Origin: Favolaschia claudopus
Taxonomy: Eukaryota > Basidiomycota > Agaricomycetes > Agaricales > Mycenaceae
Length of the DNA stretch: 64,000 nucleotides
Reading direction: 5' to 3'
Assembly: GCA_037176885.1 (NCBI GenBank)
Contig: JAWWNJ010000037.1
Span: 1,674,001-1,738,000, forward strand
Shown here: piece by piece, positions 1-64,000 of the stretch
Layout of the letters: the number at the start of each line of letters is the position of its first letter
How positions within the stretch are numbered: the first letter of the stretch is position 1
Translations under genes and position numbers: made by a program
The notes under the pieces: generated by a model
What the model saw: only the letters and a program-made list of their open reading frames with translations
Databases searched by the model: none
What the model was told of the DNA's origin: nothing

Positions 1-1696
1 ATCAATAGGAAGTCAGTACCTCTGTTGGTGACACTAAGGAGGGTCAAAGTGAGCTCCGAGCTGTTGACCGTAAAACCCATTACAGGAGAAAGGCATTATA
101 ATAATAGCCTACTGCAGTACTATGGATCTGTTCCATAACAGAACCCTCAGAAGAGTGACGAAGAGTCAAGTACTTGTGTACTACGGACTTAGATGAAGGT
201 CTACAAGGATGTAGGAGGCGCCGCGGGGGCTATCAGAGTCAACATCAGTCAAAAGACAGATGCCGCGGGCTGCCGACTATAAATAGACGGCTGGAACAGC
301 GGAAAGGGATCTCATACAGGAGATGCCGGTGCTAGGATCAGAAGGCAGAGTTATGGCAAGACATGAGGTCTTTGACAGGAGAGTTGATGATGTGATGCTG
401 AAGCCGGACAAGTGCGGCAACTTCATTAGAAATCTATTTCTATATTGGAGTCAGCGCGGATGACTTGGTGGCTTGATTAATTGGACAACAGACGAGCCTG
501 TGATATTGCGAGTGAATTGGAATGTCCCAAGAATAGTCTTAGGAGTTATTAGAGGCGTTGATGGCACCACCGGAAGGGTTGCCGCCAGTGACGGATTGAC
601 GGGATCACCAAGGATGGCGTTCCGCGGGCTTCCGCAATTCAGTGATTCAACCGTGGGAGTCATAATTGCTGACTTTCTACCGTGGGATCGACAAGCCAAG
701 AGGCTGCCGAAGGTCCGCCGGGACACCCAAATACCAATATACCATCTCTCTACTCAATTGGATCGACATTGCTTACTCTGTACTATTTATGTGATGTATT
801 TCTTGGCATTAGTATAAAAGGACCTGTATTTCTCGTTGAGCTGGAGGACATCGCGCTCAGTCTATTGGACAGCGTTGGTGAACTCAGGCAGCAACGTAGA
901 GGCATATATAAAGATATTGTCTACTCGTTTGTCTTAATAGAAATTGTGTTGAAGTTCAGTTCAAGTGTGAATCTAAGCATTGTTTCGAGAGTGTTCACCC
1001 GCGGAGGCTTTGCTTTCGAGTAGCTTTGTCGTGGCCTTAGTGTGCTAGGAACTGCCTGCCTCTACTGCCCGCGGACTGCCTATCTCATTGTAAGGATACG
1101 TGTGCTCGAGAGTGAACTAGTATCTCCCTGAGTCTGAGGAAGAGTGGAACTGTCCATCTGCTGAAGCATTGCGTTGGGACTGCTGGCGCATAACCGGAAG
1201 AGATCTGATTAGTCCTCATCTGAAAGGCTTGTGCTATATAAAGGAGTGTCAAAGGTTCCTGGAATTTGGAGGTTCAGGTCTATAGCGTAACTGGCGCTAT
1301 AAGAATTGTGCATTCTGCCGCGGAAACTGTCTGTGGCCATTGTTTCAATCTCGCCCTGATATTCAACTGCGTTGGGTATCTTGTATCCTACCGTTTATAG
1401 TTCCTATTTTTAGGAAAGGTCCGCGGACGGAATCACTTCCATCTACGGTGTGTGAGAGCGTGTTTTGTGCAAGGTTCTTACTTGCAAGTCGACTTATATC
1501 CTCGTCACTGTGACATCTGGATTTCGGATCGAGCCCCACGAACTCTTCGAGAGACATTTGAGTGTATCTTGTGGAGATATTTGTGTTGTAGTGTTGTGTG
1601 TGTTGGTTGATTGTGTTATATATATATTTTGGTGGTAGATTCTCTGCTGCGCTATATTTAGCACTTCAGTTGATATATTCAAGTGTCAGCGTTACA
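1..1696 (+). repeat. 5' LTR of element A (left end not defined)
   Basis: The LTR end is set by the dinucleotide CA at 1695-1696, followed two bases later by the PBS, the same spacing as in element B. No second copy lies in the window, so the left end cannot be fixed; B's LTRs are about 1.32 kb, so A's LTR probably starts between the window edge and about 400. Seven of the twelve CCGCGG palindromes of element A fall here. Confidence 0.6.
1235..1242 (+). promoter_or_regulatory. TATA-like box in LTR of element A
   Basis: TATATAAA lies about 450 bases before the LTR end, a reasonable place for the U3/R promoter. Other TATA-like words occur at about 279 and 905, so the assignment is a guess based on position. 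Confidence 0.35.
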
Positions 1697-1698
1697 TC

Positions 1699-1719
1699 TG
1701 GAGCCCACCGCGAGGGGTT
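1699..1719 (+). other. tRNA primer-binding site of element A
   Basis: The site begins TGGAGCCCACCGCGAG and starts two bases after the LTR end. The same 21 bases lie in reverse orientation at 16681-16701 in element B, also two bases from its LTR, after which the two sequences diverge. TGG at the start is the complement of a tRNA 3' CCA. The primer tRNA would end in UCCA (discriminator U); I cannot name it with certainty. Confidence 0.8.
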
Positions 1720-1790
1720 CGGTGGTAATTTGTTGATAAACAAAACGCGTTGCTGTAGTTGGGAGAGTCTAGAGAAGGGACTTTCCTGGG

Positions 1791-3659
1791 TTGTCGAGAA
1801 TTCCAGCCCAAACAAATCCTCGTACTAGAAAGACGTCGAGGAGAGGCAGACACCAGCGTAGCCCGTCTCCATTAAATACAGGAGCAGGTTCCAGGAGTTT
1901 GCTAGAGCAAGCCAGGGTTGCACTACAAGAACCCGCTCAAACGTCGACTTCAAGGAACAGTCTTATACCCGAGTCTGTAAATTGGGGACCCTCGACGTCT
2001 GGCAGAAAACCGCGTACGACCAAAAATTCCAGTACAGGACGGTCGTCTAGTTCGTCACCAGTTAAGAAGAGAAGGAGAGCGCGTTCCGCGGAAGTTATAA
2101 ATACTTCTGCAGCATTACCTTTTGAGGGACACGCAACCCACTCGGACGGCGAGCTATCTGATCATTTGAATCAGACCATCGAGGCTATTTCGAACTCCGT
2201 AGCCAAGATAAACCCCCCACAAACAAACACTATGGCTACCTACGACGAGATTGATAAGAGCAAGATCCCGGATATTTTTGGGAGACATAACCTGAAATTC
2301 GATGACGAAACAGGGGATTTGCCCAAGTATTTGGAAGGGATCGAAGATATCATCGCGAAGCAAGGAAAGCTTAGTGAGCAGAGCAAGAAGTGGATAGCAC
2401 ACCACTATGCGAACAGTAAAGTGCAGAAAGAATGGCAGGCTTTGCCCACCTATACGAATGGAACGTATGAAGAATGGAAGGCGGAATTGATGGATGCTTA
2501 TCCTGAAGTTCGTGCAGTAGAGAAAGGTTCCCGCGCGGGCTGGGCGTCTTTCTTGAAACAGTATACAGATCGTCCGGTGAGAATAGATGAGGAAGTTGAA
2601 TTTGCCAACTATTGTCGAAAGTTCCGCGGACGAGTTGCAGTGATGAACAAGGACCGAGAGATGCTCTCAAGGCGCGAGTTAGCGCAAGACTTTTTGAAAG
2701 GTATTCACCCTACCTTCAGGGAGACTCTTCGCAATATCGTGCTGGCCAGAAGTCCGACGGAACTTACTTCGTATCAGCGAGCAAAATCTGAATATGAAGC
2801 GCTGCCTGCGAACAAAGGAAAGGCCTATAAACCGGCCTACACTCACCCTGATGACCTGTACGAATGGGCAGACTTTGAGGAAATACTGAAGTCGTTGATC
2901 AAAAGTAATGACTCTATTTTCTTCACAACTCCCTCGGATACAAAGAGGAAGGCTGTTCTATTTTCGGGTAGTTCAGAGGGTGGAGATGAAGCTGCCAAGT
3001 TGAAGGCTAGATTGGAGAAGCTTGAGGCTGATTCCAAAGCCAGAGAGGAGAAAATTCTCCAGTCGAGTAAGGAGATTAAGGACAAAATGGAAGAGACCCT
3101 GGCTAATCATCTGGACAAATTTACGACCGACCAAAAACAGGTCATGTCCAAGATGCATGAAGCTTTGTCGAAAGGGACTTCCAATTATCCTAGTCGTCCT
3201 GTAGAAAGAAGAGAATACGGTGGTGACAGACCATCGTATGCACCGGATAGGCCGCCTCTTAGAGAAGGCAAGCCTACGGGCTGTTATTATTGTTGGGATC
3301 CTTCGCATTATGTTGCGGACTGCAAGCACAGAAGGGATGATATTACTGGGGGCCTGCTAATCCTGAAAGATGGGCGAATGTTCTTCTATGATGGAAAGGC
3401 TTTGCCGCGGGAACCCAAGAATAAGAGCTACATGACCAAAGTGCGGGATTACTATAACAATCGTACTCAGGTGTATTATAACCAAGAGGCGTTTGAGTAT
3501 TATTATGCTAGTGACCCCACTGCACCGGCCGCGGAGTCGTTTGCGAGTGAATCCAGGGAAGAGTCAGACTCTCCTGCCACCGCGGATAGACTGGACAGAA
3601 TCGAGGAGTCTGTTGCAAAGATAGCGCAGTTTATGGCGGCTCAGAAGGATTTTCAGTGA
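1791..3659 (+). CDS. gag: Gag polyprotein of element A
   Basis: Structural protein of the retrotransposon particle. The N-terminus is Ser/Arg/Lys rich with a basic run near residue 90. The middle is a retrotransposon gag domain (core LPTYTNGTYEEW alignable to LPEYTTGTYDDF of element B). A coiled-coil stretch of Lys/Glu/Leu lies near residues 400-470. A C-terminal zinc knuckle reads C-x2-C-x4-H-x4-C (CYYCWDPSHYVADC). The frame is open from 1773, but no ATG occurs before 2232, so either the first 147 codons use a non-AUG start (TTG at 1791 is the best candidate) or translation starts at 2232. Element B shows the same arrangement. Five CCGCGG words fall in this ORF in all three codon phases. Confidence 0.85.
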   Translation: MSRIPAQTNPRTRKTSRRGRHQRSPSPLNTGAGSRSLLEQARVALQEPAQTSTSRNSLIPESVNWGPSTSGRKPRTTKNSSTGRSSSSSPVKKRRRARSAEVINTSAALPFEGHATHSDGELSDHLNQTIEAISNSVAKINPPQTNTMATYDEIDKSKIPDIFGRHNLKFDDETGDLPKYLEGIEDIIAKQGKLSEQSKKWIAHHYANSKVQKEWQALPTYTNGTYEEWKAELMDAYPEVRAVEKGSRAGWASFLKQYTDRPVRIDEEVEFANYCRKFRGRVAVMNKDREMLSRRELAQDFLKGIHPTFRETLRNIVLARSPTELTSYQRAKSEYEALPANKGKAYKPAYTHPDDLYEWADFEEILKSLIKSNDSIFFTTPSDTKRKAVLFSGSSEGGDEAAKLKARLEKLEADSKAREEKILQSSKEIKDKMEETLANHLDKFTTDQKQVMSKMHEALSKGTSNYPSRPVERREYGGDRPSYAPDRPPLREGKPTGCYYCWDPSHYVADCKHRRDDITGGLLILKDGRMFFYDGKALPREPKNKSYMTKVRDYYNNRTQVYYNQEAFEYYYASDPTAPAAESFASESREESDSPATADRLDRIEESVAKIAQFMAAQKDFQ

Positions 3660-3664
3660 TTCCG

Positions 3665-4021
3665 ATGAGGGAGACTCGCTCGCGGAAAGCTCCTGAGGAT
3701 CCGAAAGCCAAAGACCGCGTTCCAGAAAAACAGAAAAACCAACAAAAAGAAACAGTAGCCGAGAGAGATAATGGGAAGGCACCCATTAAGCCAGCCAGAG
3801 AGAATAGAGTTGAAGTGTTGCTACCGAAGCGTTCTACTCAACCTACGAGGAAAGTCACAGTTGAAGAAGTCAGTGATTCTGAGGACGAGTCGGTTGGAGT
3901 CAGAAATAAAAATCAGAAGGAAGAACTTCCGTTCAAGGATGTGAAACCTCTGTCTGACCCTCCCGTACGACCCGCTGAAACGCTGACTATAGGGCAACTA
4001 TGGAAAACACCCAAGAAATGA
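3665..4021 (+). pseudogene. Protease-ORF N-terminus of element A, truncated
   Basis: The ORF opens with an ATG six bases after the gag stop (TGA 3657-3659). It is Lys/Arg/Glu/Pro rich like the first 100 residues of element B's protease ORF (13363-14580). Its own sequence ends at 3975; the last 15 codons before the stop are read from B's LTR and are not native. No protease motif is reached. Confidence 0.65.
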
Positions 4022-5303
4022 AAGGAATTAAATCCCTAATCAAATCTTAAATATAATCCTAACCACTATGAGATCGACGTGCGAGGTTCGGGGTTCCAGT
4101 CCAGTATAGACTGTGGCAATCCAACTATTCTAACACTCAAAATATACTAACTTAAGCTTTCGCGATTGCTGACTTTGTACAGAGAACGTCTATACGAGTC
4201 CTATGTTGACACAGGAAGTGTGGGTTTCAACAAGGGTTTGAGATGTAACTCTTCTCAAGAGGTTTAGGTGTTTAAGTCGCTTGTTAAGCCAATATATTCC
4301 ACGCGTAAGATGTCCGATAACTGTTTCACGCGTCCCGTAGGTCAAAAGTTCTTATAATTCCACGCGTAAGTTCCCAAAATTTCCAATATTCCACGCGTAC
4401 AATTCAAGAGATGATCCAACAGACAATATATTTGACGAAACAAACCAAAGAAACAAATAAGCTTCTGGAGTTTATCTCGAATGGAGTCCAACGTCTAGTT
4501 GTTCACGAAGCCGACACTGGCTTGACGCTCACAGCTAGAGGAGGGAATCCACTAGAGTACCAGTACAGGAAACGATGCCTTTTATACCTTTCACTAATAA
4601 ATAATAAGAGACCGAACACTTGACAAACGGGTATAATGTGAGAGAAACTAGGGCCCGCTATGCCCTCGCCCTATCCTTGGCGGCCAGAACAGGAAATAGA
4701 TCAAAGGTTCATTCAATCCAAGTCCTTATCCCGATCATTATGTTATGACAGTGGGCCGCAGCGGCCCAATCAATATTGCCCAACTTGGCAGTAATACCCT
4801 TGGTATCATTGTCCCTCTTCGGACCTTGCTCCGTGATCGTAATACGGCGGCAGCCAACTCGGCATGACGTGTAGTTCCTTTGTAGGAATATTCTACTTCC
4901 GCAAATCCCTCGCAATTGGTTTATAGAATTATTCGTGAAAGCCTCTTGCCTCCAGGAAACACTCCTTCTGGCCTTTCGGCAGGTTCTTATAAGTCCCAAG
5001 TTATATCCCACTCATTCTGCCTTTGGTCGGAACACAGGGTGACTCCCAATCCTATTCCGGATGGTTAGAGACCTATCGTGATAGGTCTGTTCTGGAATAT
5101 TATAACTTCCACGCTATACCAGCGCAGTCGTAGACAGCACCAGACCTCCCACTTAGTGTATAATCCTTTAACTGGCCGCTCAGGCAAACGCCAGTCCTCA
5201 TACGAGCGTATTCCCGTGGTATTTAATGTATTACGCTTTTAATACAATAGCACTTGAACTGAAAATGAATAAATTCAGCCCTGGCCCAATACCGGGTCTA
5301 TCA
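3976..5303 (-). repeat. 3' LTR of element B
   Basis: 1328 bp, bounded by TGAAACG on the left and GGGTCTATCA on the right (plus strand); a near-identical copy is at 16704-18019. Differences seen include a segment near 4790-4810 that is 13 bases longer here, one extra G near 4570, and a few substitutions. It contains one TCGCGA (4160) and a decayed-looking partner CCTATCGTGATAGG near 5078. It directly abuts the polypurine tract at 5304. Confidence 0.93.
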
Positions 5304-5338
5304 TCTCCCCTTTTCATAAATTGAGTGTCCCCACTCAA
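5304..5338 (-). other. 3' polypurine tract with upstream hairpin, LTR-proximal copy
   Basis: On the minus strand a hairpin with stem TTGAGTG/CACTCAA and loop GGGA is followed by TTTATGAAAAGGGGAGA, which abuts the TG of the 3' LTR. This is where plus-strand DNA synthesis would be primed. The plus-strand word ctccccttttcataaatt recurs exactly at 9152-9169, next to a hairpin with the same loop but a different stem sequence. Confidence 0.85.
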
Positions 5339-5700
5339 CACTTGGTCCTTATTTTGCGCCCTCTTTGCGCTATCAAAAGTGTTTCCCACAGTTATTCGGC
5401 TAACTCGGCTATCGCGACCGGTGTGGTCCCGCGAGATTTGCTTCCGTTGATAGACAGCGGGATCCTCGCTTAGATCCCGAAAACACTTATAAGTGTTCAT
5501 TATTGCCTATACTGACGCCTACAACCGCCAACTGTTGTGTTCTGAGTGTGCGGAGTTTGCGCGAGCAAAGTGGGTCCGTGCGCATCAATAAATCCACGTG
5601 ATTTGTGTTTGTTTTGCCGCAGCTTTTCTCCCACTTTCTCTGCTCTTCCCACCACAACCACCTATCGCGAATACTCAAACTACAGCTCTAGCTCACTGTT

Positions 5701-8700
5701 ATGGGTACGTGGCTGGCTTATATTTGTAGTTTAGAGTCTCACAGGTTGCCTTGGGCTGTTTTACAGCTCAAGTCACTAAGAACCCCACCCTCACCGCTGA
5801 CATCGCCTTCGCTCTCTTTCACGAACGCAAGAACTCCGTTTTTCTGGAGCAGATGTCGGTGGCTCAGTACCGCCGTGCTGTGACGAAGGGAGAGCATATT
5901 CTCCCCTACAAGCTCACTGAGGACGACTTCAAGCACCCTGCTTGCCGACCCCACATCCCGCTCGACAACACCGAAGTCATCCACAAGTACGACTTCTCCG
6001 AGGAAGACAAACATTGTCTCTTCCTGATCCAACACCCCATCACCATGCGTTGGCTTCAACTCCTGCGCAAGCCTTGGCGTTATCTCGGAGTTGACCCCGA
6101 GTGGATCGCCCATCTCCTGAAAGGTTGGCGACCCGTCTCAGTACGCTATAATGATTGCTCTCTACTCGTTCTTTACTGACTCTAGACTCTTTCTAGGTCG
6201 TTGTGGCCCGCTTCTACGACGAATTCAAGGCCACCCCCGTCTTCGACCGCGTTCTTATTGGGATTTCCGAGCTCGCCAAGGCTTTCAAGGCTAAGTACCC
6301 TCGACAATGGAAGGAACCGTACCCTATCCTGCCACAACAATTGGCTAACAAGGACCCCCGGGATGTGCGTTTCGCTTTTCCCTTTTTATCGCAATCATTA
6401 TTGACCCTCTTTGTCAGTTTCTTCCTGTTTCGATGCAGTTTCAGCTCCCCGACACTGTGGAGTTCTTCTCCAACTACCCGCGCGCATCTTTCGCGCCTTC
6501 TCTTTTCGAGGATATGGTCCTCCGCCGGATCGACAGTGCGGACCTCATCAACCTCATCGAGACTTGTGGTCGCGTTGCAAACGAGGAAGTCGGTCACTCT
6601 GCGCGCACCTTTGTCCTCCCAGAGGAGTACATTCTCCCTTCTCGAAACATCATTTCCAAGGCCGTTGCCTCGTTGGTACGTGAAATTTTTGCCCTGTCGA
6701 GCTTTTGCGATTGCTAATCGCACTTGTTTTAGTCCGACTTGAACGATTCCATGGGCGAGGACCGGTTGTTCATGGATGCTATCCTGAACTCCGTCCAACT
6801 CTTCGTTAGTCTCATCCCTGAGAACAAACGAAACGCCACCTGGGCCGTCGTTTTGCCCAAGCCGCAGAACCCTGGCTATCTCGTTCCAAAGGACTTTAAA
6901 GTTCCTCGAGGAGACCTTCCCGACCCCGAGCCCTTCGCTCTGTGGGACGAGTTCCCCTATCGCGACCCCGCTTTGGTCTCTTGGCGCCTCCACAACAAAG
7001 CGTCGACGGCTCAAGCTATAGCGACTGCAACTCCAGCGCCTTCGACTCCGGCCGCACCGCCTGCACCTGTGGTCAAGCTTCCCACTCCGCGCGCCGGTGG
7101 TTCCACCCGTGACTTCATGGCTGGCTTCGCAGCTGGCGCTGCTTCGCGTGGTTCTGACGATGGTTTGGAGAGCGAGGACCCTATCACGATTGGTGCGACA
7201 GCCCCTGCTGAAGCGCCCAAGGTAATTTATATATTCCTTTTATAAGTCCTCGCTAACCCTTATCATTTAGGACAATTCGACGCCTCAAACCCCCAAGGCT
7301 GGTCCTTCCGCGGCTGTCGCGACTGAGACTCCATCTACGGCTGGTCTTCGTCGAAGCGCGCGTGGCGCGTCCAAGGTAAGACTCTTGTCTTAACTTCGTT
7401 TTCCCACTTCTAACTACTTTTCTTTTAGCCCAGCCTCGACCTTGAGGCTGCGGCTACAGGTGTCACCGTGGAAGAGTTGGAGATCGCCTCTCGCACTCGT
7501 TCCAAGCGCAAGCGTGCCGACGAGGAGGCTTCCAAGCCTGCAGCTGAGGACGAACAAGATAGCGGCCTTAGCGACGGCGAGCCCGAGGTCTCCCCACCTC
7601 ACAAACGGTCGAAAGACAGCAATCGTGATAGCGAAGAGCCTTCGCCTTCAAAGAGTAAGGGCAAGGGTAAGGACAAGGACAAGTCCGTCGCGTCCACCCC
7701 CGCTCCTGCTGAAGTTCGTACTGCCCGCGGAGCCTCACAGGCTCACAAGGACGATCCGTACGAGGCGGAAGGCTTCGAGCCAACCACATTCGATGTCCGT
7801 GCAGCAAAGGAAGGTCTGGGGATCCTTCCCAAGAGCTTCCAAGCCGCCCTTCTCAAGGGTACCAGCGTTCTGGTAAGTTGTTCTCTATTTAATTCATCGC
7901 TCCTGTCCATTCTGAGCAATCGCGATAGCGTCTTTTGGGCTGCGGTAATTGCATGATTCGCAATCGCAAGTGCCGACGCCAAAACGGGCATACCCGCTGC
8001 GATGCCTGCGTCCAGAGCGGTATGTCTCGATGCTCGGATAGTTTCTCCATTCCCGAGTATATCCAAGTCATCAACATCTTGGAGCCTCTTACTGTCTTCT
8101 CCGACAAGAGTAAGTCTCCTTGTATTCTTTCTATCTTGCAGTCCTGACCCGCTCCTTTACAGGTTGGAATTCTGCTTTTAACGAGCTTCGCGATGCCCAC
8201 TACTCTCAGGTCCTCTGTGATCGTCAAGTGGCACTCGCGAATGCTCGTCTTCTCCGTGCGCGCAACAATTTGCGTGCTCTCATGAATGGTTCCAAGGTGG
8301 CTTTCAACGGCAAGCTCATTCCTGGGATCACTTCTGTCGCGGAGAAGGAGGTGGAGTTCTACTCCAAACTTTTCGAGACTGCTCGCGACGAATCCGAACG
8401 CGAATTTTACATGCCCGATGGTTCTCGTGCCGACGAGTACTATCTCGAGTATGATTCCCAGTACGAGGGCTCGCAGGGACAGTCGGCCATGGACGGGGAT
8501 GCAGATGGTGAAGGGGAAGAGGTACGGGTTGTCTTGGCTGACGAGGCGGAGGCTCCGAGGGAGCCTTCTCCTATGCAAGAGGACGCTCCTCCCGTTCGTG
8601 CTGTCTCGCTCGAGGCGGTCGCTGAGCCAACTCCTGGTGAGGAGGCTATCACTACTGCTGAGCCTGCCACTGCGGTGATCTCTCTCGACGCAGCTATCGC

Positions 8701-8758
8701 TGCTGATGAGGCCAGTCGCAGTGAGTTCGTCGAAGGTTCTTCTCGCGATGGGGCTTGA
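5701..8758 (+). CDS. Antisense cargo gene of element B: Zn2Cys6-like protein, 9 exons
   Basis: Spliced gene inside element B on the opposite strand. Exons by splice consensus: 5701-5704, 5767-6140, 6197-6364, 6439-6675, 6733-7221, 7271-7375, 7429-7872, 7929-8109, 8163-8758, giving 865 codons with every junction in frame. Introns are 49-74 nt and GT...AG. Residues 1-380 are a globular region of unknown family rich in Trp/Leu/Pro. Residues 380-600 are low-complexity with a basic, NLS-like stretch (KRKR). Residues 612-642 contain C-x2-C-x6-C-x8-C-x2-C-x7-C with Arg/Lys between cysteines 2 and 3, matching the fungal Zn(II)2Cys6 pattern. A helical region follows, then an acidic Glu/Ala-rich tail. 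Introns survive because the gene is antisense to the retrotransposon transcript. It has its own TCGCGA sites. Inferred role: a DNA-binding regulator acting on the element or host; the function is not proven. Confidence 0.82.
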
Positions 8759-9151
8759 ATTCAGTAAGTTCTTCCTTACTATTCCCCTTATCTTAACTGA
8801 CTCTTTCAGCTAGATATAAATGACGCATGGTATAGGATGGACTTTCACTACTGCTTGGACTGATGCGCGTCCCGATTGCTTTTGAACATTGTATATCACG
8901 AAATCCCTGTACATATCTTTCGATATTGCTGTACTGCTTGATTTCTTTTGATATTTGTCTTAGCTATCGTTTCTTGGACTTTTCGATACACGGGCTCGAT
9001 TTGTATATATATACTGCCCCAATTGTATCAACGCTGCCTCTCTCGATGAGGTTTTCTCCAATCGCGAATGCCTGAATTCTAAGACTTTTTAGAATTCAAC
9101 TCCGTCCATTCTTTCCACTTGTCGCGCAATCACTCTCGATTGCACCTATTC

Positions 9152-9188
9152 CTCCCCTTTTCATAAATTTTAACTGTCCCCAGTTAAA
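9152..9188 (-). other. Second hairpin/polypurine-tract cassette (pol-proximal)
   Basis: Lies about 27-60 bases past the pol stop. On the minus strand it reads stem TTTAACTG/CAGTTAAA with loop GGGA, then TTTATGAAAAGGGGAG. The polypurine tract and loop match the cassette at 5304-5338, while the stem has changed on both arms so that pairing is kept. It may be the ancestral 3' PPT, with the cargo placed between the two copies, or it may act as an internal PPT. Confidence 0.75.
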
Positions 9189-9214
9189 TCCTTTATGACG
9201 GAGTTCAATTATTT

Positions 9215-12200
9215 TCACTGTGACCCGGTTTTCGCGACTTTGACTCGAGTGGAACGTCTCGGAGCATCTTTGTAAGATACCTCCTTCCTTATTTCGTCCA
9301 AGTCCAAGTCAGGAGCTTCTTCGCTCTCTTCATCATCGCTCTCTGAGTCGTCTTCATCGCTATCGGTACCTTTCGCGATTGCTCCAGGTGCCTTCAGGTG
9401 GACTTTGTGAAATTGTAGGTCCTTCCCAACGAATGGATCTTCCTCTAAGTCATCATTAACCATGTCTTCTAACGTTTCTCGCGATAAATCGATCAAGTCG
9501 AGAATATTAGGTGGTAATTCAACTCTTTGGCGCTGTTCGAACGGTACCACTCTAAATTGAGCGATCCGACTCTGTAGCATAGATCCATCCATTTCACATA
9601 GAAGATAGGCTCCATTCCTAGTCCTCCTTATAACAATGTATGGTCCCAAATATCTAGGATCCATTTTATTATTGAGAGACTCCTCCGTCTCAGTATTTCT
9701 CGCGAGAACCAAGTCTCCTGGCTGGAAGTTGTAATCCTTTATTGTGTGCTTATGCGCATCCACATACTTCCGTACAAGCCTTCGCTTCTCCTCGCTGACT
9801 CTAATTCTCATCTCCTCGATGTGTTGGGAGTGTTTCGCGAGAGCTTTTGCTCGTAAACCAATTAACTCGGCTGTCGTGATAGGTTCTCCCGGATATTCTA
9901 CTAGCCAAGTAGCTTCCTCTATGTCCAACGGAAGTATAGGGTGAGCTCCAGATACTGCGAAGAAGGGTGAACAACCCATTCCCCTGCGTACTGTAATTCG
10001 ATCTGCCCATAATACTTGATGGAAGAACCAAAACCACCGCTTTACATCTCCTCCGGTAGCCTTGTACAGAGATTGCCTCATGTCCCAATGCCCTCTTTCT
10101 ACTGTTCCGTTGGCTTGTGAGTTATACGGAGAGATCTTAATGCCTCTGATTCCATATTTCGCACTTAACCATTTCAAAGCAGCAACAAAGGCAGGTCCAT
10201 TATCTGTGACAATAGTCTCCGGACAGCCCCATCGACAGATGATGTCCTCTAGCAAGAATTTGCCAATAGCCTCCGCGTTCTCGGACTTGATAGGTCGCCC
10301 TTCGACGTATCGCGATAGCGCATCTCTGGCCGCAACAACGCTTCGATAACCATTCGAGATTGCTCCCATTACCATAGCATCCGCATGAATCTTTTGGAAG
10401 AGACTTGGTGTATGTGTGGGCGTAGGAGGGATTCGTAGCAAAGTAGTCTGCCTGTGCTGGCATAGCTTACAGGTGCCAATGAACCACTTTATGTCTCGCT
10501 CCATTTCGGGCCACCAGAACCTAAGTTCTATAAGAGACTTGGTTGCGTAGATGCCTTTATGGCCAAGAGAGTTGTGCGAAGCTCTCATCATATACATCCG
10601 ATGGTCTTTCGCGACAACTAACTTGTGCATGGAACCTTCGCCTTTTCGATATAGCTTCCCTTCTTTCGTCAAGAAGAAATATCTGGCGAATTTCAAGAAC
10701 CTCTTGAACTCTTTATCCTCCATCCCAGCAGGTCTGACTAAGGGGTCCTTGAACCAAAGTTTCAGGACTTCAATCCTTTCGTCTTGCGCTATTCCCGCAC
10801 CTGTACGATGGTCTTCCGGATAAGGTTCTCGTTTGTCCACATCATCCCTGAACTCTTGTCCTGGAAGTAAAGGCTCTGTGGGTTCCATAATCTGGACATA
10901 CTGAGGCACTACAAGCCCTTCTTGCTTGTAGACTTCGAGTATCCGTGCAGAAACGACCGACTCTTGGCCTATCGTGACAGCTAAATCTTCTTCGAAATCG
11001 CTGTAGTTTCCTGCCGTACCAGCCATAGATTGCAAATAGCCGCCTCTTTCGTCTATTTCATCTTTAAACTCATCAAAGTCTAATGGCTGTTGACTGACAT
11101 AGTCCCAATCCTCGTGGTTTTCCGGGATAGGATTTTCGTCGAGTCCATCCTCATTATTGGGGTAGACTTCGTCTCCCGGTTGAGGCTCTCTTCGCGATAG
11201 GCCGTCTGGAGGGAAGGTAGCTCCCTTGACATGCTTCAATTTGAAGTGGAACATAAGGATTTGTTCGATCCAACGATTTATAGTAGCGTTGGGACCCATT
11301 CCTGGGTTATTCAACATTCCTTTGATATAGAGGGCATCAGTCTCGACTACTAGTCTTCGACATCCTAGAAGCCAATATTGCATGGCCTCCAGTGCTCTCT
11401 TTAATCCGTACAGTTCTCGCTTTGGTTGAGAGAAGCGGGACTCTCTTCGGTTGAGAGTGATCGACGCGAACTTCGCGTAGTGCTTCTTCAACTTGTCGAT
11501 AATATCTATTTGATATATCTGGATGCCTACTGCCATCCAAGAAGTATCGACTGCAAGGACTATGTCCGTGTCCCAATCATAATTGAGCGGCCTTAAGGCA
11601 GGACAATTCTTGATTGCTGTCTTTAATGCCTCCATCGCTTCCTCTTGCTCTGGACCCCAAACGAACTCTTCGTCGTTTCTACACAATTTCTGTATTGGTC
11701 TGCATATGTCCCCATACTTTGGTATAAACATTCTAAGCACACCAACGGTTCCCAAGAACTGTCTGACTCCTGAGACATCCTTCAATGGCCCCCACCGCAC
11801 AATAACTCCAATGCGGTCAGTACTGGGACGGCGGCCTTCATACGAGCAGATATGTCCGACTACAGGGAATACATCCCAGCAAAGCACAGACTTGGCTCCA
11901 GAAAACGTTCCTCCGCAATACTTAATCCTTTGAACTACTCTGTTCAAATTCATGAAGTGTTCCCATATAAATCTCCTGATTCCTTTGTTATCGCGAATGG
12001 TCTCGTAAGTACCATCTGCCTTTTGATATCGCGTCCCAGGTCCTCTTATAGGAACATCATCAATATAAGGGATGGTAACGTGAGGAATCTCGTCTCGGAG
12101 AATAAAGGTGACATCGTCGTGAAAGATAGGCACCGAATTTGTCCATCCTTGAGGAAGTTTAACTAATCTTAGAGCGCCATAAGGCGTCTGAAAGGTAGTA

Positions 12201-13363
12201 TAGTCTCTTGACCCTTCCGCTATGTCTCTGTGATCATAACCGGAGTACAAATCCAAGCTTCCGCCACAAGCTCTCCCAGCAAAGTGGTTTGCAAGTTCGT
12301 CCGTGGCCGGAGGAACTCCAGAATGAGCTATCGTGACTGCGTTCAGAGGCTCTAAGGCGTGAACAAGACGGATGCTCTTGCCATCTTTCTTCACAACACC
12401 GAAGAACTTACTTCGGTAAGAAGCATTAGAAGGTTCATAGACTCCTGCGTCTATCTTCTTCTTAATAACTTTGCAAAATTCCTCTAATTGACCTCTCGGG
12501 ATAGGTATGCTTCGTTCGACCCAAGTCTCGTGTTCCACAACCGGAAACTCGACTGGAGGGAAGAAATCGTGTCTGAAGCTCCCTCTCTCGGAGTCATCCC
12601 AAGCGAATGCAGCTTCCTGCCTCATCATGAAATCATGCATTAATTTTCGCTCTTCAGGCCAGAGAAAATCGCCATTGTGTAGTTCGTCTATAATTTTCTT
12701 TCGCTCTTCGGTATATTTGCCAGTGGGTTTGAAGTCATCGGGAGTAGGATTTAACTCTGGCATTTCTGCGAGAGGGTCACCAGTGATTTCCCTTTTAATT
12801 CTGAACTGTTCAGGAAGCTCCGTATACACGGGTCTCACTTTAAGTCCAACAGGTTTGTACTTCTTCCCCGCAAACACCGATACAGGATCCTCTTCACCTG
12901 TCGCGATAGGTTCCTCCTCTGAAATCTCTTGACTTAGAGTCGGATGAATAAACTCGGCAGAGTCACAACAAGGGCAATGTACTCCTTGAGTTAGGACATG
13001 AGTTGTCCGGACCTCTCTTCTGGTGTACAAGGGCTCGGGAGGACAGAATTTCTTCTCTTCTGCTGGTTCCTCCTCTTCGCCTTCCTTAATCGGACCATCT
13101 GCCACACTCCAAGTGAAGACTCCGTACTTCTTCCTCTTCACTGGCGTCTTCTTAGACTTTTCGCGAAATTCATTGAAGAGCACTCTTGCCTTCTTATCCT
13201 TCCGGATATTTCGCGATTCCTTCGAGGCTGCCACATACGCCTCTAACACCTCTGTTTCAGTGAAAGCCAACCCTTTCGGCTTATAATAACCCTCAATCTC
13301 CAACTCTTTGCTTTCATTAAAGCCGAATTTTAACGCCAACTCTCCTCGTTCGTGCAACTGCAT
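9215..13363 (-). CDS. pol: Pol polyprotein of element B (RT, RNase H, integrase)
   Basis: 1382 residues. Reverse transcriptase in the middle third has the catalytic box YIDDV near residue 431. RNase H follows with AVDTS, a conserved Glu and ETDA. The integrase zinc finger is H-H-C-C (GHKGIY ... CKLCQH), then the core has the catalytic triad HADAM, TDNGPAF and NGTVERG, with about 35 residues between the last two. A GPY/F-like module (LGPYIVI) follows, then a very acidic C-terminus. No chromodomain is visible. The N-terminal 300 residues lack a recognised domain; a Cys pair (CPCC) lies near residue 120. The ATG overlaps the stop of the protease ORF (TAATG). The frame is uninterrupted, so the element may be active. 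Twelve TCGCGA sites fall here, in all three codon phases. Confidence 0.95.
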   Translation of the reverse strand: MQLHERGELALKFGFNESKELEIEGYYKPKGLAFTETEVLEAYVAASKESRNIRKDKKARVLFNEFREKSKKTPVKRKKYGVFTWSVADGPIKEGEEEEPAEEKKFCPPEPLYTRREVRTTHVLTQGVHCPCCDSAEFIHPTLSQEISEEEPIATGEEDPVSVFAGKKYKPVGLKVRPVYTELPEQFRIKREITGDPLAEMPELNPTPDDFKPTGKYTEERKKIIDELHNGDFLWPEERKLMHDFMMRQEAAFAWDDSERGSFRHDFFPPVEFPVVEHETWVERSIPIPRGQLEEFCKVIKKKIDAGVYEPSNASYRSKFFGVVKKDGKSIRLVHALEPLNAVTIAHSGVPPATDELANHFAGRACGGSLDLYSGYDHRDIAEGSRDYTTFQTPYGALRLVKLPQGWTNSVPIFHDDVTFILRDEIPHVTIPYIDDVPIRGPGTRYQKADGTYETIRDNKGIRRFIWEHFMNLNRVVQRIKYCGGTFSGAKSVLCWDVFPVVGHICSYEGRRPSTDRIGVIVRWGPLKDVSGVRQFLGTVGVLRMFIPKYGDICRPIQKLCRNDEEFVWGPEQEEAMEALKTAIKNCPALRPLNYDWDTDIVLAVDTSWMAVGIQIYQIDIIDKLKKHYAKFASITLNRRESRFSQPKRELYGLKRALEAMQYWLLGCRRLVVETDALYIKGMLNNPGMGPNATINRWIEQILMFHFKLKHVKGATFPPDGLSRREPQPGDEVYPNNEDGLDENPIPENHEDWDYVSQQPLDFDEFKDEIDERGGYLQSMAGTAGNYSDFEEDLAVTIGQESVVSARILEVYKQEGLVVPQYVQIMEPTEPLLPGQEFRDDVDKREPYPEDHRTGAGIAQDERIEVLKLWFKDPLVRPAGMEDKEFKRFLKFARYFFLTKEGKLYRKGEGSMHKLVVAKDHRMYMMRASHNSLGHKGIYATKSLIELRFWWPEMERDIKWFIGTCKLCQHRQTTLLRIPPTPTHTPSLFQKIHADAMVMGAISNGYRSVVAARDALSRYVEGRPIKSENAEAIGKFLLEDIICRWGCPETIVTDNGPAFVAALKWLSAKYGIRGIKISPYNSQANGTVERGHWDMRQSLYKATGGDVKRWFWFFHQVLWADRITVRRGMGCSPFFAVSGAHPILPLDIEEATWLVEYPGEPITTAELIGLRAKALAKHSQHIEEMRIRVSEEKRRLVRKYVDAHKHTIKDYNFQPGDLVLARNTETEESLNNKMDPRYLGPYIVIRRTRNGAYLLCEMDGSMLQSRIAQFRVVPFEQRQRVELPPNILDLIDLSRETLEDMVNDDLEEDPFVGKDLQFHKVHLKAPGAIAKGTDSDEDDSESDDEESEEAPDLDLDEIRKEVSYKDAPRRSTRVKVAKTGSQ

Positions 13364-14580
13364 TAAGTCCTCGAAGCTTGGCGAAAACCCTGCTTTGCTT
13401 CTGGGTCAGCAGTCTTTTCCGGACTCCCATCTTCCTCCTCAACGGTTACAGAGGGCTTTCGCGATTGGTCGCTTTCACGCCTCCTCTTAGTTGTAGTGAT
13501 TGTACAACGTTTTCCCGTATTAGGATCTTTGATGGTGATGGTCTGGGACTCATCCTTATGATTATTAACCTGGCTTTCAGTTAGAACCTCGAAAGGCCTT
13601 CCCAAAAGTACTTTGTACGCTGGTCCTTTAATAATATGAACCTGCAAGTACACAGTCATGTCTCCAAATTTGAATGGGACATTCCTGGCCAAGCCAACTG
13701 CTCTCTCTACAGAATTATTGGCACTCTGCATCCAAACGCGAACATCCGGGTCCCAAGTTAATTTCGACTCTACCGCTTGTTCTAGCGACATAGATACGAT
13801 TTGGGATCCTGAGTCCAAGACACATTCAACGCGTCCTTGTTTATTAATGGATGGAGACACCGTTCTGAGATCAGCTGAGTCTCTCCCAACAGCCGCGCTT
13901 CTATGGTCATAGACCTGCCTAGGCTTCTCATCCGGTCCTAAGGATTCCAGATATTGAAGGTAAGGGTCAGGTATCGCGACTGCCCCCACCGGCATATCTT
14001 CCGTGTCAATCGTGCTAACGAAGACTGAAGACACCCCTGGAAGGTCATCCAGATCGAGTGCGTCATACTCCAGTTCATCCTCATCATCATCCTGGAACGG
14101 TAAGTCCGAAATCTCTTCTTCGAACATTACTTGCTTCGCTCCAGGGGCCTTGGTTCGTCTAACCTTGGTAAAGTCCCTCCGAAGAGTTTCTCTTACTTCA
14201 GGCGACACACCAGCCAACTCTTTGACACCCAGAGTAATTTCCGAGTTCAAAATTTTATTCGCGACAGCCCTTCCAAGGCCATCCTTCTGCACAGGTGCTT
14301 TCAATTGGTAAGCCTTCTCCTCTTGAGAATCAGCCCTTACTTCTACAACCTCTGGTTGGTCCGCTTGCCGATTAACCACCGGGTTTACCTTTCGGTAAGG
14401 CAGTTCGACACCTATCGCGATTTCTCGCCTCGGGCGCGTTTCAACCCTCTCAGTCTTCTGAGAATTATCTGCCTCTTCTCCAGGCTTTGCTCTCCAATCA
14501 GGACTGCTGTCCGCGGTGTTTCTAGTATTACGGTCCTCAGGAGGCTTTTCTAAGTTCTTAGTCCGCGACTTCGCCTCCAT
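13363..14580 (-). CDS. Protease ORF of element B
   Basis: 405 residues between gag and pol. The N-terminal 240 residues are charged and Pro-rich, like the truncated counterpart in element A. The C-terminal half contains a retropepsin-like motif VLDSGSQIVSM (catalytic Asp-Ser-Gly) followed by beta-rich sequence, the expected aspartic protease. The ATG (14578-14580) lies 11 bases after the gag stop; the stop shares one base with the pol start. This suggests termination-reinitiation rather than the frameshift or single ORF common in gypsy elements. Confidence 0.82.
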   Translation of the reverse strand: MEAKSRTKNLEKPPEDRNTRNTADSSPDWRAKPGEEADNSQKTERVETRPRREIAIGVELPYRKVNPVVNRQADQPEVVEVRADSQEEKAYQLKAPVQKDGLGRAVANKILNSEITLGVKELAGVSPEVRETLRRDFTKVRRTKAPGAKQVMFEEEISDLPFQDDDEDELEYDALDLDDLPGVSSVFVSTIDTEDMPVGAVAIPDPYLQYLESLGPDEKPRQVYDHRSAAVGRDSADLRTVSPSINKQGRVECVLDSGSQIVSMSLEQAVESKLTWDPDVRVWMQSANNSVERAVGLARNVPFKFGDMTVYLQVHIIKGPAYKVLLGRPFEVLTESQVNNHKDESQTITIKDPNTGKRCTITTTKRRRESDQSRKPSVTVEEEDGSPEKTADPEAKQGFRQASRT

Positions 14581-14591
14581 CCCTGGACTAC

Positions 14592-16505
14592 TTAGAAATT
14601 TGGCGGAGTGCCACCACCCTGTCTAGCATTATTCCTGGTGGCTGCAACAAACTGCTCCTGGGTTTGCGGATCCGACATGCTGAGACCCCTCATTAATAAG
14701 GTGTGAACAACATTATTCACTTCCGCTTGCCCAACGACTGGTTGAGCAGTCGCGACAGGTTGCATCTGAGCCATATAAGTGGGATGAACCACTTGTTGTT
14801 GTTGTTGAACTAGATTGTATTGCTCAGCTCTTCTGAGTTTTACTTTCAGCGACTTAATTTCGTCGGCTTGGAGTTCCGGGTCATAGGAAGGCCCTTCCGT
14901 CTCGCCGTTGTAATAACTGTCAACTGTATTCCAGTTCTGACTGGCGGACTTATTCTTCCAGTAGTTTTCAACTCTGGTTTTCTGAGTCCCACTTCCCGAA
15001 GGAATCCAGCCGCCATCTCCGAGCTTATGCTTTCCTCCTTCGACGGTCAAATATCCTTTTTGGATATGCTCGTCTTTGTAGGGGCATTCGCGAGAGTAGT
15101 GACCGGGCTCTTCGCAATAGAAGCAATCTCTTTCGCTTCTCTTCTCTGATCTATCTTGACCAGAGGGCTTTTGGCTAGGCCCTTGGGAGTTGTAAGCGAA
15201 GCTCGAGCGATTATAATCGCGATCGCGGTCCCTATCACGACTGAAGTGCGGAGGAGGATCTCTCATGAACTGCTGCATGGTTTTCATCATTTCATTGTGC
15301 CTCTCTTCGTACGTTCTTTGTGTCAAGACATGCTGGTCCCGCAACTGAGCTATGGCACCTTCCATAGTCTCGAACTTCTCCTCAAAGGGTTCGGATTTTA
15401 CTAAAATCCTAGGTAGTCCTAAGTTGGTCCCAGGAACCACTTTCGGTTCCTGTTCAATCACAACACTAGGGGACTCATGCTGGTTAGCAGCTAGAGTCTC
15501 TGCCAATTTTATAAGCTCTGGGAGCTTAATGGGATCTTCCTTTCTGGAATCATTCGCAGCTGTCGCGTCTGCTCCAGCCGCGGCCGCTCCTCCGAGATTC
15601 GGGAACTGTGCCCTCATCAAGACAGAGTTCGCGATTGCTATCTCGAGCGTGTTTTTGAATCCTACATCCAGAGTCTCTAAGTACTGCTTACACGCAACCT
15701 GGTTGGTTAACAACGCAGGCTCGGTATACAACTTTTTGACTTCGGTGTAGTATTCGATTCCAAATCGACGAAGTTTTCCCTCCTCGTAAACGGTAATCCC
15801 TTTATTACGTTTACAGAGCTTCTTAAGATTTTCAACAGTACCGGTGCGGTCCGTATTAATCTCAGGGTAGCTCTTATAAACCGTCTTCAGGAAATCATCA
15901 TAAGTCCCTGTAGTGTACTCCGGCAGTGCTCTCCACTGCTCCTTCTTCTTTGCACCAAGGTAATTGGTCAAATGCTCTTTTCGTGATTGGTCGGTAGTGA
16001 TACCAGCCAACTCGAAGATTTGCCCAACATGATCTACGAAGGTTTTTAGGTCCTCATAGTCATCCGTGGTGAACTTGGGAGCGTTTGGATCCCAAGCATA
16101 AGGAATTTTGAAGCTCGCAACCCTAGGGTTTTGAGCGTTTTGTGCGTTTGGGTCAGCCATCGCGTTTGACGATGATTGAGATGAAGGTAAGGTTTGCGAA
16201 GTTTGTGTAGCAGAAGGAGAGTCTGGAGGAATGGTTTGTTCCTCTTCAACTTCCTCCTCTATGGTAGGTTGTGTGTTTAGATCCGACAGAGTATTCGTGA
16301 TGGCTTTTTGCTTTCCTCTGTACGCTGTAACCCGTTCCTTAGCTTTGGCTCGAGATTGTGATCTCCCTGCCTCAGTAGGAGTACGCTTTTTCTTCCTAGG
16401 AAGAGGATCTAAGTCTGTTGGTGTTTTTAACCGACTAGACCGGCGTGGTTTAGGTTTCGCGAAAGATGTGGAAGCAAGTTCGCCGTCCGCAGATATTTCT
16501 GACAA
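14592..16505 (-). CDS. gag: Gag polyprotein of element B
   Basis: The N-terminal part is Ser/Thr/Pro rich with basic motifs (RRSSRLK, PRKKKR). The gag capsid-like domain is in the middle (FKIPYAWDPNAPKF onward). A C-terminal zinc knuckle reads CFYCEEPGHYSREC (C-x2-C-x4-H-x4-C), and a Gln run lies near the end. The frame is open from 16529, but the first ATG is at 16160 (MADPNAQ); the region before it is coding-like and resembles element A's. TTG at 16505 sits in a context (TTGTC) shared with A. Stop is TAA at 14592-14594. Confidence 0.87.
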   Translation of the reverse strand: MSEISADGELASTSFAKPKPRRSSRLKTPTDLDPLPRKKKRTPTEAGRSQSRAKAKERVTAYRGKQKAITNTLSDLNTQPTIEEEVEEEQTIPPDSPSATQTSQTLPSSQSSSNAMADPNAQNAQNPRVASFKIPYAWDPNAPKFTTDDYEDLKTFVDHVGQIFELAGITTDQSRKEHLTNYLGAKKKEQWRALPEYTTGTYDDFLKTVYKSYPEINTDRTGTVENLKKLCKRNKGITVYEEGKLRRFGIEYYTEVKKLYTEPALLTNQVACKQYLETLDVGFKNTLEIAIANSVLMRAQFPNLGGAAAAGADATAANDSRKEDPIKLPELIKLAETLAANQHESPSVVIEQEPKVVPGTNLGLPRILVKSEPFEEKFETMEGAIAQLRDQHVLTQRTYEERHNEMMKTMQQFMRDPPPHFSRDRDRDRDYNRSSFAYNSQGPSQKPSGQDRSEKRSERDCFYCEEPGHYSRECPYKDEHIQKGYLTVEGGKHKLGDGGWIPSGSGTQKTRVENYWKNKSASQNWNTVDSYYNGETEGPSYDPELQADEIKSLKVKLRRAEQYNLVQQQQQVVHPTYMAQMQPVATAQPVVGQAEVNNVVHTLLMRGLSMSDPQTQEQFVAATRNNARQGGGTPPNF

Positions 16506-16680
16506 GTCTGGTTGTACCGAAATGTTGACCTAAGTCAACGGCACTTTTAACGAATAATTCGTTCTTCTCGGATGTAAGTCCAAGGTATAATCCTGTATAG
16601 GAAGGTAGAGATATTTCTATACGCAACAAGTCCAAACTTGGCTTGAGATTTCTACTTTGAAGTATAGAGATAGATGGATG

Positions 16681-16701
16681 AACCCCTCGCGGTGGGCTCC
16701 A
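16681..16701 (-). other. tRNA primer-binding site of element B
   Basis: Reverse complement of the site at 1699-1719, 21 identical bases, two bases from the inner LTR edge at 16704. It marks the start of minus-strand DNA synthesis and confirms the element's orientation. Confidence 0.82.
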
Positions 16702-16703
16702 GA

Positions 16704-18019
16704 TGAAACGCTGACTATAGGGCAACTATGGAAAACACCCAAGAAATGAAAGGAATTAAATCCCTAATCAAATCTTAAATATAATCCTAACCACTATGAG
16801 ATCGACGTGCGAGGTTCGGGGTTCCAGTCCAGTATAGACTGTGGCAATCCAACTATTCTAACACTCAAAATATACTAACTTAAGCTTTCGCGATTGCTGA
16901 CTTTGTACAGAGAACGTCTATACGAGTCCTATGTTGACACAGGAAGTGTGGGTTTCAACAAGGGTTTGAGATGTAACTCTTCTCAAGAGGTTTAGGTGTT
17001 TAAGTCGCTTGTTAAGCCAATATATTCCACGCGTAAGATGTCCGATAACTGTTTCACGCGTCCCGTAGGTCAAAAGTTCTTATAATTCCACGCGTAAGTT
17101 CCCAAAATTTCCAATATTCCACGCGTACAATTCAAGAGATGATCCAACAGACAATATATTTGACGAAACAAACCAAAGAAACAAATAAGCTTCTGGAGTT
17201 TATCTCGAATGGAGTCCAACGTCTAGTTGTTCACGAAGCCGACACTGGCTTGACGCTCACAGCTAGAGGAGGGAATCCACTAGAGTACCAGTACAGAAAC
17301 GATGCCTTTTATACCTTTCACTAATAAATAATAAGAGACCGAACACTTGACAAACGGGTATAATGTGAGAGAAACTAGGGCCCGCTATGCCCTCGCCCTA
17401 TCCTTGGCGGCCAGAACAGGAAATAGATCAAAGGTTCATTCAATCCAAGTCCTTATCCCGATCATTATGTTATGACAGTGGGCCGCAGCGGCCCAATCAA
17501 TATTGCCCAACTTGGCATTAATGAGTGTCCCTCTTCGGACCGTGCTCCTTGATCGTAATACGGCGGCAGCCAACTCGGCATGACGTGTAGTTCCTTTGTA
17601 GGAATATTCTACTTCCGCAAATCCCTCGCAATTGGTTTATAGAATTATTCGTGAAAGCCTCTTGCCTCCAGGAAACACTCCTTCTGGCCTTTCGGCAGGT
17701 TCTTATAAGTCCCAAGTTATATCCCACTCATTGTGCCTTTGGTCGGAACACAGGGTGACTCCCAATCCTATTCCGGATGGTTAGAGACCTATCGTGATAG
17801 GTCTGTTCTGGAGTATTATAACTTCCACGCTATACCAGCGCAGTCGTAGACAGTGCCAGACCTCCCACTTAGTGTATAATCCTTTAACTGGCCGCTCAGG
17901 CAAACGCCAGTCCTCATACGAGCGTATTCCCGTGGTATTTAATGTATTACGCTTTTAATACAATAGCACTTGAACTGAAAATGAATAAATTCAGCCCTGG
18001 CCCAATACCGGGTCTATCA
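16704..18019 (-). repeat. 5' LTR of element B
   Basis: 1316 bp with TG...CA ends, near-identical to 3976-5303. One TCGCGA at 16888 corresponds to the one at 4160. The right edge abuts the interrupted gag frame of element C. Confidence 0.93.
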
Positions 18020-18565
18020 GCGGAAACGCGCTCAACGTGGCCCGGCACCTCTAATCCTTGAGTCCCATCTTTTCCTCTGTTAAGGGCGGCTTCATCCTCA
18101 GCGGCGCGTCGAGCAGCGTCGGCGAGGATGTGGTAGCGTTGAGCCAGCTGTTCCATCGTCATGGATTCTTCCGGTGGCGCGGACGAGCTGCCGAAGTTCG
18201 GAAACGCCATAGACTCAACTTCTGATAAGGAGGAGTCCGTGACGGCTTGGAGAGTAGGAGCGACGGTCGATTCAGGAGGAGAGGCGACGTTGCTATCCAC
18301 AGCGGTAAAAAACGATGCCGGTAGACGTAGTCGTGGAGGCGGGCGCGTCTCCCTCCCCGCGAGATACACCTTCGGAAGGGATCTCAGCGGGAGCGGTAAC
18401 GAGGGTCGAAGTTGCCGGGGTTTGGGTCCTCGACGCCACGCGTCCACCAGCGGCTCGAGTTCTCCCTTCCGAGTCGACGACAGGAGGAGGAGGCGGCCCC
18501 CTGTCCACACCTTTACCTTTTCTTCTGGAGTAATTCCTGTTGTTGCGGTTCGAAGTCCCGGACAT
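18020..18565 (-). pseudogene. gag: Gag N-terminus of a third gypsy element (C), broken
   Basis: ATG at 18563-18565. The frame runs to 18293, then coding sense continues in another frame to 18020, where element B's LTR starts. The shift lies in a T6 run (minus strand) near 18310. The second part has a helical stretch (MTMEQLAQRYHILADAA) typical of the front of fungal gypsy gag proteins. The amino-acid content (Pro/Ala/Thr/Ser, RRKGKG) fits. The frame ends at the junction, so this is the right-hand, non-matching flank of element B. Confidence 0.55.
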
Positions 18566-19552
18566 GGTAGTACGAGTTAAAGAGAGTTGGGGTCTTTTCT
18601 GCTCTTTTATAGTCGCAGGAGCGTCCCATGCGTCTCGTTGATCCAATCTTGATTAGCATATGGTCGTTACGTCGAGTGGGTGATAGCCAGAACAGCGTCG
18701 TAGAAGAGTATTCGACGGAAAGCCTTCGGTCCAAGGTGAGAAGTGGCGACGAGAAGAGTTTCTCGCTGTTCAGTCGACTCGTCCAGACGTTGTAAAGGCA
18801 GAAACAAGCCCTCCTTCTAGTCGAATAAGGAGTTCAGAGAGGAATTTGCTTCCGTTGATGGCACGCGGAACGAGGAGCGAGCTTGATGGCGTGGCATTGA
18901 GGAAGAAGGGATTTCCAGCTCTAAGCAAAAGAAATAACGGAGACGCAGAGCGTCTCTACGTAGTATTTCGTCGCGAGCTCGAATAGGAGGAGGGAATAAT
19001 GAACTTGAAGATCTTTGTCTTGTTTTGGTGAAGCCTCCCTGTGTGTCCACCATTGTGAAGCCTACGAGCTTCATCGGGGGCTTCTCGCAAGACAAGGTCT
19101 TCAGGATTGAGTACCGAGGGTCCTCAACCCTTCCTGCGAATGATTAGACATCCGCAGGATAAGGCGAGTTCACGCGCGAAGCGGAACTCTAGCCTGTAAC
19201 CCGGGATCGGAACGTTGTCACCCAACGTTGGGCTCTTGAAGCCAAGAGTAGCAAGCAGTTGTACGGTTGCTTAGCCAGAGTCTTCTGTATTGAATCTTGA
19301 GTGCCCGCAGGCCCGTTGCGTTCGTAGTTAAGAAAGCATAGAGGTGGGCAGAGGTAAGATGTATATTGTTGTTTAGTAACATCTACAGTAAACAAAGGTA
19401 AACTAGTCTGATCACACTATGTACAATACGCATATATACGAATAATATAGCTACCCGTCACACCAGCCGTCCGGGCCGGCGCCCGCAACCCAAAAGTTCG
19501 TATATAATCTCATAGTATAATCAGAGCAATTGAGAAGAAACTACAAAAAATA
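18566..19552. other. Leader/LTR-like region of element C; no gene seen
   Basis: Upstream of the gag fragment on its strand. Probably 5' leader and LTR of element C, but no second LTR copy is in the window and I could not fix the edges or a PBS. The sequence CCCGTCACA at 19454-19462 could be an LTR start on the minus strand (TGTGACGGG). One TCGCGA at 18971. Confidence 0.35.
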
Positions 19553-20010
19553 CACCTGAATCTCCCACAAATCCCCAGTACTTAGTGGGGACAGTTCTGC
19601 CACCAATGTCCCCTCTAAGTAGCCCTCGGTGGCAGACCATGGCAGGCATGGCAAGGGTGCCACGGGTGCCATAGAAGGGGTAGGGGGGGAGAAAAATGGC
19701 ATTAAATGGTGCCACAGGTGCCACGAAATAGTTTGTAATGGATTTTATTTTGTAATGATACCATGGTTGCCACAGAGAAAAAAAATTAGGGTTAGCATGC
19801 CACTGCTGCCATGGAGCGAAAAACACCAGGGTTGGTAGGGTTAGGGCTGCCATGCCTGCCATGAGGCGAAAAGCGTTGGGGTTAGAATGCCATGGGTGCC
19901 ACCAAGCAAAATACATTAGGGTTAGGAGCCTGTTCTGCCACCGTTGCCACCGAGATATTTGAAGGTATATGCCTTGGGAAAAGGTGGAGTTGCCACAGAT
20001 GCCACCCAGA
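19553..20010 (+). repeat. Left terminal inverted repeat
   Basis: Essentially perfect inverted copy of the right arm over the outer ~410 bp (19553 to about 19964), then diverging. Built of degenerate units of about 55-65 bp with TGCCAC/GTGGCA words and CTAACCCT/AGGGTTAG words. Confidence 0.88.
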
Positions 20011-20317
20011 TTTTTAAGGTGGTTGACTGGTGTACTACTGTTCAGTGTTCAGCTGACACAATTGTGAGGCTGCTGAAATATTACATTGATTCTAGGGCCT
20101 AATTCACTGGCTCTGCTTGTTGGATGGAAACAATATTACTTGCCCTCCTTAGTGAATTACAGCTCATAGTAGCATACCTGCTAGATAACTGCCATCTTGC
20201 CTATCACCTAGAAAGAAATTGAGGTGACAGCAAAAGAAGAAGTGTGAAGGGAAACGGTGGTCCATGGGAAGAGTAGAGTACACAGGAGAGCACAAGAGCT
20301 GAAATTTAAGATACCTA

Positions 20318-20395
20318 GCCCCCAGGGGTTTGAACCCACAACCACCTCAGGATTATAAAGAACCACCGAGATTGATATAATACCAATACACTACA
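20318..20395 (-). ncRNA. tRNA-like (SINE-type) sequence
   Basis: Minus strand holds a box-A-like GTGTAGTGTATTGG and, about 50 bases on, a box-B-like GTGGGTTCAAACCCC. Similar in layout to 30048-30098. It does not fold into a good cloverleaf, so it is a tRNA-derived promoter relic, not a tRNA gene. Confidence 0.4.
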
Positions 20396-22189
20396 CAAGT
20401 ATGACAAACAAGCCTCTGTTGGACTCCCTACCCCCATTCTGCTTTCCTTTCTACAAGGTAGCCTTTTGCGGCCTCAATAACAACCTTCCTTTTTGGATAC
20501 TGACTCCTAGCACCCCAAAAAGGAAATTTCTCATAAAATGCTGTTACTCAAGCATAGTCAATGTAGGCTGTTGATGATAACTGCTTGCACTGATTCTTGG
20601 ACAGTGTTTGAGAGCAATGCAGTTCTATAACTTTGAAAAACAGCAGTGCAAGTCTGTGAAACTGTTAGAATGCTCAGACTAAATCTAGCAAATGCAATAT
20701 AGTTATCATAGAGTGTTCAATATACTCTGATAAGGTCATGCCAGATCATTGAGGTATCCTTGAATATCTTAGCATGCTTATGACTATCTAATATGCAGCT
20801 ATACAATGATTTTACCCTACATCAGGAAATTGTTGCCTCAGTGATCATGGTACATTTGTTGGACAAATAAACTTTGTAATGTGTTCCCTCACTTCCAGAG
20901 GTGGTTGTGCATGAAGTCTGTATATCAAATGTGTGACATTCTAAGACTATTGTTGATATTTCATCCAATCTCATTTTATGTCTATATTTCCTTATCCTAG
21001 GATCATCACTTGTTGTTAAGCTTGCTCCAAGTCATTAAAGCTTGTGTCTTTTATCAGAAAAACTCCTTTTTGTCATAAATGCAACCTTCTTGTGCACTTC
21101 TGATCTCATATTGTCAAATATGTGTTTTGGATGATCTGATGGATTTAGTGTCAAGGAGGGCATATCAGCCAGATCTGATGATACAACATGACTTAGAATA
21201 TTGATCCCCATCCAAAAATGCCTTATTACATGAGAATTGACCAAGATCTGAGAAAGTTGTGTTTTCGGTAAAGTGGATTGAGACACCTCAAAACTTGCAC
21301 ATGGACTAAATGTCATTTTAGCATACATTCATGTAACTGCCCAGGAAAACTTATTTTGAGCAAGTTATGAACTCAATGAGAACAGTTTGAGTGTTTTCAA
21401 GGCCATATCTGCCATGTTTAGAGGGCTAATGACAGATCAATTCAGAAATGTCAAAAATGATCTTGAGTATAGGTCAAGAATTTGACAAGATTGTAGCATA
21501 TGTTTGGTGACACAACCTTTTCACAGACCAAAAATTGTCTAAAATAGTCTGTCTCAGCTTTCATTATACTCCTTTAATGTGGTAACAGGGAGACAGACTT
21601 TGGTTGTTGTTGCAATGAAATCACATCATAGGATGGTTCTTGATGGTGTAGTCTGTTATAAAAGGCTAAGATATCACTCAATAAAGTACTGTGGCCTACA
21701 TTGGGCAGCACAGATGAATAGGGAGGTGCAGGATCAGTACAATATGTGTTTTCACAGAATACAACATATGCTGGCGTTTCAGAGCTAAATGATAAGATTG
21801 TTGTATCCAAGTGGTAGAAGGAGTACCACTCTATATCAGTGCCATGTCCTGTGTTGATTGCTCCTTTGTCAAATAGCAAATCATGTTAGGCTACATAAAG
21901 TCAAAATAATTGGTGGTTTTGTGTGTGTTGGCAGGCCACCATTACCGGTATTAGATGTTCCAAATCTCCAAAATAGACAACAAAACTGTTGGATACAAGT
22001 TCAAAGTTGAAAACATGCAGTATTTAACCTGTGCCTGGCTTGATGTTGAAATTTTCCTTTTTGGGATGTGAGGAGTAGTGTAATTGCCTTTTTCAAATGG
22101 GAAGCGTTAGTAGCCCAAAAAGGAAAGAAACCAGTGTTGGGGTAGAAAATAACAATACCTGCTGGATCAGGGCTCTGATGATGAGGCGG

Positions 22190-22640
22190 AGGCTGAGTTG
22201 ATGGACAACGAAGCAGGAACAGCCACTAAAGCAGCAGCAGAAATCTGGCAAATCCAAGTCCGCTGCCACTGCTGCCACCAGTACGACCTACACCAAGTCC
22301 GAGTGTGCTGCCACATCTGCCACAAAGAAACACAAAACTGCTGATAGCCCTGCTGAGGAGGGTGAAGAAGTCTGCTGTGAAGAGTGCCCCTGTCATTGAG
22401 GATTCTGATGTGGAGCCTCCCCTTCCAGAGCTCACAAGGGCTGGAATTGCAAAGCTCTCCCCAATGTCACCCAAGGCACACAACCAGAGAGATGCAGTGG
22501 AGACCAAGAGGAGCACATAGCTGAATGCTGAGGCAGGTCCAAGCAAGCCTCGTCTCAAACCCAAAAAAAGTGGCTCGCACTCTCACCGAGGTCGCACAAC
22601 GTGACAACGAGTCATATCCAGGAAGTGATGATAATGATTG
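22190..22640 (+). pseudogene. Decayed coding-like patch (Ala/Lys/Ser rich)
   Basis: Short open pieces in different frames encode acidic and Lys/Ala/Ser/Thr-rich residues, including SDDEAEAEL and later PAEEGEEV. This looks like the tail of a transposon protein. Frames change near 22240 and 22400. No family recognised. Confidence 0.3.
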
Positions 22641-22749
22641 AATTCTATCTAGATAGCTAGAAGTTCATAGTTCGTGGTATTGTATTTTTGCTCTGCACAC
22701 AAATTGTGCTAGATAATTCAAATAGATGCTATTGCTGGTTATCTGAAGT

Positions 22750-23202
22750 GTGGCGCCCGTGGCAGCCGCATCTTTTCCCTAGACAAATACCTTCAAATAT
22801 CTCGGTGGCAACGGTGGCAGAACAGGCTCCTAACCCTAATGTATTTTGCTTGGTGGCACCCATGGCATTCTAACCCCAACGCTTTTCGCCTCATGGCAGG
22901 CATGGCAGCCCTAACCCTACCAACCCTGGTGTTTTTCGCTCCATGGCAGCAGTGGCATGCTAACCCTAATTTTTTTTCTCTGTGGCAACCATGGTATCAT
23001 TACAAAATAAAATCCATTACAAACTATTTCGTGGCACCTGTGGCACCATTTAATGCCATTTTTCTCCCCCCCTACCCCTTCTATGGCACCCGTGGCACCC
23101 TTGCCATGCCTGCCATGGTCTGCCACCGAGGGCTACTTAGAGGGGACATTGGTGGCAGAACTGTCCCCACTAAGTACTGGGGATTTGTGGGAGATTCAGG
23201 TG
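22750..23202 (-). repeat. Right terminal inverted repeat
   Basis: Inverted partner of 19553-20010. An open frame runs through both arms (22839-23228 and its mirror), Trp/Pro-rich because of the repeat units, and is not considered coding. Confidence 0.88.
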
Positions 23203-23396
23203 AAAAAATACACCTTTTTCTCAACTGATGCACAAAAACGATCGGAAAATCAGGCTTGTTGCCATGCAGAAGCGCCACAGAGTGGTGCTCTGCATTTCCG
23301 GCGACCGGCCTGATTTTTCGGGTGTTTGAGTGCAGAAGGCAGAGAAAAAGGCAAAAAAGGACGGAAATGTGACATGTCACGCGTCACACTTTCCGG

Positions 23397-24085
23397 GTGC
23401 GGGTTGAATCTCCCTTCTCGAGTCCCTTCTGGAATCGTGGGACATTCCGTCTCGAAACCGGCAGCGGCATCCACTTCGCGCACGGGAAACCCACGACGGA
23501 TCTCATCGACCAGCTGATCGGAAGGTGTTTGAGCTGGACGAGGCGCTTCGAGGAGCTCGACAAGTTGGTCGCTTGTGTGGCGTTGCCGATTCAGAAGTTT
23601 TGGCCGGATATTGCTGGGACGAGGATCCTTGATCTTCTTTTCGTTATGCTCAGCCCGGGAAGGGAGGAAGATTCTCGAGGTCCGACTTTCGTGCCGATCT
23701 TTCAATTCTTCTTTCTTGCCTTCCTGATCATCTTCCACAGGTCGCACTCACCTCTCCAGCTGCCTGTAAACACCTCCTCCCCGTCCTCGTCCTCACCTGC
23801 CGCGCCAACATGATCCCGGACCCGGCCGAGAAGCTCCTCGACCTCGCCGAATCGTTCGGCGTCAAGATCAAAGGAGCCGCAGACAACGATAGCGTTCTGC
23901 CGTGGATGATGACGGAGTTTATCGGTGACAACCATAATACGAAACGGTTGCAGAAGCTTTTGAAAGAGGAGAATGAGGGGAAGCTGGACCGGTTTGGGAT
24001 GGTTGCGACGTTGGTGGTGCCGGCGAAGCTGAAGCAGATGATCAGGGAGGCCTTGGAGAGGCTTGGGAATCCGAAGATTCTTTGA
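23397..24085 (+). CDS. Small gene or gene fragment, unknown function
   Basis: The first exon is coding-like from about 23430 to 23677 (helical sequence FEELDKLVACVALPIQKF). An intron ends with a clear CAG at 23738-23740, and a second exon runs 23741-24085, ending in 91 residues with helical, Leu/Lys-rich character. The donor near 23677 (GTCCGA) is weak. The left end lies only about 200 bases from the transposon at 19553-23202, so the gene may have lost its 5' part. No family recognised. Confidence 0.45.
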
Positions 24086-24591
24086 ACGCGTTTGGTGCAC
24101 ATATGTACGTTCATCATTGGTGGTGGCGGACTCTGATTCTTGCAATAGCTCGATACCTACTCGAGCTCTCGTCCCGCCCGATACGCCTAATATGGCACTC
24201 TAGTTATAGTTCCTCGCGTATTTTTCTATGTCTTTCGTAATCCGAACTGATCATTTGCTTATCTCTGCTAAATAATCGTTCAGTGGTCGTCTGAAATTTA
24301 ATGGAGCGATATTTAAAATGCATGGTAAGCAGAATAAGGCATGTAAGTATTCATAGAAGATGGGCAACCCAGCAAGCAAACAACGCATCACGAATGCATT
24401 CCGTGTTCATCCAATGTTCATCTGCCAGGTCTCCACGGAATTAGGCGAAGCTGAGATTCCGAGAAACTTGTTGAACCCAACCAGAAAATCCACTCTCTTT
24501 ACCCCGCCGTGTTTCTCCTCGCGATACCCCCGCCTCCCACGCAACCGCTCATATCGTGCTCGATAACACTCTGCCACCTGCCAGGGTTGTA
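24086..24591. other. Intergenic, no feature seen
   Basis: AT-rich stretch without ORF support or recognised repeat, between the small gene and the MITE. Confidence 0.5.
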
Positions 24592-24851
24592 CTGTACTAA
24601 TTCGACCGGTTGTTCACGTTATGCGTGACGCCGGCTCATGAACTGAACAATTCCGAGAGGGTGACGGGTGACAATGACTTTTTCGGCCCAAAAAGGGCCC
24701 CAAAATCGCAAAATTTCCCGGCCGGCACTGGCCGAGATGTGCCGAGCTTCCATATATGGAAATTCTGCCGTGGTTGCCGTGATGTGAACTACTTGGTGAA
24801 CAATTTGGGTGACGGGTGACACCCGGTGAACGATTGGTCGAATTAGTACAG
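24592..24851. mobile_element. MITE family 1, copy 1 (Tc1/mariner-like)
   Basis: 260 bp with inverted ends CTGTACTAATTCGACC and TA duplicated on both sides (24590-24591, 24852-24853). Related copy at 38909-39162. The interior holds repeated TTGTTCAC/GTGAACAA words in both orientations, and a shared core (TCGGCCCAAAAAGG, ATATATGG). No coding capacity. Confidence 0.85.
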
Positions 24852-25019
24852 TACTCGAGCCGCTGACGGCCGTCGAGCGCTGTTACCAGCCATTTGCGTC
24901 ATTCAGCACTGAGTTGTGTAGCAGGGGAGGACAGTATAAAATGGTGAGTCTCTCTGGTCCTTTCCTTCATTTGACTCGTCGTTTATTCCACTCCTTCAGT
25001 CTTTTCTCTCTCTCTCTCG

Positions 25020-26563
25020 ATGTCTGATCCCTCATCGCCTCCCTTCACTCAACCCAACCCGGCTTCATCCACGACCACGATGGCAACCCGTGGTATTGCG
25101 ACGCTTCGGGAAATTGGGCTCCTGTGGTCAGTGACCCCGTTGTACGCCTTCGACTTCTCTTGACATCGTTGACCATGCTGATAAACTTAGGTAGGTTCCC
25201 TCTGCTCAGACGACTCAGCCTTTGCAGCCTGCCTTCCCCTCCAGCGCCATGCCCCAGGTAAGCCTCGCAAAATTCTCATACTATCTTGTTGAACTAACAA
25301 TATATAGCACACCTTCAATTTCACGGCCACAAACATGCTTCCCTTCGAGTCTCATATCCAGCACCACGACTCAAACAGTCTTCCTCGTCTTCCTCCCTTC
25401 GAAACCGCCACCGCTGTCCTCGGAAAGCCAGCCTCCAAGATCGCTGGTGTTCGGCCCAAGGACAAGGGCAAGAAGCGCAAACGTTCCCCCGATTCTGACG
25501 ACGAGAGCGACGCCGCCCCTGCTAAGCGTGTCGACGGCAAGCGCGACCGTCTACATGGCGCTCACAACTATAGCAAAGCGGATAAGAAGGTGTCTATGCG
25601 GTGCATCAGGAAGGTGTTGCCGCTGGGGAAAGAGGGATGGAAGGAGGTTGCGGCGTTGTTCAGGCCGTGGGCTGTGAAGCAGAGGATTGGTACAAACGGG
25701 TGCGCTCTCTCCACTCTAGACAATCAATGTTCTAACACTTTGTTTAGCTCCTTCGCCTGAAAAAGCCCACTGGCTCCCGTACTTGCCCTCCTGAAGTCAA
25801 AGAGGCGCACGAAATCGAGGACTTGATCAACAGCCGCGCCGACACTCGCGACCTCTCCGACTCCGACTCCGATATTGTCCTATCCTCGGATGAAGATGGC
25901 ACCGCTTCCGAAAAAGCACCCGTCCACACCGCAGTTACTCAGCGCGCACCTTCCCCCGCCCCTCCTTGCTCTCGCCTCAATGCGCCCGAGCTTGTTTACG
26001 AGATCCCAAAAGCCTTCAATCCAAAGGTCGCTCACCCTCGCGACGCCGAACGTGCTGAGCCCTCGTCGCAGACCACCCAAATCCTCACTCCCTCGCAGCA
26101 GTTCTAACAATCTCAAGCTTCCCTCGAGGCTCTACGCACGCAAATCTCGGTCATGCAGTCCCACATTCACAACGTGGAGCGTGCCCGGGATCGAGCGGAG
26201 TGGAAGCTCGAGCTTTATCAGTCCAACCTCCCTGCAGCTCCGCCCTTTGCCTCTGCCCCTCCCCCTGTCGCTGCCCCACTGCGCCGTTGCCGCGCTGCCG
26301 TCTACAGGGAAAACCCCGACCTCATTCGCGTGGACGGGAAGGTCAAATGTGAGCGCATTTATCCCGATGGTGGCGCTATGACCATATGGTATTCAGATCC
26401 CAGCGACAATGAAGGCGACAAGGAGAATGTTGATCCCAACTCCGAGTCCACCTTCGACAACTTCCATAACAACAACGACATCTTCCCTTCTCATCTCGCT
26501 GACTCTTCCGCCAACACCTTGTCCGCGGCCGGCTCGTCGTCTTCCGCTGTCGACGGCGCTTGA
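25020..26563 (+). pseudogene. SANT/Myb-like DNA-binding partner of Harbinger, with in-frame stop
   Basis: Multi-exon gene convergent with the Harbinger transposase. An early coding segment (FIHDHDGNPWYCDASG) ends at a GT donor near 25127. A second exon ends at CCCCAG near 25257. A third (about 25308-25700) is basic, with KKRKRSPDSDDE, then a helical block (MRCIRKVLPLGKEGWKEVAALF) resembling fungal SANT/Myb-like DUF6818 domains. The next exon carries KKPTGSRTCPPEV and an acidic Asp/Ser block. The frame hits TAA at 26105-26107 and continues in the same frame as a coiled coil to 26563, so one nonsense mutation (CAA to TAA would do) splits it. PIF/Harbinger elements need such a second protein to bring transposase to its ends. 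The expected middle of the domain is missing at the intron near 25700, suggesting a small deletion. Confidence 0.6.
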
Positions 26564-27466
26564 ATGCTGAACGGCGAAGTTTCCGATGCTCGAACATTTG
26601 CCTATACTACGTACTAGCTACATGTCTCAAGTTGTCTCTCTTTCTTGCTTGACCTACACTTACGCTCCTTTAATTACACCTCCACTACTTACTTGCTCCT
26701 TACCGATTCCCTTAAATACCGCATAGCTTCTTGTACATCGACATGAATCAAGCTGTTCATTCATGAATTGCCACATTGTGAAAGCGTGCAACTCTATCTG
26801 AACGGCGCTGGTCGCCAAACAACATGCTCTCAAATCCAGTCCACACCGCTTCCTCCTCCCTAGTTTGCTTCCAGAGCGGCATGTAGACGTTGCGAATTTG
26901 ATTGATACCCACCAGTTCTGCTCGCACATTGTTGAGACGAATGCAAATCTCCAACAAATCCCCTCGGTCCTTGTTCCTTCCTATTTCCAACGGGATCCTG
27001 AGTCGACCGAAAGACCCTTGCAGACCACACATCCCCCATTTCGCGGTCTGCCGATAGGACAACAATTCCCTATCAAATGCAACCTGTTCCTCTATTTCGG
27101 CTCTCGTGCCTCGGATTTTCTGTCCCGTCTCGAGTGGAGCACGTATCTTTCCTTCTATTTTTTTTTGCACCGCGAGGGAACGCCGTGTCGGCAACAAGAT
27201 AGAAACCTTCGGGTGTTCGTGTGCGAAGTTTCTCATAGATGCGTCGAGCCACGCGAGAGTCGTGCCAGCTACCTGGTGCATTTGTTTGAGCACTTGGGAT
27301 GGTACCTGTCTCGACAAATTGAGTGGGATCCGAGGTTTGAATTTCGGACTAACCTTTCGATGAAAACACCAGAACCGAACTAACAAAATGTTCGCAGAGC
27401 CATCCGTTGTACGTTGCGTTTTCAATTTCTGTATCAGTGGATGTTTGGCAAGGTAGGTTGAGTCCA

Positions 27467-28010
27467 TGTCAAGTACCGTGTACGGACTCAAAGGGCAAAG
27501 TCCGCGGATCGGAACCGGAGGTCGGAGATCGGAGATCGGAGTCCGAGGTGTCGGAGTGGGCTTGGCTTCAGCACGTGCGCTGCGCCCTTCCGAACGCCCA
27601 AGGCGGAGTCAGAGCGGAGTTCGGACGGAGTCAAACAAAGATAGAGACAGACTTAGTCGATATTCAGACTAAAGTACATAGACGGAATACAGAAGTATTT
27701 ATACTAAGTAGAAAGTCCGGAGTAAGTCCGGTGGAGAACAATAAAGACAATAAGGAGTCCGGACAGAAATGGTAAGTGTTAAGCGAAGACAATGACGGAG
27801 GATGGATGTCGGTGATGCATAAGTCATAGGAACATACATGAGGCAAGAGACAATAAGAATGCCAAGACGGTTATACGGGAAAACGCTCAGAAGACCTTCA
27901 TTGCGTAAAACCCGGAGTCCGAAGGCAAGTCCGAGTCCGGTCGGTGTTTGACGTGGGGCCGGAGTTCGGAGTTGGAGTTCGGAGTGCCGTAAGGGGCACG
28001 GGACGTGACA
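27467..28010. mobile_element. Solo-LTR-like insertion 1 in the Harbinger gene
   Basis: 544 bp, starts TGTCAAGTACCGTG and ends CACGGGACGTGACA, flanked by GTCCA on both sides (27462-27466, 28011-28015). TG...CA ends and a 5-bp duplication indicate an LTR. The interior is rich in CGGAGTCCG-type words. No internal coding region, so probably a solo LTR. Confidence 0.8.
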
Positions 28011-28399
28011 GTCCATCAATGCTCGCGAAGACACCGGTAAGGCGGGGATGGTGTTCCGTGATTAATTCATTGTACTCTTCGTATTCATTGACATCTGTGG
28101 GCCATTTGATCTTTGCGGCGGGCATGCCGCGGAGCACAAAGAGGAGGATTTCAAGTCCAAAACTGATGTAGCGAGAGACTGTGGTGGGAATGCACGCAAA
28201 TATCTGCTGGAGACTGATCTCTCGCATTGTTGAGTTCAGGTAATGGAGAATCAGACCCAAAGCGCCAGCAGCATCAAGAGAACGACCTGCCGACCGTGTT
28301 TTTCCTGCTGTCAATGTGTCAGGGCGTGTTATGCCCGTGCACAACACCCGACCAGTCTACCCCTCATTTGGATTCATCTGGATCTCCGACTTCTTCCCG

Positions 28400-29000
28400 G
28401 GACCTATCAGCATCAACCATCCTTGCTCCGGCCTACATAGCCATCCAGCCTGCCGGAGCAATATGGATATCCTTGATCCCAGTTCCCTATGCTGATCTCC
28501 TTACCGAGTCTTCACCCAACCGATCCTATGTTTCCTATCCACCTTCCCTCACTCGGATTCATACCGATGCTTGACTTATCCGTTGGACCCTTCCGCATCT
28601 GTCATCAATGCTCCGGCCTAATCCATCACTCATGATGCCGGAGCAATGCAGACTTACCTTGGTTCCCATTCGCTCATACCATTCCTCTCACGGAGTCCTC
28701 CCACATACGATCCTATCCTTCCCATTCATCCCCCCGCATCATCTTGGGCTCACATGGATCCCGGACTTCGCCGATGAACCTTCCTGCATTACTTGTCGAT
28801 GCTCCGGCCTGCACAGCCACTCGTCCGGCCGGAGCAATGCGGACTTCCTCCTGGTCCTCCTCTGTTCATCCCAATACACCTACGAAGTCCTCTCGCATCC
28901 CATCCTATGTTTCCGATCCATCCCCGCTTTTCCTGGATTCCCGTGGAAGTCATCCGACTTGGTTCTACCGTTCATCCCGCTACTCCTCCTATTCTCTTAT
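28400..29000 (+). repeat. Three diverged ~190-bp tandem units with GC hairpins
   Basis: Each unit carries GCTCCGGCC, a spacer of about 20-25 bases, and GCCGGAGC (near 28423, 28610, 28800), forming a stem, followed by GACTTCC and a TCCTATGTTTCC-like segment. Probably enhancer-like repeats within the LTR. Confidence 0.6.
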
Positions 29001-30047
29001 GCTGATGACACCTACTCAGCCGAGACATTGGACGAGGCGCACCCAAGGTTCATCCGGATTCACTTCTACCTCCCTCGGATCCATTCCTGTTCATCCTCGA
29101 GTTCCCCGCATGTCCGACTTGTTCACCCGGCCATCCGTCCGGCCCGGCTCCCCCGGCCCGGCCGGTGATCCGATCAATTCCTTTATCCGGCCATACTACA
29201 TCCCTGCGGACTCTCATCCTCATCCTCTGTTCATTCGGATGTGAGATGCCTTGCATCGAACTCTGCAGTCCTCCTCCGGACTCAACATTATGTCATCTAC
29301 CTTTCCCCGGCATCATTGGTATGCATCATATGACTATGCTTCTCTCTTATTGTCTTTATTGTTCTCGTCCGGTACTTATCTCTTGCCTTATTGTTCTTAC
29401 TGCTGTATCGCACTTCTTACTTATTGTTCTTATTGTCTTGTACATACTTCTGACTTCATTTGGATATATCTCCGCACTTACTTTAAATACGTACAGTCTC
29501 CCGCTTGTATTCCTTAGTTTTGATAATTAACGTTGTCTCCCTGTCTTAACGTTTGTTCTGCTGCACTGTCCGGATCTCCTCCCGCTCATCTCCCTCTCGT
29601 CCGGACTTATCCCTTTGACAACATCTCTTGGCCTTGTGTTCGGACGCCTCCCATATCCTCGTCCGAACTCGTCCGGCTCCTCATAGCCTTGGCCGACCTT
29701 TCGTCCGGCTTGTTCCCACGCCCTCGGCCAAGCCTCCTTTGCTCACCTGGACTTGCTTGACTTTGTCGAGCCTCGACCTTGACCCTTGCTCATCCCTTGG
29801 CTTTCGGGCAAGCCTTCCCGTACTTCGTCCTACCTTGCCCAGCTCGCCCGGCTCCTCCGATTCGCCCGGACCTTCGTCCGGCCCGATCACGTGACCTCCT
29901 TCGTCCGGCCTTGCCCCGGCCCGGCCAAGTCCCGCCTTGGTCTTATTGTGAATCGGTTCTCACCAGCCTGCGGGTTCTAGCCGCCCTTGTTGTCTTCCCT
30001 CCTTGTGTTCCTCTCGTGTAGGCTGACAGTCCCCACTCATCCTTAAC

Positions 30048-30098
30048 CTACCTGTGGTGTAGTGGTTTTGATATCCGTAGTTCCGGGTTCGACCTAGC
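30048..30098 (+). ncRNA. tRNA-like (SINE-type) sequence
   Basis: TGTGGTGTAGTGG (box-A-like) and GGGTTCGACCT (box-B-like) 36 bases apart. The short spacing and poor cloverleaf argue against a tRNA gene. Shares GTGTAGTGGT..T.ATATC with the sequence at 20318-20395. Confidence 0.4.
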
Positions 30099-30552
30099 CC
30101 GAATTATACTTCGACATCTCTTCTGTTCCTTCCTTGTGTCTCGGACCGGAACCTACCTCCTCTCTCCCTCTTCCTTCTTCCTTCCTTCTTCTTTCCGGCA
30201 CGGATATAACAGGGCGCCTGATCGACGTGGAGTTCCATGCATCAGCGAAGCCCGCCTCAAGAATCGCGTCAAAAGTCGCGACATTGAATCCCATGGTGGT
30301 GATGTATGCGCGGTCATTTCGCGTACGGTGCAGGACCTGCCAAGCAGTGGTGCCGCGGGGGTTTCGTAGCAACTGTGCACGGCAAAGAAATAGCCTGCTT
30401 GGTCTCCTTCGCTCGGTCCGTAATCGGTGTGCTTCAATTGTGCCAAGAGCCATTATGGCGATTGCAGAGCGTAGCAGTTGCTGCTCGTCCTCCAGTGCGT
30501 CTTCCTCCATGTCCTCAAGTTCCTGAACGCAAAAGAACACGTCGATGTCCAT

Positions 30553-31121
30553 AGGTGATGCGGCGGGGACGCGTTTATTGAAGGCAGAGCGTGTTGTGTG
30601 GTGTTCTTTGGTAGATCATGCGTAAAGAGTAGAAAGAATGGCAGAAAATATTGAGAAAACACATAGATAGTCTTATGGGAAAAGCGGCGGATAGAATTTA
30701 AGGGCGGATACAGATGCCGTCATTTGTTGGCACGCCGCCGACAGTCAATAAAAACAATTTAGTACTATGGGAAGTCACCCAATGTCCTAGTTGCCGCTAA
30801 TTTACTCAAAAAAAGGTCAAGTTGTTGATTTTGAATTTTCATACAGTATATGTGCCATAAGGTTACAAAAGACAAGTCATTGACTTGAGTCAACACCAAA
30901 GTCACAGACAGGTGAAAGCCATATAAATCCGAAAGCCAAATTGAAGGGCAAAGGCACTGAGGAAAAGTGACAGAAAGATAAGGGAAGAGATTTGTAGTCA
31001 ATTCAAACAATTCCCCTGCTGCTCAGATATATTGATATGCATGGGGCCAAAAGAACCAATATCATCACTGGGAGTCCAAGAATTTGGGATCTGCCTGTGT
31101 CATCTGTTGATTATAAAATGA
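30553..31121. other. Intergenic: upstream of Harbinger gene and downstream of NLR
   Basis: Holds the presumed promoter of the transposase. No TIR or other gene found. Short ORFs here show no recognisable protein. Confidence 0.4.
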
Positions 31122-34100
31122 TCAAAATGCACCACCCAATTTATGAGCGAAGCCAAACAACCTACCTGGATTTGGGATCGCCATTTGCAAGATTGGTGTT
31201 GCCTTCTCCTCTTGTTCATCACAGTCTGTTGAGATTGCACCAGCTTCAAGGAGCATCTGCAGAATCGTCTGCTGGCCCAAAACTTTCGCAGCTTTTAAGG
31301 CAGATCCATATTTTCCACCTCTCATGTTTACATCTGCACCGGCATCAAGTAAGAGTTTTACTATTGAGTCTACTCCAGCTGATGAGCCTGACCCAGCTGT
31401 ATATCCTAATTCAGCTGTAGAATCTGATTCAACTGATGAGCCTGACCCAGATGTACAGTCTGATTCAGCTATAGGGTCTGATTCAGCTGGGTAGTCAGTT
31501 GTAGAGTCTGAGTCAGCTGTAGTGTCTGAGTCAGTTGTAGAATCTGATTCCAGTCCAACCCATGCAATTGCAGCCTGCAAAGCAGTTCCATACTCACCAC
31601 CCAGGATGTTCATGTCAGCCCCTTTTTCAAGCAGTATATTGACAATAGATCCAGAATTTACGTAAGCAGCAGCCTGAAGTGCAGTTCCATACTCGCCACC
31701 CAGGATGTTCATGTCAGCCCCATTGTCAAGCAGCATCTGAACTATAGATTCAGATTCTACATAAGCAGCAGTCTGAAGTGCAGTTCCATAATAGCCGCCG
31801 ACAAGGTTCACATCAGCCCCTGCATCAAGCAGCATCTTCACAATAGGCTCAGATTCCCTCCAAGCTGCAGCGTGAAGTGCACCTCCATACTGCCCGCCAA
31901 CAATGTTCATGTCAGCCCCATTGTCAAGCAACATCTGAACTATAGATTCAGATTCTACATAAGCAGCAGCCTGAAGTGCAGTTCCATAATAGCCGCCAAC
32001 AATGTTCATGTCAGCCCCGTTGTCAAGCAGCATCTTCACAATAGGCTCAGATTCCCTGCAAGCTGCAGCGTGAAGTGCAGTTTCATAATAGCCGCCAACA
32101 AGGTTCACATCAGCCCCTGCCTCAAGCAGCATTTTCACAATGACCTTAGATTTGATGGAAGCTGCAGCCTGAAGTGCAGTTCCAAAATAGCCGCCAACAA
32201 GGTTCACATCAGCCCCTGCATCAAGCAGCATCTTCACAATAGGCTCAGATTCCGTCCAAGCTGCAGCCTGAAGTGCAGTTCCATGCTCACCACTAACAAT
32301 GTTCACGTTAGCCCCTGCATCAAACAGCATCTTCACAATGGCCTCAGATTTGGTGTAAGATGCAGCTTGAAGTGCAGTTCCATACTCCCCGCCAACAAAG
32401 TTTACATCAGCCCCTGCCTCAAGTAGCATTTTCACAATGAGCTTAGATTTGATGGATTTGATGGAAGCTGCAGCGTGAAGTGCACTTCCATACTGCTCGC
32501 CAACAATGTTCATGTCAGCCCCATTGTCAAGCAGCATCTTCACAATAGGCTCATATTGCCTCCAAGTTGCAGCGTGAAGTGCACTTCCATAATAGCCGCC
32601 AACAAGGTTCACATCAGCCCCCTGCATCAAGCAGCATCTTCACAATAGGCTCAGATTCGGTGTAAGCTGCAGCTTGAAGTGCAGTTCCATACTTCCCGCC
32701 AACAATGTTTACATCAGCCCCTGCCTCAAGTAGCATTTTCACAATCTCCCAATGTTTCTTCTGAATTGCCCCTTGCAATCCCCACTCCGGTTTGATCCTA
32801 CTGGATTGAAGTAATGTCTTTACTATCTCCACATGTTCTCCATAGACACCAAGAGATAGTGCCAATCTTTCACCTTTGGGATCAACCTCTCTTGCTCTCA
32901 AAATATGTTTTGCTATAGTTTTCAGATTGGCAGCAGCTGCTAGGCCCAAGCTTCCAATCACTTCTTCATGCTCTGGCCATGGTCCGTGCCTCCAGAAATC
33001 CAGTCTACTGGACTGGGGCAAGGCTATCCATATTGCCCTCCAATTGTTGACTGTATTGGAAAATTGCTCTACCCTGGTTCAGCATTTCTATCTCACATTG
33101 TTCTGTTCTGCCGGTGTGGTGCAAGCAATACTGAGCATATACTACAAGTGATACTGCTGTTTTACTAGTTTGGGATTGATCTTCTCCAGTTCCTCAAAGT
33201 CTGAAAATGCTAAATATTGAAAACAGGTTGAAGCAATTTGTTTGTGGGCATTCTGGAAATACTGTTGTAACCATTCATGTGCTGTGTAGTGAATAAGGTG
33301 AACGACTGATTTCTTGTGATTCAGAAGCACCAGTCCAGCACATGCTGACCATGATACTGTCAATTTCAGAAATTTTGTCACTGGTGAGGCAAGTATCTTC
33401 ATTGTCAATAGCTATTGCTTGGCAGAGTTCTGCCACTGATAATGGCCGGAAGGTGGTTTGTTATCCACATCAAAGCTTTGTGAGCCAACTTTTGAATACC
33501 TTCTGCTTGTGCATTGATCCTTGTCATTGTAGTTTCATATGCAATGCCAAGAGTACTGGGTAATGTTTTCAGACCCTCCTGCAGTGATGCAACAGTGGGC
33601 TGGGCACGTAAATGATCCATGCGGAGTTTGGCTAGTAGGAACCTATCAAATAGGATAGATCAGTCTGTATTGAAACTGAATTATCTGCTTACATTCCACC
33701 TACATCTTGAGCTACTGCCAGTTGGATGTCTGTTTTCAGCTGTGGCCTGTTTTTGAGAAGTCGAAACAGATTGTCAGATTTGTTGAATTGATTTTCAATA
33801 TATAAGTTGATGTCAGACTTTTCAGCCTGTATAGACACCAATTGTAGGTTTGAGAAGCGGTCTTGAGACATATTGCTTGGTCGGGTTGTTATCATCAAAT
33901 GAATGGGATACTGTTTGCTGATCTTGACAACATTTTGTATAAAGACTGCCCGGTGTTCATGTGTAGTGTTGAAATATTCATCAAGAGCATCAATGATAAG
34001 ATATATTCCTGGAATATTCAAGCAACACAATTTCAAGTGCCCCTCAACATACTATCAAGAGTAGGCTGCGTCTCTCTGTTAGAATTGGTATTGCCATAGA

Positions 34101-35436
34101 TCTTGAATCATCAATGGGAGTGGTTTGTTCAACAGCAGCTGTTTGCATAAACTGGCAAAAAGAGCAGTTGGACTCTGATTTTCCAGTTCCTTGTGGTTGA
34201 TATAGATGTAAGCCAGTCCAACATCTGTTTTTTGAAAATGGTCTTCAAGGTGCTTGACCACAAGTGAGCTTGCATGATATGAGTTTTTGACAAAGTTGCA
34301 TTATAAGATATACTTACGAAAGCACAGTTTTTTCCAGCTCCAGCTATAGTTTCATTGTAAGGTCCAAGATTGTACTCAAGCCAATCATAACTTACGTGGC
34401 CCTTCACACCATAGTACCTTCTCAGAGTTTGAGAGCCACGTCTTGAATTCTGGCAAAGAAAGGAACAGTTGTCCAGTTCCTTTCTGCCAAGTCGCAAAAG
34501 TAGCATCTTGGTGTTGATAGAAATTGAGAGGTGTGAGCCAATTCAAGATCTTGTTCATTTTGTTGTCTGAGCCCCATGTAAATATGAAATAGACTTGCAC
34601 AGTTATTATGTGACATACCATTTGAGGAGATTTCTTTGAGGTTGTAAAGTTGTTATAGAGAGTTAAATGGCGAGTAACACAAAACTCACTAGCTGCAAGA
34701 TACACTGTGTTTGTGTTGTTGAAAGTGAGCTGGGCTCCTTCCCCCCTTCCTCCAAGTCCTCCTTGCTGGCCTCCATGTCCTCCTACACCTCCGGTTCCTC
34801 CATGAGCTTAAAACAAAAACATAAGATACCATTTGTTCACAAAGACAGCAATGTTTACCAGTTATATTGATACTGCAAAATTTCTGTTCTGCTTGGTCAC
34901 TCTTGAATATTTGTGCTAGCAGAATAATGAAGTTAGAATCACAAAAAAATGAATGTTAATTACCTTGCTTTTCCTCATAATTTGCACTGCTAAAACAATC
35001 AATTAGATATTGTTGGATGGTCAAAATTCACATACAAAATGTCATCAAGAAACTGAGCGGTAATTTGTTTTCTGAAAGACTGGATTTTGACAGTGAATTT
35101 CTTGACTTTGGTGTTGGGCAAGCCAAGAATGGATGTTGCAGACTCCTGTGACATGTGTAGAAACTCGTTGAAAGATATATTGAAGCTGGCAATGAACTCT
35201 TCAAATTTATCATTTGGTGAAAAACCAGGTAGGTCCTCTAGAATAGCACTCTGCACAGCCTTGAGAGAAAACTCAAGATCCCTCATTTCAGTGCAAAGCA
35301 ACTTGTGCTCCTTTGGGCTGCTAATGAAGTCCTTCAACTCTCCAAAACCCTTCTGAGCTGTAAGCAGTTGCTCAGAGATAGTGGAGATAGAAGCCTGAAT
35401 GTGTTTGAGGGGAGTGGACATGATGGAAGAGGACAA
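31122..35436 (-). pseudogene. NACHT-ankyrin NOD-like receptor, frameshifted
   Basis: Fungal NLR with helical N-terminus (35436 to about 35048), a small exon, a Gly-rich linker (GGTGGVGGHGG), then a TW.KGTG....PEF..WL....LWC block. The NACHT domain has P-loop (34340-34318), Walker B LIIDALDE (near 33985) and MITTRP; a helical region follows, then ankyrin repeats to 31122. Introns are short with GT...AG. In the P-loop a T6 run (34328-34333, plus strand) puts the frame one base off; with five the standard GKT would result. Further frame changes lie near 34080 and 34030, and a C5 run at 32618-32622 (C4 in sister repeats) shifts the ankyrin array. Such proteins act as cytoplasmic sensors for non-self or regulated cell death. 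This copy looks inactive unless the indels are sequencing errors. Confidence 0.8.
31230..32750 (-). repeat. Near-identical 99-bp ankyrin repeat array
   Basis: About 13 units of 33 codons, with consensus ADVNLVGGYYGTALQAAA then SEPIVKMLLDAG. Variation concentrates at a few helix positions (YTESE, WRESE, YVESE, SIKSK). A 6-bp duplication near 32450 adds two codons to one unit. One unit holds a Ser/Asp/Thr-rich insertion (about 31385-31560). Confidence 0.85.
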
Positions 35437-35639
35437 GCTGTATTTGCCTCATGGCCAATGCGTGCATTTCCCATGTCATGTGAAACTCCTGGAGAGTACG
35501 TTTCAGTCTAATTTTAGTTTTTGTAAAAGAAAAGATGAATGATTTTCATTAGGGGTGCTCAATCCTTGAGCTCAAGTTAACAAAACCCAACACAAGCCTT
35601 ACCAAACCTTAGCCGCTGTTGATCGTTGCTTTCTGTTGC

Positions 35640-35830
35640 TCTGTCACACTCGGTTTAGAGAGATTCTGTAACTGGACCACCAATGGTATTTAATTTAAAC
35701 AAAATACTATTATTATCTAATCCTCCAATAATTCCACCTTGTCTAATAAAAGCTAAAGTGTTATTTTTTGAATTAATATAAATAAGCCAAACTCCGTTCA
35801 TGGCTGTCCACGGCCTTGTTTGATGTTCGA
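35640..35830 (-). other. AT-rich patch, possible organelle-derived insert
   Basis: Sharply more A/T-rich than its surroundings, with an open minus-strand frame rich in Asn/Ile/Leu (WLIYINSKNN). Could be nuclear mitochondrial DNA. I do not recognise the source gene. Confidence 0.2.
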
Positions 35831-35860
35831 CAAGATGAGACTGAGATAAGCAATCTAAGA

Positions 35861-36004
35861 TGCCGAAAACCACCAAAGTGCAAGTCGAAGCTGATGTGCT
35901 GTTTACGGCAGAAACTCAGCTCAGCATGGCAATGGTTCTCGAAGACGACTCAGAAGATGAGCTGATGCTTGATTTGGAATTTAACAATGCTGACGACGAC
36001 TAGG
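35861..36004 (+). CDS. Short acidic ORF, possible transposon gene fragment
   Basis: 47 codons starting MPKTTKVQVEADVLF and ending in Asp/Glu-rich sequence. The acidic, short N-terminal look resembles the start of fungal transposon proteins. No continuation found downstream. Confidence 0.25.
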
Positions 36005-36229
36005 GCACTGATCTGATAACAGACCTTGCTAGTATTCTGTAGCTCTCTGCACTGAACTGAGCTGAAATTGTCTCAAAAATGGCTGGAGATGTTTTCTGTG
36101 GAAGCAGGAGAATATTCTCCACACGGAGACATTGGTGCATGACGGTTAAAGACAAGAGGAGGGCGTGAGAAGATCTCGGGATATTCCAGCCGTTGGAAAT
36201 TCATTGACGTCACATTGCACCTCGGTTTC

Positions 36230-36624
36230 TTTCTTTTTTTTTTTTTGTGGAGCGTTAGTGTAGTGCAGGTTAACCTTTCCGATCCTGCAGACTCAGTGAG
36301 CAGTCTGCCAGATCTTCCAGCCGACATAGTCGGTCCCCCCCTACCGCTAATTTGAGGCCATGGACTTTGAACCCAGCCAGAGGATAATGAAACAACCACC
36401 TGAGGAAATGCGCTCTCGCACTTGTGCCCGACTCATCGCTGCACGTCGTGTGGGGCTGCGATTTTCCCGACTCAAGGTACCGACGATTTTACCCGCCGTC
36501 ACCCATCATCGTCGAGTTAACCGACACCCACCAAAACCCTGGTCTCCCACGTCCAGTCTTTGGGGAGAGTATCCTCATTTTTGAGCACATTTTTCCAAGT
36601 GCTGAGTACTAGACCCTTACTTCT
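36230..36624 (-). mobile_element. SINE-like retroposon with poly(A) and 13-bp TSD
   Basis: 395 bp flanked by the direct repeat GCACCTCGGTTTC at 36217-36229 and 36625-36637. On the minus strand it ends in an A-rich tail (run of A broken by G) against the left duplication. Contains a box-B-like GGGTTCAAAGTCC on the minus strand. No ORF of note. The long target duplication and poly(A) indicate target-primed reverse transcription by a LINE. Confidence 0.75.
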
Positions 36625-36853
36625 GCACCTCGGTTTCACCTGACAGTTCAAAGAACAGCAAGTGAAAATAAGGAGGGAAATATTCGCGAAATCAGATTTG
36701 AGACGGCTCTAAAGCATCGAAAAGGTACTTACAGTCAGTAGGCAAAACAGAGTCGTTGATATTTGTCCCCAGATTGCCACTTCGCTTTAGCACTTATGAG
36801 TCGAAGCCGAAGCAATCTGAAGCAGCCCAGGGTTTCCGAACCATCGGCGAACA

Positions 36854-38330
36854 CATCAGTAAAATGACAGGTTTGTCTTTCGCGTCTTTTGTCTTTGAAG
36901 TGAATCTTTTGTCTTGGGAAGGGCATCTTTCGGCTTGCGGAAGCGTCTTTCGTCTTGATACAACAGCTTTGGTCTTTGATAGGCTTTCTTTCTATTTTAC
37001 TAGGAATTAGGGAAAACTCTCTTAAAGCCATATTGTCCGAGAGCGTCGATTCTTTCAAGGAGTTTCAGTGCGACGGCTTCGCATCCACACCTGAGAGCGC
37101 GCTCGCAAGGTTAAAAACTTTCGTTGAGAGTTGGAGCTTGATCGCGATCCCAAAGGTTTGCCAGATGCCAAGTCGATCGCGGCTAAGCTCGGAGCTCCCG
37201 AGTACGGCGGGAAACGACGAGGGGAGTAGGCGGGAGTACGCGGGAGTGTCAAAAACTTGAAAAGCTCCAAGTCATTCAAAGTCCGACGACAGCATCATGA
37301 TTTGATGGTTTCCATGACGTGAGATGGCGTGATTTTGGTTCCGATTCGTCGCTTTTCTCTCCCTCCCACCATCTTCTCTCCTCCCCCGAGTCCTCTGTGC
37401 TCAAATCCCCTCAATCGTCCTCTCAAAACATCTCATTCTTCGAGTCTACGGCGCTCCTCAAGCTTCATACGGAGCATTCAAGCTTTCAAATCACTGAATG
37501 CAGCCCCCAATCCGGAGTTTCTTACAACGTCTCAGCGTCTCAAGCTTCAAGTCTTGCCTATATACCGATATGCTCCCTGCCAGTCGTCAAATCCGCAGAA
37601 AAGGTTGAAATTCTTCAAGTCGCTCGTTCCGTTAAGCTGTATGGAGCCCATGGCTACCCGTCGTCACGTCGAGCTCCACGTCAAGTACTTGAAGCTTCAA
37701 GTTATCAAGTTTTTTTTTTTCTATTCTCCTTTTCAAAGCCGTCAAGCCTCAGCCGCTCTGCCTCCAACCCTCAAGATAACCACTTCTACATCATCAAGAG
37801 CACTCAATCTCCTCAAGCATATTCTTAAGTTCGCGTGCGAGGGATGCGGGACGTAATGCGGAACTCTAGGTTACAGGTGTGTGCTACACTCTTCTTCCTG
37901 ACTGTCCCTTTACTCATTCATTGCTACATTCTCGGAGGCTTCTACTGTACCCTCGCAGCGGATTCGTTCAGTGCGGAGGTCTGTGCAGGCTCGACAATGG
38001 GAGGGTAATCTGCACCGGAGAGGGCATTCCACCCATCGGCTATTAGCTCTAGCTATGACTACTCGTATTTAGTGTACCGCAAATACATTTTATTGCCTGC
38101 TTTCATGCCTGATATTGTGTCTTTCTGAGCATCTTGAGCATCTCGTGACGCAGCTTGGCAAAGACATTGATGGTCTTTGGCGTCTTTGCAAAGACAATTT
38201 GTCTTGAAACAGCAATGTACCCTACTGGTCCCAAGACGTCACGTCTTTGGAAAAAATGCGTCTTTCACGTCTTTTACGTCTTGGCCAAGACGTGAAAGAC
38301 GCCAAAGACGAACTTGTTATTTTACTGATG
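36854..38330. mobile_element. DNA transposon with GTCTTT-rich subterminal repeats
   Basis: 1477 bp with inverted ends CATCAGTAAAATGACAGG and, mirrored on the right, CATCAGTAAAATAACAAG, each followed by many GTCTTT/CGTCTTT words (36870-36985 and 38160-38315). The right side contains the perfect palindrome ACGTCTTGGCCAAGACGT. No clear target duplication (CA on both sides at best). ORFs inside are not convincing. Probably non-autonomous. Confidence 0.65.
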
Positions 38331-38399
38331 CATGAGAAATCTCAGGCTGATGTTGGGAAAAAGGAATGAGTCTCATGGGAGCGTCGCATGCTGAAGTTA

Positions 38400-39852
38400 G
38401 TCTCTTATAAACAGACAATATAAACAAAAGGTCCTCGTGCCTGCGGTTGTTATATATTAGTCTGTCGCTTCCCACGGTGCGTTGACGGGAGGGTCCCCTT
38501 ATTATGTAATCTGAAATTTCTCGCGTTCTGTTACGCAGTTTTCAACGCGCTTTTCGGCAGTTTTGATAAATAACATCAATAAAGGCCTAAGAAGATAACA
38601 TTTCCCGCTGGAATTGCGGTGAGAGCTTCAGAATTCGCAGAGATAAACTGCACTGCGTTGGCCGCCGGCCACGGCCGGCCAATTTGAAACTTTTCTCAAA
38701 TCTAACTACGTTGTAGCAGGTAAGATTATAAAACACCCGGCGACTATTCAGATATACCTTAGGGTGCTTCTGGACCTCGAATTTGCACGGAAGGGTGGGG
38801 AGCTACAGTGGAATAGGCGAGAACGTGCCGTGGGAACAACCTGCCAAACTGAGTGATTATATAATAAGTCGACCCTCCAGGACCGGGCCCGCGGGAACTT
38901 CTAGACTACTGTACTATTCCGACCGGTTGTTCACGTAACGGGTAACGGCCGGCCGTGAACCGAACAATTTTGATCTCCGTAACGCATAACAGCGACTTTC
39001 TCGGCCCAAAAAGGCAAGAAAATGTCAAAATTTTCGCTCCGGCATTCGCCGGAGCACCATATATGGTAATTTTCTCTTGATTGCCGGCCAGTGAACAATG
39101 TGTCCAGTGAACAATTAGGCTAACGCGTAACACCCAGTGAACAACCGGTCGGAATAGTACAGTATGCTGAAGTCGAACTGGAACCGCGGGTCGGACAGAA
39201 TTGTGTAAACCCGATTTAACGGTGGTCGAATAGATTGCAATAGCGTTCCTGCAGCGCTACAGACTACTGGAGTGAAAAAGTATAAGCCAGGACCTAAACC
39301 GTTCAACGCAGACGTACCAGTGTACTAAGCCGCACTCCGGGTGACCTAGTCTGTAGTTTACCGCGCGACAGCTGTCAGGAGGGTCGGGTTATTATGTAAA
39401 CATTTCGAAATGGAAAGAGTTTCCCACACGCCATTTCCGCTATATTCGAGCGGCAGCATCGATTCTGCCTTAATTCTCTATGAGATATAGTCTGGGTAAG
39501 CTATATTAGCACCCCTGTTAATTTAGAATTCTCAATTTTGGCTGAGGAGTGTGCTAAACTCAACCTTTGCGCTGGTTTGCAGCCAACCGGCATTAACCGA
39601 ACCAATTTTGATGTCGGCCGTTTCTCTACCTTTTTCGTCCGTTCAAGCGCGTAGGTCAATGAGGCAAAGGTCAAGATTATGGTGGGTGGTCTAAAATTTC
39701 AAATGACGGGCGCTATGAGCTGCATCGACGTGTCGTGTTTTGATGATTAGGTAATAAGCTGACCCTCCAACCGGCGATCAAAGGGTGTTGACAGACCACA
39801 ACACACCGCAGGTACGAGGACTCTTGTGTTGTTCCGTCTGTTTCCAAGAGAC
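38400..39852. mobile_element. TA-inserting DNA transposon with long imperfect TIRs
   Basis: 1453 bp between TA duplications at 38398-38399 and 39853-39854. The ends start GTCTCTTATAAACAGAC and, mirrored, GTCTCTTGGAAACAGAC; similarity continues through TCCTCGTGCCTGCGG and GGAGGGTC...TTATTA over about 100 bp. Inner copies of the GGAGGGTC...TTATTAT segment also face the middle (about 38855 and 39378). A MITE sits inside. No coding region. Confidence 0.7.
38909..39162. mobile_element. MITE family 1, copy 2
   Basis: 254 bp with inverted ends CTGTACTATTCCGACCGG and TA on both sides (38907-38908, 39163-39164), nested in the element at 38400-39852. Diverged from the copy at 24592-24851, but the TIR, TTGTTCAC words and core are shared. 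Confidence 0.85.
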
Positions 39853-40029
39853 TACCGGGTGACCAGTGTTGCACAAATACGTAAAAAAAAAACTTGGGTC
39901 ATTCAAACGCTCCGTAAACACAGTGTGTACCCACGGATACGATATGAATTTTCAAAAAGCGCATAGTCAGATCGAAATATCGAGAGCAACCTAGGCAACA
40001 ACATTATTCAACTGGATCCCAGTTGACAA

Positions 40030-40289
40030 CTAGCATATGATGCTGACCTTCTCGATGGCTTCGTTTATAGCAGGCAGATATTTGTCTTCGATGAAAGAGA
40101 CCAAATCACGAAGTCCATTGGTTCGACAGGAGTCTTGACAGGAGTCGCATTTCGCCGCCTTTTCTTGAGCCTTGGCGAGGTACGAGGAGTCCTGAATTAC
40201 GGCACGAGGAGTATCCTTCAACACTGCAGCAACATCTTCCTGGAACTCGATGATCCAGTGACATAAGTCTGAGGTTGAGAATCGGTCAT
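40030..40289 (-). CDS. Small hypothetical protein with CxxC motifs
   Basis: Open frame with coding-like sequence HWIIEFQEDVAAVLKDTP, then AKCDSCQDSC, and a helical tail. The start is uncertain: the ATG at 40287-40289 is in another frame, so an intron or decay is implied. Function unknown. Confidence 0.35.
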
Positions 40290-40389
40290 GGTGGAAGAGG
40301 AGAAGGAGGGTCGGTTATCGAAGTAGCCGGTGAAAGGGAATCCTTCGCTTCAATCTGAGTTCTGGATTCACACCTTTGATCTATTTACT

Positions 40390-40971
40390 TGAGATTTGAT
40401 GCTGCCCACTTTTCTCACTGTTGAAACTCGGTGGTGAAAACAAAAATTGGCCGTGCCCTGCCATTGTCTTTTGGTCGCACCGCAAAACACATTCTCCGGT
40501 TTCCAAATTCAAGAACAAGAGACGCAAGGAATCCAGCACGCTGCAATCCTGCTGTCTTTGCTCGGAGATATCTAATACCCGGGTCAAATCATCCAGCCAT
40601 CGCGATCTTTCATCTAAGGAACAGAAGCTATCGACTTGTGAAATGCTTGCCGGAATAAATTCTTGGCAAACTTCTCACTGGCTGATACAGCTCTAAGCTA
40701 ATCAAGATCTCGCCCGGGAGATTTGAAATGCCTTTAACAATTGTGTTTCATTGATATTCGCGGCTGACTGACAGGTCTCATTTTCTTCGAACCCAGTTGG
40801 AATGTCACTCTTGCCAGCCTCATTATGCATCGGAACTGTAACCTTGCCGAAGAGAGGAAAGTTTAGCTTCAAACCGAGTTTAAAAAGCTTCCTTGCAAAC
40901 CTCTTGTCTATTAGTTCCCTCCCGGAGAACAAAGCAAACCAGGCGTCCGACACATCCTTCTCACAAACCAA
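40390..40971 (-). CDS. Hypothetical protein, two open segments
   Basis: Segment 40971-40702 and segment 40650-40390 (ISEQRQQDCSVLDSLRLLFL, NLETGECVLRC) are probably joined by an intron near 40660-40720. Coding-like composition. No family recognised; it may be a fragment. Confidence 0.35.
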
Positions 40972-40980
40972 CTGAATACG

Positions 40981-41241
40981 ATGAAGACCTCTTTGGCTCT
41001 GATCGTCCTCGCAGCCACCGTCTCAGCTGCACCTGTCGCTCTCACCGCTGCCGTTGCTCTTCCGAGCGCGGCGCTCGACGTACGAAACGCAGCGATCGAG
41101 TTTCCTAGCGCCGGAATCGTCGCCCCGAGCGCCGTGAGGGTCGTCCCCACCGCCGCATTCGAAGTTGAAGTGCGAAGCGCTGCAATCCAGTTCCCCAGCG
41201 CCGCTGTCCGGAGCGCTGCCGTGGCGCAAAGCGCTGCGTGA
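40981..41241 (+). CDS. Small secreted Ala/Pro-Ser repeat protein (86 aa)
   Basis: The signal peptide is clear: MKTSLALIVLAATVSAAPVA (Lys, hydrophobic core, small residues before the cut). The mature part is built of imperfect units around FPSA/LPSA/APSA with Val-Arg and Ala-Ala pairs (residues 27-86), no Cys. The single exon and repeat structure suggest a wall-associated or effector-like secreted peptide; function not inferable. The opposite strand is also open, which is an effect of the repeat composition. Confidence 0.6.
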   Translation: MKTSLALIVLAATVSAAPVALTAAVALPSAALDVRNAAIEFPSAGIVAPSAVRVVPTAAFEVEVRSAAIQFPSAAVRSAAVAQSAA

Positions 41242-41605
41242 AACATTACCTGAACATTATGTGTATGTGTTTCCGTCGCTTGCACGGTTCTAAACTTATT
41301 GACTTCACCTCCAGACTGCCAGTTGCTTCATCCTGAAGTTGAAGTTATATTTACTGGAAATGTTCTGATGGTTCCCTGTTACATATTCGGATGCTTGGTA
41401 TTGTTTTGTGGCATCGAACGACTTGATTTCAGTGTTCCATAGTGCCTGTGTGACTATCTTCCTCATCGCCCATAGTTCGCCCGATTTCTTCATCCATCCC
41501 CATCTTGACCCACAACCCTCCCTATAAAAGTCGTTAGCACATTCACGACATATTCAGTGAAATAAATAACGCCTTACTTCACACGAAAGCGCTGTTTATT
41601 TGACG
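41242..41605. other. Intergenic, no feature seen
   Basis: 3' flank shared by the secreted-protein gene and the P450 gene, which end toward each other. No repeat or terminator signal beyond AT-rich sequence. Confidence 0.4.
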
Positions 41606-43156
41606 TCAATCAGCATTACTCGACAAATCAAACCAAAGGAAAAGCAGAGACGCACTGAGATGCAACCTCGGCCGAACCTGCTCGACCGCAACCCGCCCTT
41701 TCCCATCTCGATGCCATTCACTTGGGACGCGTGCGTGCGGTGGACATGCGTCGAGATCAAGCGTGGTGCTGGTGAATGTTTGCAGTAGGCGGATGAGCAT
41801 GAAGGAGACTTCGTTGTATGCGAACTGTATATTGAGTTCAGGTTCCGCAGGCGAAAGGCATTTTTAGTAGATTAGAGTGATGATAAGAATGGAATAGAAT
41901 GGAGCTACTAAATAAATTCAATAAAACGCACCTGCTGCCCTAGACAAACCCTCGGCCCCGCATTAAACGGCAAGAAACAATACGGGTTAGGAAGGAGGTA
42001 TCTCTTCAGCCGGTCATCCAGGAAGCGATCTGGGTCAAATTCGTCTGCGGTGGGTCCCCAGAGATCGGTTCGGCGGTGCATCATGAATACTGAGTAGGAT
42101 ACTCTGCGCGGAAGAAGAAGAGTATAAGATAAGAATGAATTCAAACGAAGAAGAAAGACGTACTTGGTGCGAGCGGGGATGTACAAAGCGGGTTTGGTCG
42201 GATCCATCGAAGGCCAAGTGGTTGCTTTGACGGTTTCTCTGTCAATCGAAATCGACGCTAGTTAGCTTCATGCGCAAGGAAGAGATCTGGTGTTTCAAAT
42301 ACCTCAAATTCGACGGCCTGAAAAGCAAAACATCAGCAACTACCCACGAGCAAAATCCCCCGCGCAACAGACAAACTCACACTGGAGGATACAACCTCAT
42401 CGTCTCTGCAATGTTATTCAATCAGCCAAAAAGTGTTACACAACGAAAGAAAGTGAAACGCACCGTTAATCACCGCCCTCAGATACTTCATCTCCCGGAT
42501 ATCTTCATACGTGGGGCGTCGTTCGTTCCCGACGCGATCGAGGATCTCGGTGCGTAGGCGGGTGAAGACGGTTGGGTACATGGAGAGGCTAGAGGGAGGA
42601 TGGAAGTTGGTTGGGTTGAGTACGAGTTTCAAGTTTGAGGGGATAAGGCGATGGATGGATGGATGGGACTGACAAATAGACAACGAATGTGAGGAGGCTC
42701 ATGGTGGTGTCGCGTCCCGCTGGAAACAAATTTATGTGACTCAGTCGTATGGTAAAATTCCAAGCAGAGCAGTGAAAGTACCGACCGAGCAAGATGTTGA
42801 GACTATGGCTATCGTCAAAAAAAGGACAGCGAGACGGGCGAATCGAAGAAACGTACACTTCATCCTTGAGCACTTTCGGATCTGGATCCATAAATTCTGG
42901 ATAAGCGATTCCCCCACACAGCGCAGAACACGAACGTACTTACCAGTGATCAAATTCAACAACTCATCCAACAACGTCTCCGCCTCCTCCTCCTCCTTCT
43001 GCCCACCCATCCCCGCACCTCCCTCCCTCCCCCTCCTCCCAACCGCGTTCTCGATAATCGGCTCCAGATACTTATCCACCACACGCATCTCCTCCTGCGT
43101 CTTATCGCCGAAAACCTCAAACAACGGCCATATCCAGCCAAATCGCGAGCGGGAGG
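41606..43156 (-). pseudogene. Cytochrome P450 (CYP63-like), C-terminal half
   Basis: Continues the gene whose N-terminal half is 48703-49809, separated by a 5.5-kb transposon. In order: WIWPLFEVFGD, a Glu/Gly-rich stretch, LLDELLNLIT, the I-helix AGRDTT (near 42710), [14 protein letters not shown], the K-helix ETMRLYPP, then the heme loop [12 protein letters not shown] (fits F-x2-G-x-R-x-C-x-G, near 41945). The final exon FAYNEVSFMLIRLLQ and tail ends at 41606. At least six short introns. The sequence before the insertion is otherwise open, so disruption is recent. CYP63-type enzymes are ER-bound monooxygenases that hydroxylate alkanes and aromatics. The family call rests on N- and C-terminal wording and is moderate. 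Confidence 0.8.
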
Positions 43157-43607
43157 GGGTATATACAAGAAACGAAAACGAAAACCACTATATATAGAAT
43201 AGCCGATGGATGGCCGATGATGACCTTTGGCACTCACCTCAGAAACGAAAATGAAGCGTCGGCACGGAACAAGGGAAGCGGCGGGCATTAAATCGCCATC
43301 ACGCCAAGCTTGTCACGGTCACGTACAGTCTTTTGCCGCAATTCTCCTGCTTGACGCTATCGCGACTTTGCGTCCGTCGAATGGATCAATCTGCAAGCTA
43401 ATAGTGGCTGCTTTCTGCTCTAGTAACCTTATGCCCCATTTCTGGATCCACAACTTGGCAATACTGGCTGTAACGCAACAATAAATAATCCCGATTCCCC
43501 AACTTTTTAAATTTCGAAAATAAGCGCGGCAAGCAGCAAAGGTTTCAGCCAGGTGGCAGCACGGATAATCCTCAACGGAGTAACTCGACCCTGAGCTCGA
43601 AAATGTG

Positions 43608-43615
43608 TATATAAG
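43608..43615 (+). promoter_or_regulatory. TATA-like box of the transposase gene
   Basis: TATATAAG about 110 bases upstream of the ATG at 43720 and 450 bases inside the left TIR, in the right orientation for the transposase. Confidence 0.4.
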
Positions 43616-44389
43616 CCAGCCAAAATGAACCCGCTTTCACCCAATCTGAATCACTCAGAGTCACTCTCTTTCTCTCTCATCTCTGCTCTGGAATCTTGGA
43701 ATCGAAGTTTTTTCCAGTCATGGGAGGCTATACTTCGCCCAAGAGGCTTCCAGAATCATCGAAAACACGCCCCGGCGAAAGAAACATTCTCTTGTTCCGC
43801 TTTTTCCTCAATCTCTCCTTGGGTTTCCTCTTAGGCTCTATCTCTGCTCTCGTCCTACCGGCTACTCATGCGGATGCATACACTTTCACTTATTGTCTAA
43901 CGTACTTCTCTGCTCTCTATAATCTTGTTATAAGCTGCCTTGGCAAGTTCTGGCTCGCTTCTTTGTGATCAGCTAACAAATTCATCTCATGTAGGACAAT
44001 TCTTAATCCCGGCAAATATTAACATGTGTTCAGTATTCAACTTACAACGGCTTGTTTACGGACGATCCCATGTTTCGCACATGCAGATTGACCGACTTCG
44101 GCGACAACCGGGATATTGCGAGCCACTGAAAGAGTTTGACCCTTCTTTCTACTCTTTCCGCTCCTCCTAACCAAGTCTGTAGGTTTCCGCGGCTCTCTGT
44201 GTCGTTTTTCCGACTCCCGACATGGAGCCTTGGCAGCTTGCCTTCGCTTCCAATACTCACAACCATCTTCGTTGGTTTGAGCAGCTATCTTTGGTATAGA
44301 AAGTCATCGGCACAAAATTGCGGTCTGTTTTGTTTTCTTAAAATCTTCGGACCGAGAATTCAAATAACCTTGTTTTCTAGTCCGCTATG

Positions 44390-47300
44390 CTCCTGCCTTT
44401 CGTCTTCGCGGTGGTGATGCTTCGGATGATGGTGAGATGCTGCCTTCGGAGCATGACTCCTTTATTGAAGCAAGTTTTCAGAGTACCTATCCCCAGAGGA
44501 CGATGATCGTAAGCGCAAACGCAAGGCCAAGGGCAAGCAGCCCGCGCGCAAGAGGGCATCAACCTCGAACTGCGCAACGATTGACCTCTGTTCTGAATCG
44601 GATTCAGACTCCGAACTTGGCATCCGCGTCACGGCTGGCAGTGCAAAGCGCAAGGGCGCAATTTATGTTGACCGGGTTGTTCATCTCGAGGATGCTTTGG
44701 AATCATATGACGTGCCCTCTGTAGATGATCGTGTGGCCTACATCATAGATTATTCCAATCGCCCAGAACTCCTTCGCACTAACGGTAAACGAAAAGCTCT
44801 CACAGTCGATGGGTTGATTAAGAAGGAGGTAAGCTTTCAATGGTGTCTCTGTTCTCGCTATTCCTCACTGACAGTCATTAGTGCCAGGACGCATTTACTG
44901 GACCTACGGGCAGAAAGGTTCCCAAGAGCCTTGCGCATATCCTCATCCTTGATGAAGGGAAGTCCGTTCCGTGTAGGCGCTCCAATCTTAAGTGCAATGG
45001 CTGTTATATATGTTCGTTTGCTGCCGATGATTTCCTCGCCGACTGTGAGCGTTGGGAAGCTGATGATGAGCCTCACACACTCATTTCGGATCCGATGATG
45101 GCTGCGAAATCATCCGAGGCTAAGAGCCTAGCTGCTGTCGCTTCTTCGTAAGCCTCTATATTCGATACAGTATCCATACTAATTTTTTCTCCTCGAGCTT
45201 CTTCCGTTCGGTAACCTCTATCCGTTGTAAGGCCACCTTTGTAAACTCGAACGCGGTGTGCAATGGTGAAGCAGTTTTACGCAAATTCAGACAGGTTCTG
45301 TGTTCTTTCTCATCTCTCACACATAATTATTGAACGCGTGCAATTTCGTAGGGCCCAAGCAATGGGAAAGCCTCTTTCATTGGATGCTCGAATTGGTCGG
45401 ACGACTCTTCAAACATGGCAACGTCTCACCGGTTCACTGCGATCCCGAAAGGAGTTCGTGAGTCCATCGTCTTGAAATTATTCCGGAACGAGGCGTTGGA
45501 TGAGGAGGACGATGATACGGATGTTCTCTTCGGTGAATGCAAGCAAATAATTCATCCATCCCATATTCCGAAAGGTGGCCACTGTCGTACGTTGAAGATT
45601 ATTCATTTATTTCCAAAGTTTTGAAATTCCTTTCAGCCCGAAATCATTACCAGAATGGTGTTCACGCAATCGCCGATCTGGATAAGCACGAATGCTACGC
45701 CCAGCTCTCGCTGTTTATTCCCGTAGATCCAACAGATCTGCGTATCGTTATTATTCCTCTAGCTGGAGTTCCCCATCGTCATCCCAGCTTCCCTCGAACT
45801 AAGATTCCGATTACAATTCAACAACGATATACGCGATTGGCTGAGAAGGTTCCTCTGTCTCGTCGCACGAGACTCGGAGTTGATAAATGTAGGATTATAT
45901 ATCCTTTACTTCGACGGTGACTAATACCCCTCAAAGCTGCGGCAGTAGAACAGGATCTCGAGGGGACGCTCGTTCAGGAGCTTCACCCAGGGATGATGAT
46001 CAATCGAAAGCGCGCCGACTTGGTTCGAGATCAGCGTCAAAACCAATTTCCGCATGGTACTGGTATTCAAGGTGAGCCAAAGCATCTTTCTCTTCTCCGG
46101 ATTATCTACAATGATCTACAGGGGTATTTTACGAGTTCAACAAAGATCGTGCTCTCCACATCTCACAACGATACATCCATTCATTCAGTGCTCAACCTGA
46201 TGACGGTCATGTCATTGTTACCATTAATCCCCAGCTTGCGCCATTGGTGCTGGAAGCAATGTGGATCATGGTGGATACTACCTTTGCGGTAGTGCACGGC
46301 AAAACGAATGAATGGAAGCTCTTGGTTTGGCTGAACAACGTTGATAAGCGTCAGTCTCCGTCTTGTTGTCTCATTTGTTCGCCTCTGATTCTCTCATAGG
46401 CACAGTCATTGGTCGAATCTGGAGCAATCGAGCCACTCGGGACGCCTTCGTCCTTGTATGGGGCGGTATCTTTGACTCAATCGAGGCAATTACCGGTAAA
46501 AAACTAAACTTCAAGGCCTTCTCGCCTTCTTCGAACCTTCTTGGTGCGATTGGCGATTCCGAGGGTGCACAAGCACAGGGATTAGCGGACGTAATCATTC
46601 TGCGCCAGATGAATCGCGACAGCCCGGGTATGCACTTCGATAACATCCTAATGTTGATTTGGAAGACTTGTCTTGTGCATTTTACGCGGTATGCACATCC
46701 CATTCCATTCGTTATTTGTCTCAAGTAAGCTCTAGTGGTGTCCTTGGTCTTCGCGATCACATTAGCGATACAATTCTTCAATACTTGCTCAGCTTTCCTT
46801 ATCTGGCTTCCGATGAAGACATTCAACAGTACTATTCATTTTGCGCTGACTCAACAAATGCTAAACTTCGAGGCGAGTTGGCCATCTTTGCGGTCTTGAA
46901 TCAAACCGGATGCTAATGAATCAAATTAGCATGGTGGGCGCATAAAGTTAGCTATCCTTGGCTGCTTGTCTCCCTCAACCGCTACCTCTCGCACATGAAC
47001 AAGCGCTACTGGGATCTAACTCCCAACGATACAAACCCGATCGAAGGGAGTCACGCTGAAGACAACCAAATCAAGCCTACGAATCGTCCAATTTTGGAGG
47101 CAATATTATTGTGAGATACCATCTTTCTTGTCTTCTATACAGCTGAAGTCGGTTGTAGCGCGAAGGAACAAGATGCGCAAAATGCGCGAATTATTCAAGA
47201 AATGATATCCTGGGGAGTATTACAGAACCCCAACAACTCGCTTCAAAGCCGGATGAAGAGTCAAGCGCAGCGAAAGGCTCGCGCTTCTGAGAAGAAGCGC

Positions 47301-47731
47301 ATCGCTGATGCGGAGCTCCTCACAGTCAAGGAAAGCAGGAAACTCCGAAATAATCTCGAAGCCACACAACAGGAAAATGAGACCCTGCGAAAGCAAATTG
47401 CGATGCTCAGCCAGGCAAGCTTTTCAGCTACTCCATCGACTCCGAAGAAATTGCAGCCTGTTGCTAGTTCATCTCAACTTCGTAAGCCTGCGTGATTATT
47501 GTGATCCAAGAATTCATGTTGACTCTATTTACAGCCCCCTCGCCCTCCAATTCGATTATCGATGTCGACAGTCTGTTCCAGTCACCTCCCTCAAACACAC
47601 AGGATCTAGCTGACTCCGATTCCGATGACTTTGACTACGCTGCAGCGCTCAACTCGGACATCATGAGTCCGATTTTCAAGAAGATAGCACGCGACCATCC
47701 AATGCCAGGTATCGATGATGAATACAACTAA
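44390..47731 (+). CDS. DDE-type transposase of unassigned superfamily
   Basis: Multi-exon gene of roughly 800 codons; the 5' end is unsure (an ATG at 43720 may belong to it). In order: an acidic/basic N-terminus (RKRKRKAKGK); a block around AYIIDYSNRP; a cysteine cluster PCRRSNLKCNGCYICSF (near 44965-45015); CSNWSDDSSN and HRFTAIPKGVRE; PHRHPSFPRTK. The catalytic region has IMVDTTFAVVHGK (first Asp, near 46270), IGDSEGAQAQG (second Asp, near 46550) and NPIEGSHAEDN (Glu, near 47040). A basic coiled coil (47270-47420) and Ser/Asp-rich tail follow. Introns of 50-70 nt are visible, for example at 46070-46121. Apparently intact. The catalytic Asp/Asp/Glu assignment is by eye. Confidence 0.68.
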
Positions 47732-48702
47732 TCCGGCATGCTTTCGTTCCAGTAGACTACATTACAGCGTTGCTCCGAATATAATTTCGCTTTCATACGG
47801 TGTAAGGATTGAAGTTGACAGAGTGTTTGGGACCTTTGGGTTATCAGAACTCAGTATCGGTAGAATTTTAGCGCAATAACACATTGGGCGGCGCTATAGA
47901 CATACAAAAAGCATTCAATAACTCTACCAAGCAGCAAATATGCAGCAATCCGACGATTGACGCGAAAGATTGACGCACATGACCATGTTGAACTCTCCTT
48001 GCGTTTCGGTGTCCTTTTAAATATTCTGATGATGGATTGGCCCAATTCTTTTTGGATGCTTAACCTCACCCTATCTCAATAGTATATCTGACTTTAAGCT
48101 TCCCTGAATCAGTAGTTGCCCCGCAAACTACGAAGGAACGAGAAGCTCCTTCCTAATTGGGCACCCGGTTTAAAAGTAGGTCTTTCTCAAAAATCTGATG
48201 ATGGATTCTGCTGAAAGTCAGAGAGCAGCGGTATTGAGCACATCAAAGGCTGTATACTAACTCCAGACTTCCCTGAAATAATGCTTTGCATGTTAACGCA
48301 CAAATGATTCACTTTGTAACTATTGATTTGCTGCATGCCTTGAACAAGCATAATTTCCTTGCTGGGGCACTTCCGCAACTTACAACCCAGTGAACATTGA
48401 CTATTGGTACCAAAACAATTTATCTACACTACACACCGGGTCCCTAATATGAGGATGGCAAATCGGCGGTGGATTTTGTGTGTAAGGTGACCTAGTACAG
48501 CCACTCGGACATCCCCGAGATACGGCTGATGACTTGATCATCAGGCCGGACATATGTGACTGTGAGATCAATCACGGCTGCTTTGCCGTGTTGATACCGG
48601 TCATTTTCGTTTCTGAATATCGGATTGATGGAGTTGATGGCCTGGCAGGCCGGCTGATACATATCAGCTAGCCGCGTTTTCGTTTTCGATTCTCGTTTAT
48701 AC

Positions 48703-49809
48703 CGAGCGGGAGGAGATGTGCGTGATGGCGGCGGTGAAGGCGGAGGTGAATATGTCGGCGCGGTCGGGTTCGGGTGGGCTTGGGTGGGAGAACGGGAAAG
48801 GGGGAGGGGTGTGGTTGTGCGGGTAGGGAAGGGGGGCGGAGAGGCTATCGACGCAGGAGCCGAAGAGGAAGGAGGTGGCGGAGTCCATTGTGAATCGCCC
48901 GGCGAGGTCCTTACGAGGATAAAGGACAGATATGTGGAGGTGATAGATATTGATTTACCTGGAAATTCACCGCATACCCCTCACGCAAACGCTCCTTCAT
49001 TCGTTCGATGGCGCGGTCCGCGTGGTGAGCGAATATTTCAAAGTCGCTGATGCGGTCGCGGTTGAAGAAGGGGCGAGTAGCGCCGCGGTGGAATTTCCAC
49101 ATTTCGCCTGGATTTGCGATGAGATAGATAATAGTAAATCTAACGAAAGCAAGCAGCGCACCGTCAGAATTGAATACGCCAGTGCCTGTCACCGCTTTCA
49201 AACGACATGTTATCAGAAGAAGTCAATGCATACCAAGCACAGAATTCATCAAATCACGCAACGCATTGCCTGTCGGATACAGGTAAGTAGCAAACAAACA
49301 AGAAGGAGTCGGAAGAGATGGATAGCTACCTTTGACATAATTTGAGAAATCCGTCGCAAGAATGAGCTTGATATGTTCTGGCTCGGTGGTGAAGATATAA
49401 TCGCCCCAGCCAATCCGCAAGTTGACAACATTGCTGCCAGCCGCGGTGAGAGCTTGATGCAATACTTCGACTTTCAAACAGTCAGTAGATGAAAGGGAGA
49501 TTGAGGGAAAGGTTTACATGGATAAGCGACGTTCCATTCGCGGCGCAAGTCGCGCAGGATGTCCAAATTACCCGGCCATCGCCCCCGGACGGTGGGAACG
49601 AGGCGGGCACCGGACGACTTGGCTTGGAGGTGCTGCGAGAGTCTTTCGAGTGATATGTAGACTGCTAGAAGGATAGGGAATACGACGAGGAAAGAGAAGA
49701 GAAAGATGGGGAAGAGGAGAGCGAGGTCGGAGACGATGAGTCCGGCTAAAACATAGATGCAAGGAATGGCGAGAATAGGTAGGAGAAAGCGGATTCCTGG
49801 GGAGAGCAT
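48703..49809 (-). pseudogene. Cytochrome P450 (CYP63-like), N-terminal half
   Basis: Starts at ATG 49807-49809 with hydrophobic segments LLPILAIPCIYVLAGLIV and FLFSFLVVFPILLAVYI (membrane anchor). Then IGWGDYIFTTEPEHIKLIL, GEMWKFHRGATRPFF (C-helix W..HR..), and [17 protein letters not shown], ending at HISSRS where the transposon enters at 48703. Several introns of 50-70 nt. The remaining half is at 41606-43156. Confidence 0.82.
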
Positions 49810-50259
49810 GGTGGAAGAATGAGAAAGAGAGTGCCAAGAGATGTTTAATGCGGTTCGCCGGTAGCGCGGTTATCGTGGTCAGCATGCTGACGCGAGCCGG
49901 GGCCGACACTCCGCGACGCAGCGGCAGACCACCTCGTCCCCGCGCCCGCTCAACGATTATACACTCACGCCGGCTCCCTCACACCACTGCCATCTGGCCC
50001 ACCGAATGTATATATCAGTAGCGCGGGGCATAATGTTAATAACCTACTTAGCGTACTGCAACTACGATTAACAGACTTGAATTGACGAGATTTCGTTCTG
50101 TAAAGGTCGATTGTCGATACAGTAAACGTCGTAGATAATCTTTTGCTCCACAAGAATTAAGGAAGCACAGACGATTTCCGAGGTAACGCGATATTCCTCA
50201 GACCTGCACCTGCCGATACCCGGGCCCAAGGTTTTCAAATTTTCACCGGGCGTGCCGGA
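49810..50259. other. Intergenic, P450 promoter side
   Basis: GC-rich next to the P450 start, then ordinary sequence. No ORF or repeat supported. Confidence 0.4.
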
Positions 50260-51329
50260 CTAAGGGAGCATTTTGTTGAAGCTCACTATCGTACCCACGG
50301 AATGTATCCGCTAAAGCAAGTTGTTAGTGTCGGAAACAACTGGCACACATGGAACAGAAAACTACACACGATGAAGCTCCCCGTCCAGACGTGAAGCGAT
50401 GATTTCTTCCGCCCGACTCCAATAGTCTTTACCTGTATGCACTCCGACTTGCCACTCGAAGAGAGGCACGCCGCAACGCAGCCTGACATAGCGGCGGTCG
50501 TAAATTGAATTCTTTTCGACATCTGGTATTACCATGAAGATGTTCACAAAGACTTGTAGTCCAACGCAGACGGCTAGCATCCTTGAGACTTCGGTGTCGC
50601 TGAGGTCTTCGCCGGAGATGTGAGTGAGGCAGGGCAGGGAGGGCAGCTGTGCCGCTAGATCTTCAAGATCTATTCCCTCGTCAGATCCAAGCTGGAGGTG
50701 AGTGACTTGGGAGAAGAAAGGATGAGTTGCTGGAATGCCTGCGTTGGGTGAGATGTATGCGGATTCCATCGCAAGACGAGTGGGTCGTAGATTGCCAAGG
50801 ACCGCAATATGATCATGGAACGGTACGCAATACATATCCAAATTCTGGATGCCGGTGCACAGGGGTACGAGTTCGGCGGCTTTATCTGCAATCTCCTGCG
50901 GCTCGTCTGATAACGGTCGGCCCAGAATACTGAGGTTTCTGACTGCGCCGGCAAAGAAGGTCGTCGGCTTGGTATGTACAGCGGAGAGCAGAGCTTCCCA
51001 GGTGAAGATCGGATAAGGCTCCAATGAGGCGGAGTATTCCACTGCAATTGTACGATAAAGAAGTGGTTCCATCCTATTTTTCAACGGTAATTCAAGCAAT
51101 TTTCTTTCTTTGCCAAACCAGACGAACCACTCTTTCACACGCCATGCTACAAGCATGAGGTTCGGGCAGGCGTATACGGGGAAATGGTATATAAGACGCA
51201 CTCTAATTAGCAATGGTCGGTGGTGGAATCAGAATGAAGAAGGAGAGTGGACGGTGGTATATACCACTCACCTTGGGGGGCCGCCAGCGCCCGTATCCGC
51301 GCCCACCGCTCGCCCGCGGATCGCGCCAT
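50260..51329 (-). CDS. LRR/F-box-type protein lacking an obvious F-box
   Basis: Starts MARSAGERWARIRALAAPQ at 51329, a 69-nt intron to about 51205, a long exon (51204-50369), a second intron (50368-50310) and a short last exon ending in TAG at 50260-50262. The long exon has leucine-rich layers (VRNLSILGRPL, THLQLGSDEGI, LTHISGEDL) typical of the LRR tail of Agaricomycete F-box-like proteins. The N-terminus is too short for a full F-box. Likely an adaptor with unknown partner. Confidence 0.55.
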
Positions 51330-52227
51330 GATGGTCCGTGCAGAAGGCGCTGTCCGCCCTTCCGAAACGGGTCGTTTGTTTGCTCTTATTACCATCACAG
51401 CCGTCATCCATCAATCCGTCCCGCCACCGCCCCGCCGCCTTTCCTCCAGCTCCCGCTCGCCTTCCACACCACCGCGCCAGCTACTGCTGCTCACAGGCCC
51501 TCTAATACATCTCGACTATACGCTGCCTCTCTCTCTGGGCTTTCCTCCCCCTCCGTTCCGCCGCAAATCTGCCTGCTTCCTCCGGTACCCAATCAGCGCT
51601 GGCTGGCTCCAGCACTTCCAGCACTCCGCTCTCACGCCGGCCAGCCCTCAGAGTAGTTATCTGCTTCTAGGATTGGCGCTCAGTGGTTTACGTCTCTCGG
51701 AAACCAGCTCGTTCCGGCACTAATCAGCATCCAGCCCTTTAATTGCTCCAGATATTCACGTACTTTGTTGCTCGGTGCTCGTAGGTATCGCAGGCTCAAG
51801 GTATGTCAATTACACATATACTTCGTCCTTCTCTAGCTGATTTGCCGCCCGCGTTTCCGTTCCAAAAACACATCGGGCCCAGTTTACCGATTTTTCGACT
51901 CTACCACGCAGATAGAATGTATGTCCGAGTTCCATCGCCGATTTCTACATACTTTCAAGGTTCTTTGAGCTCTTTTGCGGCTTCCTAGGCCTCTCGTCGT
52001 GTAATGTAACACATTGTGGGTCTTTTTGTCCATCATTCATGGAATATCCACTTTACCCCAGTACAGAAAGCTTTGGATCCTAACCCATGTCTATTTAGCT
52101 ACTTCATTGCCTGTATTTCAACTTTAATATACATTGATTTGACTCCTGAAATGCAAGATTTTGTTGCCAAAAGATTATTTAGTAGCCATTTCTGCTTGTA
52201 TCTCCCCCTCTCAAAACGAGACCTATC
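51330..52227. other. Intergenic, no gene supported
   Basis: First 400 bases are Pro/Ser-coding-like in several frames (C-rich tracts) without a credible gene; the rest is AT-rich. May hold the promoter and leader of the gene at 50260-51329. Confidence 0.35.
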
Positions 52228-52312
52228 AAAGGTTGGTTAGTATACTGGTAATGTTAGTCAAGTTGTAACTCTCTAAGTAGTAATACACGTCGGTTCGAAC
52301 CCCCTTATCGTT
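52228..52312 (+). ncRNA. tRNA-like sequence, not a functional tRNA
   Basis: GGTTAGTATACTGGTAA (box-A-like, D-loop-like) and CGGTTCGAACCCCC (box-B/T-loop) about 46 bases apart. Acceptor and T-stem pairing is poor. Likely a tRNA-derived SINE head or tRNA pseudogene. Confidence 0.4.
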
Positions 52313-52666
52313 TTCCTTATCACTCCGACCACTTTTCTCATTTTTCTTCTAAGTCCTTCGTATTTTACCACCATTTCCTTGTGGTATTTACCACGTATTG
52401 TAATATACCACGTTGGACTTCACCCAAGAATCATACAAACATAACATCGGCATATATTCAAGACTACGTACAGTGCATGTATTCAATAAGACAATAATAC
52501 CTAATATTTTCATGCGTTCGTTCGATGGGCGAGTCAGCGGAGAACGGGAAGAGACGACTACACTGGCTGACGTGCTGGTTGAGCAGCAAGATAAGACCGT
52601 TGGTTGAGCAACGCCGATGGCTGGTTGAGCAGTTCATCGTTGAAGATGATCAATCAAAGGAAGAAT

Positions 52667-55600
52667 CTATGCTTTCGCCCTAACAAGTCATTGAGCGAAA
52701 AGACAGGTTATAAAAGGAAGGCATATACACGTACCTCTTCTTCGCGGGCTTCTTGGCCTTCGTCGCCGGCGCTGCCTTCCTCTTGCTCCCGGTCCTTGCC
52801 GCCGTTTCCGCCGTCTTCTTCGTCGAGGTATCGCGGGTGCCCTTGGGCTGGAGCTGGAATTTGCTACCATCCGGCAGCCGAGCCTCTGTGCGAGTACGGA
52901 TGAATGTCACCACCGTCGCTCCATTGACGATTCGCTCCGTGAAGCCCTGCTTCCGTTCCTTCTCCCTCTTCTCCCTCTCCGCCTCCCTCTCCGCGTTCTC
53001 CCTCGCCCGCTTCGTCGCCGCAGCCTCCTTCTGCGCGTTAATCCGGTTGGTGTTGTTGCGGGCGGGGGGATGGCAGATATTGACGTGTCCCCGCGCGTAA
53101 CCGTCGCCTAAGTGCTGGGTTTCCGCAGCTGGTGCGGAGGCAGGCGGATCTACGATGTTCGCAGCGGCAGCGCCGTCGTTTGTGACGTCAGTCAGAGCGT
53201 TCTTGCGAGGCCGCCCCCTCCGCTTGGCAGCCGCGACCTGCTGCGCATGATTCGCAGCACCCTCACGCTCATCCGCCTTGGCAGCCGCGACGGCCTTCCT
53301 CGCCGGACGTGTCTGCGTGAAGGGGTTGGTGGGCTGTGAATCGGGAAGCCGCTCATCCGCCTTGGCAGCGGCGACGACCTTCCTCGCCGGACGCGTCTGC
53401 ATGAAGGGGTTGGTGGGAGCGGGAGCGGCGGGGACAGGCGCGACGGCTGCAGTGGCAGGTGGTTTGGGGACCGAGAGTGGTTCGGAGGGTGCAGTCGCGG
53501 CGGGTGCAGCAGGCACGGGCGCGGTTTTGGTGGTGGGAAGCGGTTTGGGCAAGGGACGAGGGGGAATCCAAGTGGAGGCGGAGGGAGCGGCGGCTGGTTT
53601 AGGGACCGGGGGTGAGCTCACGAGCGTCGCTGCTGCTCCAGAAGACGCTGGTGTGAGTGCCGCAGGGACTGCTAGAGCCGCGGGATGGGTCGCGAAGTCC
53701 GGCGCAGCAGTCACCGGTGACTTGTCGGCAATGGGCGCAGGTGCGGGGGCCGTTGGGGGAGTAGTCGGTGCCAACGTTTGTGCTGGGGGCGTAGGGGCGG
53801 GGATGAATTCGGCGATGGAGGCGAGGACCACCTGAGCAGCGAATGTCGAGGCTGGGGTTGTGCTAGAGGTACGCTGAGGTGAAATTGCTGGTTGTGCGTA
53901 TGTACGTCGAGCGGTGGAGGTGGGCGTTTGTGGTACAGGGCTGGCACGAAAGGCGTCGAAGAGGGCACTGCGGCGGTACGGGCTATGCGACTCCGCAGCC
54001 GAGTTGCCCCCATGACCCTCAAACCACAGCTTGGGATGGTGTTCGTTGGCCGAGGGTGGGGAGGGAGCGACAGGCGAGACGCGGAACGGATCTACACCTT
54101 CAGCGAGTCCGTAGTCTGCTGAACCCAAAGTCTTGGTTTTGTCGAAGCCGGAATCGTTTGGCGAAGGCGGGAGGGAAGCGATAGGCTCGGAGGGGAACGG
54201 GTCCACACCTCCAGAGAACCCAAAGTCCATGTCACCGAAGGTGCCACTGTCGTCGAAGCCCGAGTCACGACTGCCGTTGGCGTCGTTGGCGTTGAAGGCG
54301 TAGTTGTCGTTGAATGGATCGGTGGAGTTCGGGACTCCAGAAGCGGGAACCCATCCCGTACCTGGCGCGAAAGAGCTGAGACGCACTAAGTTAGTAAAAT
54401 ATCGCGCAAGAGTGGTTATGGGACGCACCAGTCATTTCCGTTGGTCTGTAAGTTCCCTTCGACGGTTTTGCTGGACATCACGACACTGCAACTGAGATTA
54501 GCTGCAGGTAAATTCCAATCTAAATCAGACTGACCTTTGCTGTCGTTCGCCTCCGAGACTATCAGTCCCGAATTCAGGTGTATTAGGTACGGTGGGCGAG
54601 GGACTAGAAATCAATCAGCACCTGTCGCAAAATTATCAGACGAAGAAAATATCATACTTTTGTTCTTCGGGACCAGCAGAAGTGGCAGACGGGTCAGGTA
54701 CCATCGCCACAGGAACCGTCTCCACCGCAGTGACTCCAGCCTCGGCATGCTCCTCAACGATCGCGGGGGACTTGGTCTTCTTCTTCTTGGATTTGCGCTT
54801 TGATTTTCTGGACGGATTGACCTCTTCGGCAGGTGCTGCAGGCGGGTATAGACGTTCGACGGGTGCGTTGTCGGTCAACGTTGGGAGCGGAACGGTGGGG
54901 ATCGCAACCGCATGGCGAACGGCGGGGGCTACGGATGGGTAAGTGAAAATATACATACAGAAAGAAAAGAAAACGTACGAAAGCAGACACGAGTAAAATC
55001 TTGGAAGGGCTGCACGATGTTTTCGGTGAAATTGGGACAAAATCGTTCGAAGTCGTTGCCGTTGGGAGTTTCGCCAACACAGAAGCTGAGAGTGGGAAGA
55101 AAGGAAGAAATGACGCGTCAACAAATGGAAATAAACAAAAGTCCCAAAGAGGAAGGACTCACATCTTCATCGACAACTCTCCTCCCAAACTCGGATTCGG
55201 CCCCGCAGCTATCGCAAAAATCCCCCAACCAGTCTCCCGGCCAACGGACCCTAAGATCTGTCCCATTGCGCCGTCCAACGAGTCGATCGATCTTGAATGC
55301 AAACTTGTTAGCTTGGGCAACTTTACTGACGACAAATGAACATACTTCTGGGTTTCGTACAGATCTTTCGACCCCTCGCTCGTGCTCGGCTTCCTCAACT
55401 GCTCCTTCTCCACGGTCAGCTCAGCCTCCACCGCTTCGCGCTCCTCTGTCGACGCCTCGCCCCACAGACGCCCAAGAACTTGGCCGCGAAGAGTCATCAA
55501 CTTTGACTTCTTCTTCTTCCCTGCGTCGGCGTCGGCGTCGGCGTCGGAGTCGTGCGAGTCGTCGTCGTCGTCAGAGTCGTCGTCAGAGTCGCGGTCGGCA

Positions 55601-56132
55601 TTGGGTCGAGAAGTCCCCGCGCGGATGTCGTTGTAGCCAGCCTTGTCCAACTCAGCCTCAAAGAGAGCGGCATTTCGCTTGGCGAAGACCTCACGCCCGT
55701 GATGAACGCGCTGCCGTTTGTCGACGGTTTTCTTGAGGATTTTGCGCACCATAGAGGTCGTAGAGGTATTGTAACCGGCGCCGTTTCTGATTTTCTTAGT
55801 CTTATTGCGATACCACTCCTTGATTCGCTGCAAGATAATTGTGAGCTCGTCTTTCAAATGTGTCAAAACGCGTAACTAACCTTATTCCTTTCTTCAATCG
55901 CTGTGGCGAGCGTATCGAGCTCCGCCTTCGTCAGAAGTCGTGCATTCGGGTCGTTGTGATCAGGGAGTCCCAGGCGGCGTGCCTGGGGTGAGAGTCGTTG
56001 AAGCGCTTCTCGGACGAGAGGCCAGAACAGGTGTAGTTTATTTTCCGCCTGTTTGGTGATGTACTCAGACCAGAAACTCTCCAGCAGCGCGGTCTCGTCG
56101 GCGTTCGCCCAGCGTTTAGGTCCGCGCGTCAT
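52667..56132 (-). CDS. AT-hook nuclear protein, large, Pro/Ala-rich
   Basis: Starts at ATG 56130-56132 (MTRGPKRWANADET). Exon 1 has FWPLVREALQ and LDTLATAIEERNK, followed by RIKEWYRNKTKKIRNG after an intron, a layout I associate with a large uncharacterised Agaricomycete family. Then an Asp/Ser/Ala-rich block, KKKKSK, and further exons with KSKRKSKKKK. The long last big exon (54428-52739) holds Pro/Ala low complexity, two near-identical TNPFxQTRPARK units, an AT-hook KRRGRPRKNA, a long Glu/Arg helix and RTRTEARLPDGSKFQ. A donor GTACGT after KKPAKKR leads to a last exon ending KAKA with TAG at 52667-52669. Probably a chromatin-binding protein; function unknown. Confidence 0.6.
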
Positions 56133-56419
56133 GATTGTGGAAGATGAGGGGTGTAGGATGAGAACGGGACGACGGGCGCGACAATGATATGGTGGGGGGA
56201 TTTTTTCGGAGGGCAAGAGGGTGGGCAAAGTCGTCTGTTTCACCTTAAAGGTATGTCTTTCGTCTCTTGTTTCACCACTTTCTGACAATTTCGGACAAAA
56301 TCGCTCTGCAGATCTCTCCGAAACGGCTCCAACACAAATCTTTTTGCAGTATCATATGTTTCTGTCTCAGAATGCGCGCAAAATTGGCTAAATTTCCTCT
56401 TTCGTTCTAGGTAACCTGA

Positions 56420-56773
56420 ATGGGTCTCAAATCGGGCACGATATTGTTGTTTCTGATCGAAGCCACCATCAACTGGTTCTCGTGGATCCCCAACCTTGGC
56501 GACGGCGCAAATCCAGAAAAGGTATTGTCACATTTACGTTCCTATTCCCATTTCTTCTCAGGACATTTAATAGGTTCTCGACGAGATTCGCCACACAATC
56601 AATCTTGCGATCGACTTGATCATAGTGGTACCCGCCGATGCGATCCGCTGCCTTTGCTCACTATCACCTCGTAGGGTAAGTGCCTTCTGCTTTAATTTCA
56701 CTCAACTATCCTCATTATTCTCCCATTTTCTTTGTAGTTAGTTGTGGTCATTGTTAATGTACTCGTTCGTTGA
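56420..56773 (+). CDS. Small hydrophobic protein, three exons
   Basis: ATG at 56420. Exon 1 ends NPEK before GTATTG; exon 2 begins VLDEIRHTINLAIDLIIVV and ends before GTAAGT near 56678; the last exon encodes VVVIVNVLV and TGA at 56771-56773. About 80 residues, with a hydrophobic N-terminus (TILLFLIEATI) and C-terminus; perhaps membrane-associated. Family unknown. Confidence 0.45.
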
Positions 56774-56965
56774 ATACAATTGATTACTCTTTCCTTTGCG
56801 TTCGTTGAAATGAGGCGAAAGCGGTCTGAAACCCAGGGGTTCGGTAGCAAGCTCAACCTTAATCTCATCAAGACTTCAAGGATCCGTTAGTTCCAATGCT
56901 GTGTGTAGAATACGACCATCATATTGAATAGAGCAACCGGTAAATACAAAAACGAAAAACACCGA

Positions 56966-58781
56966 TCAAGATTTTCCACCAAAACATGCCACATGGTCCG
57001 CCAACAACTCCTCCGGCTTGGAAAATAGACTGATGGCCGCAGCATGTCGCTCACCGGGGACCCCATCAAACGACCGCTTCAAGTTCCCCCCACCCTCATT
57101 AAGCACCTTCTTCGCAGTCCGGAATTTATACTGAACATACCGGAACAGACCCCCAGCGGCATATTGAGTGATTGAATACCGAGTTTCGTGTGGGGCGAGG
57201 GGCGTGTTGCCGTGGTGAATGACGGCGGAGGGAATGAACGCGGTGGCGGCCGCCGGAAACTCCACAAGCGCATTCAGCTCCCTGAGATGCAGATGTGCGC
57301 TCTTGGTGGGATCGAAGTCACCCCCGCTGGTGATTGCGCACCATCCGAGCGCGCGGTTCTTATCGTCGAGGTGTTCAAAGGTGGCTGATTGTGGGCCGAC
57401 ATTGAAGGTCACTGAAGGAAAAATCGAGTTGGTGAAATTGAGGCGGAGCGAAGGGTCGTGTTCGAACAAATCCCGAAGGTCTGTGACGTAGTCTTTGAAG
57501 AGTTTGGGAGCCCACGTCCGAAACGCGCCTAGTAGATTGACTTGGTCAGTGAGAGTTGTTTATAATGGAAATCGTAGATACTTGATTGAAAGCCGCAAAT
57601 CCGACGCACGCTCTTATTCCCGAGCAAGCTGTCAATGAGCGGTTGTTTTGCTGCCGGAATATCGACGTTTCGCGGGCACTACAAAGTTTTCAGCAACGCT
57701 TGAACATCGGTGAAGATCAAAATGGAGACATACCGGCTGCCCCCCTCCATGAGACACGCCGCTCTGTAAGGAATAGAAGCGGCCTCGCCGATGCAATCCA
57801 GCGTCGTCCGCGAAGGCATTGGTCCGAATGCCCTCCTCCCGCGCAAGCCTCATGGCCTCCCCCGCTTCAGCAGCCACCGACGGCCACTCGGGATCATCCG
57901 GACCGCCTATGAAGACGACGATGATCCGCCCATGGCGGTCCAGAATCAGCAAGGGACGCCTTCATAGAAAGATTGAATAAATGAAGAATGTCACAAAAAA
58001 TGAAGCGACTTGCCGCGCATCCCAAGCAACGTAAACACGCTTCAAATCGTTGACCAACTCTCCGACTTCAGGAAGCCGAAGATTAGCCCACCGTGCACTC
58101 TCGGGCTGATTCTTCAGCTTTGGTGGGTTTTGGTCTCGCACTCCAAGCCAATGGCCTCCTTTAGTAGTCCTGATGTCGCCGGCGTCGAAGTTGAGGGGCA
58201 GTTGCTGAGCCGACATCACAAGGTGAGCAGGGGCGGGGGTGGTGACCCGATTAAATGGGTTGGCGGCATTTTTCTGCCGCTGCTTTCGGCGGCGAGTCTT
58301 GTTATAGTCAAGTTTTCGTTGCTGCGCGTGAGATAGTTGACAAGCCGTCGGAGGTGAGGGGGCTTGAGAAGGTTGGAGGGGAGCGAGTGGGGAACGGGAC
58401 GATGCGGCGGGTGGTGAGAGTCGAGGCAGGGAAGTGGCAGGTGAGGAGCATCCCAATTTGGGCAGCGATACATCTATAAAAGGAAATAGCATCAGGCAAT
58501 GAATATGAAACGATTCAGTGGGTTTGCAGAACGGCGGACCTGAATCCATCCCATTTGTATGCCCCCTCGTTCTCTGAGTCACCTCCCGCATCCCCCAAGC
58601 TAACCCCCTCTTGCGCGTCGACGTCTGGATCACCCTCAGCAGCCTCGAGTAACTCCTCCAGCGAAACGGAAGTTTGGTGCACGACGAAGCCGAGGTCGGA
58701 AAGTCTGGCGGGATCGAAGGTGGTAAATAGGTCCCAGGGCGAGAATCGTGCGCCGCTGCGCGTACGTCGCGGCTCTTGCAT
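56966..58781 (-). CDS. 2OG-Fe(II) dioxygenase-like protein, TET/JBP-like
   Basis: Multi-exon. Start taken at ATG 58781 (MQEPRRTRSGARFSP); an ATG at 58970 is also in frame. Following blocks: KTRRRKQRQKNAANPFN (basic), LILDRHGRIIVVFIGGP, HRRGRFYSLQSGVSHGGGQ, AFRTWAPKLFKDYV, FEHDPSLRLNF. The catalytic-looking core has EHLDDKNRALGWCAITSGG (H-x-D iron ligands), FIPSAVIHHGN (distal His) and ETRYSITQY (Arg for 2-oxoglutarate), ending at 56966. This arrangement matches a dioxygenase family expanded in mushrooms that has been linked to TET/JBP 5-methylcytosine oxidases and to DNA transposons. If so, it would oxidise methylated cytosine in the nucleus. The TET/JBP naming is from memory of the family pattern and is tentative. 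Confidence 0.6.
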
Positions 58782-59295
58782 TATAAAGGCTCTAGATTTA
58801 GCTCCGTTCATTAGCTCGAGGTATTTGAGGTCAATAGAGAAGGAGAAATAAGAAAACACGCGGCCCAGTGGCATAGTCATCATCATAGCTCCTATGGCCA
58901 GGAGCGGCGATGAATCCCATGCGATGGGCGCGTCGTTTCTCGTCGCAATCCCAACGACCTTCTCTGCCACCTATAGTGCCTATGGCAAGGTGCAGTAGGG
59001 GCTCGGAAGGACCGTAGATCTTCGACGACGTGTATTTCAAGCAATAAATGAAAGTAACTTACCAGGGAAGACGATTGCCACCAGGTTTTTGCGATACGAG
59101 ATGAAGGGAGGAAGAGAGAAGAGGTGTGAGGCGTTTCCTGATATGGATGGCATAGCCACGCCTAGCCTTGTTCTCACGCTGTGACATCACACTCAACAAA
59201 CAATGAAGACGCGTTGTCTGTGGTCTTCGACGCGTCTTTCTCAATTCCAAGTAAGCAGATCACTGAGACGGTATAAGTACTCTATAATTGAACGC
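58782..59295. other. Upstream region of the dioxygenase-like gene
   Basis: Part may be 5' coding or leader (open minus frames to 58970). No repeat or other gene supported. Confidence 0.35.
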
Positions 59296-59300
59296 TTTCT

Positions 59301-59789
59301 GTCCTTTAGATCGACCCATGCTGGTCAGTCCCAGCTACTCATTCTCTAACCGGTCGAAACAGGGCCGAGTCGACATTCTGGGCCCTCAACTCCTCCGATC
59401 CCGTCCCGATTTCTTCAAAGAAGGTGCTCAGTAACTACACTCTATATGTGAGAGAACATTTCTGTCCTTTAGATCGACCCATGCTGGTCAGTCCCAGCTA
59501 CTTATTCTCTAACCGGTCGAAACAGGGCCGAGTCGACATTCTGGGCCCTCAACTCCTCCGATCCCGTCCCGATTTCTTCAAAGAAGGTGCTCAGTAACTA
59601 CACTCTATATGTGAGAGAACATTTCTGTCCTTTAGATCGACCCATGCTGGTCAGTCCCAGCTACTTATTCTCTAACCGGTCGAAACAGGGCCGAGTCGAC
59701 ATTCTGGGCCCTCAACTCCTCCGATCCCGTCCCGATTTCTTCAAAGAAGGTGCTCAGTAGCTACACTCAATAGTTGAGGGTACAAATTT
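59301..59789 (+). repeat. 163-bp tandem repeat, three copies
   Basis: Unit starts GTCCTTTAGATCGACCC at 59301, 59464 and 59627, with only single-base differences between copies and a diverged tail in the third. Each unit contains TAACCGGTCGAAACA and CTCTATATGTG. Lies in the divergent space between the dioxygenase-like gene and the gene at 60589. Confidence 0.92.
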
Positions 59790-60536
59790 GGATCCTGAGC
59801 TGAAGGGTACGTTATCGAAATCTGTAACCGGTCGAAACATGCAGAACCTGACGGCCATCGATATCTTTCACTGCCAATCTCGAGCAGACCGTCAGGAATA
59901 CATAGACCTCAAACAAAGTATACGGCGGACAAGATAACCAGCGAATGCTCAAACGGCGCTCAATTGAACAATCCTACTTCTCGATTGTAATACGACGCTG
60001 CACCTTCGTCAAGGTTTCTTGTTCTCGAATAGAAGCAACATCCAGCATGTGGACGTGTTAACTCGGTAGGCAAGAATGTACGCACCGAACTCTCACGCGC
60101 CAGTCCACTGAAATTTTGAAATTCTAGCTGATTCAAGACTACCCGCGCATGTTGCTTCCCTTCAACAGACACCGATTCCTAAAGATAGGTTCTGAAAGAT
60201 CTCAAGATAAATTCGGTAAGTGGTCGAAACAGGTTTTTTTGCCGGTCAGTTTGGGATATTACTTCGCTTCAGTACATTCATCCGTTCTCTTTGTCTCAAA
60301 CCACAATTTCGCCTTCAAGTTCACTCTGCTCTACTCAAGCCTATCTCATCAACCCAATGTTATTGCTTGTGTAACCGGTCGAAACAACACTCACCGGTCC
60401 ACCATCGAGTTCAGCCTTGAGGTAGGTGAGAGAACTCAGGGTGAGGGACATATGCTCGAATAATCTGGCCTTTTCCGTGGTGTTGTGAGGTCATTGTCAC
60501 AATTTCCTCGACCCAGGTCTCTAACCGGTCGAAACA
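59347..60536 (+). promoter_or_regulatory. Recurring 15-bp motif TAACCGGTCGAAACA
   Basis: Exact copies at 59347, 59510, 59673, 59825, 60372 and 60522, plus a variant (TAAGTGGTCGAAACA) at 60217; all in the same orientation. Three are inside the tandem repeat, but four are in unrelated flanking sequence, so the motif is conserved on its own. The last copy is about 50 bases before the ATG at 60589. Looks like a protein-binding site set controlling the divergent genes. Confidence 0.6.
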
Positions 60537-60588
60537 TAAATATAGGTCAATACAATCAAAACTCCGAACACTCTTACCATCAACCGTC

Positions 60589-61607
60589 ATGGCCAGATCG
60601 AAAGGGCGTAACAAAGCTCTACCGGCACTCGACGAAGATAAATTTCGGTATGTGTGCCCACCGCCTCCACTCTCTGAGACAAATTTCTCTGAACACAGTC
60701 CGACCCGGGCCCATCGCAAAAGCGATGCTGCAAAACGGGCAACGGCGGAAGCAAAAAAAGAGCGACGAAGGCAATATTATGCTCGAGAGTGCGCTATTTC
60801 TTACTTAATTACTGCTTGCTCAATGACTGCTCTCAAGTGCGGAGAAGATCCGGGAAAAGAACCGAATTCACATAGCGAAAACAAGGTAAGTCGTGATTAT
60901 ATATATTGGGTTCTGTGTCTAACTAAGGGGAGAGCGACCGCAAAAAGAAACATTTAGATCCCTTGCTGAACAGAGCAGAGACGACGCAAGCCTCGGAGCT
61001 CACTGCGGCTGAACTGGAAGTTTCCGAAACGCTCGCCCAGATGCAGGCAGACCGAACACAAGTCTCGTTTCACGATGCCGGTGGCAACTCACCGACATGG
61101 AGGGCAAATGCGGAGATTGCTATTGACAAGGAGTGCGTTTTTTTCTCTGGGATTGAAAGAATATAGAAGAACTATCTAATTGGCAATTGATATAGGATTA
61201 CGGCGCTCTGGGAGGAAGGTGAGCGTATTTGCCCATCCGATTCGGATGATGAGGAGGGGATGGAGGATCTTGGGTGCGTCTCGATCATTCCAGAGAGTCA
61301 GGCGAAATTTAACAAGATATATTACCAGGGAAACAACCAAGACAGATCGTAACCGGAGTTCCTTAAGGTATGTGGCCGATCTGGTTTTTGTGAGATGATC
61401 TACATCTGCCATCATTGGAATAGGGCACGACAGCGCTGCCGATTGCTCCTTCTTCAAACCCTGGGCCCCAGATATTCATCTCGCCATAGTCCATCTCCCG
61501 ACCCTCCAAGTCCAAGTCCTAAGACACGGTTGCCAAGTCTCTACGATAAACTGTTCAGCACGCGGCGAGAAGAATCGGAGCGGCAGGACGGACCAGTGGA
61601 CCGGTAG
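60589..61607 (+). CDS. Hypothetical protein, basic N-terminus
   Basis: ATG 60589 (MARSKGRNKALPALDED). Exon 1 has RKSDAAKRATAEAKKERRRQYYARE (a basic helix with regular Ala/Arg/Lys spacing) and ends near 60885 at GTAAGT. Exon 2 starts about 60958 with LTAAELEVSETLAQMQADR. Exon 3 (about 61197) has ALWEEGERICPSDSDDEEG. A Pro/Ser-rich last segment may end at 61607. Coding composition is good. Family not recognised. Confidence 0.45.
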
Positions 61608-61759
61608 TTGTACTACCATATGCTTTCATTGATCTTGACAACACGGCTTCTTCCTGTTTCTTCTCTCAGGTCCGTTTGATTTTGATTCGGTAATCATTTG
61701 AGATAACAAATGGTAAGTATCTTCTGATTTCCTAGCAATCTCTCGCTCATCCAGTCAAT

Positions 61760-62061
61760 ATGAACGAGTACGAGCATACAGTAATTCATTCAAAGGCACA
61801 CATTCGAGGTATTAATCTGCTCCTTACACAATTGCAAGTACTTACTCAACGACAATATTAGCGCGAGTTCTCGCCGTCCTTTGCGAACGCGTTGACCGCA
61901 TTGAAACTCAAATCATTCAACTGCATCGTCAAAAATTATACGCGCTGGGAAGCAGGCGAGGTGAATTGGAGGGCTTGAATCACCGGATGGAACGACTGGT
62001 TGCCGCGCGTCGGCGAGCATTGACTTTGCTTAGGATGATAAATACCGGACAGATCAATTGA
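61760..62061 (+). CDS. Small coiled-coil protein, two exons
   Basis: ATG 61760 (MNEYEHTVIHSKAHIR), then GTATTA donor, acceptor ...ATTAG at about 61860, and an exon encoding RVLAVLCERVDRIETQIIQL and RRGELEGLNHRMERL with heptad leucines, TGA at 62059-62061. About 80 residues. Function unknown. Confidence 0.45.
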
Positions 62062-62089
62062 CTTACCACTTACTTTGACTACCGCTCCC

Positions 62090-62545
62090 ATGAGCTTTCT
62101 TGATTCTCCCCCTTTTGCTGGGAATCCGTTCAGCCCGGCAGAGGATAGAGCATTGAAGTTAGGTTCGCGCTTCAATCCACATTACCTGGCTTGTCTCTCA
62201 CTTTTTCTTTTTCCAGAGGCGATTCAGAATCAAGGAAAGCCAGCCACTGGTCGCCTACGCGAGTGGCTGGACTTCTACAATGCCACCATTCCGGACTCGG
62301 ATCTTCACAAGGCACGCGGTCACGCCGCACGCATTGCCGCCAAGAAACTGCGGTTTCAGCTCAATGGCCAGGCAAAATGTACCTCGACACGTCGACGCCG
62401 CCGAAATTTGAAATCCCACTCAGCCCGCAAGGAAAATATTGAAAAGCTAGCGGGAAAACGGCAGGGAGGGAGCGCTGGAAAGGTTTTGGAAGCGGCGTAT
62501 CTTCCCGCAGAGCGTCGGGGTGCTGTCTTTGCCTGTGTAAATTAG
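62090..62545 (+). CDS. Small basic hypothetical protein
   Basis: ATG 62090 (MSFLDSPPFAGNPFSP), probably with an intron near 62160-62218, then REWLDFYNATIPDSDLHKA and a very basic stretch (TRRRRRNLKSHSARKENIEK) ending at 62545. Thirty bases after the previous gene on the same strand. Function unknown. Confidence 0.4.
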   Translation: MSFLDSPPFAGNPFSPAEDRALKLGSRFNPHYLACLSLFLFPEAIQNQGKPATGRLREWLDFYNATIPDSDLHKARGHAARIAAKKLRFQLNGQAKCTSTRRRRRNLKSHSARKENIEKLAGKRQGGSAGKVLEAAYLPAERRGAVFACVN

Positions 62546-62742
62546 TTTGACTTGTGATCTTGTAACCGCGAACAAAATCTCAGGATTCTCATCCCAACTT
62601 GGTCAATATCCGAATTGGTCTGGACGGAACGTTCTTTCCGACTTCCGACATCAATGTTCTCCATCAAGCTTCCATGATTGTAATCAAGGAAGCAGTGCAC
62701 ATCCAAAAACAGCCTACTCTTTTTTCGACCTCTACCTTCACC

Positions 62743-64000
62743 ATGCGCCGTCAAACGCATCGCCCTCGCCGCTCTGTCTCGCCCGCTCCCGTCTCCATTT
62801 CACTCCACGCCGACATTTTCCTTGAGGTCGCCCGCCTGAGCGATCGAAAAGCTCAACTTTCTCTGTGTCGAGTGTCGAAAGAAGTTTACCTCACCACCCG
62901 GTTTCTCCTCTATCAAAACGTTTATGTGCGAGGGTCTGCGGCGAATGCGTTGGTGGATACATTGGATAAGAAGGCGGATCTTCCTCCCATAGTGCGTTTT
63001 TGTCTCATACAGGATGTATTCTTATCTAAACGTCTGAAAGGTTGAAAGCCTTTTGTTTGCAGATGACGATGCGTTCGTCGACATCGCGCAGTGGGAGCGC
63101 GTCATTGTACAGCTCCAGAATCTGCAGCTTCTAGGAATCTCTCCCCTCATCCCACTACATTCCTCCTGGATTCCCCGACTCCGCTTTCGCCTCTCGTCCT
63201 TTGAATCGCTTTCCACCGTATCTGCCGTGTGGTTAGATTTACTCCGCCGACAATCGTCCCTCAAACACCTCTCATTTGGGGACAGCTTCCACGGCGACAT
63301 TCCCACTTCCAACGAGCTGCCGCTGATGCAAACTATTTACGCTCCTGGCCCGGTTATCGCTAAATTCGCCAAACACCTTCGATTCCAGCACGTCCGCTTT
63401 GACTACGATAGATATTTAGCGTCTTGGAGCCTGCTTCCATCGGAAGCACTCGACTTCAGCTTGTCGTCTTCGAAAATCACCACGATCCGCATATCCGCCG
63501 CCGACCTCCACAAGTTACTTACTCATGGTGCGCAGGATGTGCTCTCCCCGCTCGAACACATCGTTCTCGAGGAGGATCGTTCCTGGACCGATCATCTGTA
63601 TACGAATACACCATTGGTACGTGTTTGAATGCTCCTTGACTCATTTTTTTTCTAAATGCGACACTCAGTTGACGACGTCGCTCGGGACAGTCGTAGCAAT
63701 GCTCGACGGCTCCTTTCCCCAGCTCAAATCCCTGGTTCTGGTGTGCGCCTCCAGACGTGGACCCTATGTTCGACGTCGGCTGCTGAGTTCGCAGGACGGG
63801 AACCATTTCGCGAATACTTTGAGCGGGGTATGTTCCGCACCGGCTCTCCGCACCTTTCGTTTCTTCACGACGACCGGCAAGGATTCGTGGGTGAGTTGGG
63901 TACTGCCGAAGAAGCAAAAGTTCGCTTCGAGGCGTTTTCTTATTATGAAACCTGGCGCGGGGGAGTTGAAGACTACGGCGACGAGTACAAGTACGTTTTG
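62743..64000 (+). CDS. F-box/LRR-like protein, 3' end outside window
   Basis: ATG 62743 (MRRQTHRPRRSVSPAPVS). The F-box-like region is ADIFLEVARLSDRKAQLSLCRVSKEVY. After an intron ending at CAG near 63060, the exon has LRR layers (LQNLQLLGISPLIPL, SSLKHLSFGDSF) to GTACGTG at 63618. A further exon begins near 63669 (LPQLKSLVL-like: FPQLKSLVLVC). Open at the window edge. Typical of large Agaricomycete F-box families, likely substrate adaptors of SCF ubiquitin ligases. Confidence 0.62.

Follow-up and report, generated by a model that had tools for sequence, protein, structure and literature searches.

CGCG-core palindromes and antisense zinc-cluster genes in Gypsy retrotransposons of Favolaschia claudopus: a candidate system for self-recognition

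Two Gypsy retroelements of Favolaschia claudopus are each densely sown with a different palindromic hexamer, CCGCGG in element A and TCGCGA in element B, and these palindromes, taken together with a zinc-cluster protein encoded on the opposite strand, resemble a device by which a transposon could identify copies of itself. In the reading that we favour, and hold with evenly balanced confidence, the palindromes would be binding sites of the antisense protein, with sequence-specific anti-silencing as their likeliest use. The elements occupy one end of a window of 64,000 nt (the whole stretch analysed; assembly GCA_037176885.1, contig JAWWNJ010000037.1, positions 1,674,001 to 1,738,000 of the forward strand), along which CpG content varies strongly.

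Element B displays the hallmarks of Ty3/Gypsy elements, namely two LTRs, a gag with a CCHC motif, a protease, and reverse transcriptase, RNase H, and integrase in that order (Table 1). A and B had been described as related, which holds, with 58% identity in pol, although the relationship is not close. The pol of B gave 967 matches at E 1e-30 among 7990 scored, with Mycena chlorophos named in 1 of the 120 listed; no relatives were found among viral contigs with the pol profile or among plasmids with the pol DNA. No target site duplication of B was visible by eye in its flanks (CCCGC on the left, GCGGA on the right), and B is perhaps a recombinant copy. Insertion of B into an A site, considered on account of the flanks CCCGC/GCGG, was rejected because intact A differs and what lies to the right of B does not belong to A.

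Table 1. Positions of elements A and B, their genes, and their palindromes within the window
Feature	Position	Strand	Details
Element A, 5' part of a Ty3/Gypsy-like element	1–3975	+	copies of LTR and gag elsewhere
A LTR sequence	1–1696	+	98.8% to another A LTR elsewhere
A gag ORF	1773–3659	+	gag copies found
A next ORF	begins 3590	+	
A CCGCGG sites (12)	221, 263, 622, 999, 1069, 1318, 1421, 2086, 2624, 3405, 3529, 3580	+	
Element B, Gypsy with both LTRs	3976–18019	-	gag-pol on the - strand; 33 TCGCGA
B 3' LTR	3976–5303	-	98.5% identical to 5' LTR; TCGCGA at 4160
B LTR/antisense-gene spacer	5412–5670	.	TCGCGA at 5412, 5665; third spacer site at 9062
B antisense gene, 8-exon model, 835 aa	5853–8758	+	open spliced frame; GT-AG introns; splice sites inferred
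B antisense exons	5853–6140, 6197–6364, 6439–6675, 6733–7221, 7271–7375, 7429–7872, 7929–8109, 8163–8758	+	
TCGCGA in B antisense gene	6960, 7317, 8188, 8235, 8383, 8743 (exons); 7920 (intron)		
B antisense exon 7	7929–8109	+	Zn2Cys6-type module CGNCMIRNRKCRRQNGHTRCDACVQSGMSRC; candidate site reader
B pol ORF, 1396 aa	9215–13405	-	RT, RNase H, integrase
TCGCGA in B pol ORF	9232, 9373, 9479, 9700, 9835, 10310, 10609, 11192, 11991, 12901, 13161, 13211		
B protease ORF	13363–14622	-	TCGCGA at 13459, 13974, 14259, 14415
B gag ORF	14592–16529	-	CCHC zinc knuckle; TCGCGA at 14750, 15088, 15217, 15629, 16457
B 5' LTR	16704–18019	-	TCGCGA at 16888

Palindrome enrichment in the two elements

The counts given by the sequence-only reading, 12 CCGCGG and 1 TCGCGA in A and 33 TCGCGA and 4 CCGCGG in B, were reproduced exactly, and the remaining 45,981 bases of the window hold 15 TCGCGA and 11 CCGCGG. 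Against a dinucleotide expectation, CCGCGG ranks first among all 6-mers of A (12 versus 0.46 expected), as does TCGCGA among those of B (32 versus 3.45, with one LTR counted). The B sites are spread, as had been claimed, over the LTRs (1 each), all frames of the gag-pol coding sequence (21 sites; codon phases 0/1/2, 5/12/4), antisense exons (6), and a single intron site (7920), which sits at the inferred 3' splice site; another 3 lie in spacers. The LTR is the site-poorest part of B (0.76 per kb), and that of A is site-rich (7 in 1.7 kb, 4.1 per kb).

Synonymous shuffles bear out the earlier view that codon usage does not explain the words. The 21 sites of B gag-pol compare with a mean of 2.7 when codons are preserved (maximum 8, n = 300) and of 3.3 when codons and dinucleotides are preserved (maximum 6, n = 60), and the 22 sites of a family A copy on C223, one of which falls in an ORF overlap and is therefore entered twice, compare with means of 1.9 (maximum 6, n = 300) and 2.6 (maximum 7, n = 60), respectively. 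Across the 264.6-Mb genome, TCGCGA occurs 76,728 times (1 per 3.4 kb; 1.21 times its reversed-word control, 63,389) and CCGCGG 60,847 times (1 per 4.3 kb; 0.89 times its control, 68,711). The two outcomes that had been set against the claim, similar counts in shuffles and genome-wide enrichment, were both sought and not found; codon use, dinucleotide content, order-2 Markov composition, and genome-wide enrichment were all rejected as causes, the null models falling short.

The enrichment recurs in other copies: each of 16 B pol pieces (5.2 kb long, 8 to 15 sites apiece) has TCGCGA as its top 6-mer, and each of 5 A pieces has CCGCGG. A run of tandem A copies on C1 contains 88 sites in 30.9 kb. 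The density steps at the element borders, since the preceding 23.4 kb have 4 sites and the following 28.8 kb, which end at the last listed site, have 8.

Site architecture and its distribution among families

In B and in B2, a sister family with 84% identity in pol, the word forms the core of a 16-bp dyad, AGC-NN-YCGCGR-NN-GCT, in which Y is preferentially T in B and C in B2. Because B2 retains TCGCGA at 9 of its 73 CGCG sites, this difference is a shift rather than a clean switch. The edges of the dyad are sharp, with signal at positions -8 to -5 from the centre (in B2 also -4) and none from -15 to -9. Most B sites had been said to share a wider context, which does not hold in the literal sense: exact TTTCGCGATTGCT or TATCGCGATAG is present at 4 of the 33 sites (by eye, forward strand), so that the wider context is a statistical dyad. 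The B-type dyad, the predicted target of the B gene-2 protein, can be written as AGCNNTCGCGANNGCT. Site load amounts to 33 to 46 per element, approximately 1 per 0.3 to 0.4 kb. The sites of A and B2 are spaced more regularly than expected at random, those of B not significantly so. Tandem duplication as a source of sites was rejected, since the dyad edges are sharp and no site lies in any of the tandem arrays of the window.

Conservation of site position, also anticipated by the sequence-only reading, is partial. In A2, whose gag is 58% to 59% identical to that of A at the amino acid level, CCGCGG is again the top word (9 in 3 kb); of the 10 A and 9 A2 sites compared, 3 share a position, and the other 6 A2 sites are new. 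The CGCG core is kept in B2 at 5 of 12 B pol sites, and bases of B sites in pol are no better conserved in B2 (46 of 71) than pol as a whole (3085 of 4164). Density, rather than position, therefore seems to be maintained. CpG decay gave a mixed picture, with no consistent sparing of site CpGs across B, B2, B3, and A (cells inside versus outside sites: B, 30/446 versus 127/3364; B2, 3/208 versus 44/1366; B3, 5/192 versus 57/1530; A, 1/110 versus 14/777).

The notion that each family has its own palindrome was not supported: CCGCGG is common to A, A2, and B2, with TCGCGA in B; B3 has a weak CGCGAC/CGCG excess; and half of the 10 families read (F183, F21, F49, F34, and F94) lack a clear, comparable word. 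A dyad scan found nothing above the null maximum in F183, F21, F49, and F34 (the best F49 dyad, z 4.3, lies just over the 95% point of the null, 4.2), and in F94 it found ACTn5AGT (12 versus 2.3; z 5.8 versus a null maximum of 4.8), without surrounding structure. What stands is the claim of a family-specific address over the whole element, which is explained by neither codon use nor genome-wide frequency, extends to a 16-bp dyad, and persists in further copies and in A2.

Antisense zinc-cluster genes

The antisense protein of B has one cysteine module, C-x2-C-x6-C-x8-C-x2-C-x7-C; the B element of the window has this single module, and no listed B pol copy has antisense gene 1 nearby. Zn2Cys6-like modules are present in the antisense region of all 9 families read there (10 kb per element in the F families), 12 modules in all, with the six cysteines invariant. 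The canonical Zn2Cys6 spacing is C-x2-C-x6-C-x5..12-C-x2-C-x6..8-C, which the 12 modules follow apart from the first loop of one A module (x8) and one B3 module (x7). Their joint profile matched PUT3 (3e-5), followed by HAP1 (0.03), LEU3 (0.3), and RSC30 (0.4). The Pfam cutoff of PF00172 was not reached: with matches accepted up to E 10, Zn_clus appeared in 6 of the 10 modules scanned, and the best of them (E 0.0074) scored 16.8 bits against a cutoff of 21 (the full 835-aa protein, 11 bits). Judged from their sequences, the antisense modules likely belong to the GAL4-type Zn2Cys6 class of DNA binders. No homologue of the 835-aa protein was found at E 0.001 among 7993 scored, and in the spliced B protein Pfam detected Zn_clus alone, without the VANC domains DUF1985 and DUF287. 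An AlphaFold model of exon 7 alone reached a pLDDT of 54, and no use was made of it.

By sequence identity, the antisense proteins diverge much faster than pol: between B and B2, the zinc modules are 41% to 43% identical (48% in one partial match) and pieces of antisense gene 2 are 30% to 42% identical, versus 84% for pol. Family A copies that are almost the same in pol differ widely in one module, the hypervariable exon II, while the word is unchanged, which leaves the conserved exon I as the only possible reader in this family. The five F families named above have a module without a clear word, and the module thus does not suffice. Among elements with a B-like module (88% to 90%) and no B-like pol listed, all 5 copies on C1–C34 have four TCGCGATTGCT apiece. 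The same sequence is found 6 and 5 times in two B copies and twice in each of two B2 copies; it is absent from 6 B3 copies, 6 F copies, and 15 of 16 A copies, the remaining A copy having one.

Possible roles of the palindromes and the antisense protein

We infer that the antisense protein binds the sites and that binding opposes silencing. A GAL4-type Zn2Cys6 protein encoded opposite gag-pol would bind as a dimer that reads the CGCG-core dyad, composed of everted CGG half-sites in A, A2, and B2 and of CGA half-sites in B. The dense sites would let it cover an entire integrated copy and its sister copies and leave most of the host genome aside, and the likeliest use would be to shield the family from CpG methylation or heterochromatin, much as VANC does for VANDAL. 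In favour of this reading are the enrichment beyond codon and dinucleotide effects, the sharp-edged dyad, the density steps at element borders, the modules in all 9 families, the divergence of module and word between B and B2, the single module of B with no listed gene 1 near its pol copies, and the occurrence of TCGCGATTGCT in elements with a B-like module. Weighing against it are the F families that have a module and no clear word, the hypervariable exon II of A, the inconsistent sparing of site CpGs, the ordinary conservation of B sites in B2 pol, the sub-cutoff Pfam scores, the TCGCGA retained in B2, and the spacing in B. An extended version falls slightly short of even confidence: in Mycenaceae, Gypsy self-recognition may combine an antisense zinc-cluster protein with a dyad held in synonymous positions, reader and address changing together as families split (TCGCGA in B, YCGCGR in B2, CCGCGG in A), and a second, hypervariable zinc-cluster gene may be swapped between near-identical copies, as in an arms race.

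The closest precedent is the VANC/VANDAL system of Arabidopsis, in which an element-encoded protein confers sequence-specific anti-silencing (PMC5735166, PMC10398659). As described there, the accessory protein evolves fast, a short word whose density matters is strongly enriched in its own family, and related families have different words (PMC5735166). Likewise, A, A2, B, and B2 have a word enriched in the family and rare elsewhere, and between B and B2 the accessory protein has changed faster than pol. The differences are that fungal LTR retrotransposons are concerned, with a zinc-cluster protein in place of VANC and a palindromic dyad; that VANDAL words are described as non-coding and in tandem repeats, whereas 21 of 33 B sites are private sites in gag-pol outside arrays; and that anti-silencing is here a proposal. 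Among zinc-cluster sites, CCGCGG is the core of TCCGCGGA, the PDRE or classical Pdr1/Pdr3 site, whose everted repeat, CCG-CGG, also makes up the core of the A, A2, and B2 sites (PMC11111045). The module class, fungal Zn2Cys6, is shared, whereas Pdr1/Pdr3 are described as host promoter regulators and here the gene belongs to a transposon and the sites run throughout it. Plant Retand and Grande Gypsy elements have additional antisense ORFs with a TRP28 domain, lying between pol and the 3' LTR and reported as possible DNA binders with a suggested regulatory role (PMC11963269, PMC7264820); that domain is another one, and family-specific tandem repeats, not an element-wide word, are described. Mushroom DNA transposons carry TET/JBP dioxygenase genes thought to aid escape from methylation silencing (PMC12730594), which are enzymes and for which the abstract describes no sequence-specific address. 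Zinc-cluster genes lying antisense within Gypsy elements were not reported in any of the literature matches listed. Boty of Botrytis is reportedly a fungal LTR element with an antisense gene, brtn.

The alternative that survives best, to which we give clearly less weight, is that the element-encoded protein binds the sites for another purpose: transcription control on two strands, cDNA packaging or nuclear retention, or tethering of integrations to old copies. It draws on sequence evidence identical to that for anti-silencing. Zinc-cluster proteins are usually transcription activators, which speaks for this alternative, and the LTR of A is site-rich; nonetheless, the B sites are mostly coding, unlike promoter sites, and the junction between B and A is unlike a clean insertion into a site. 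We consider it unlikely that a host DNA-binding protein (for example, a zinc-cluster or RSC-like one) reads the words and is exploited by the elements or used by the host to silence them. Yeast host zinc-cluster proteins are described as binding CCG-CGG (PMC11111045), and RSC30 is among the profile matches, yet a silencing site should be purged, whereas these accumulated independently in A2, and a single host factor leaves the shift of core between B and B2, with a shared outer AGC, unexplained. It is very improbable that CpG decay, biased replication, or short duplications left the CGCG words as a by-product: each site has two CpGs and CpG content is uneven along the window, but the codon, dinucleotide, and order-2 Markov nulls fail, the dyad is sharp-edged, arrays are devoid of sites, and CGCG is at, below, or close to the shuffle mean in the three F families tested. 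Just as little probability attaches to sequence-specific modification by an element or host methyltransferase or restriction-like activity, since, although palindromes of six bases are reminiscent of such targets, neither the B antisense pieces nor the spliced protein gave a Pfam match to a methyltransferase or nuclease, and the information is spread across 16 positions with partial degeneracy, which a modification hexamer would not show.

If binding by the antisense protein indeed counters silencing, sequence-specific self-recognition of transposons would have arisen independently in fungal retrotransposons, with an unrelated, well-understood DNA-binding domain doing the job known from Arabidopsis DNA transposons, and B, B2, and A would provide several natural protein–site pairs in which co-evolution is testable. 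This would also point to a reason for the antisense genes of large Gypsy elements, which are a puzzle in plants as well (PMC7264820, PMC11963269). Coding sequence, moreover, can hold dozens of candidate regulatory sites through synonymous choice.

Elements and their enriched words

Element B, of the Gypsy type, retains both LTRs (98.5% identical) and carries gag, protease and pol, all on the - strand; element A of the window is the 5' part of a family related to that of B, its LTR and gag matching copies elsewhere; pol of an A copy elsewhere is 58% identical to that of B. A genome-wide pol search with B as the query scored 61 of 1959 candidates, which split by RT-integrase identity to B into 16 copies of B (99-100%), 8 of its relative B2 (88%), 19 of its relative B3 (81-82%), 7 at 71-73% and 11 at 70%. 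The pol tree pairs B with B2 as sisters and places B3 next to them; further related families (F183, F21, F49, F34 and F94) fall between these and A, which forms a long branch; the root is drawn for display only. A, B2, B3 and the five F families were each examined in longer DNA of a single copy, and A2, a divergent relative of A (gag 59% identical), over 3 kb. Named homologues of pol and of antisense gene 1 of B2 come from Mycena and Favolaschia. The borders of B carry no target site duplication and A adjoins B on the left side only, so that B is perhaps a recombinant or a deletion junction. In the first LTR of B, three of the four ACGCGT sit in CCACGCGTA context, and the ACGCGT clusters of both LTRs resemble MBF/MCB cell-cycle boxes. 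Elsewhere in the window, an inverted repeat encloses a very CpG-poor block.

The sequence-only reading had reported that A and B are rich in different palindromes; its counts were exact on recount, and its chance rate of about 1 per 4 kb agrees with the rates over the 264.6-Mb genome (TCGCGA, 1 per 3.4 kb; CCGCGG, 1 per 4.3 kb). When 6-mers were ranked per element, CCGCGG came first in A and TCGCGA in B. Strong words characterize A, A2, B and B2: CCGCGG occurs 27 times in the first 10 kb of the A copy on contig C223, 9 times in 3 kb of A2, where it is also the top 6-mer (500 codon shuffles: mean 1.2, maximum 5), and 16 times in B2 versus 2.5 expected, with YCGCGR generally in excess there. The word of B3 is weak (CGCGAC, 8 in gag-pol versus shuffle maxima of 5 in 300 and 4 in 60 shuffles), and no palindrome of B3 exceeds the null; in F183, F21, F49, F34 and three host stretches, no word rises above the null maximum. 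A family word in F94 is doubtful, ACTn5AGT (12 in 10 kb versus 2.3 expected) and GTTnAAC (10 in 10 kb versus 2.7 expected, A or T central in 9 of 10) being possible weak words.

Turnover, anatomy and spacing of the sites

Over gag and protease, A and A2 have 3 site positions in common, 7 of 10 and 6 of 9 being private. The CGCG core is kept at 5 of the 12 B pol sites by B2 (as CCGCGA, CCGCGG, CCGCGA, TCGCGA and TCGCGG), at 2 of 12 by B3 and at none of 12 by F94, F183 and F21, and the core letter of some sites is not the same in B and B2. Site density thus appears to be maintained while positions turn over.

Counted from the centre, the flanks of TCGCGA in B (64 half-sites) have A at -8 in 32, G at -7 in 31, C at -6 in 36 and T/A at -5 in 34/20, and those of YCGCGR in B2 (92 half-sites) have A at -8 in 54, G at -7 in 49, C at -6 in 45, T at -5 in 53 and T at -4 in 53. 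From -15 to -9, no chi-square value exceeds 8.8 in B or B2 (0.1% mark, 16.3). With the bias limited to the inner flanks, B and B2 have AGC-NN-YCGCGR-NN-GCT in common, with T preferred at Y in B and C preferred there in B2; the flanks in A are weaker and CTTCCGCGGAAG-like. A symmetric profile bounded in this way is of the kind that a dimeric DNA-binding protein would leave and is not a mark of DNA duplication, and none of the tandem arrays of the window holds a site. The sites of A are spaced more regularly than in random sets (cv 0.67; 0.9% of the sets equally even), as are those of a second A copy (cv 0.75; 3.5%) and of B2 (cv 0.69; 0.4%); for B the difference is not significant (cv 0.78; 11%).

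Antisense zinc-cluster modules as candidate readers

For the antisense gene of B (gene 2), opposite gag-pol, 8 exons can be joined at inferred splice sites to give an open frame of 835 aa, and exon 7 encodes C-x2-C-x6-C-x8-C-x2-C-x7-C. Nine elements scanned in six frames each had one or more such modules, 12 in total; all are antisense to gag-pol, and their six cysteines are invariant. Among 10 modules, 6 had a Pfam Zn_clus match (E up to 10) that stayed under the cutoff, and a profile built from the 12 modules hit 11 distinct PDB sequences within the same E limit, with zinc-cluster proteins on top (PUT3, 3e-5; HAP1, 0.03; LEU3, 0.3; RSC30, 0.4). The 8-bp form of the A and B2 palindrome, TCCGCGGA (7 copies per 10 kb in A, 8 in B2), is, according to PMC11111045, the classical element to which the zinc-cluster activators Pdr1 and Pdr3 bind in yeast. 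The type of site and the class of protein thus point the same way on independent grounds, recognition itself being putative.

Among the 146 gene-1 matches listed, not one lies near any of the 16 pol copies of B, so B lacks antisense gene 1 as far as seen, and its gene-2 module is the only one found. Across the 65 places listed, this module is 97-100% identical in 14 and 85-93% in 32; identity to B2-like copies is 41-44% (48% in one partial match), and it is 31-32% at four places with poor E-values, at least three of which adjoin B3 copies or gene-1 matches. TCGCGATTGCT is found 424 times genome-wide versus 46 for the control. Two copies of B carry 6 and 5 of these words and two of B2 carry 2 each; six B3, six F and 15 of 16 A copies carry none, and the other A copy has one. 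Five places with a B-like module (88-90%) each hold four TCGCGATTGCT within 10 kb and no pol among the matches listed, which pol below 70% could escape; they are possibly elements keeping antisense genes without pol. Gene-1 matches (68-70%) are listed close to these modules on all five contigs.

Coordinates of the features discussed, on the window or on other contigs of the genome
Feature	Sequence	Position	Remark
Element A	window	1-3975	
Element B	window	3976-18019	- strand
Borders of B	window	3975/3976, 18019/18020	
ACGCGT clusters of B LTRs	window	4301-4398, 17029-17126	four within about 100 bp each
Inverted repeat	window	19553-23202	453 bp, 98%; arms 2.7 kb apart
CG count in CpG-poor block	window	20001-22000	6 CG
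Locus of the C223 A copy	C223	213224-214920	the copy passes into an A 3' end that is inverted together with its LTR
A exon II	C223	211876-212769	example copy
A exon II	C161	233393-234313	example copy
A exon II	C143	358491-359357	example copy
B-like module	C7	3176516	
B-like module	C11	2932096	
B-like module	C24	1857222	
B-like module	C26	1833557	
B-like module	C28	328972	

Two module exons of family A and the proposed mechanism

The module exons of family A were compared across 61 A pol copies (96-100% identical), with the C223 copy as the reference. Exon I, which adjoins pol, is present in 58 of them, at 93-100% identity in 56 and at 71 and 76% in the other two. For exon II, 48 copies have it in place, at 95-100% identity in 9, 51-60% in 7 and 27-33% in 32, and none is listed there in the remaining 13; its Zn part proper drops to about 30%. 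On contig C1, a 30.9-kb stretch of tandem A copies, holding A gag and exon I, contains 88 CCGCGG, versus 4 in the preceding 23.4 kb; downstream there are 8 in 28.8 kb, to the last match listed. CCGCGG density on C1 follows element extent, up and down. Exon II of the C1 copies is of the 28-29% class and their CCGCGG load is unchanged, which excludes exon II as the reader of CCGCGG and makes exon I the better candidate.

We propose that a putative reader protein would coat its own family via the dense sites, and that this coating would most likely keep the family active. The precedent is VANC21 (PMC5735166): its word, YAGTATTAY, is dense in VANDAL21, which loses methylation when VANC21 is expressed. 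In contrast to VANC, the candidate reader protein here is unrelated, and the sites lie in coding sequence, have dyad symmetry and come without tandem repeats. Relative to other CpGs, those inside the sites decay faster in B, and more slowly in B2, B3 and A, in a test that counts substitutions only and is silent on the present methylation state; this mixed outcome speaks against a simple protection model. The hypervariability of A exon II, which suggests recombining cassettes under diversifying selection, is a finding in its own right.
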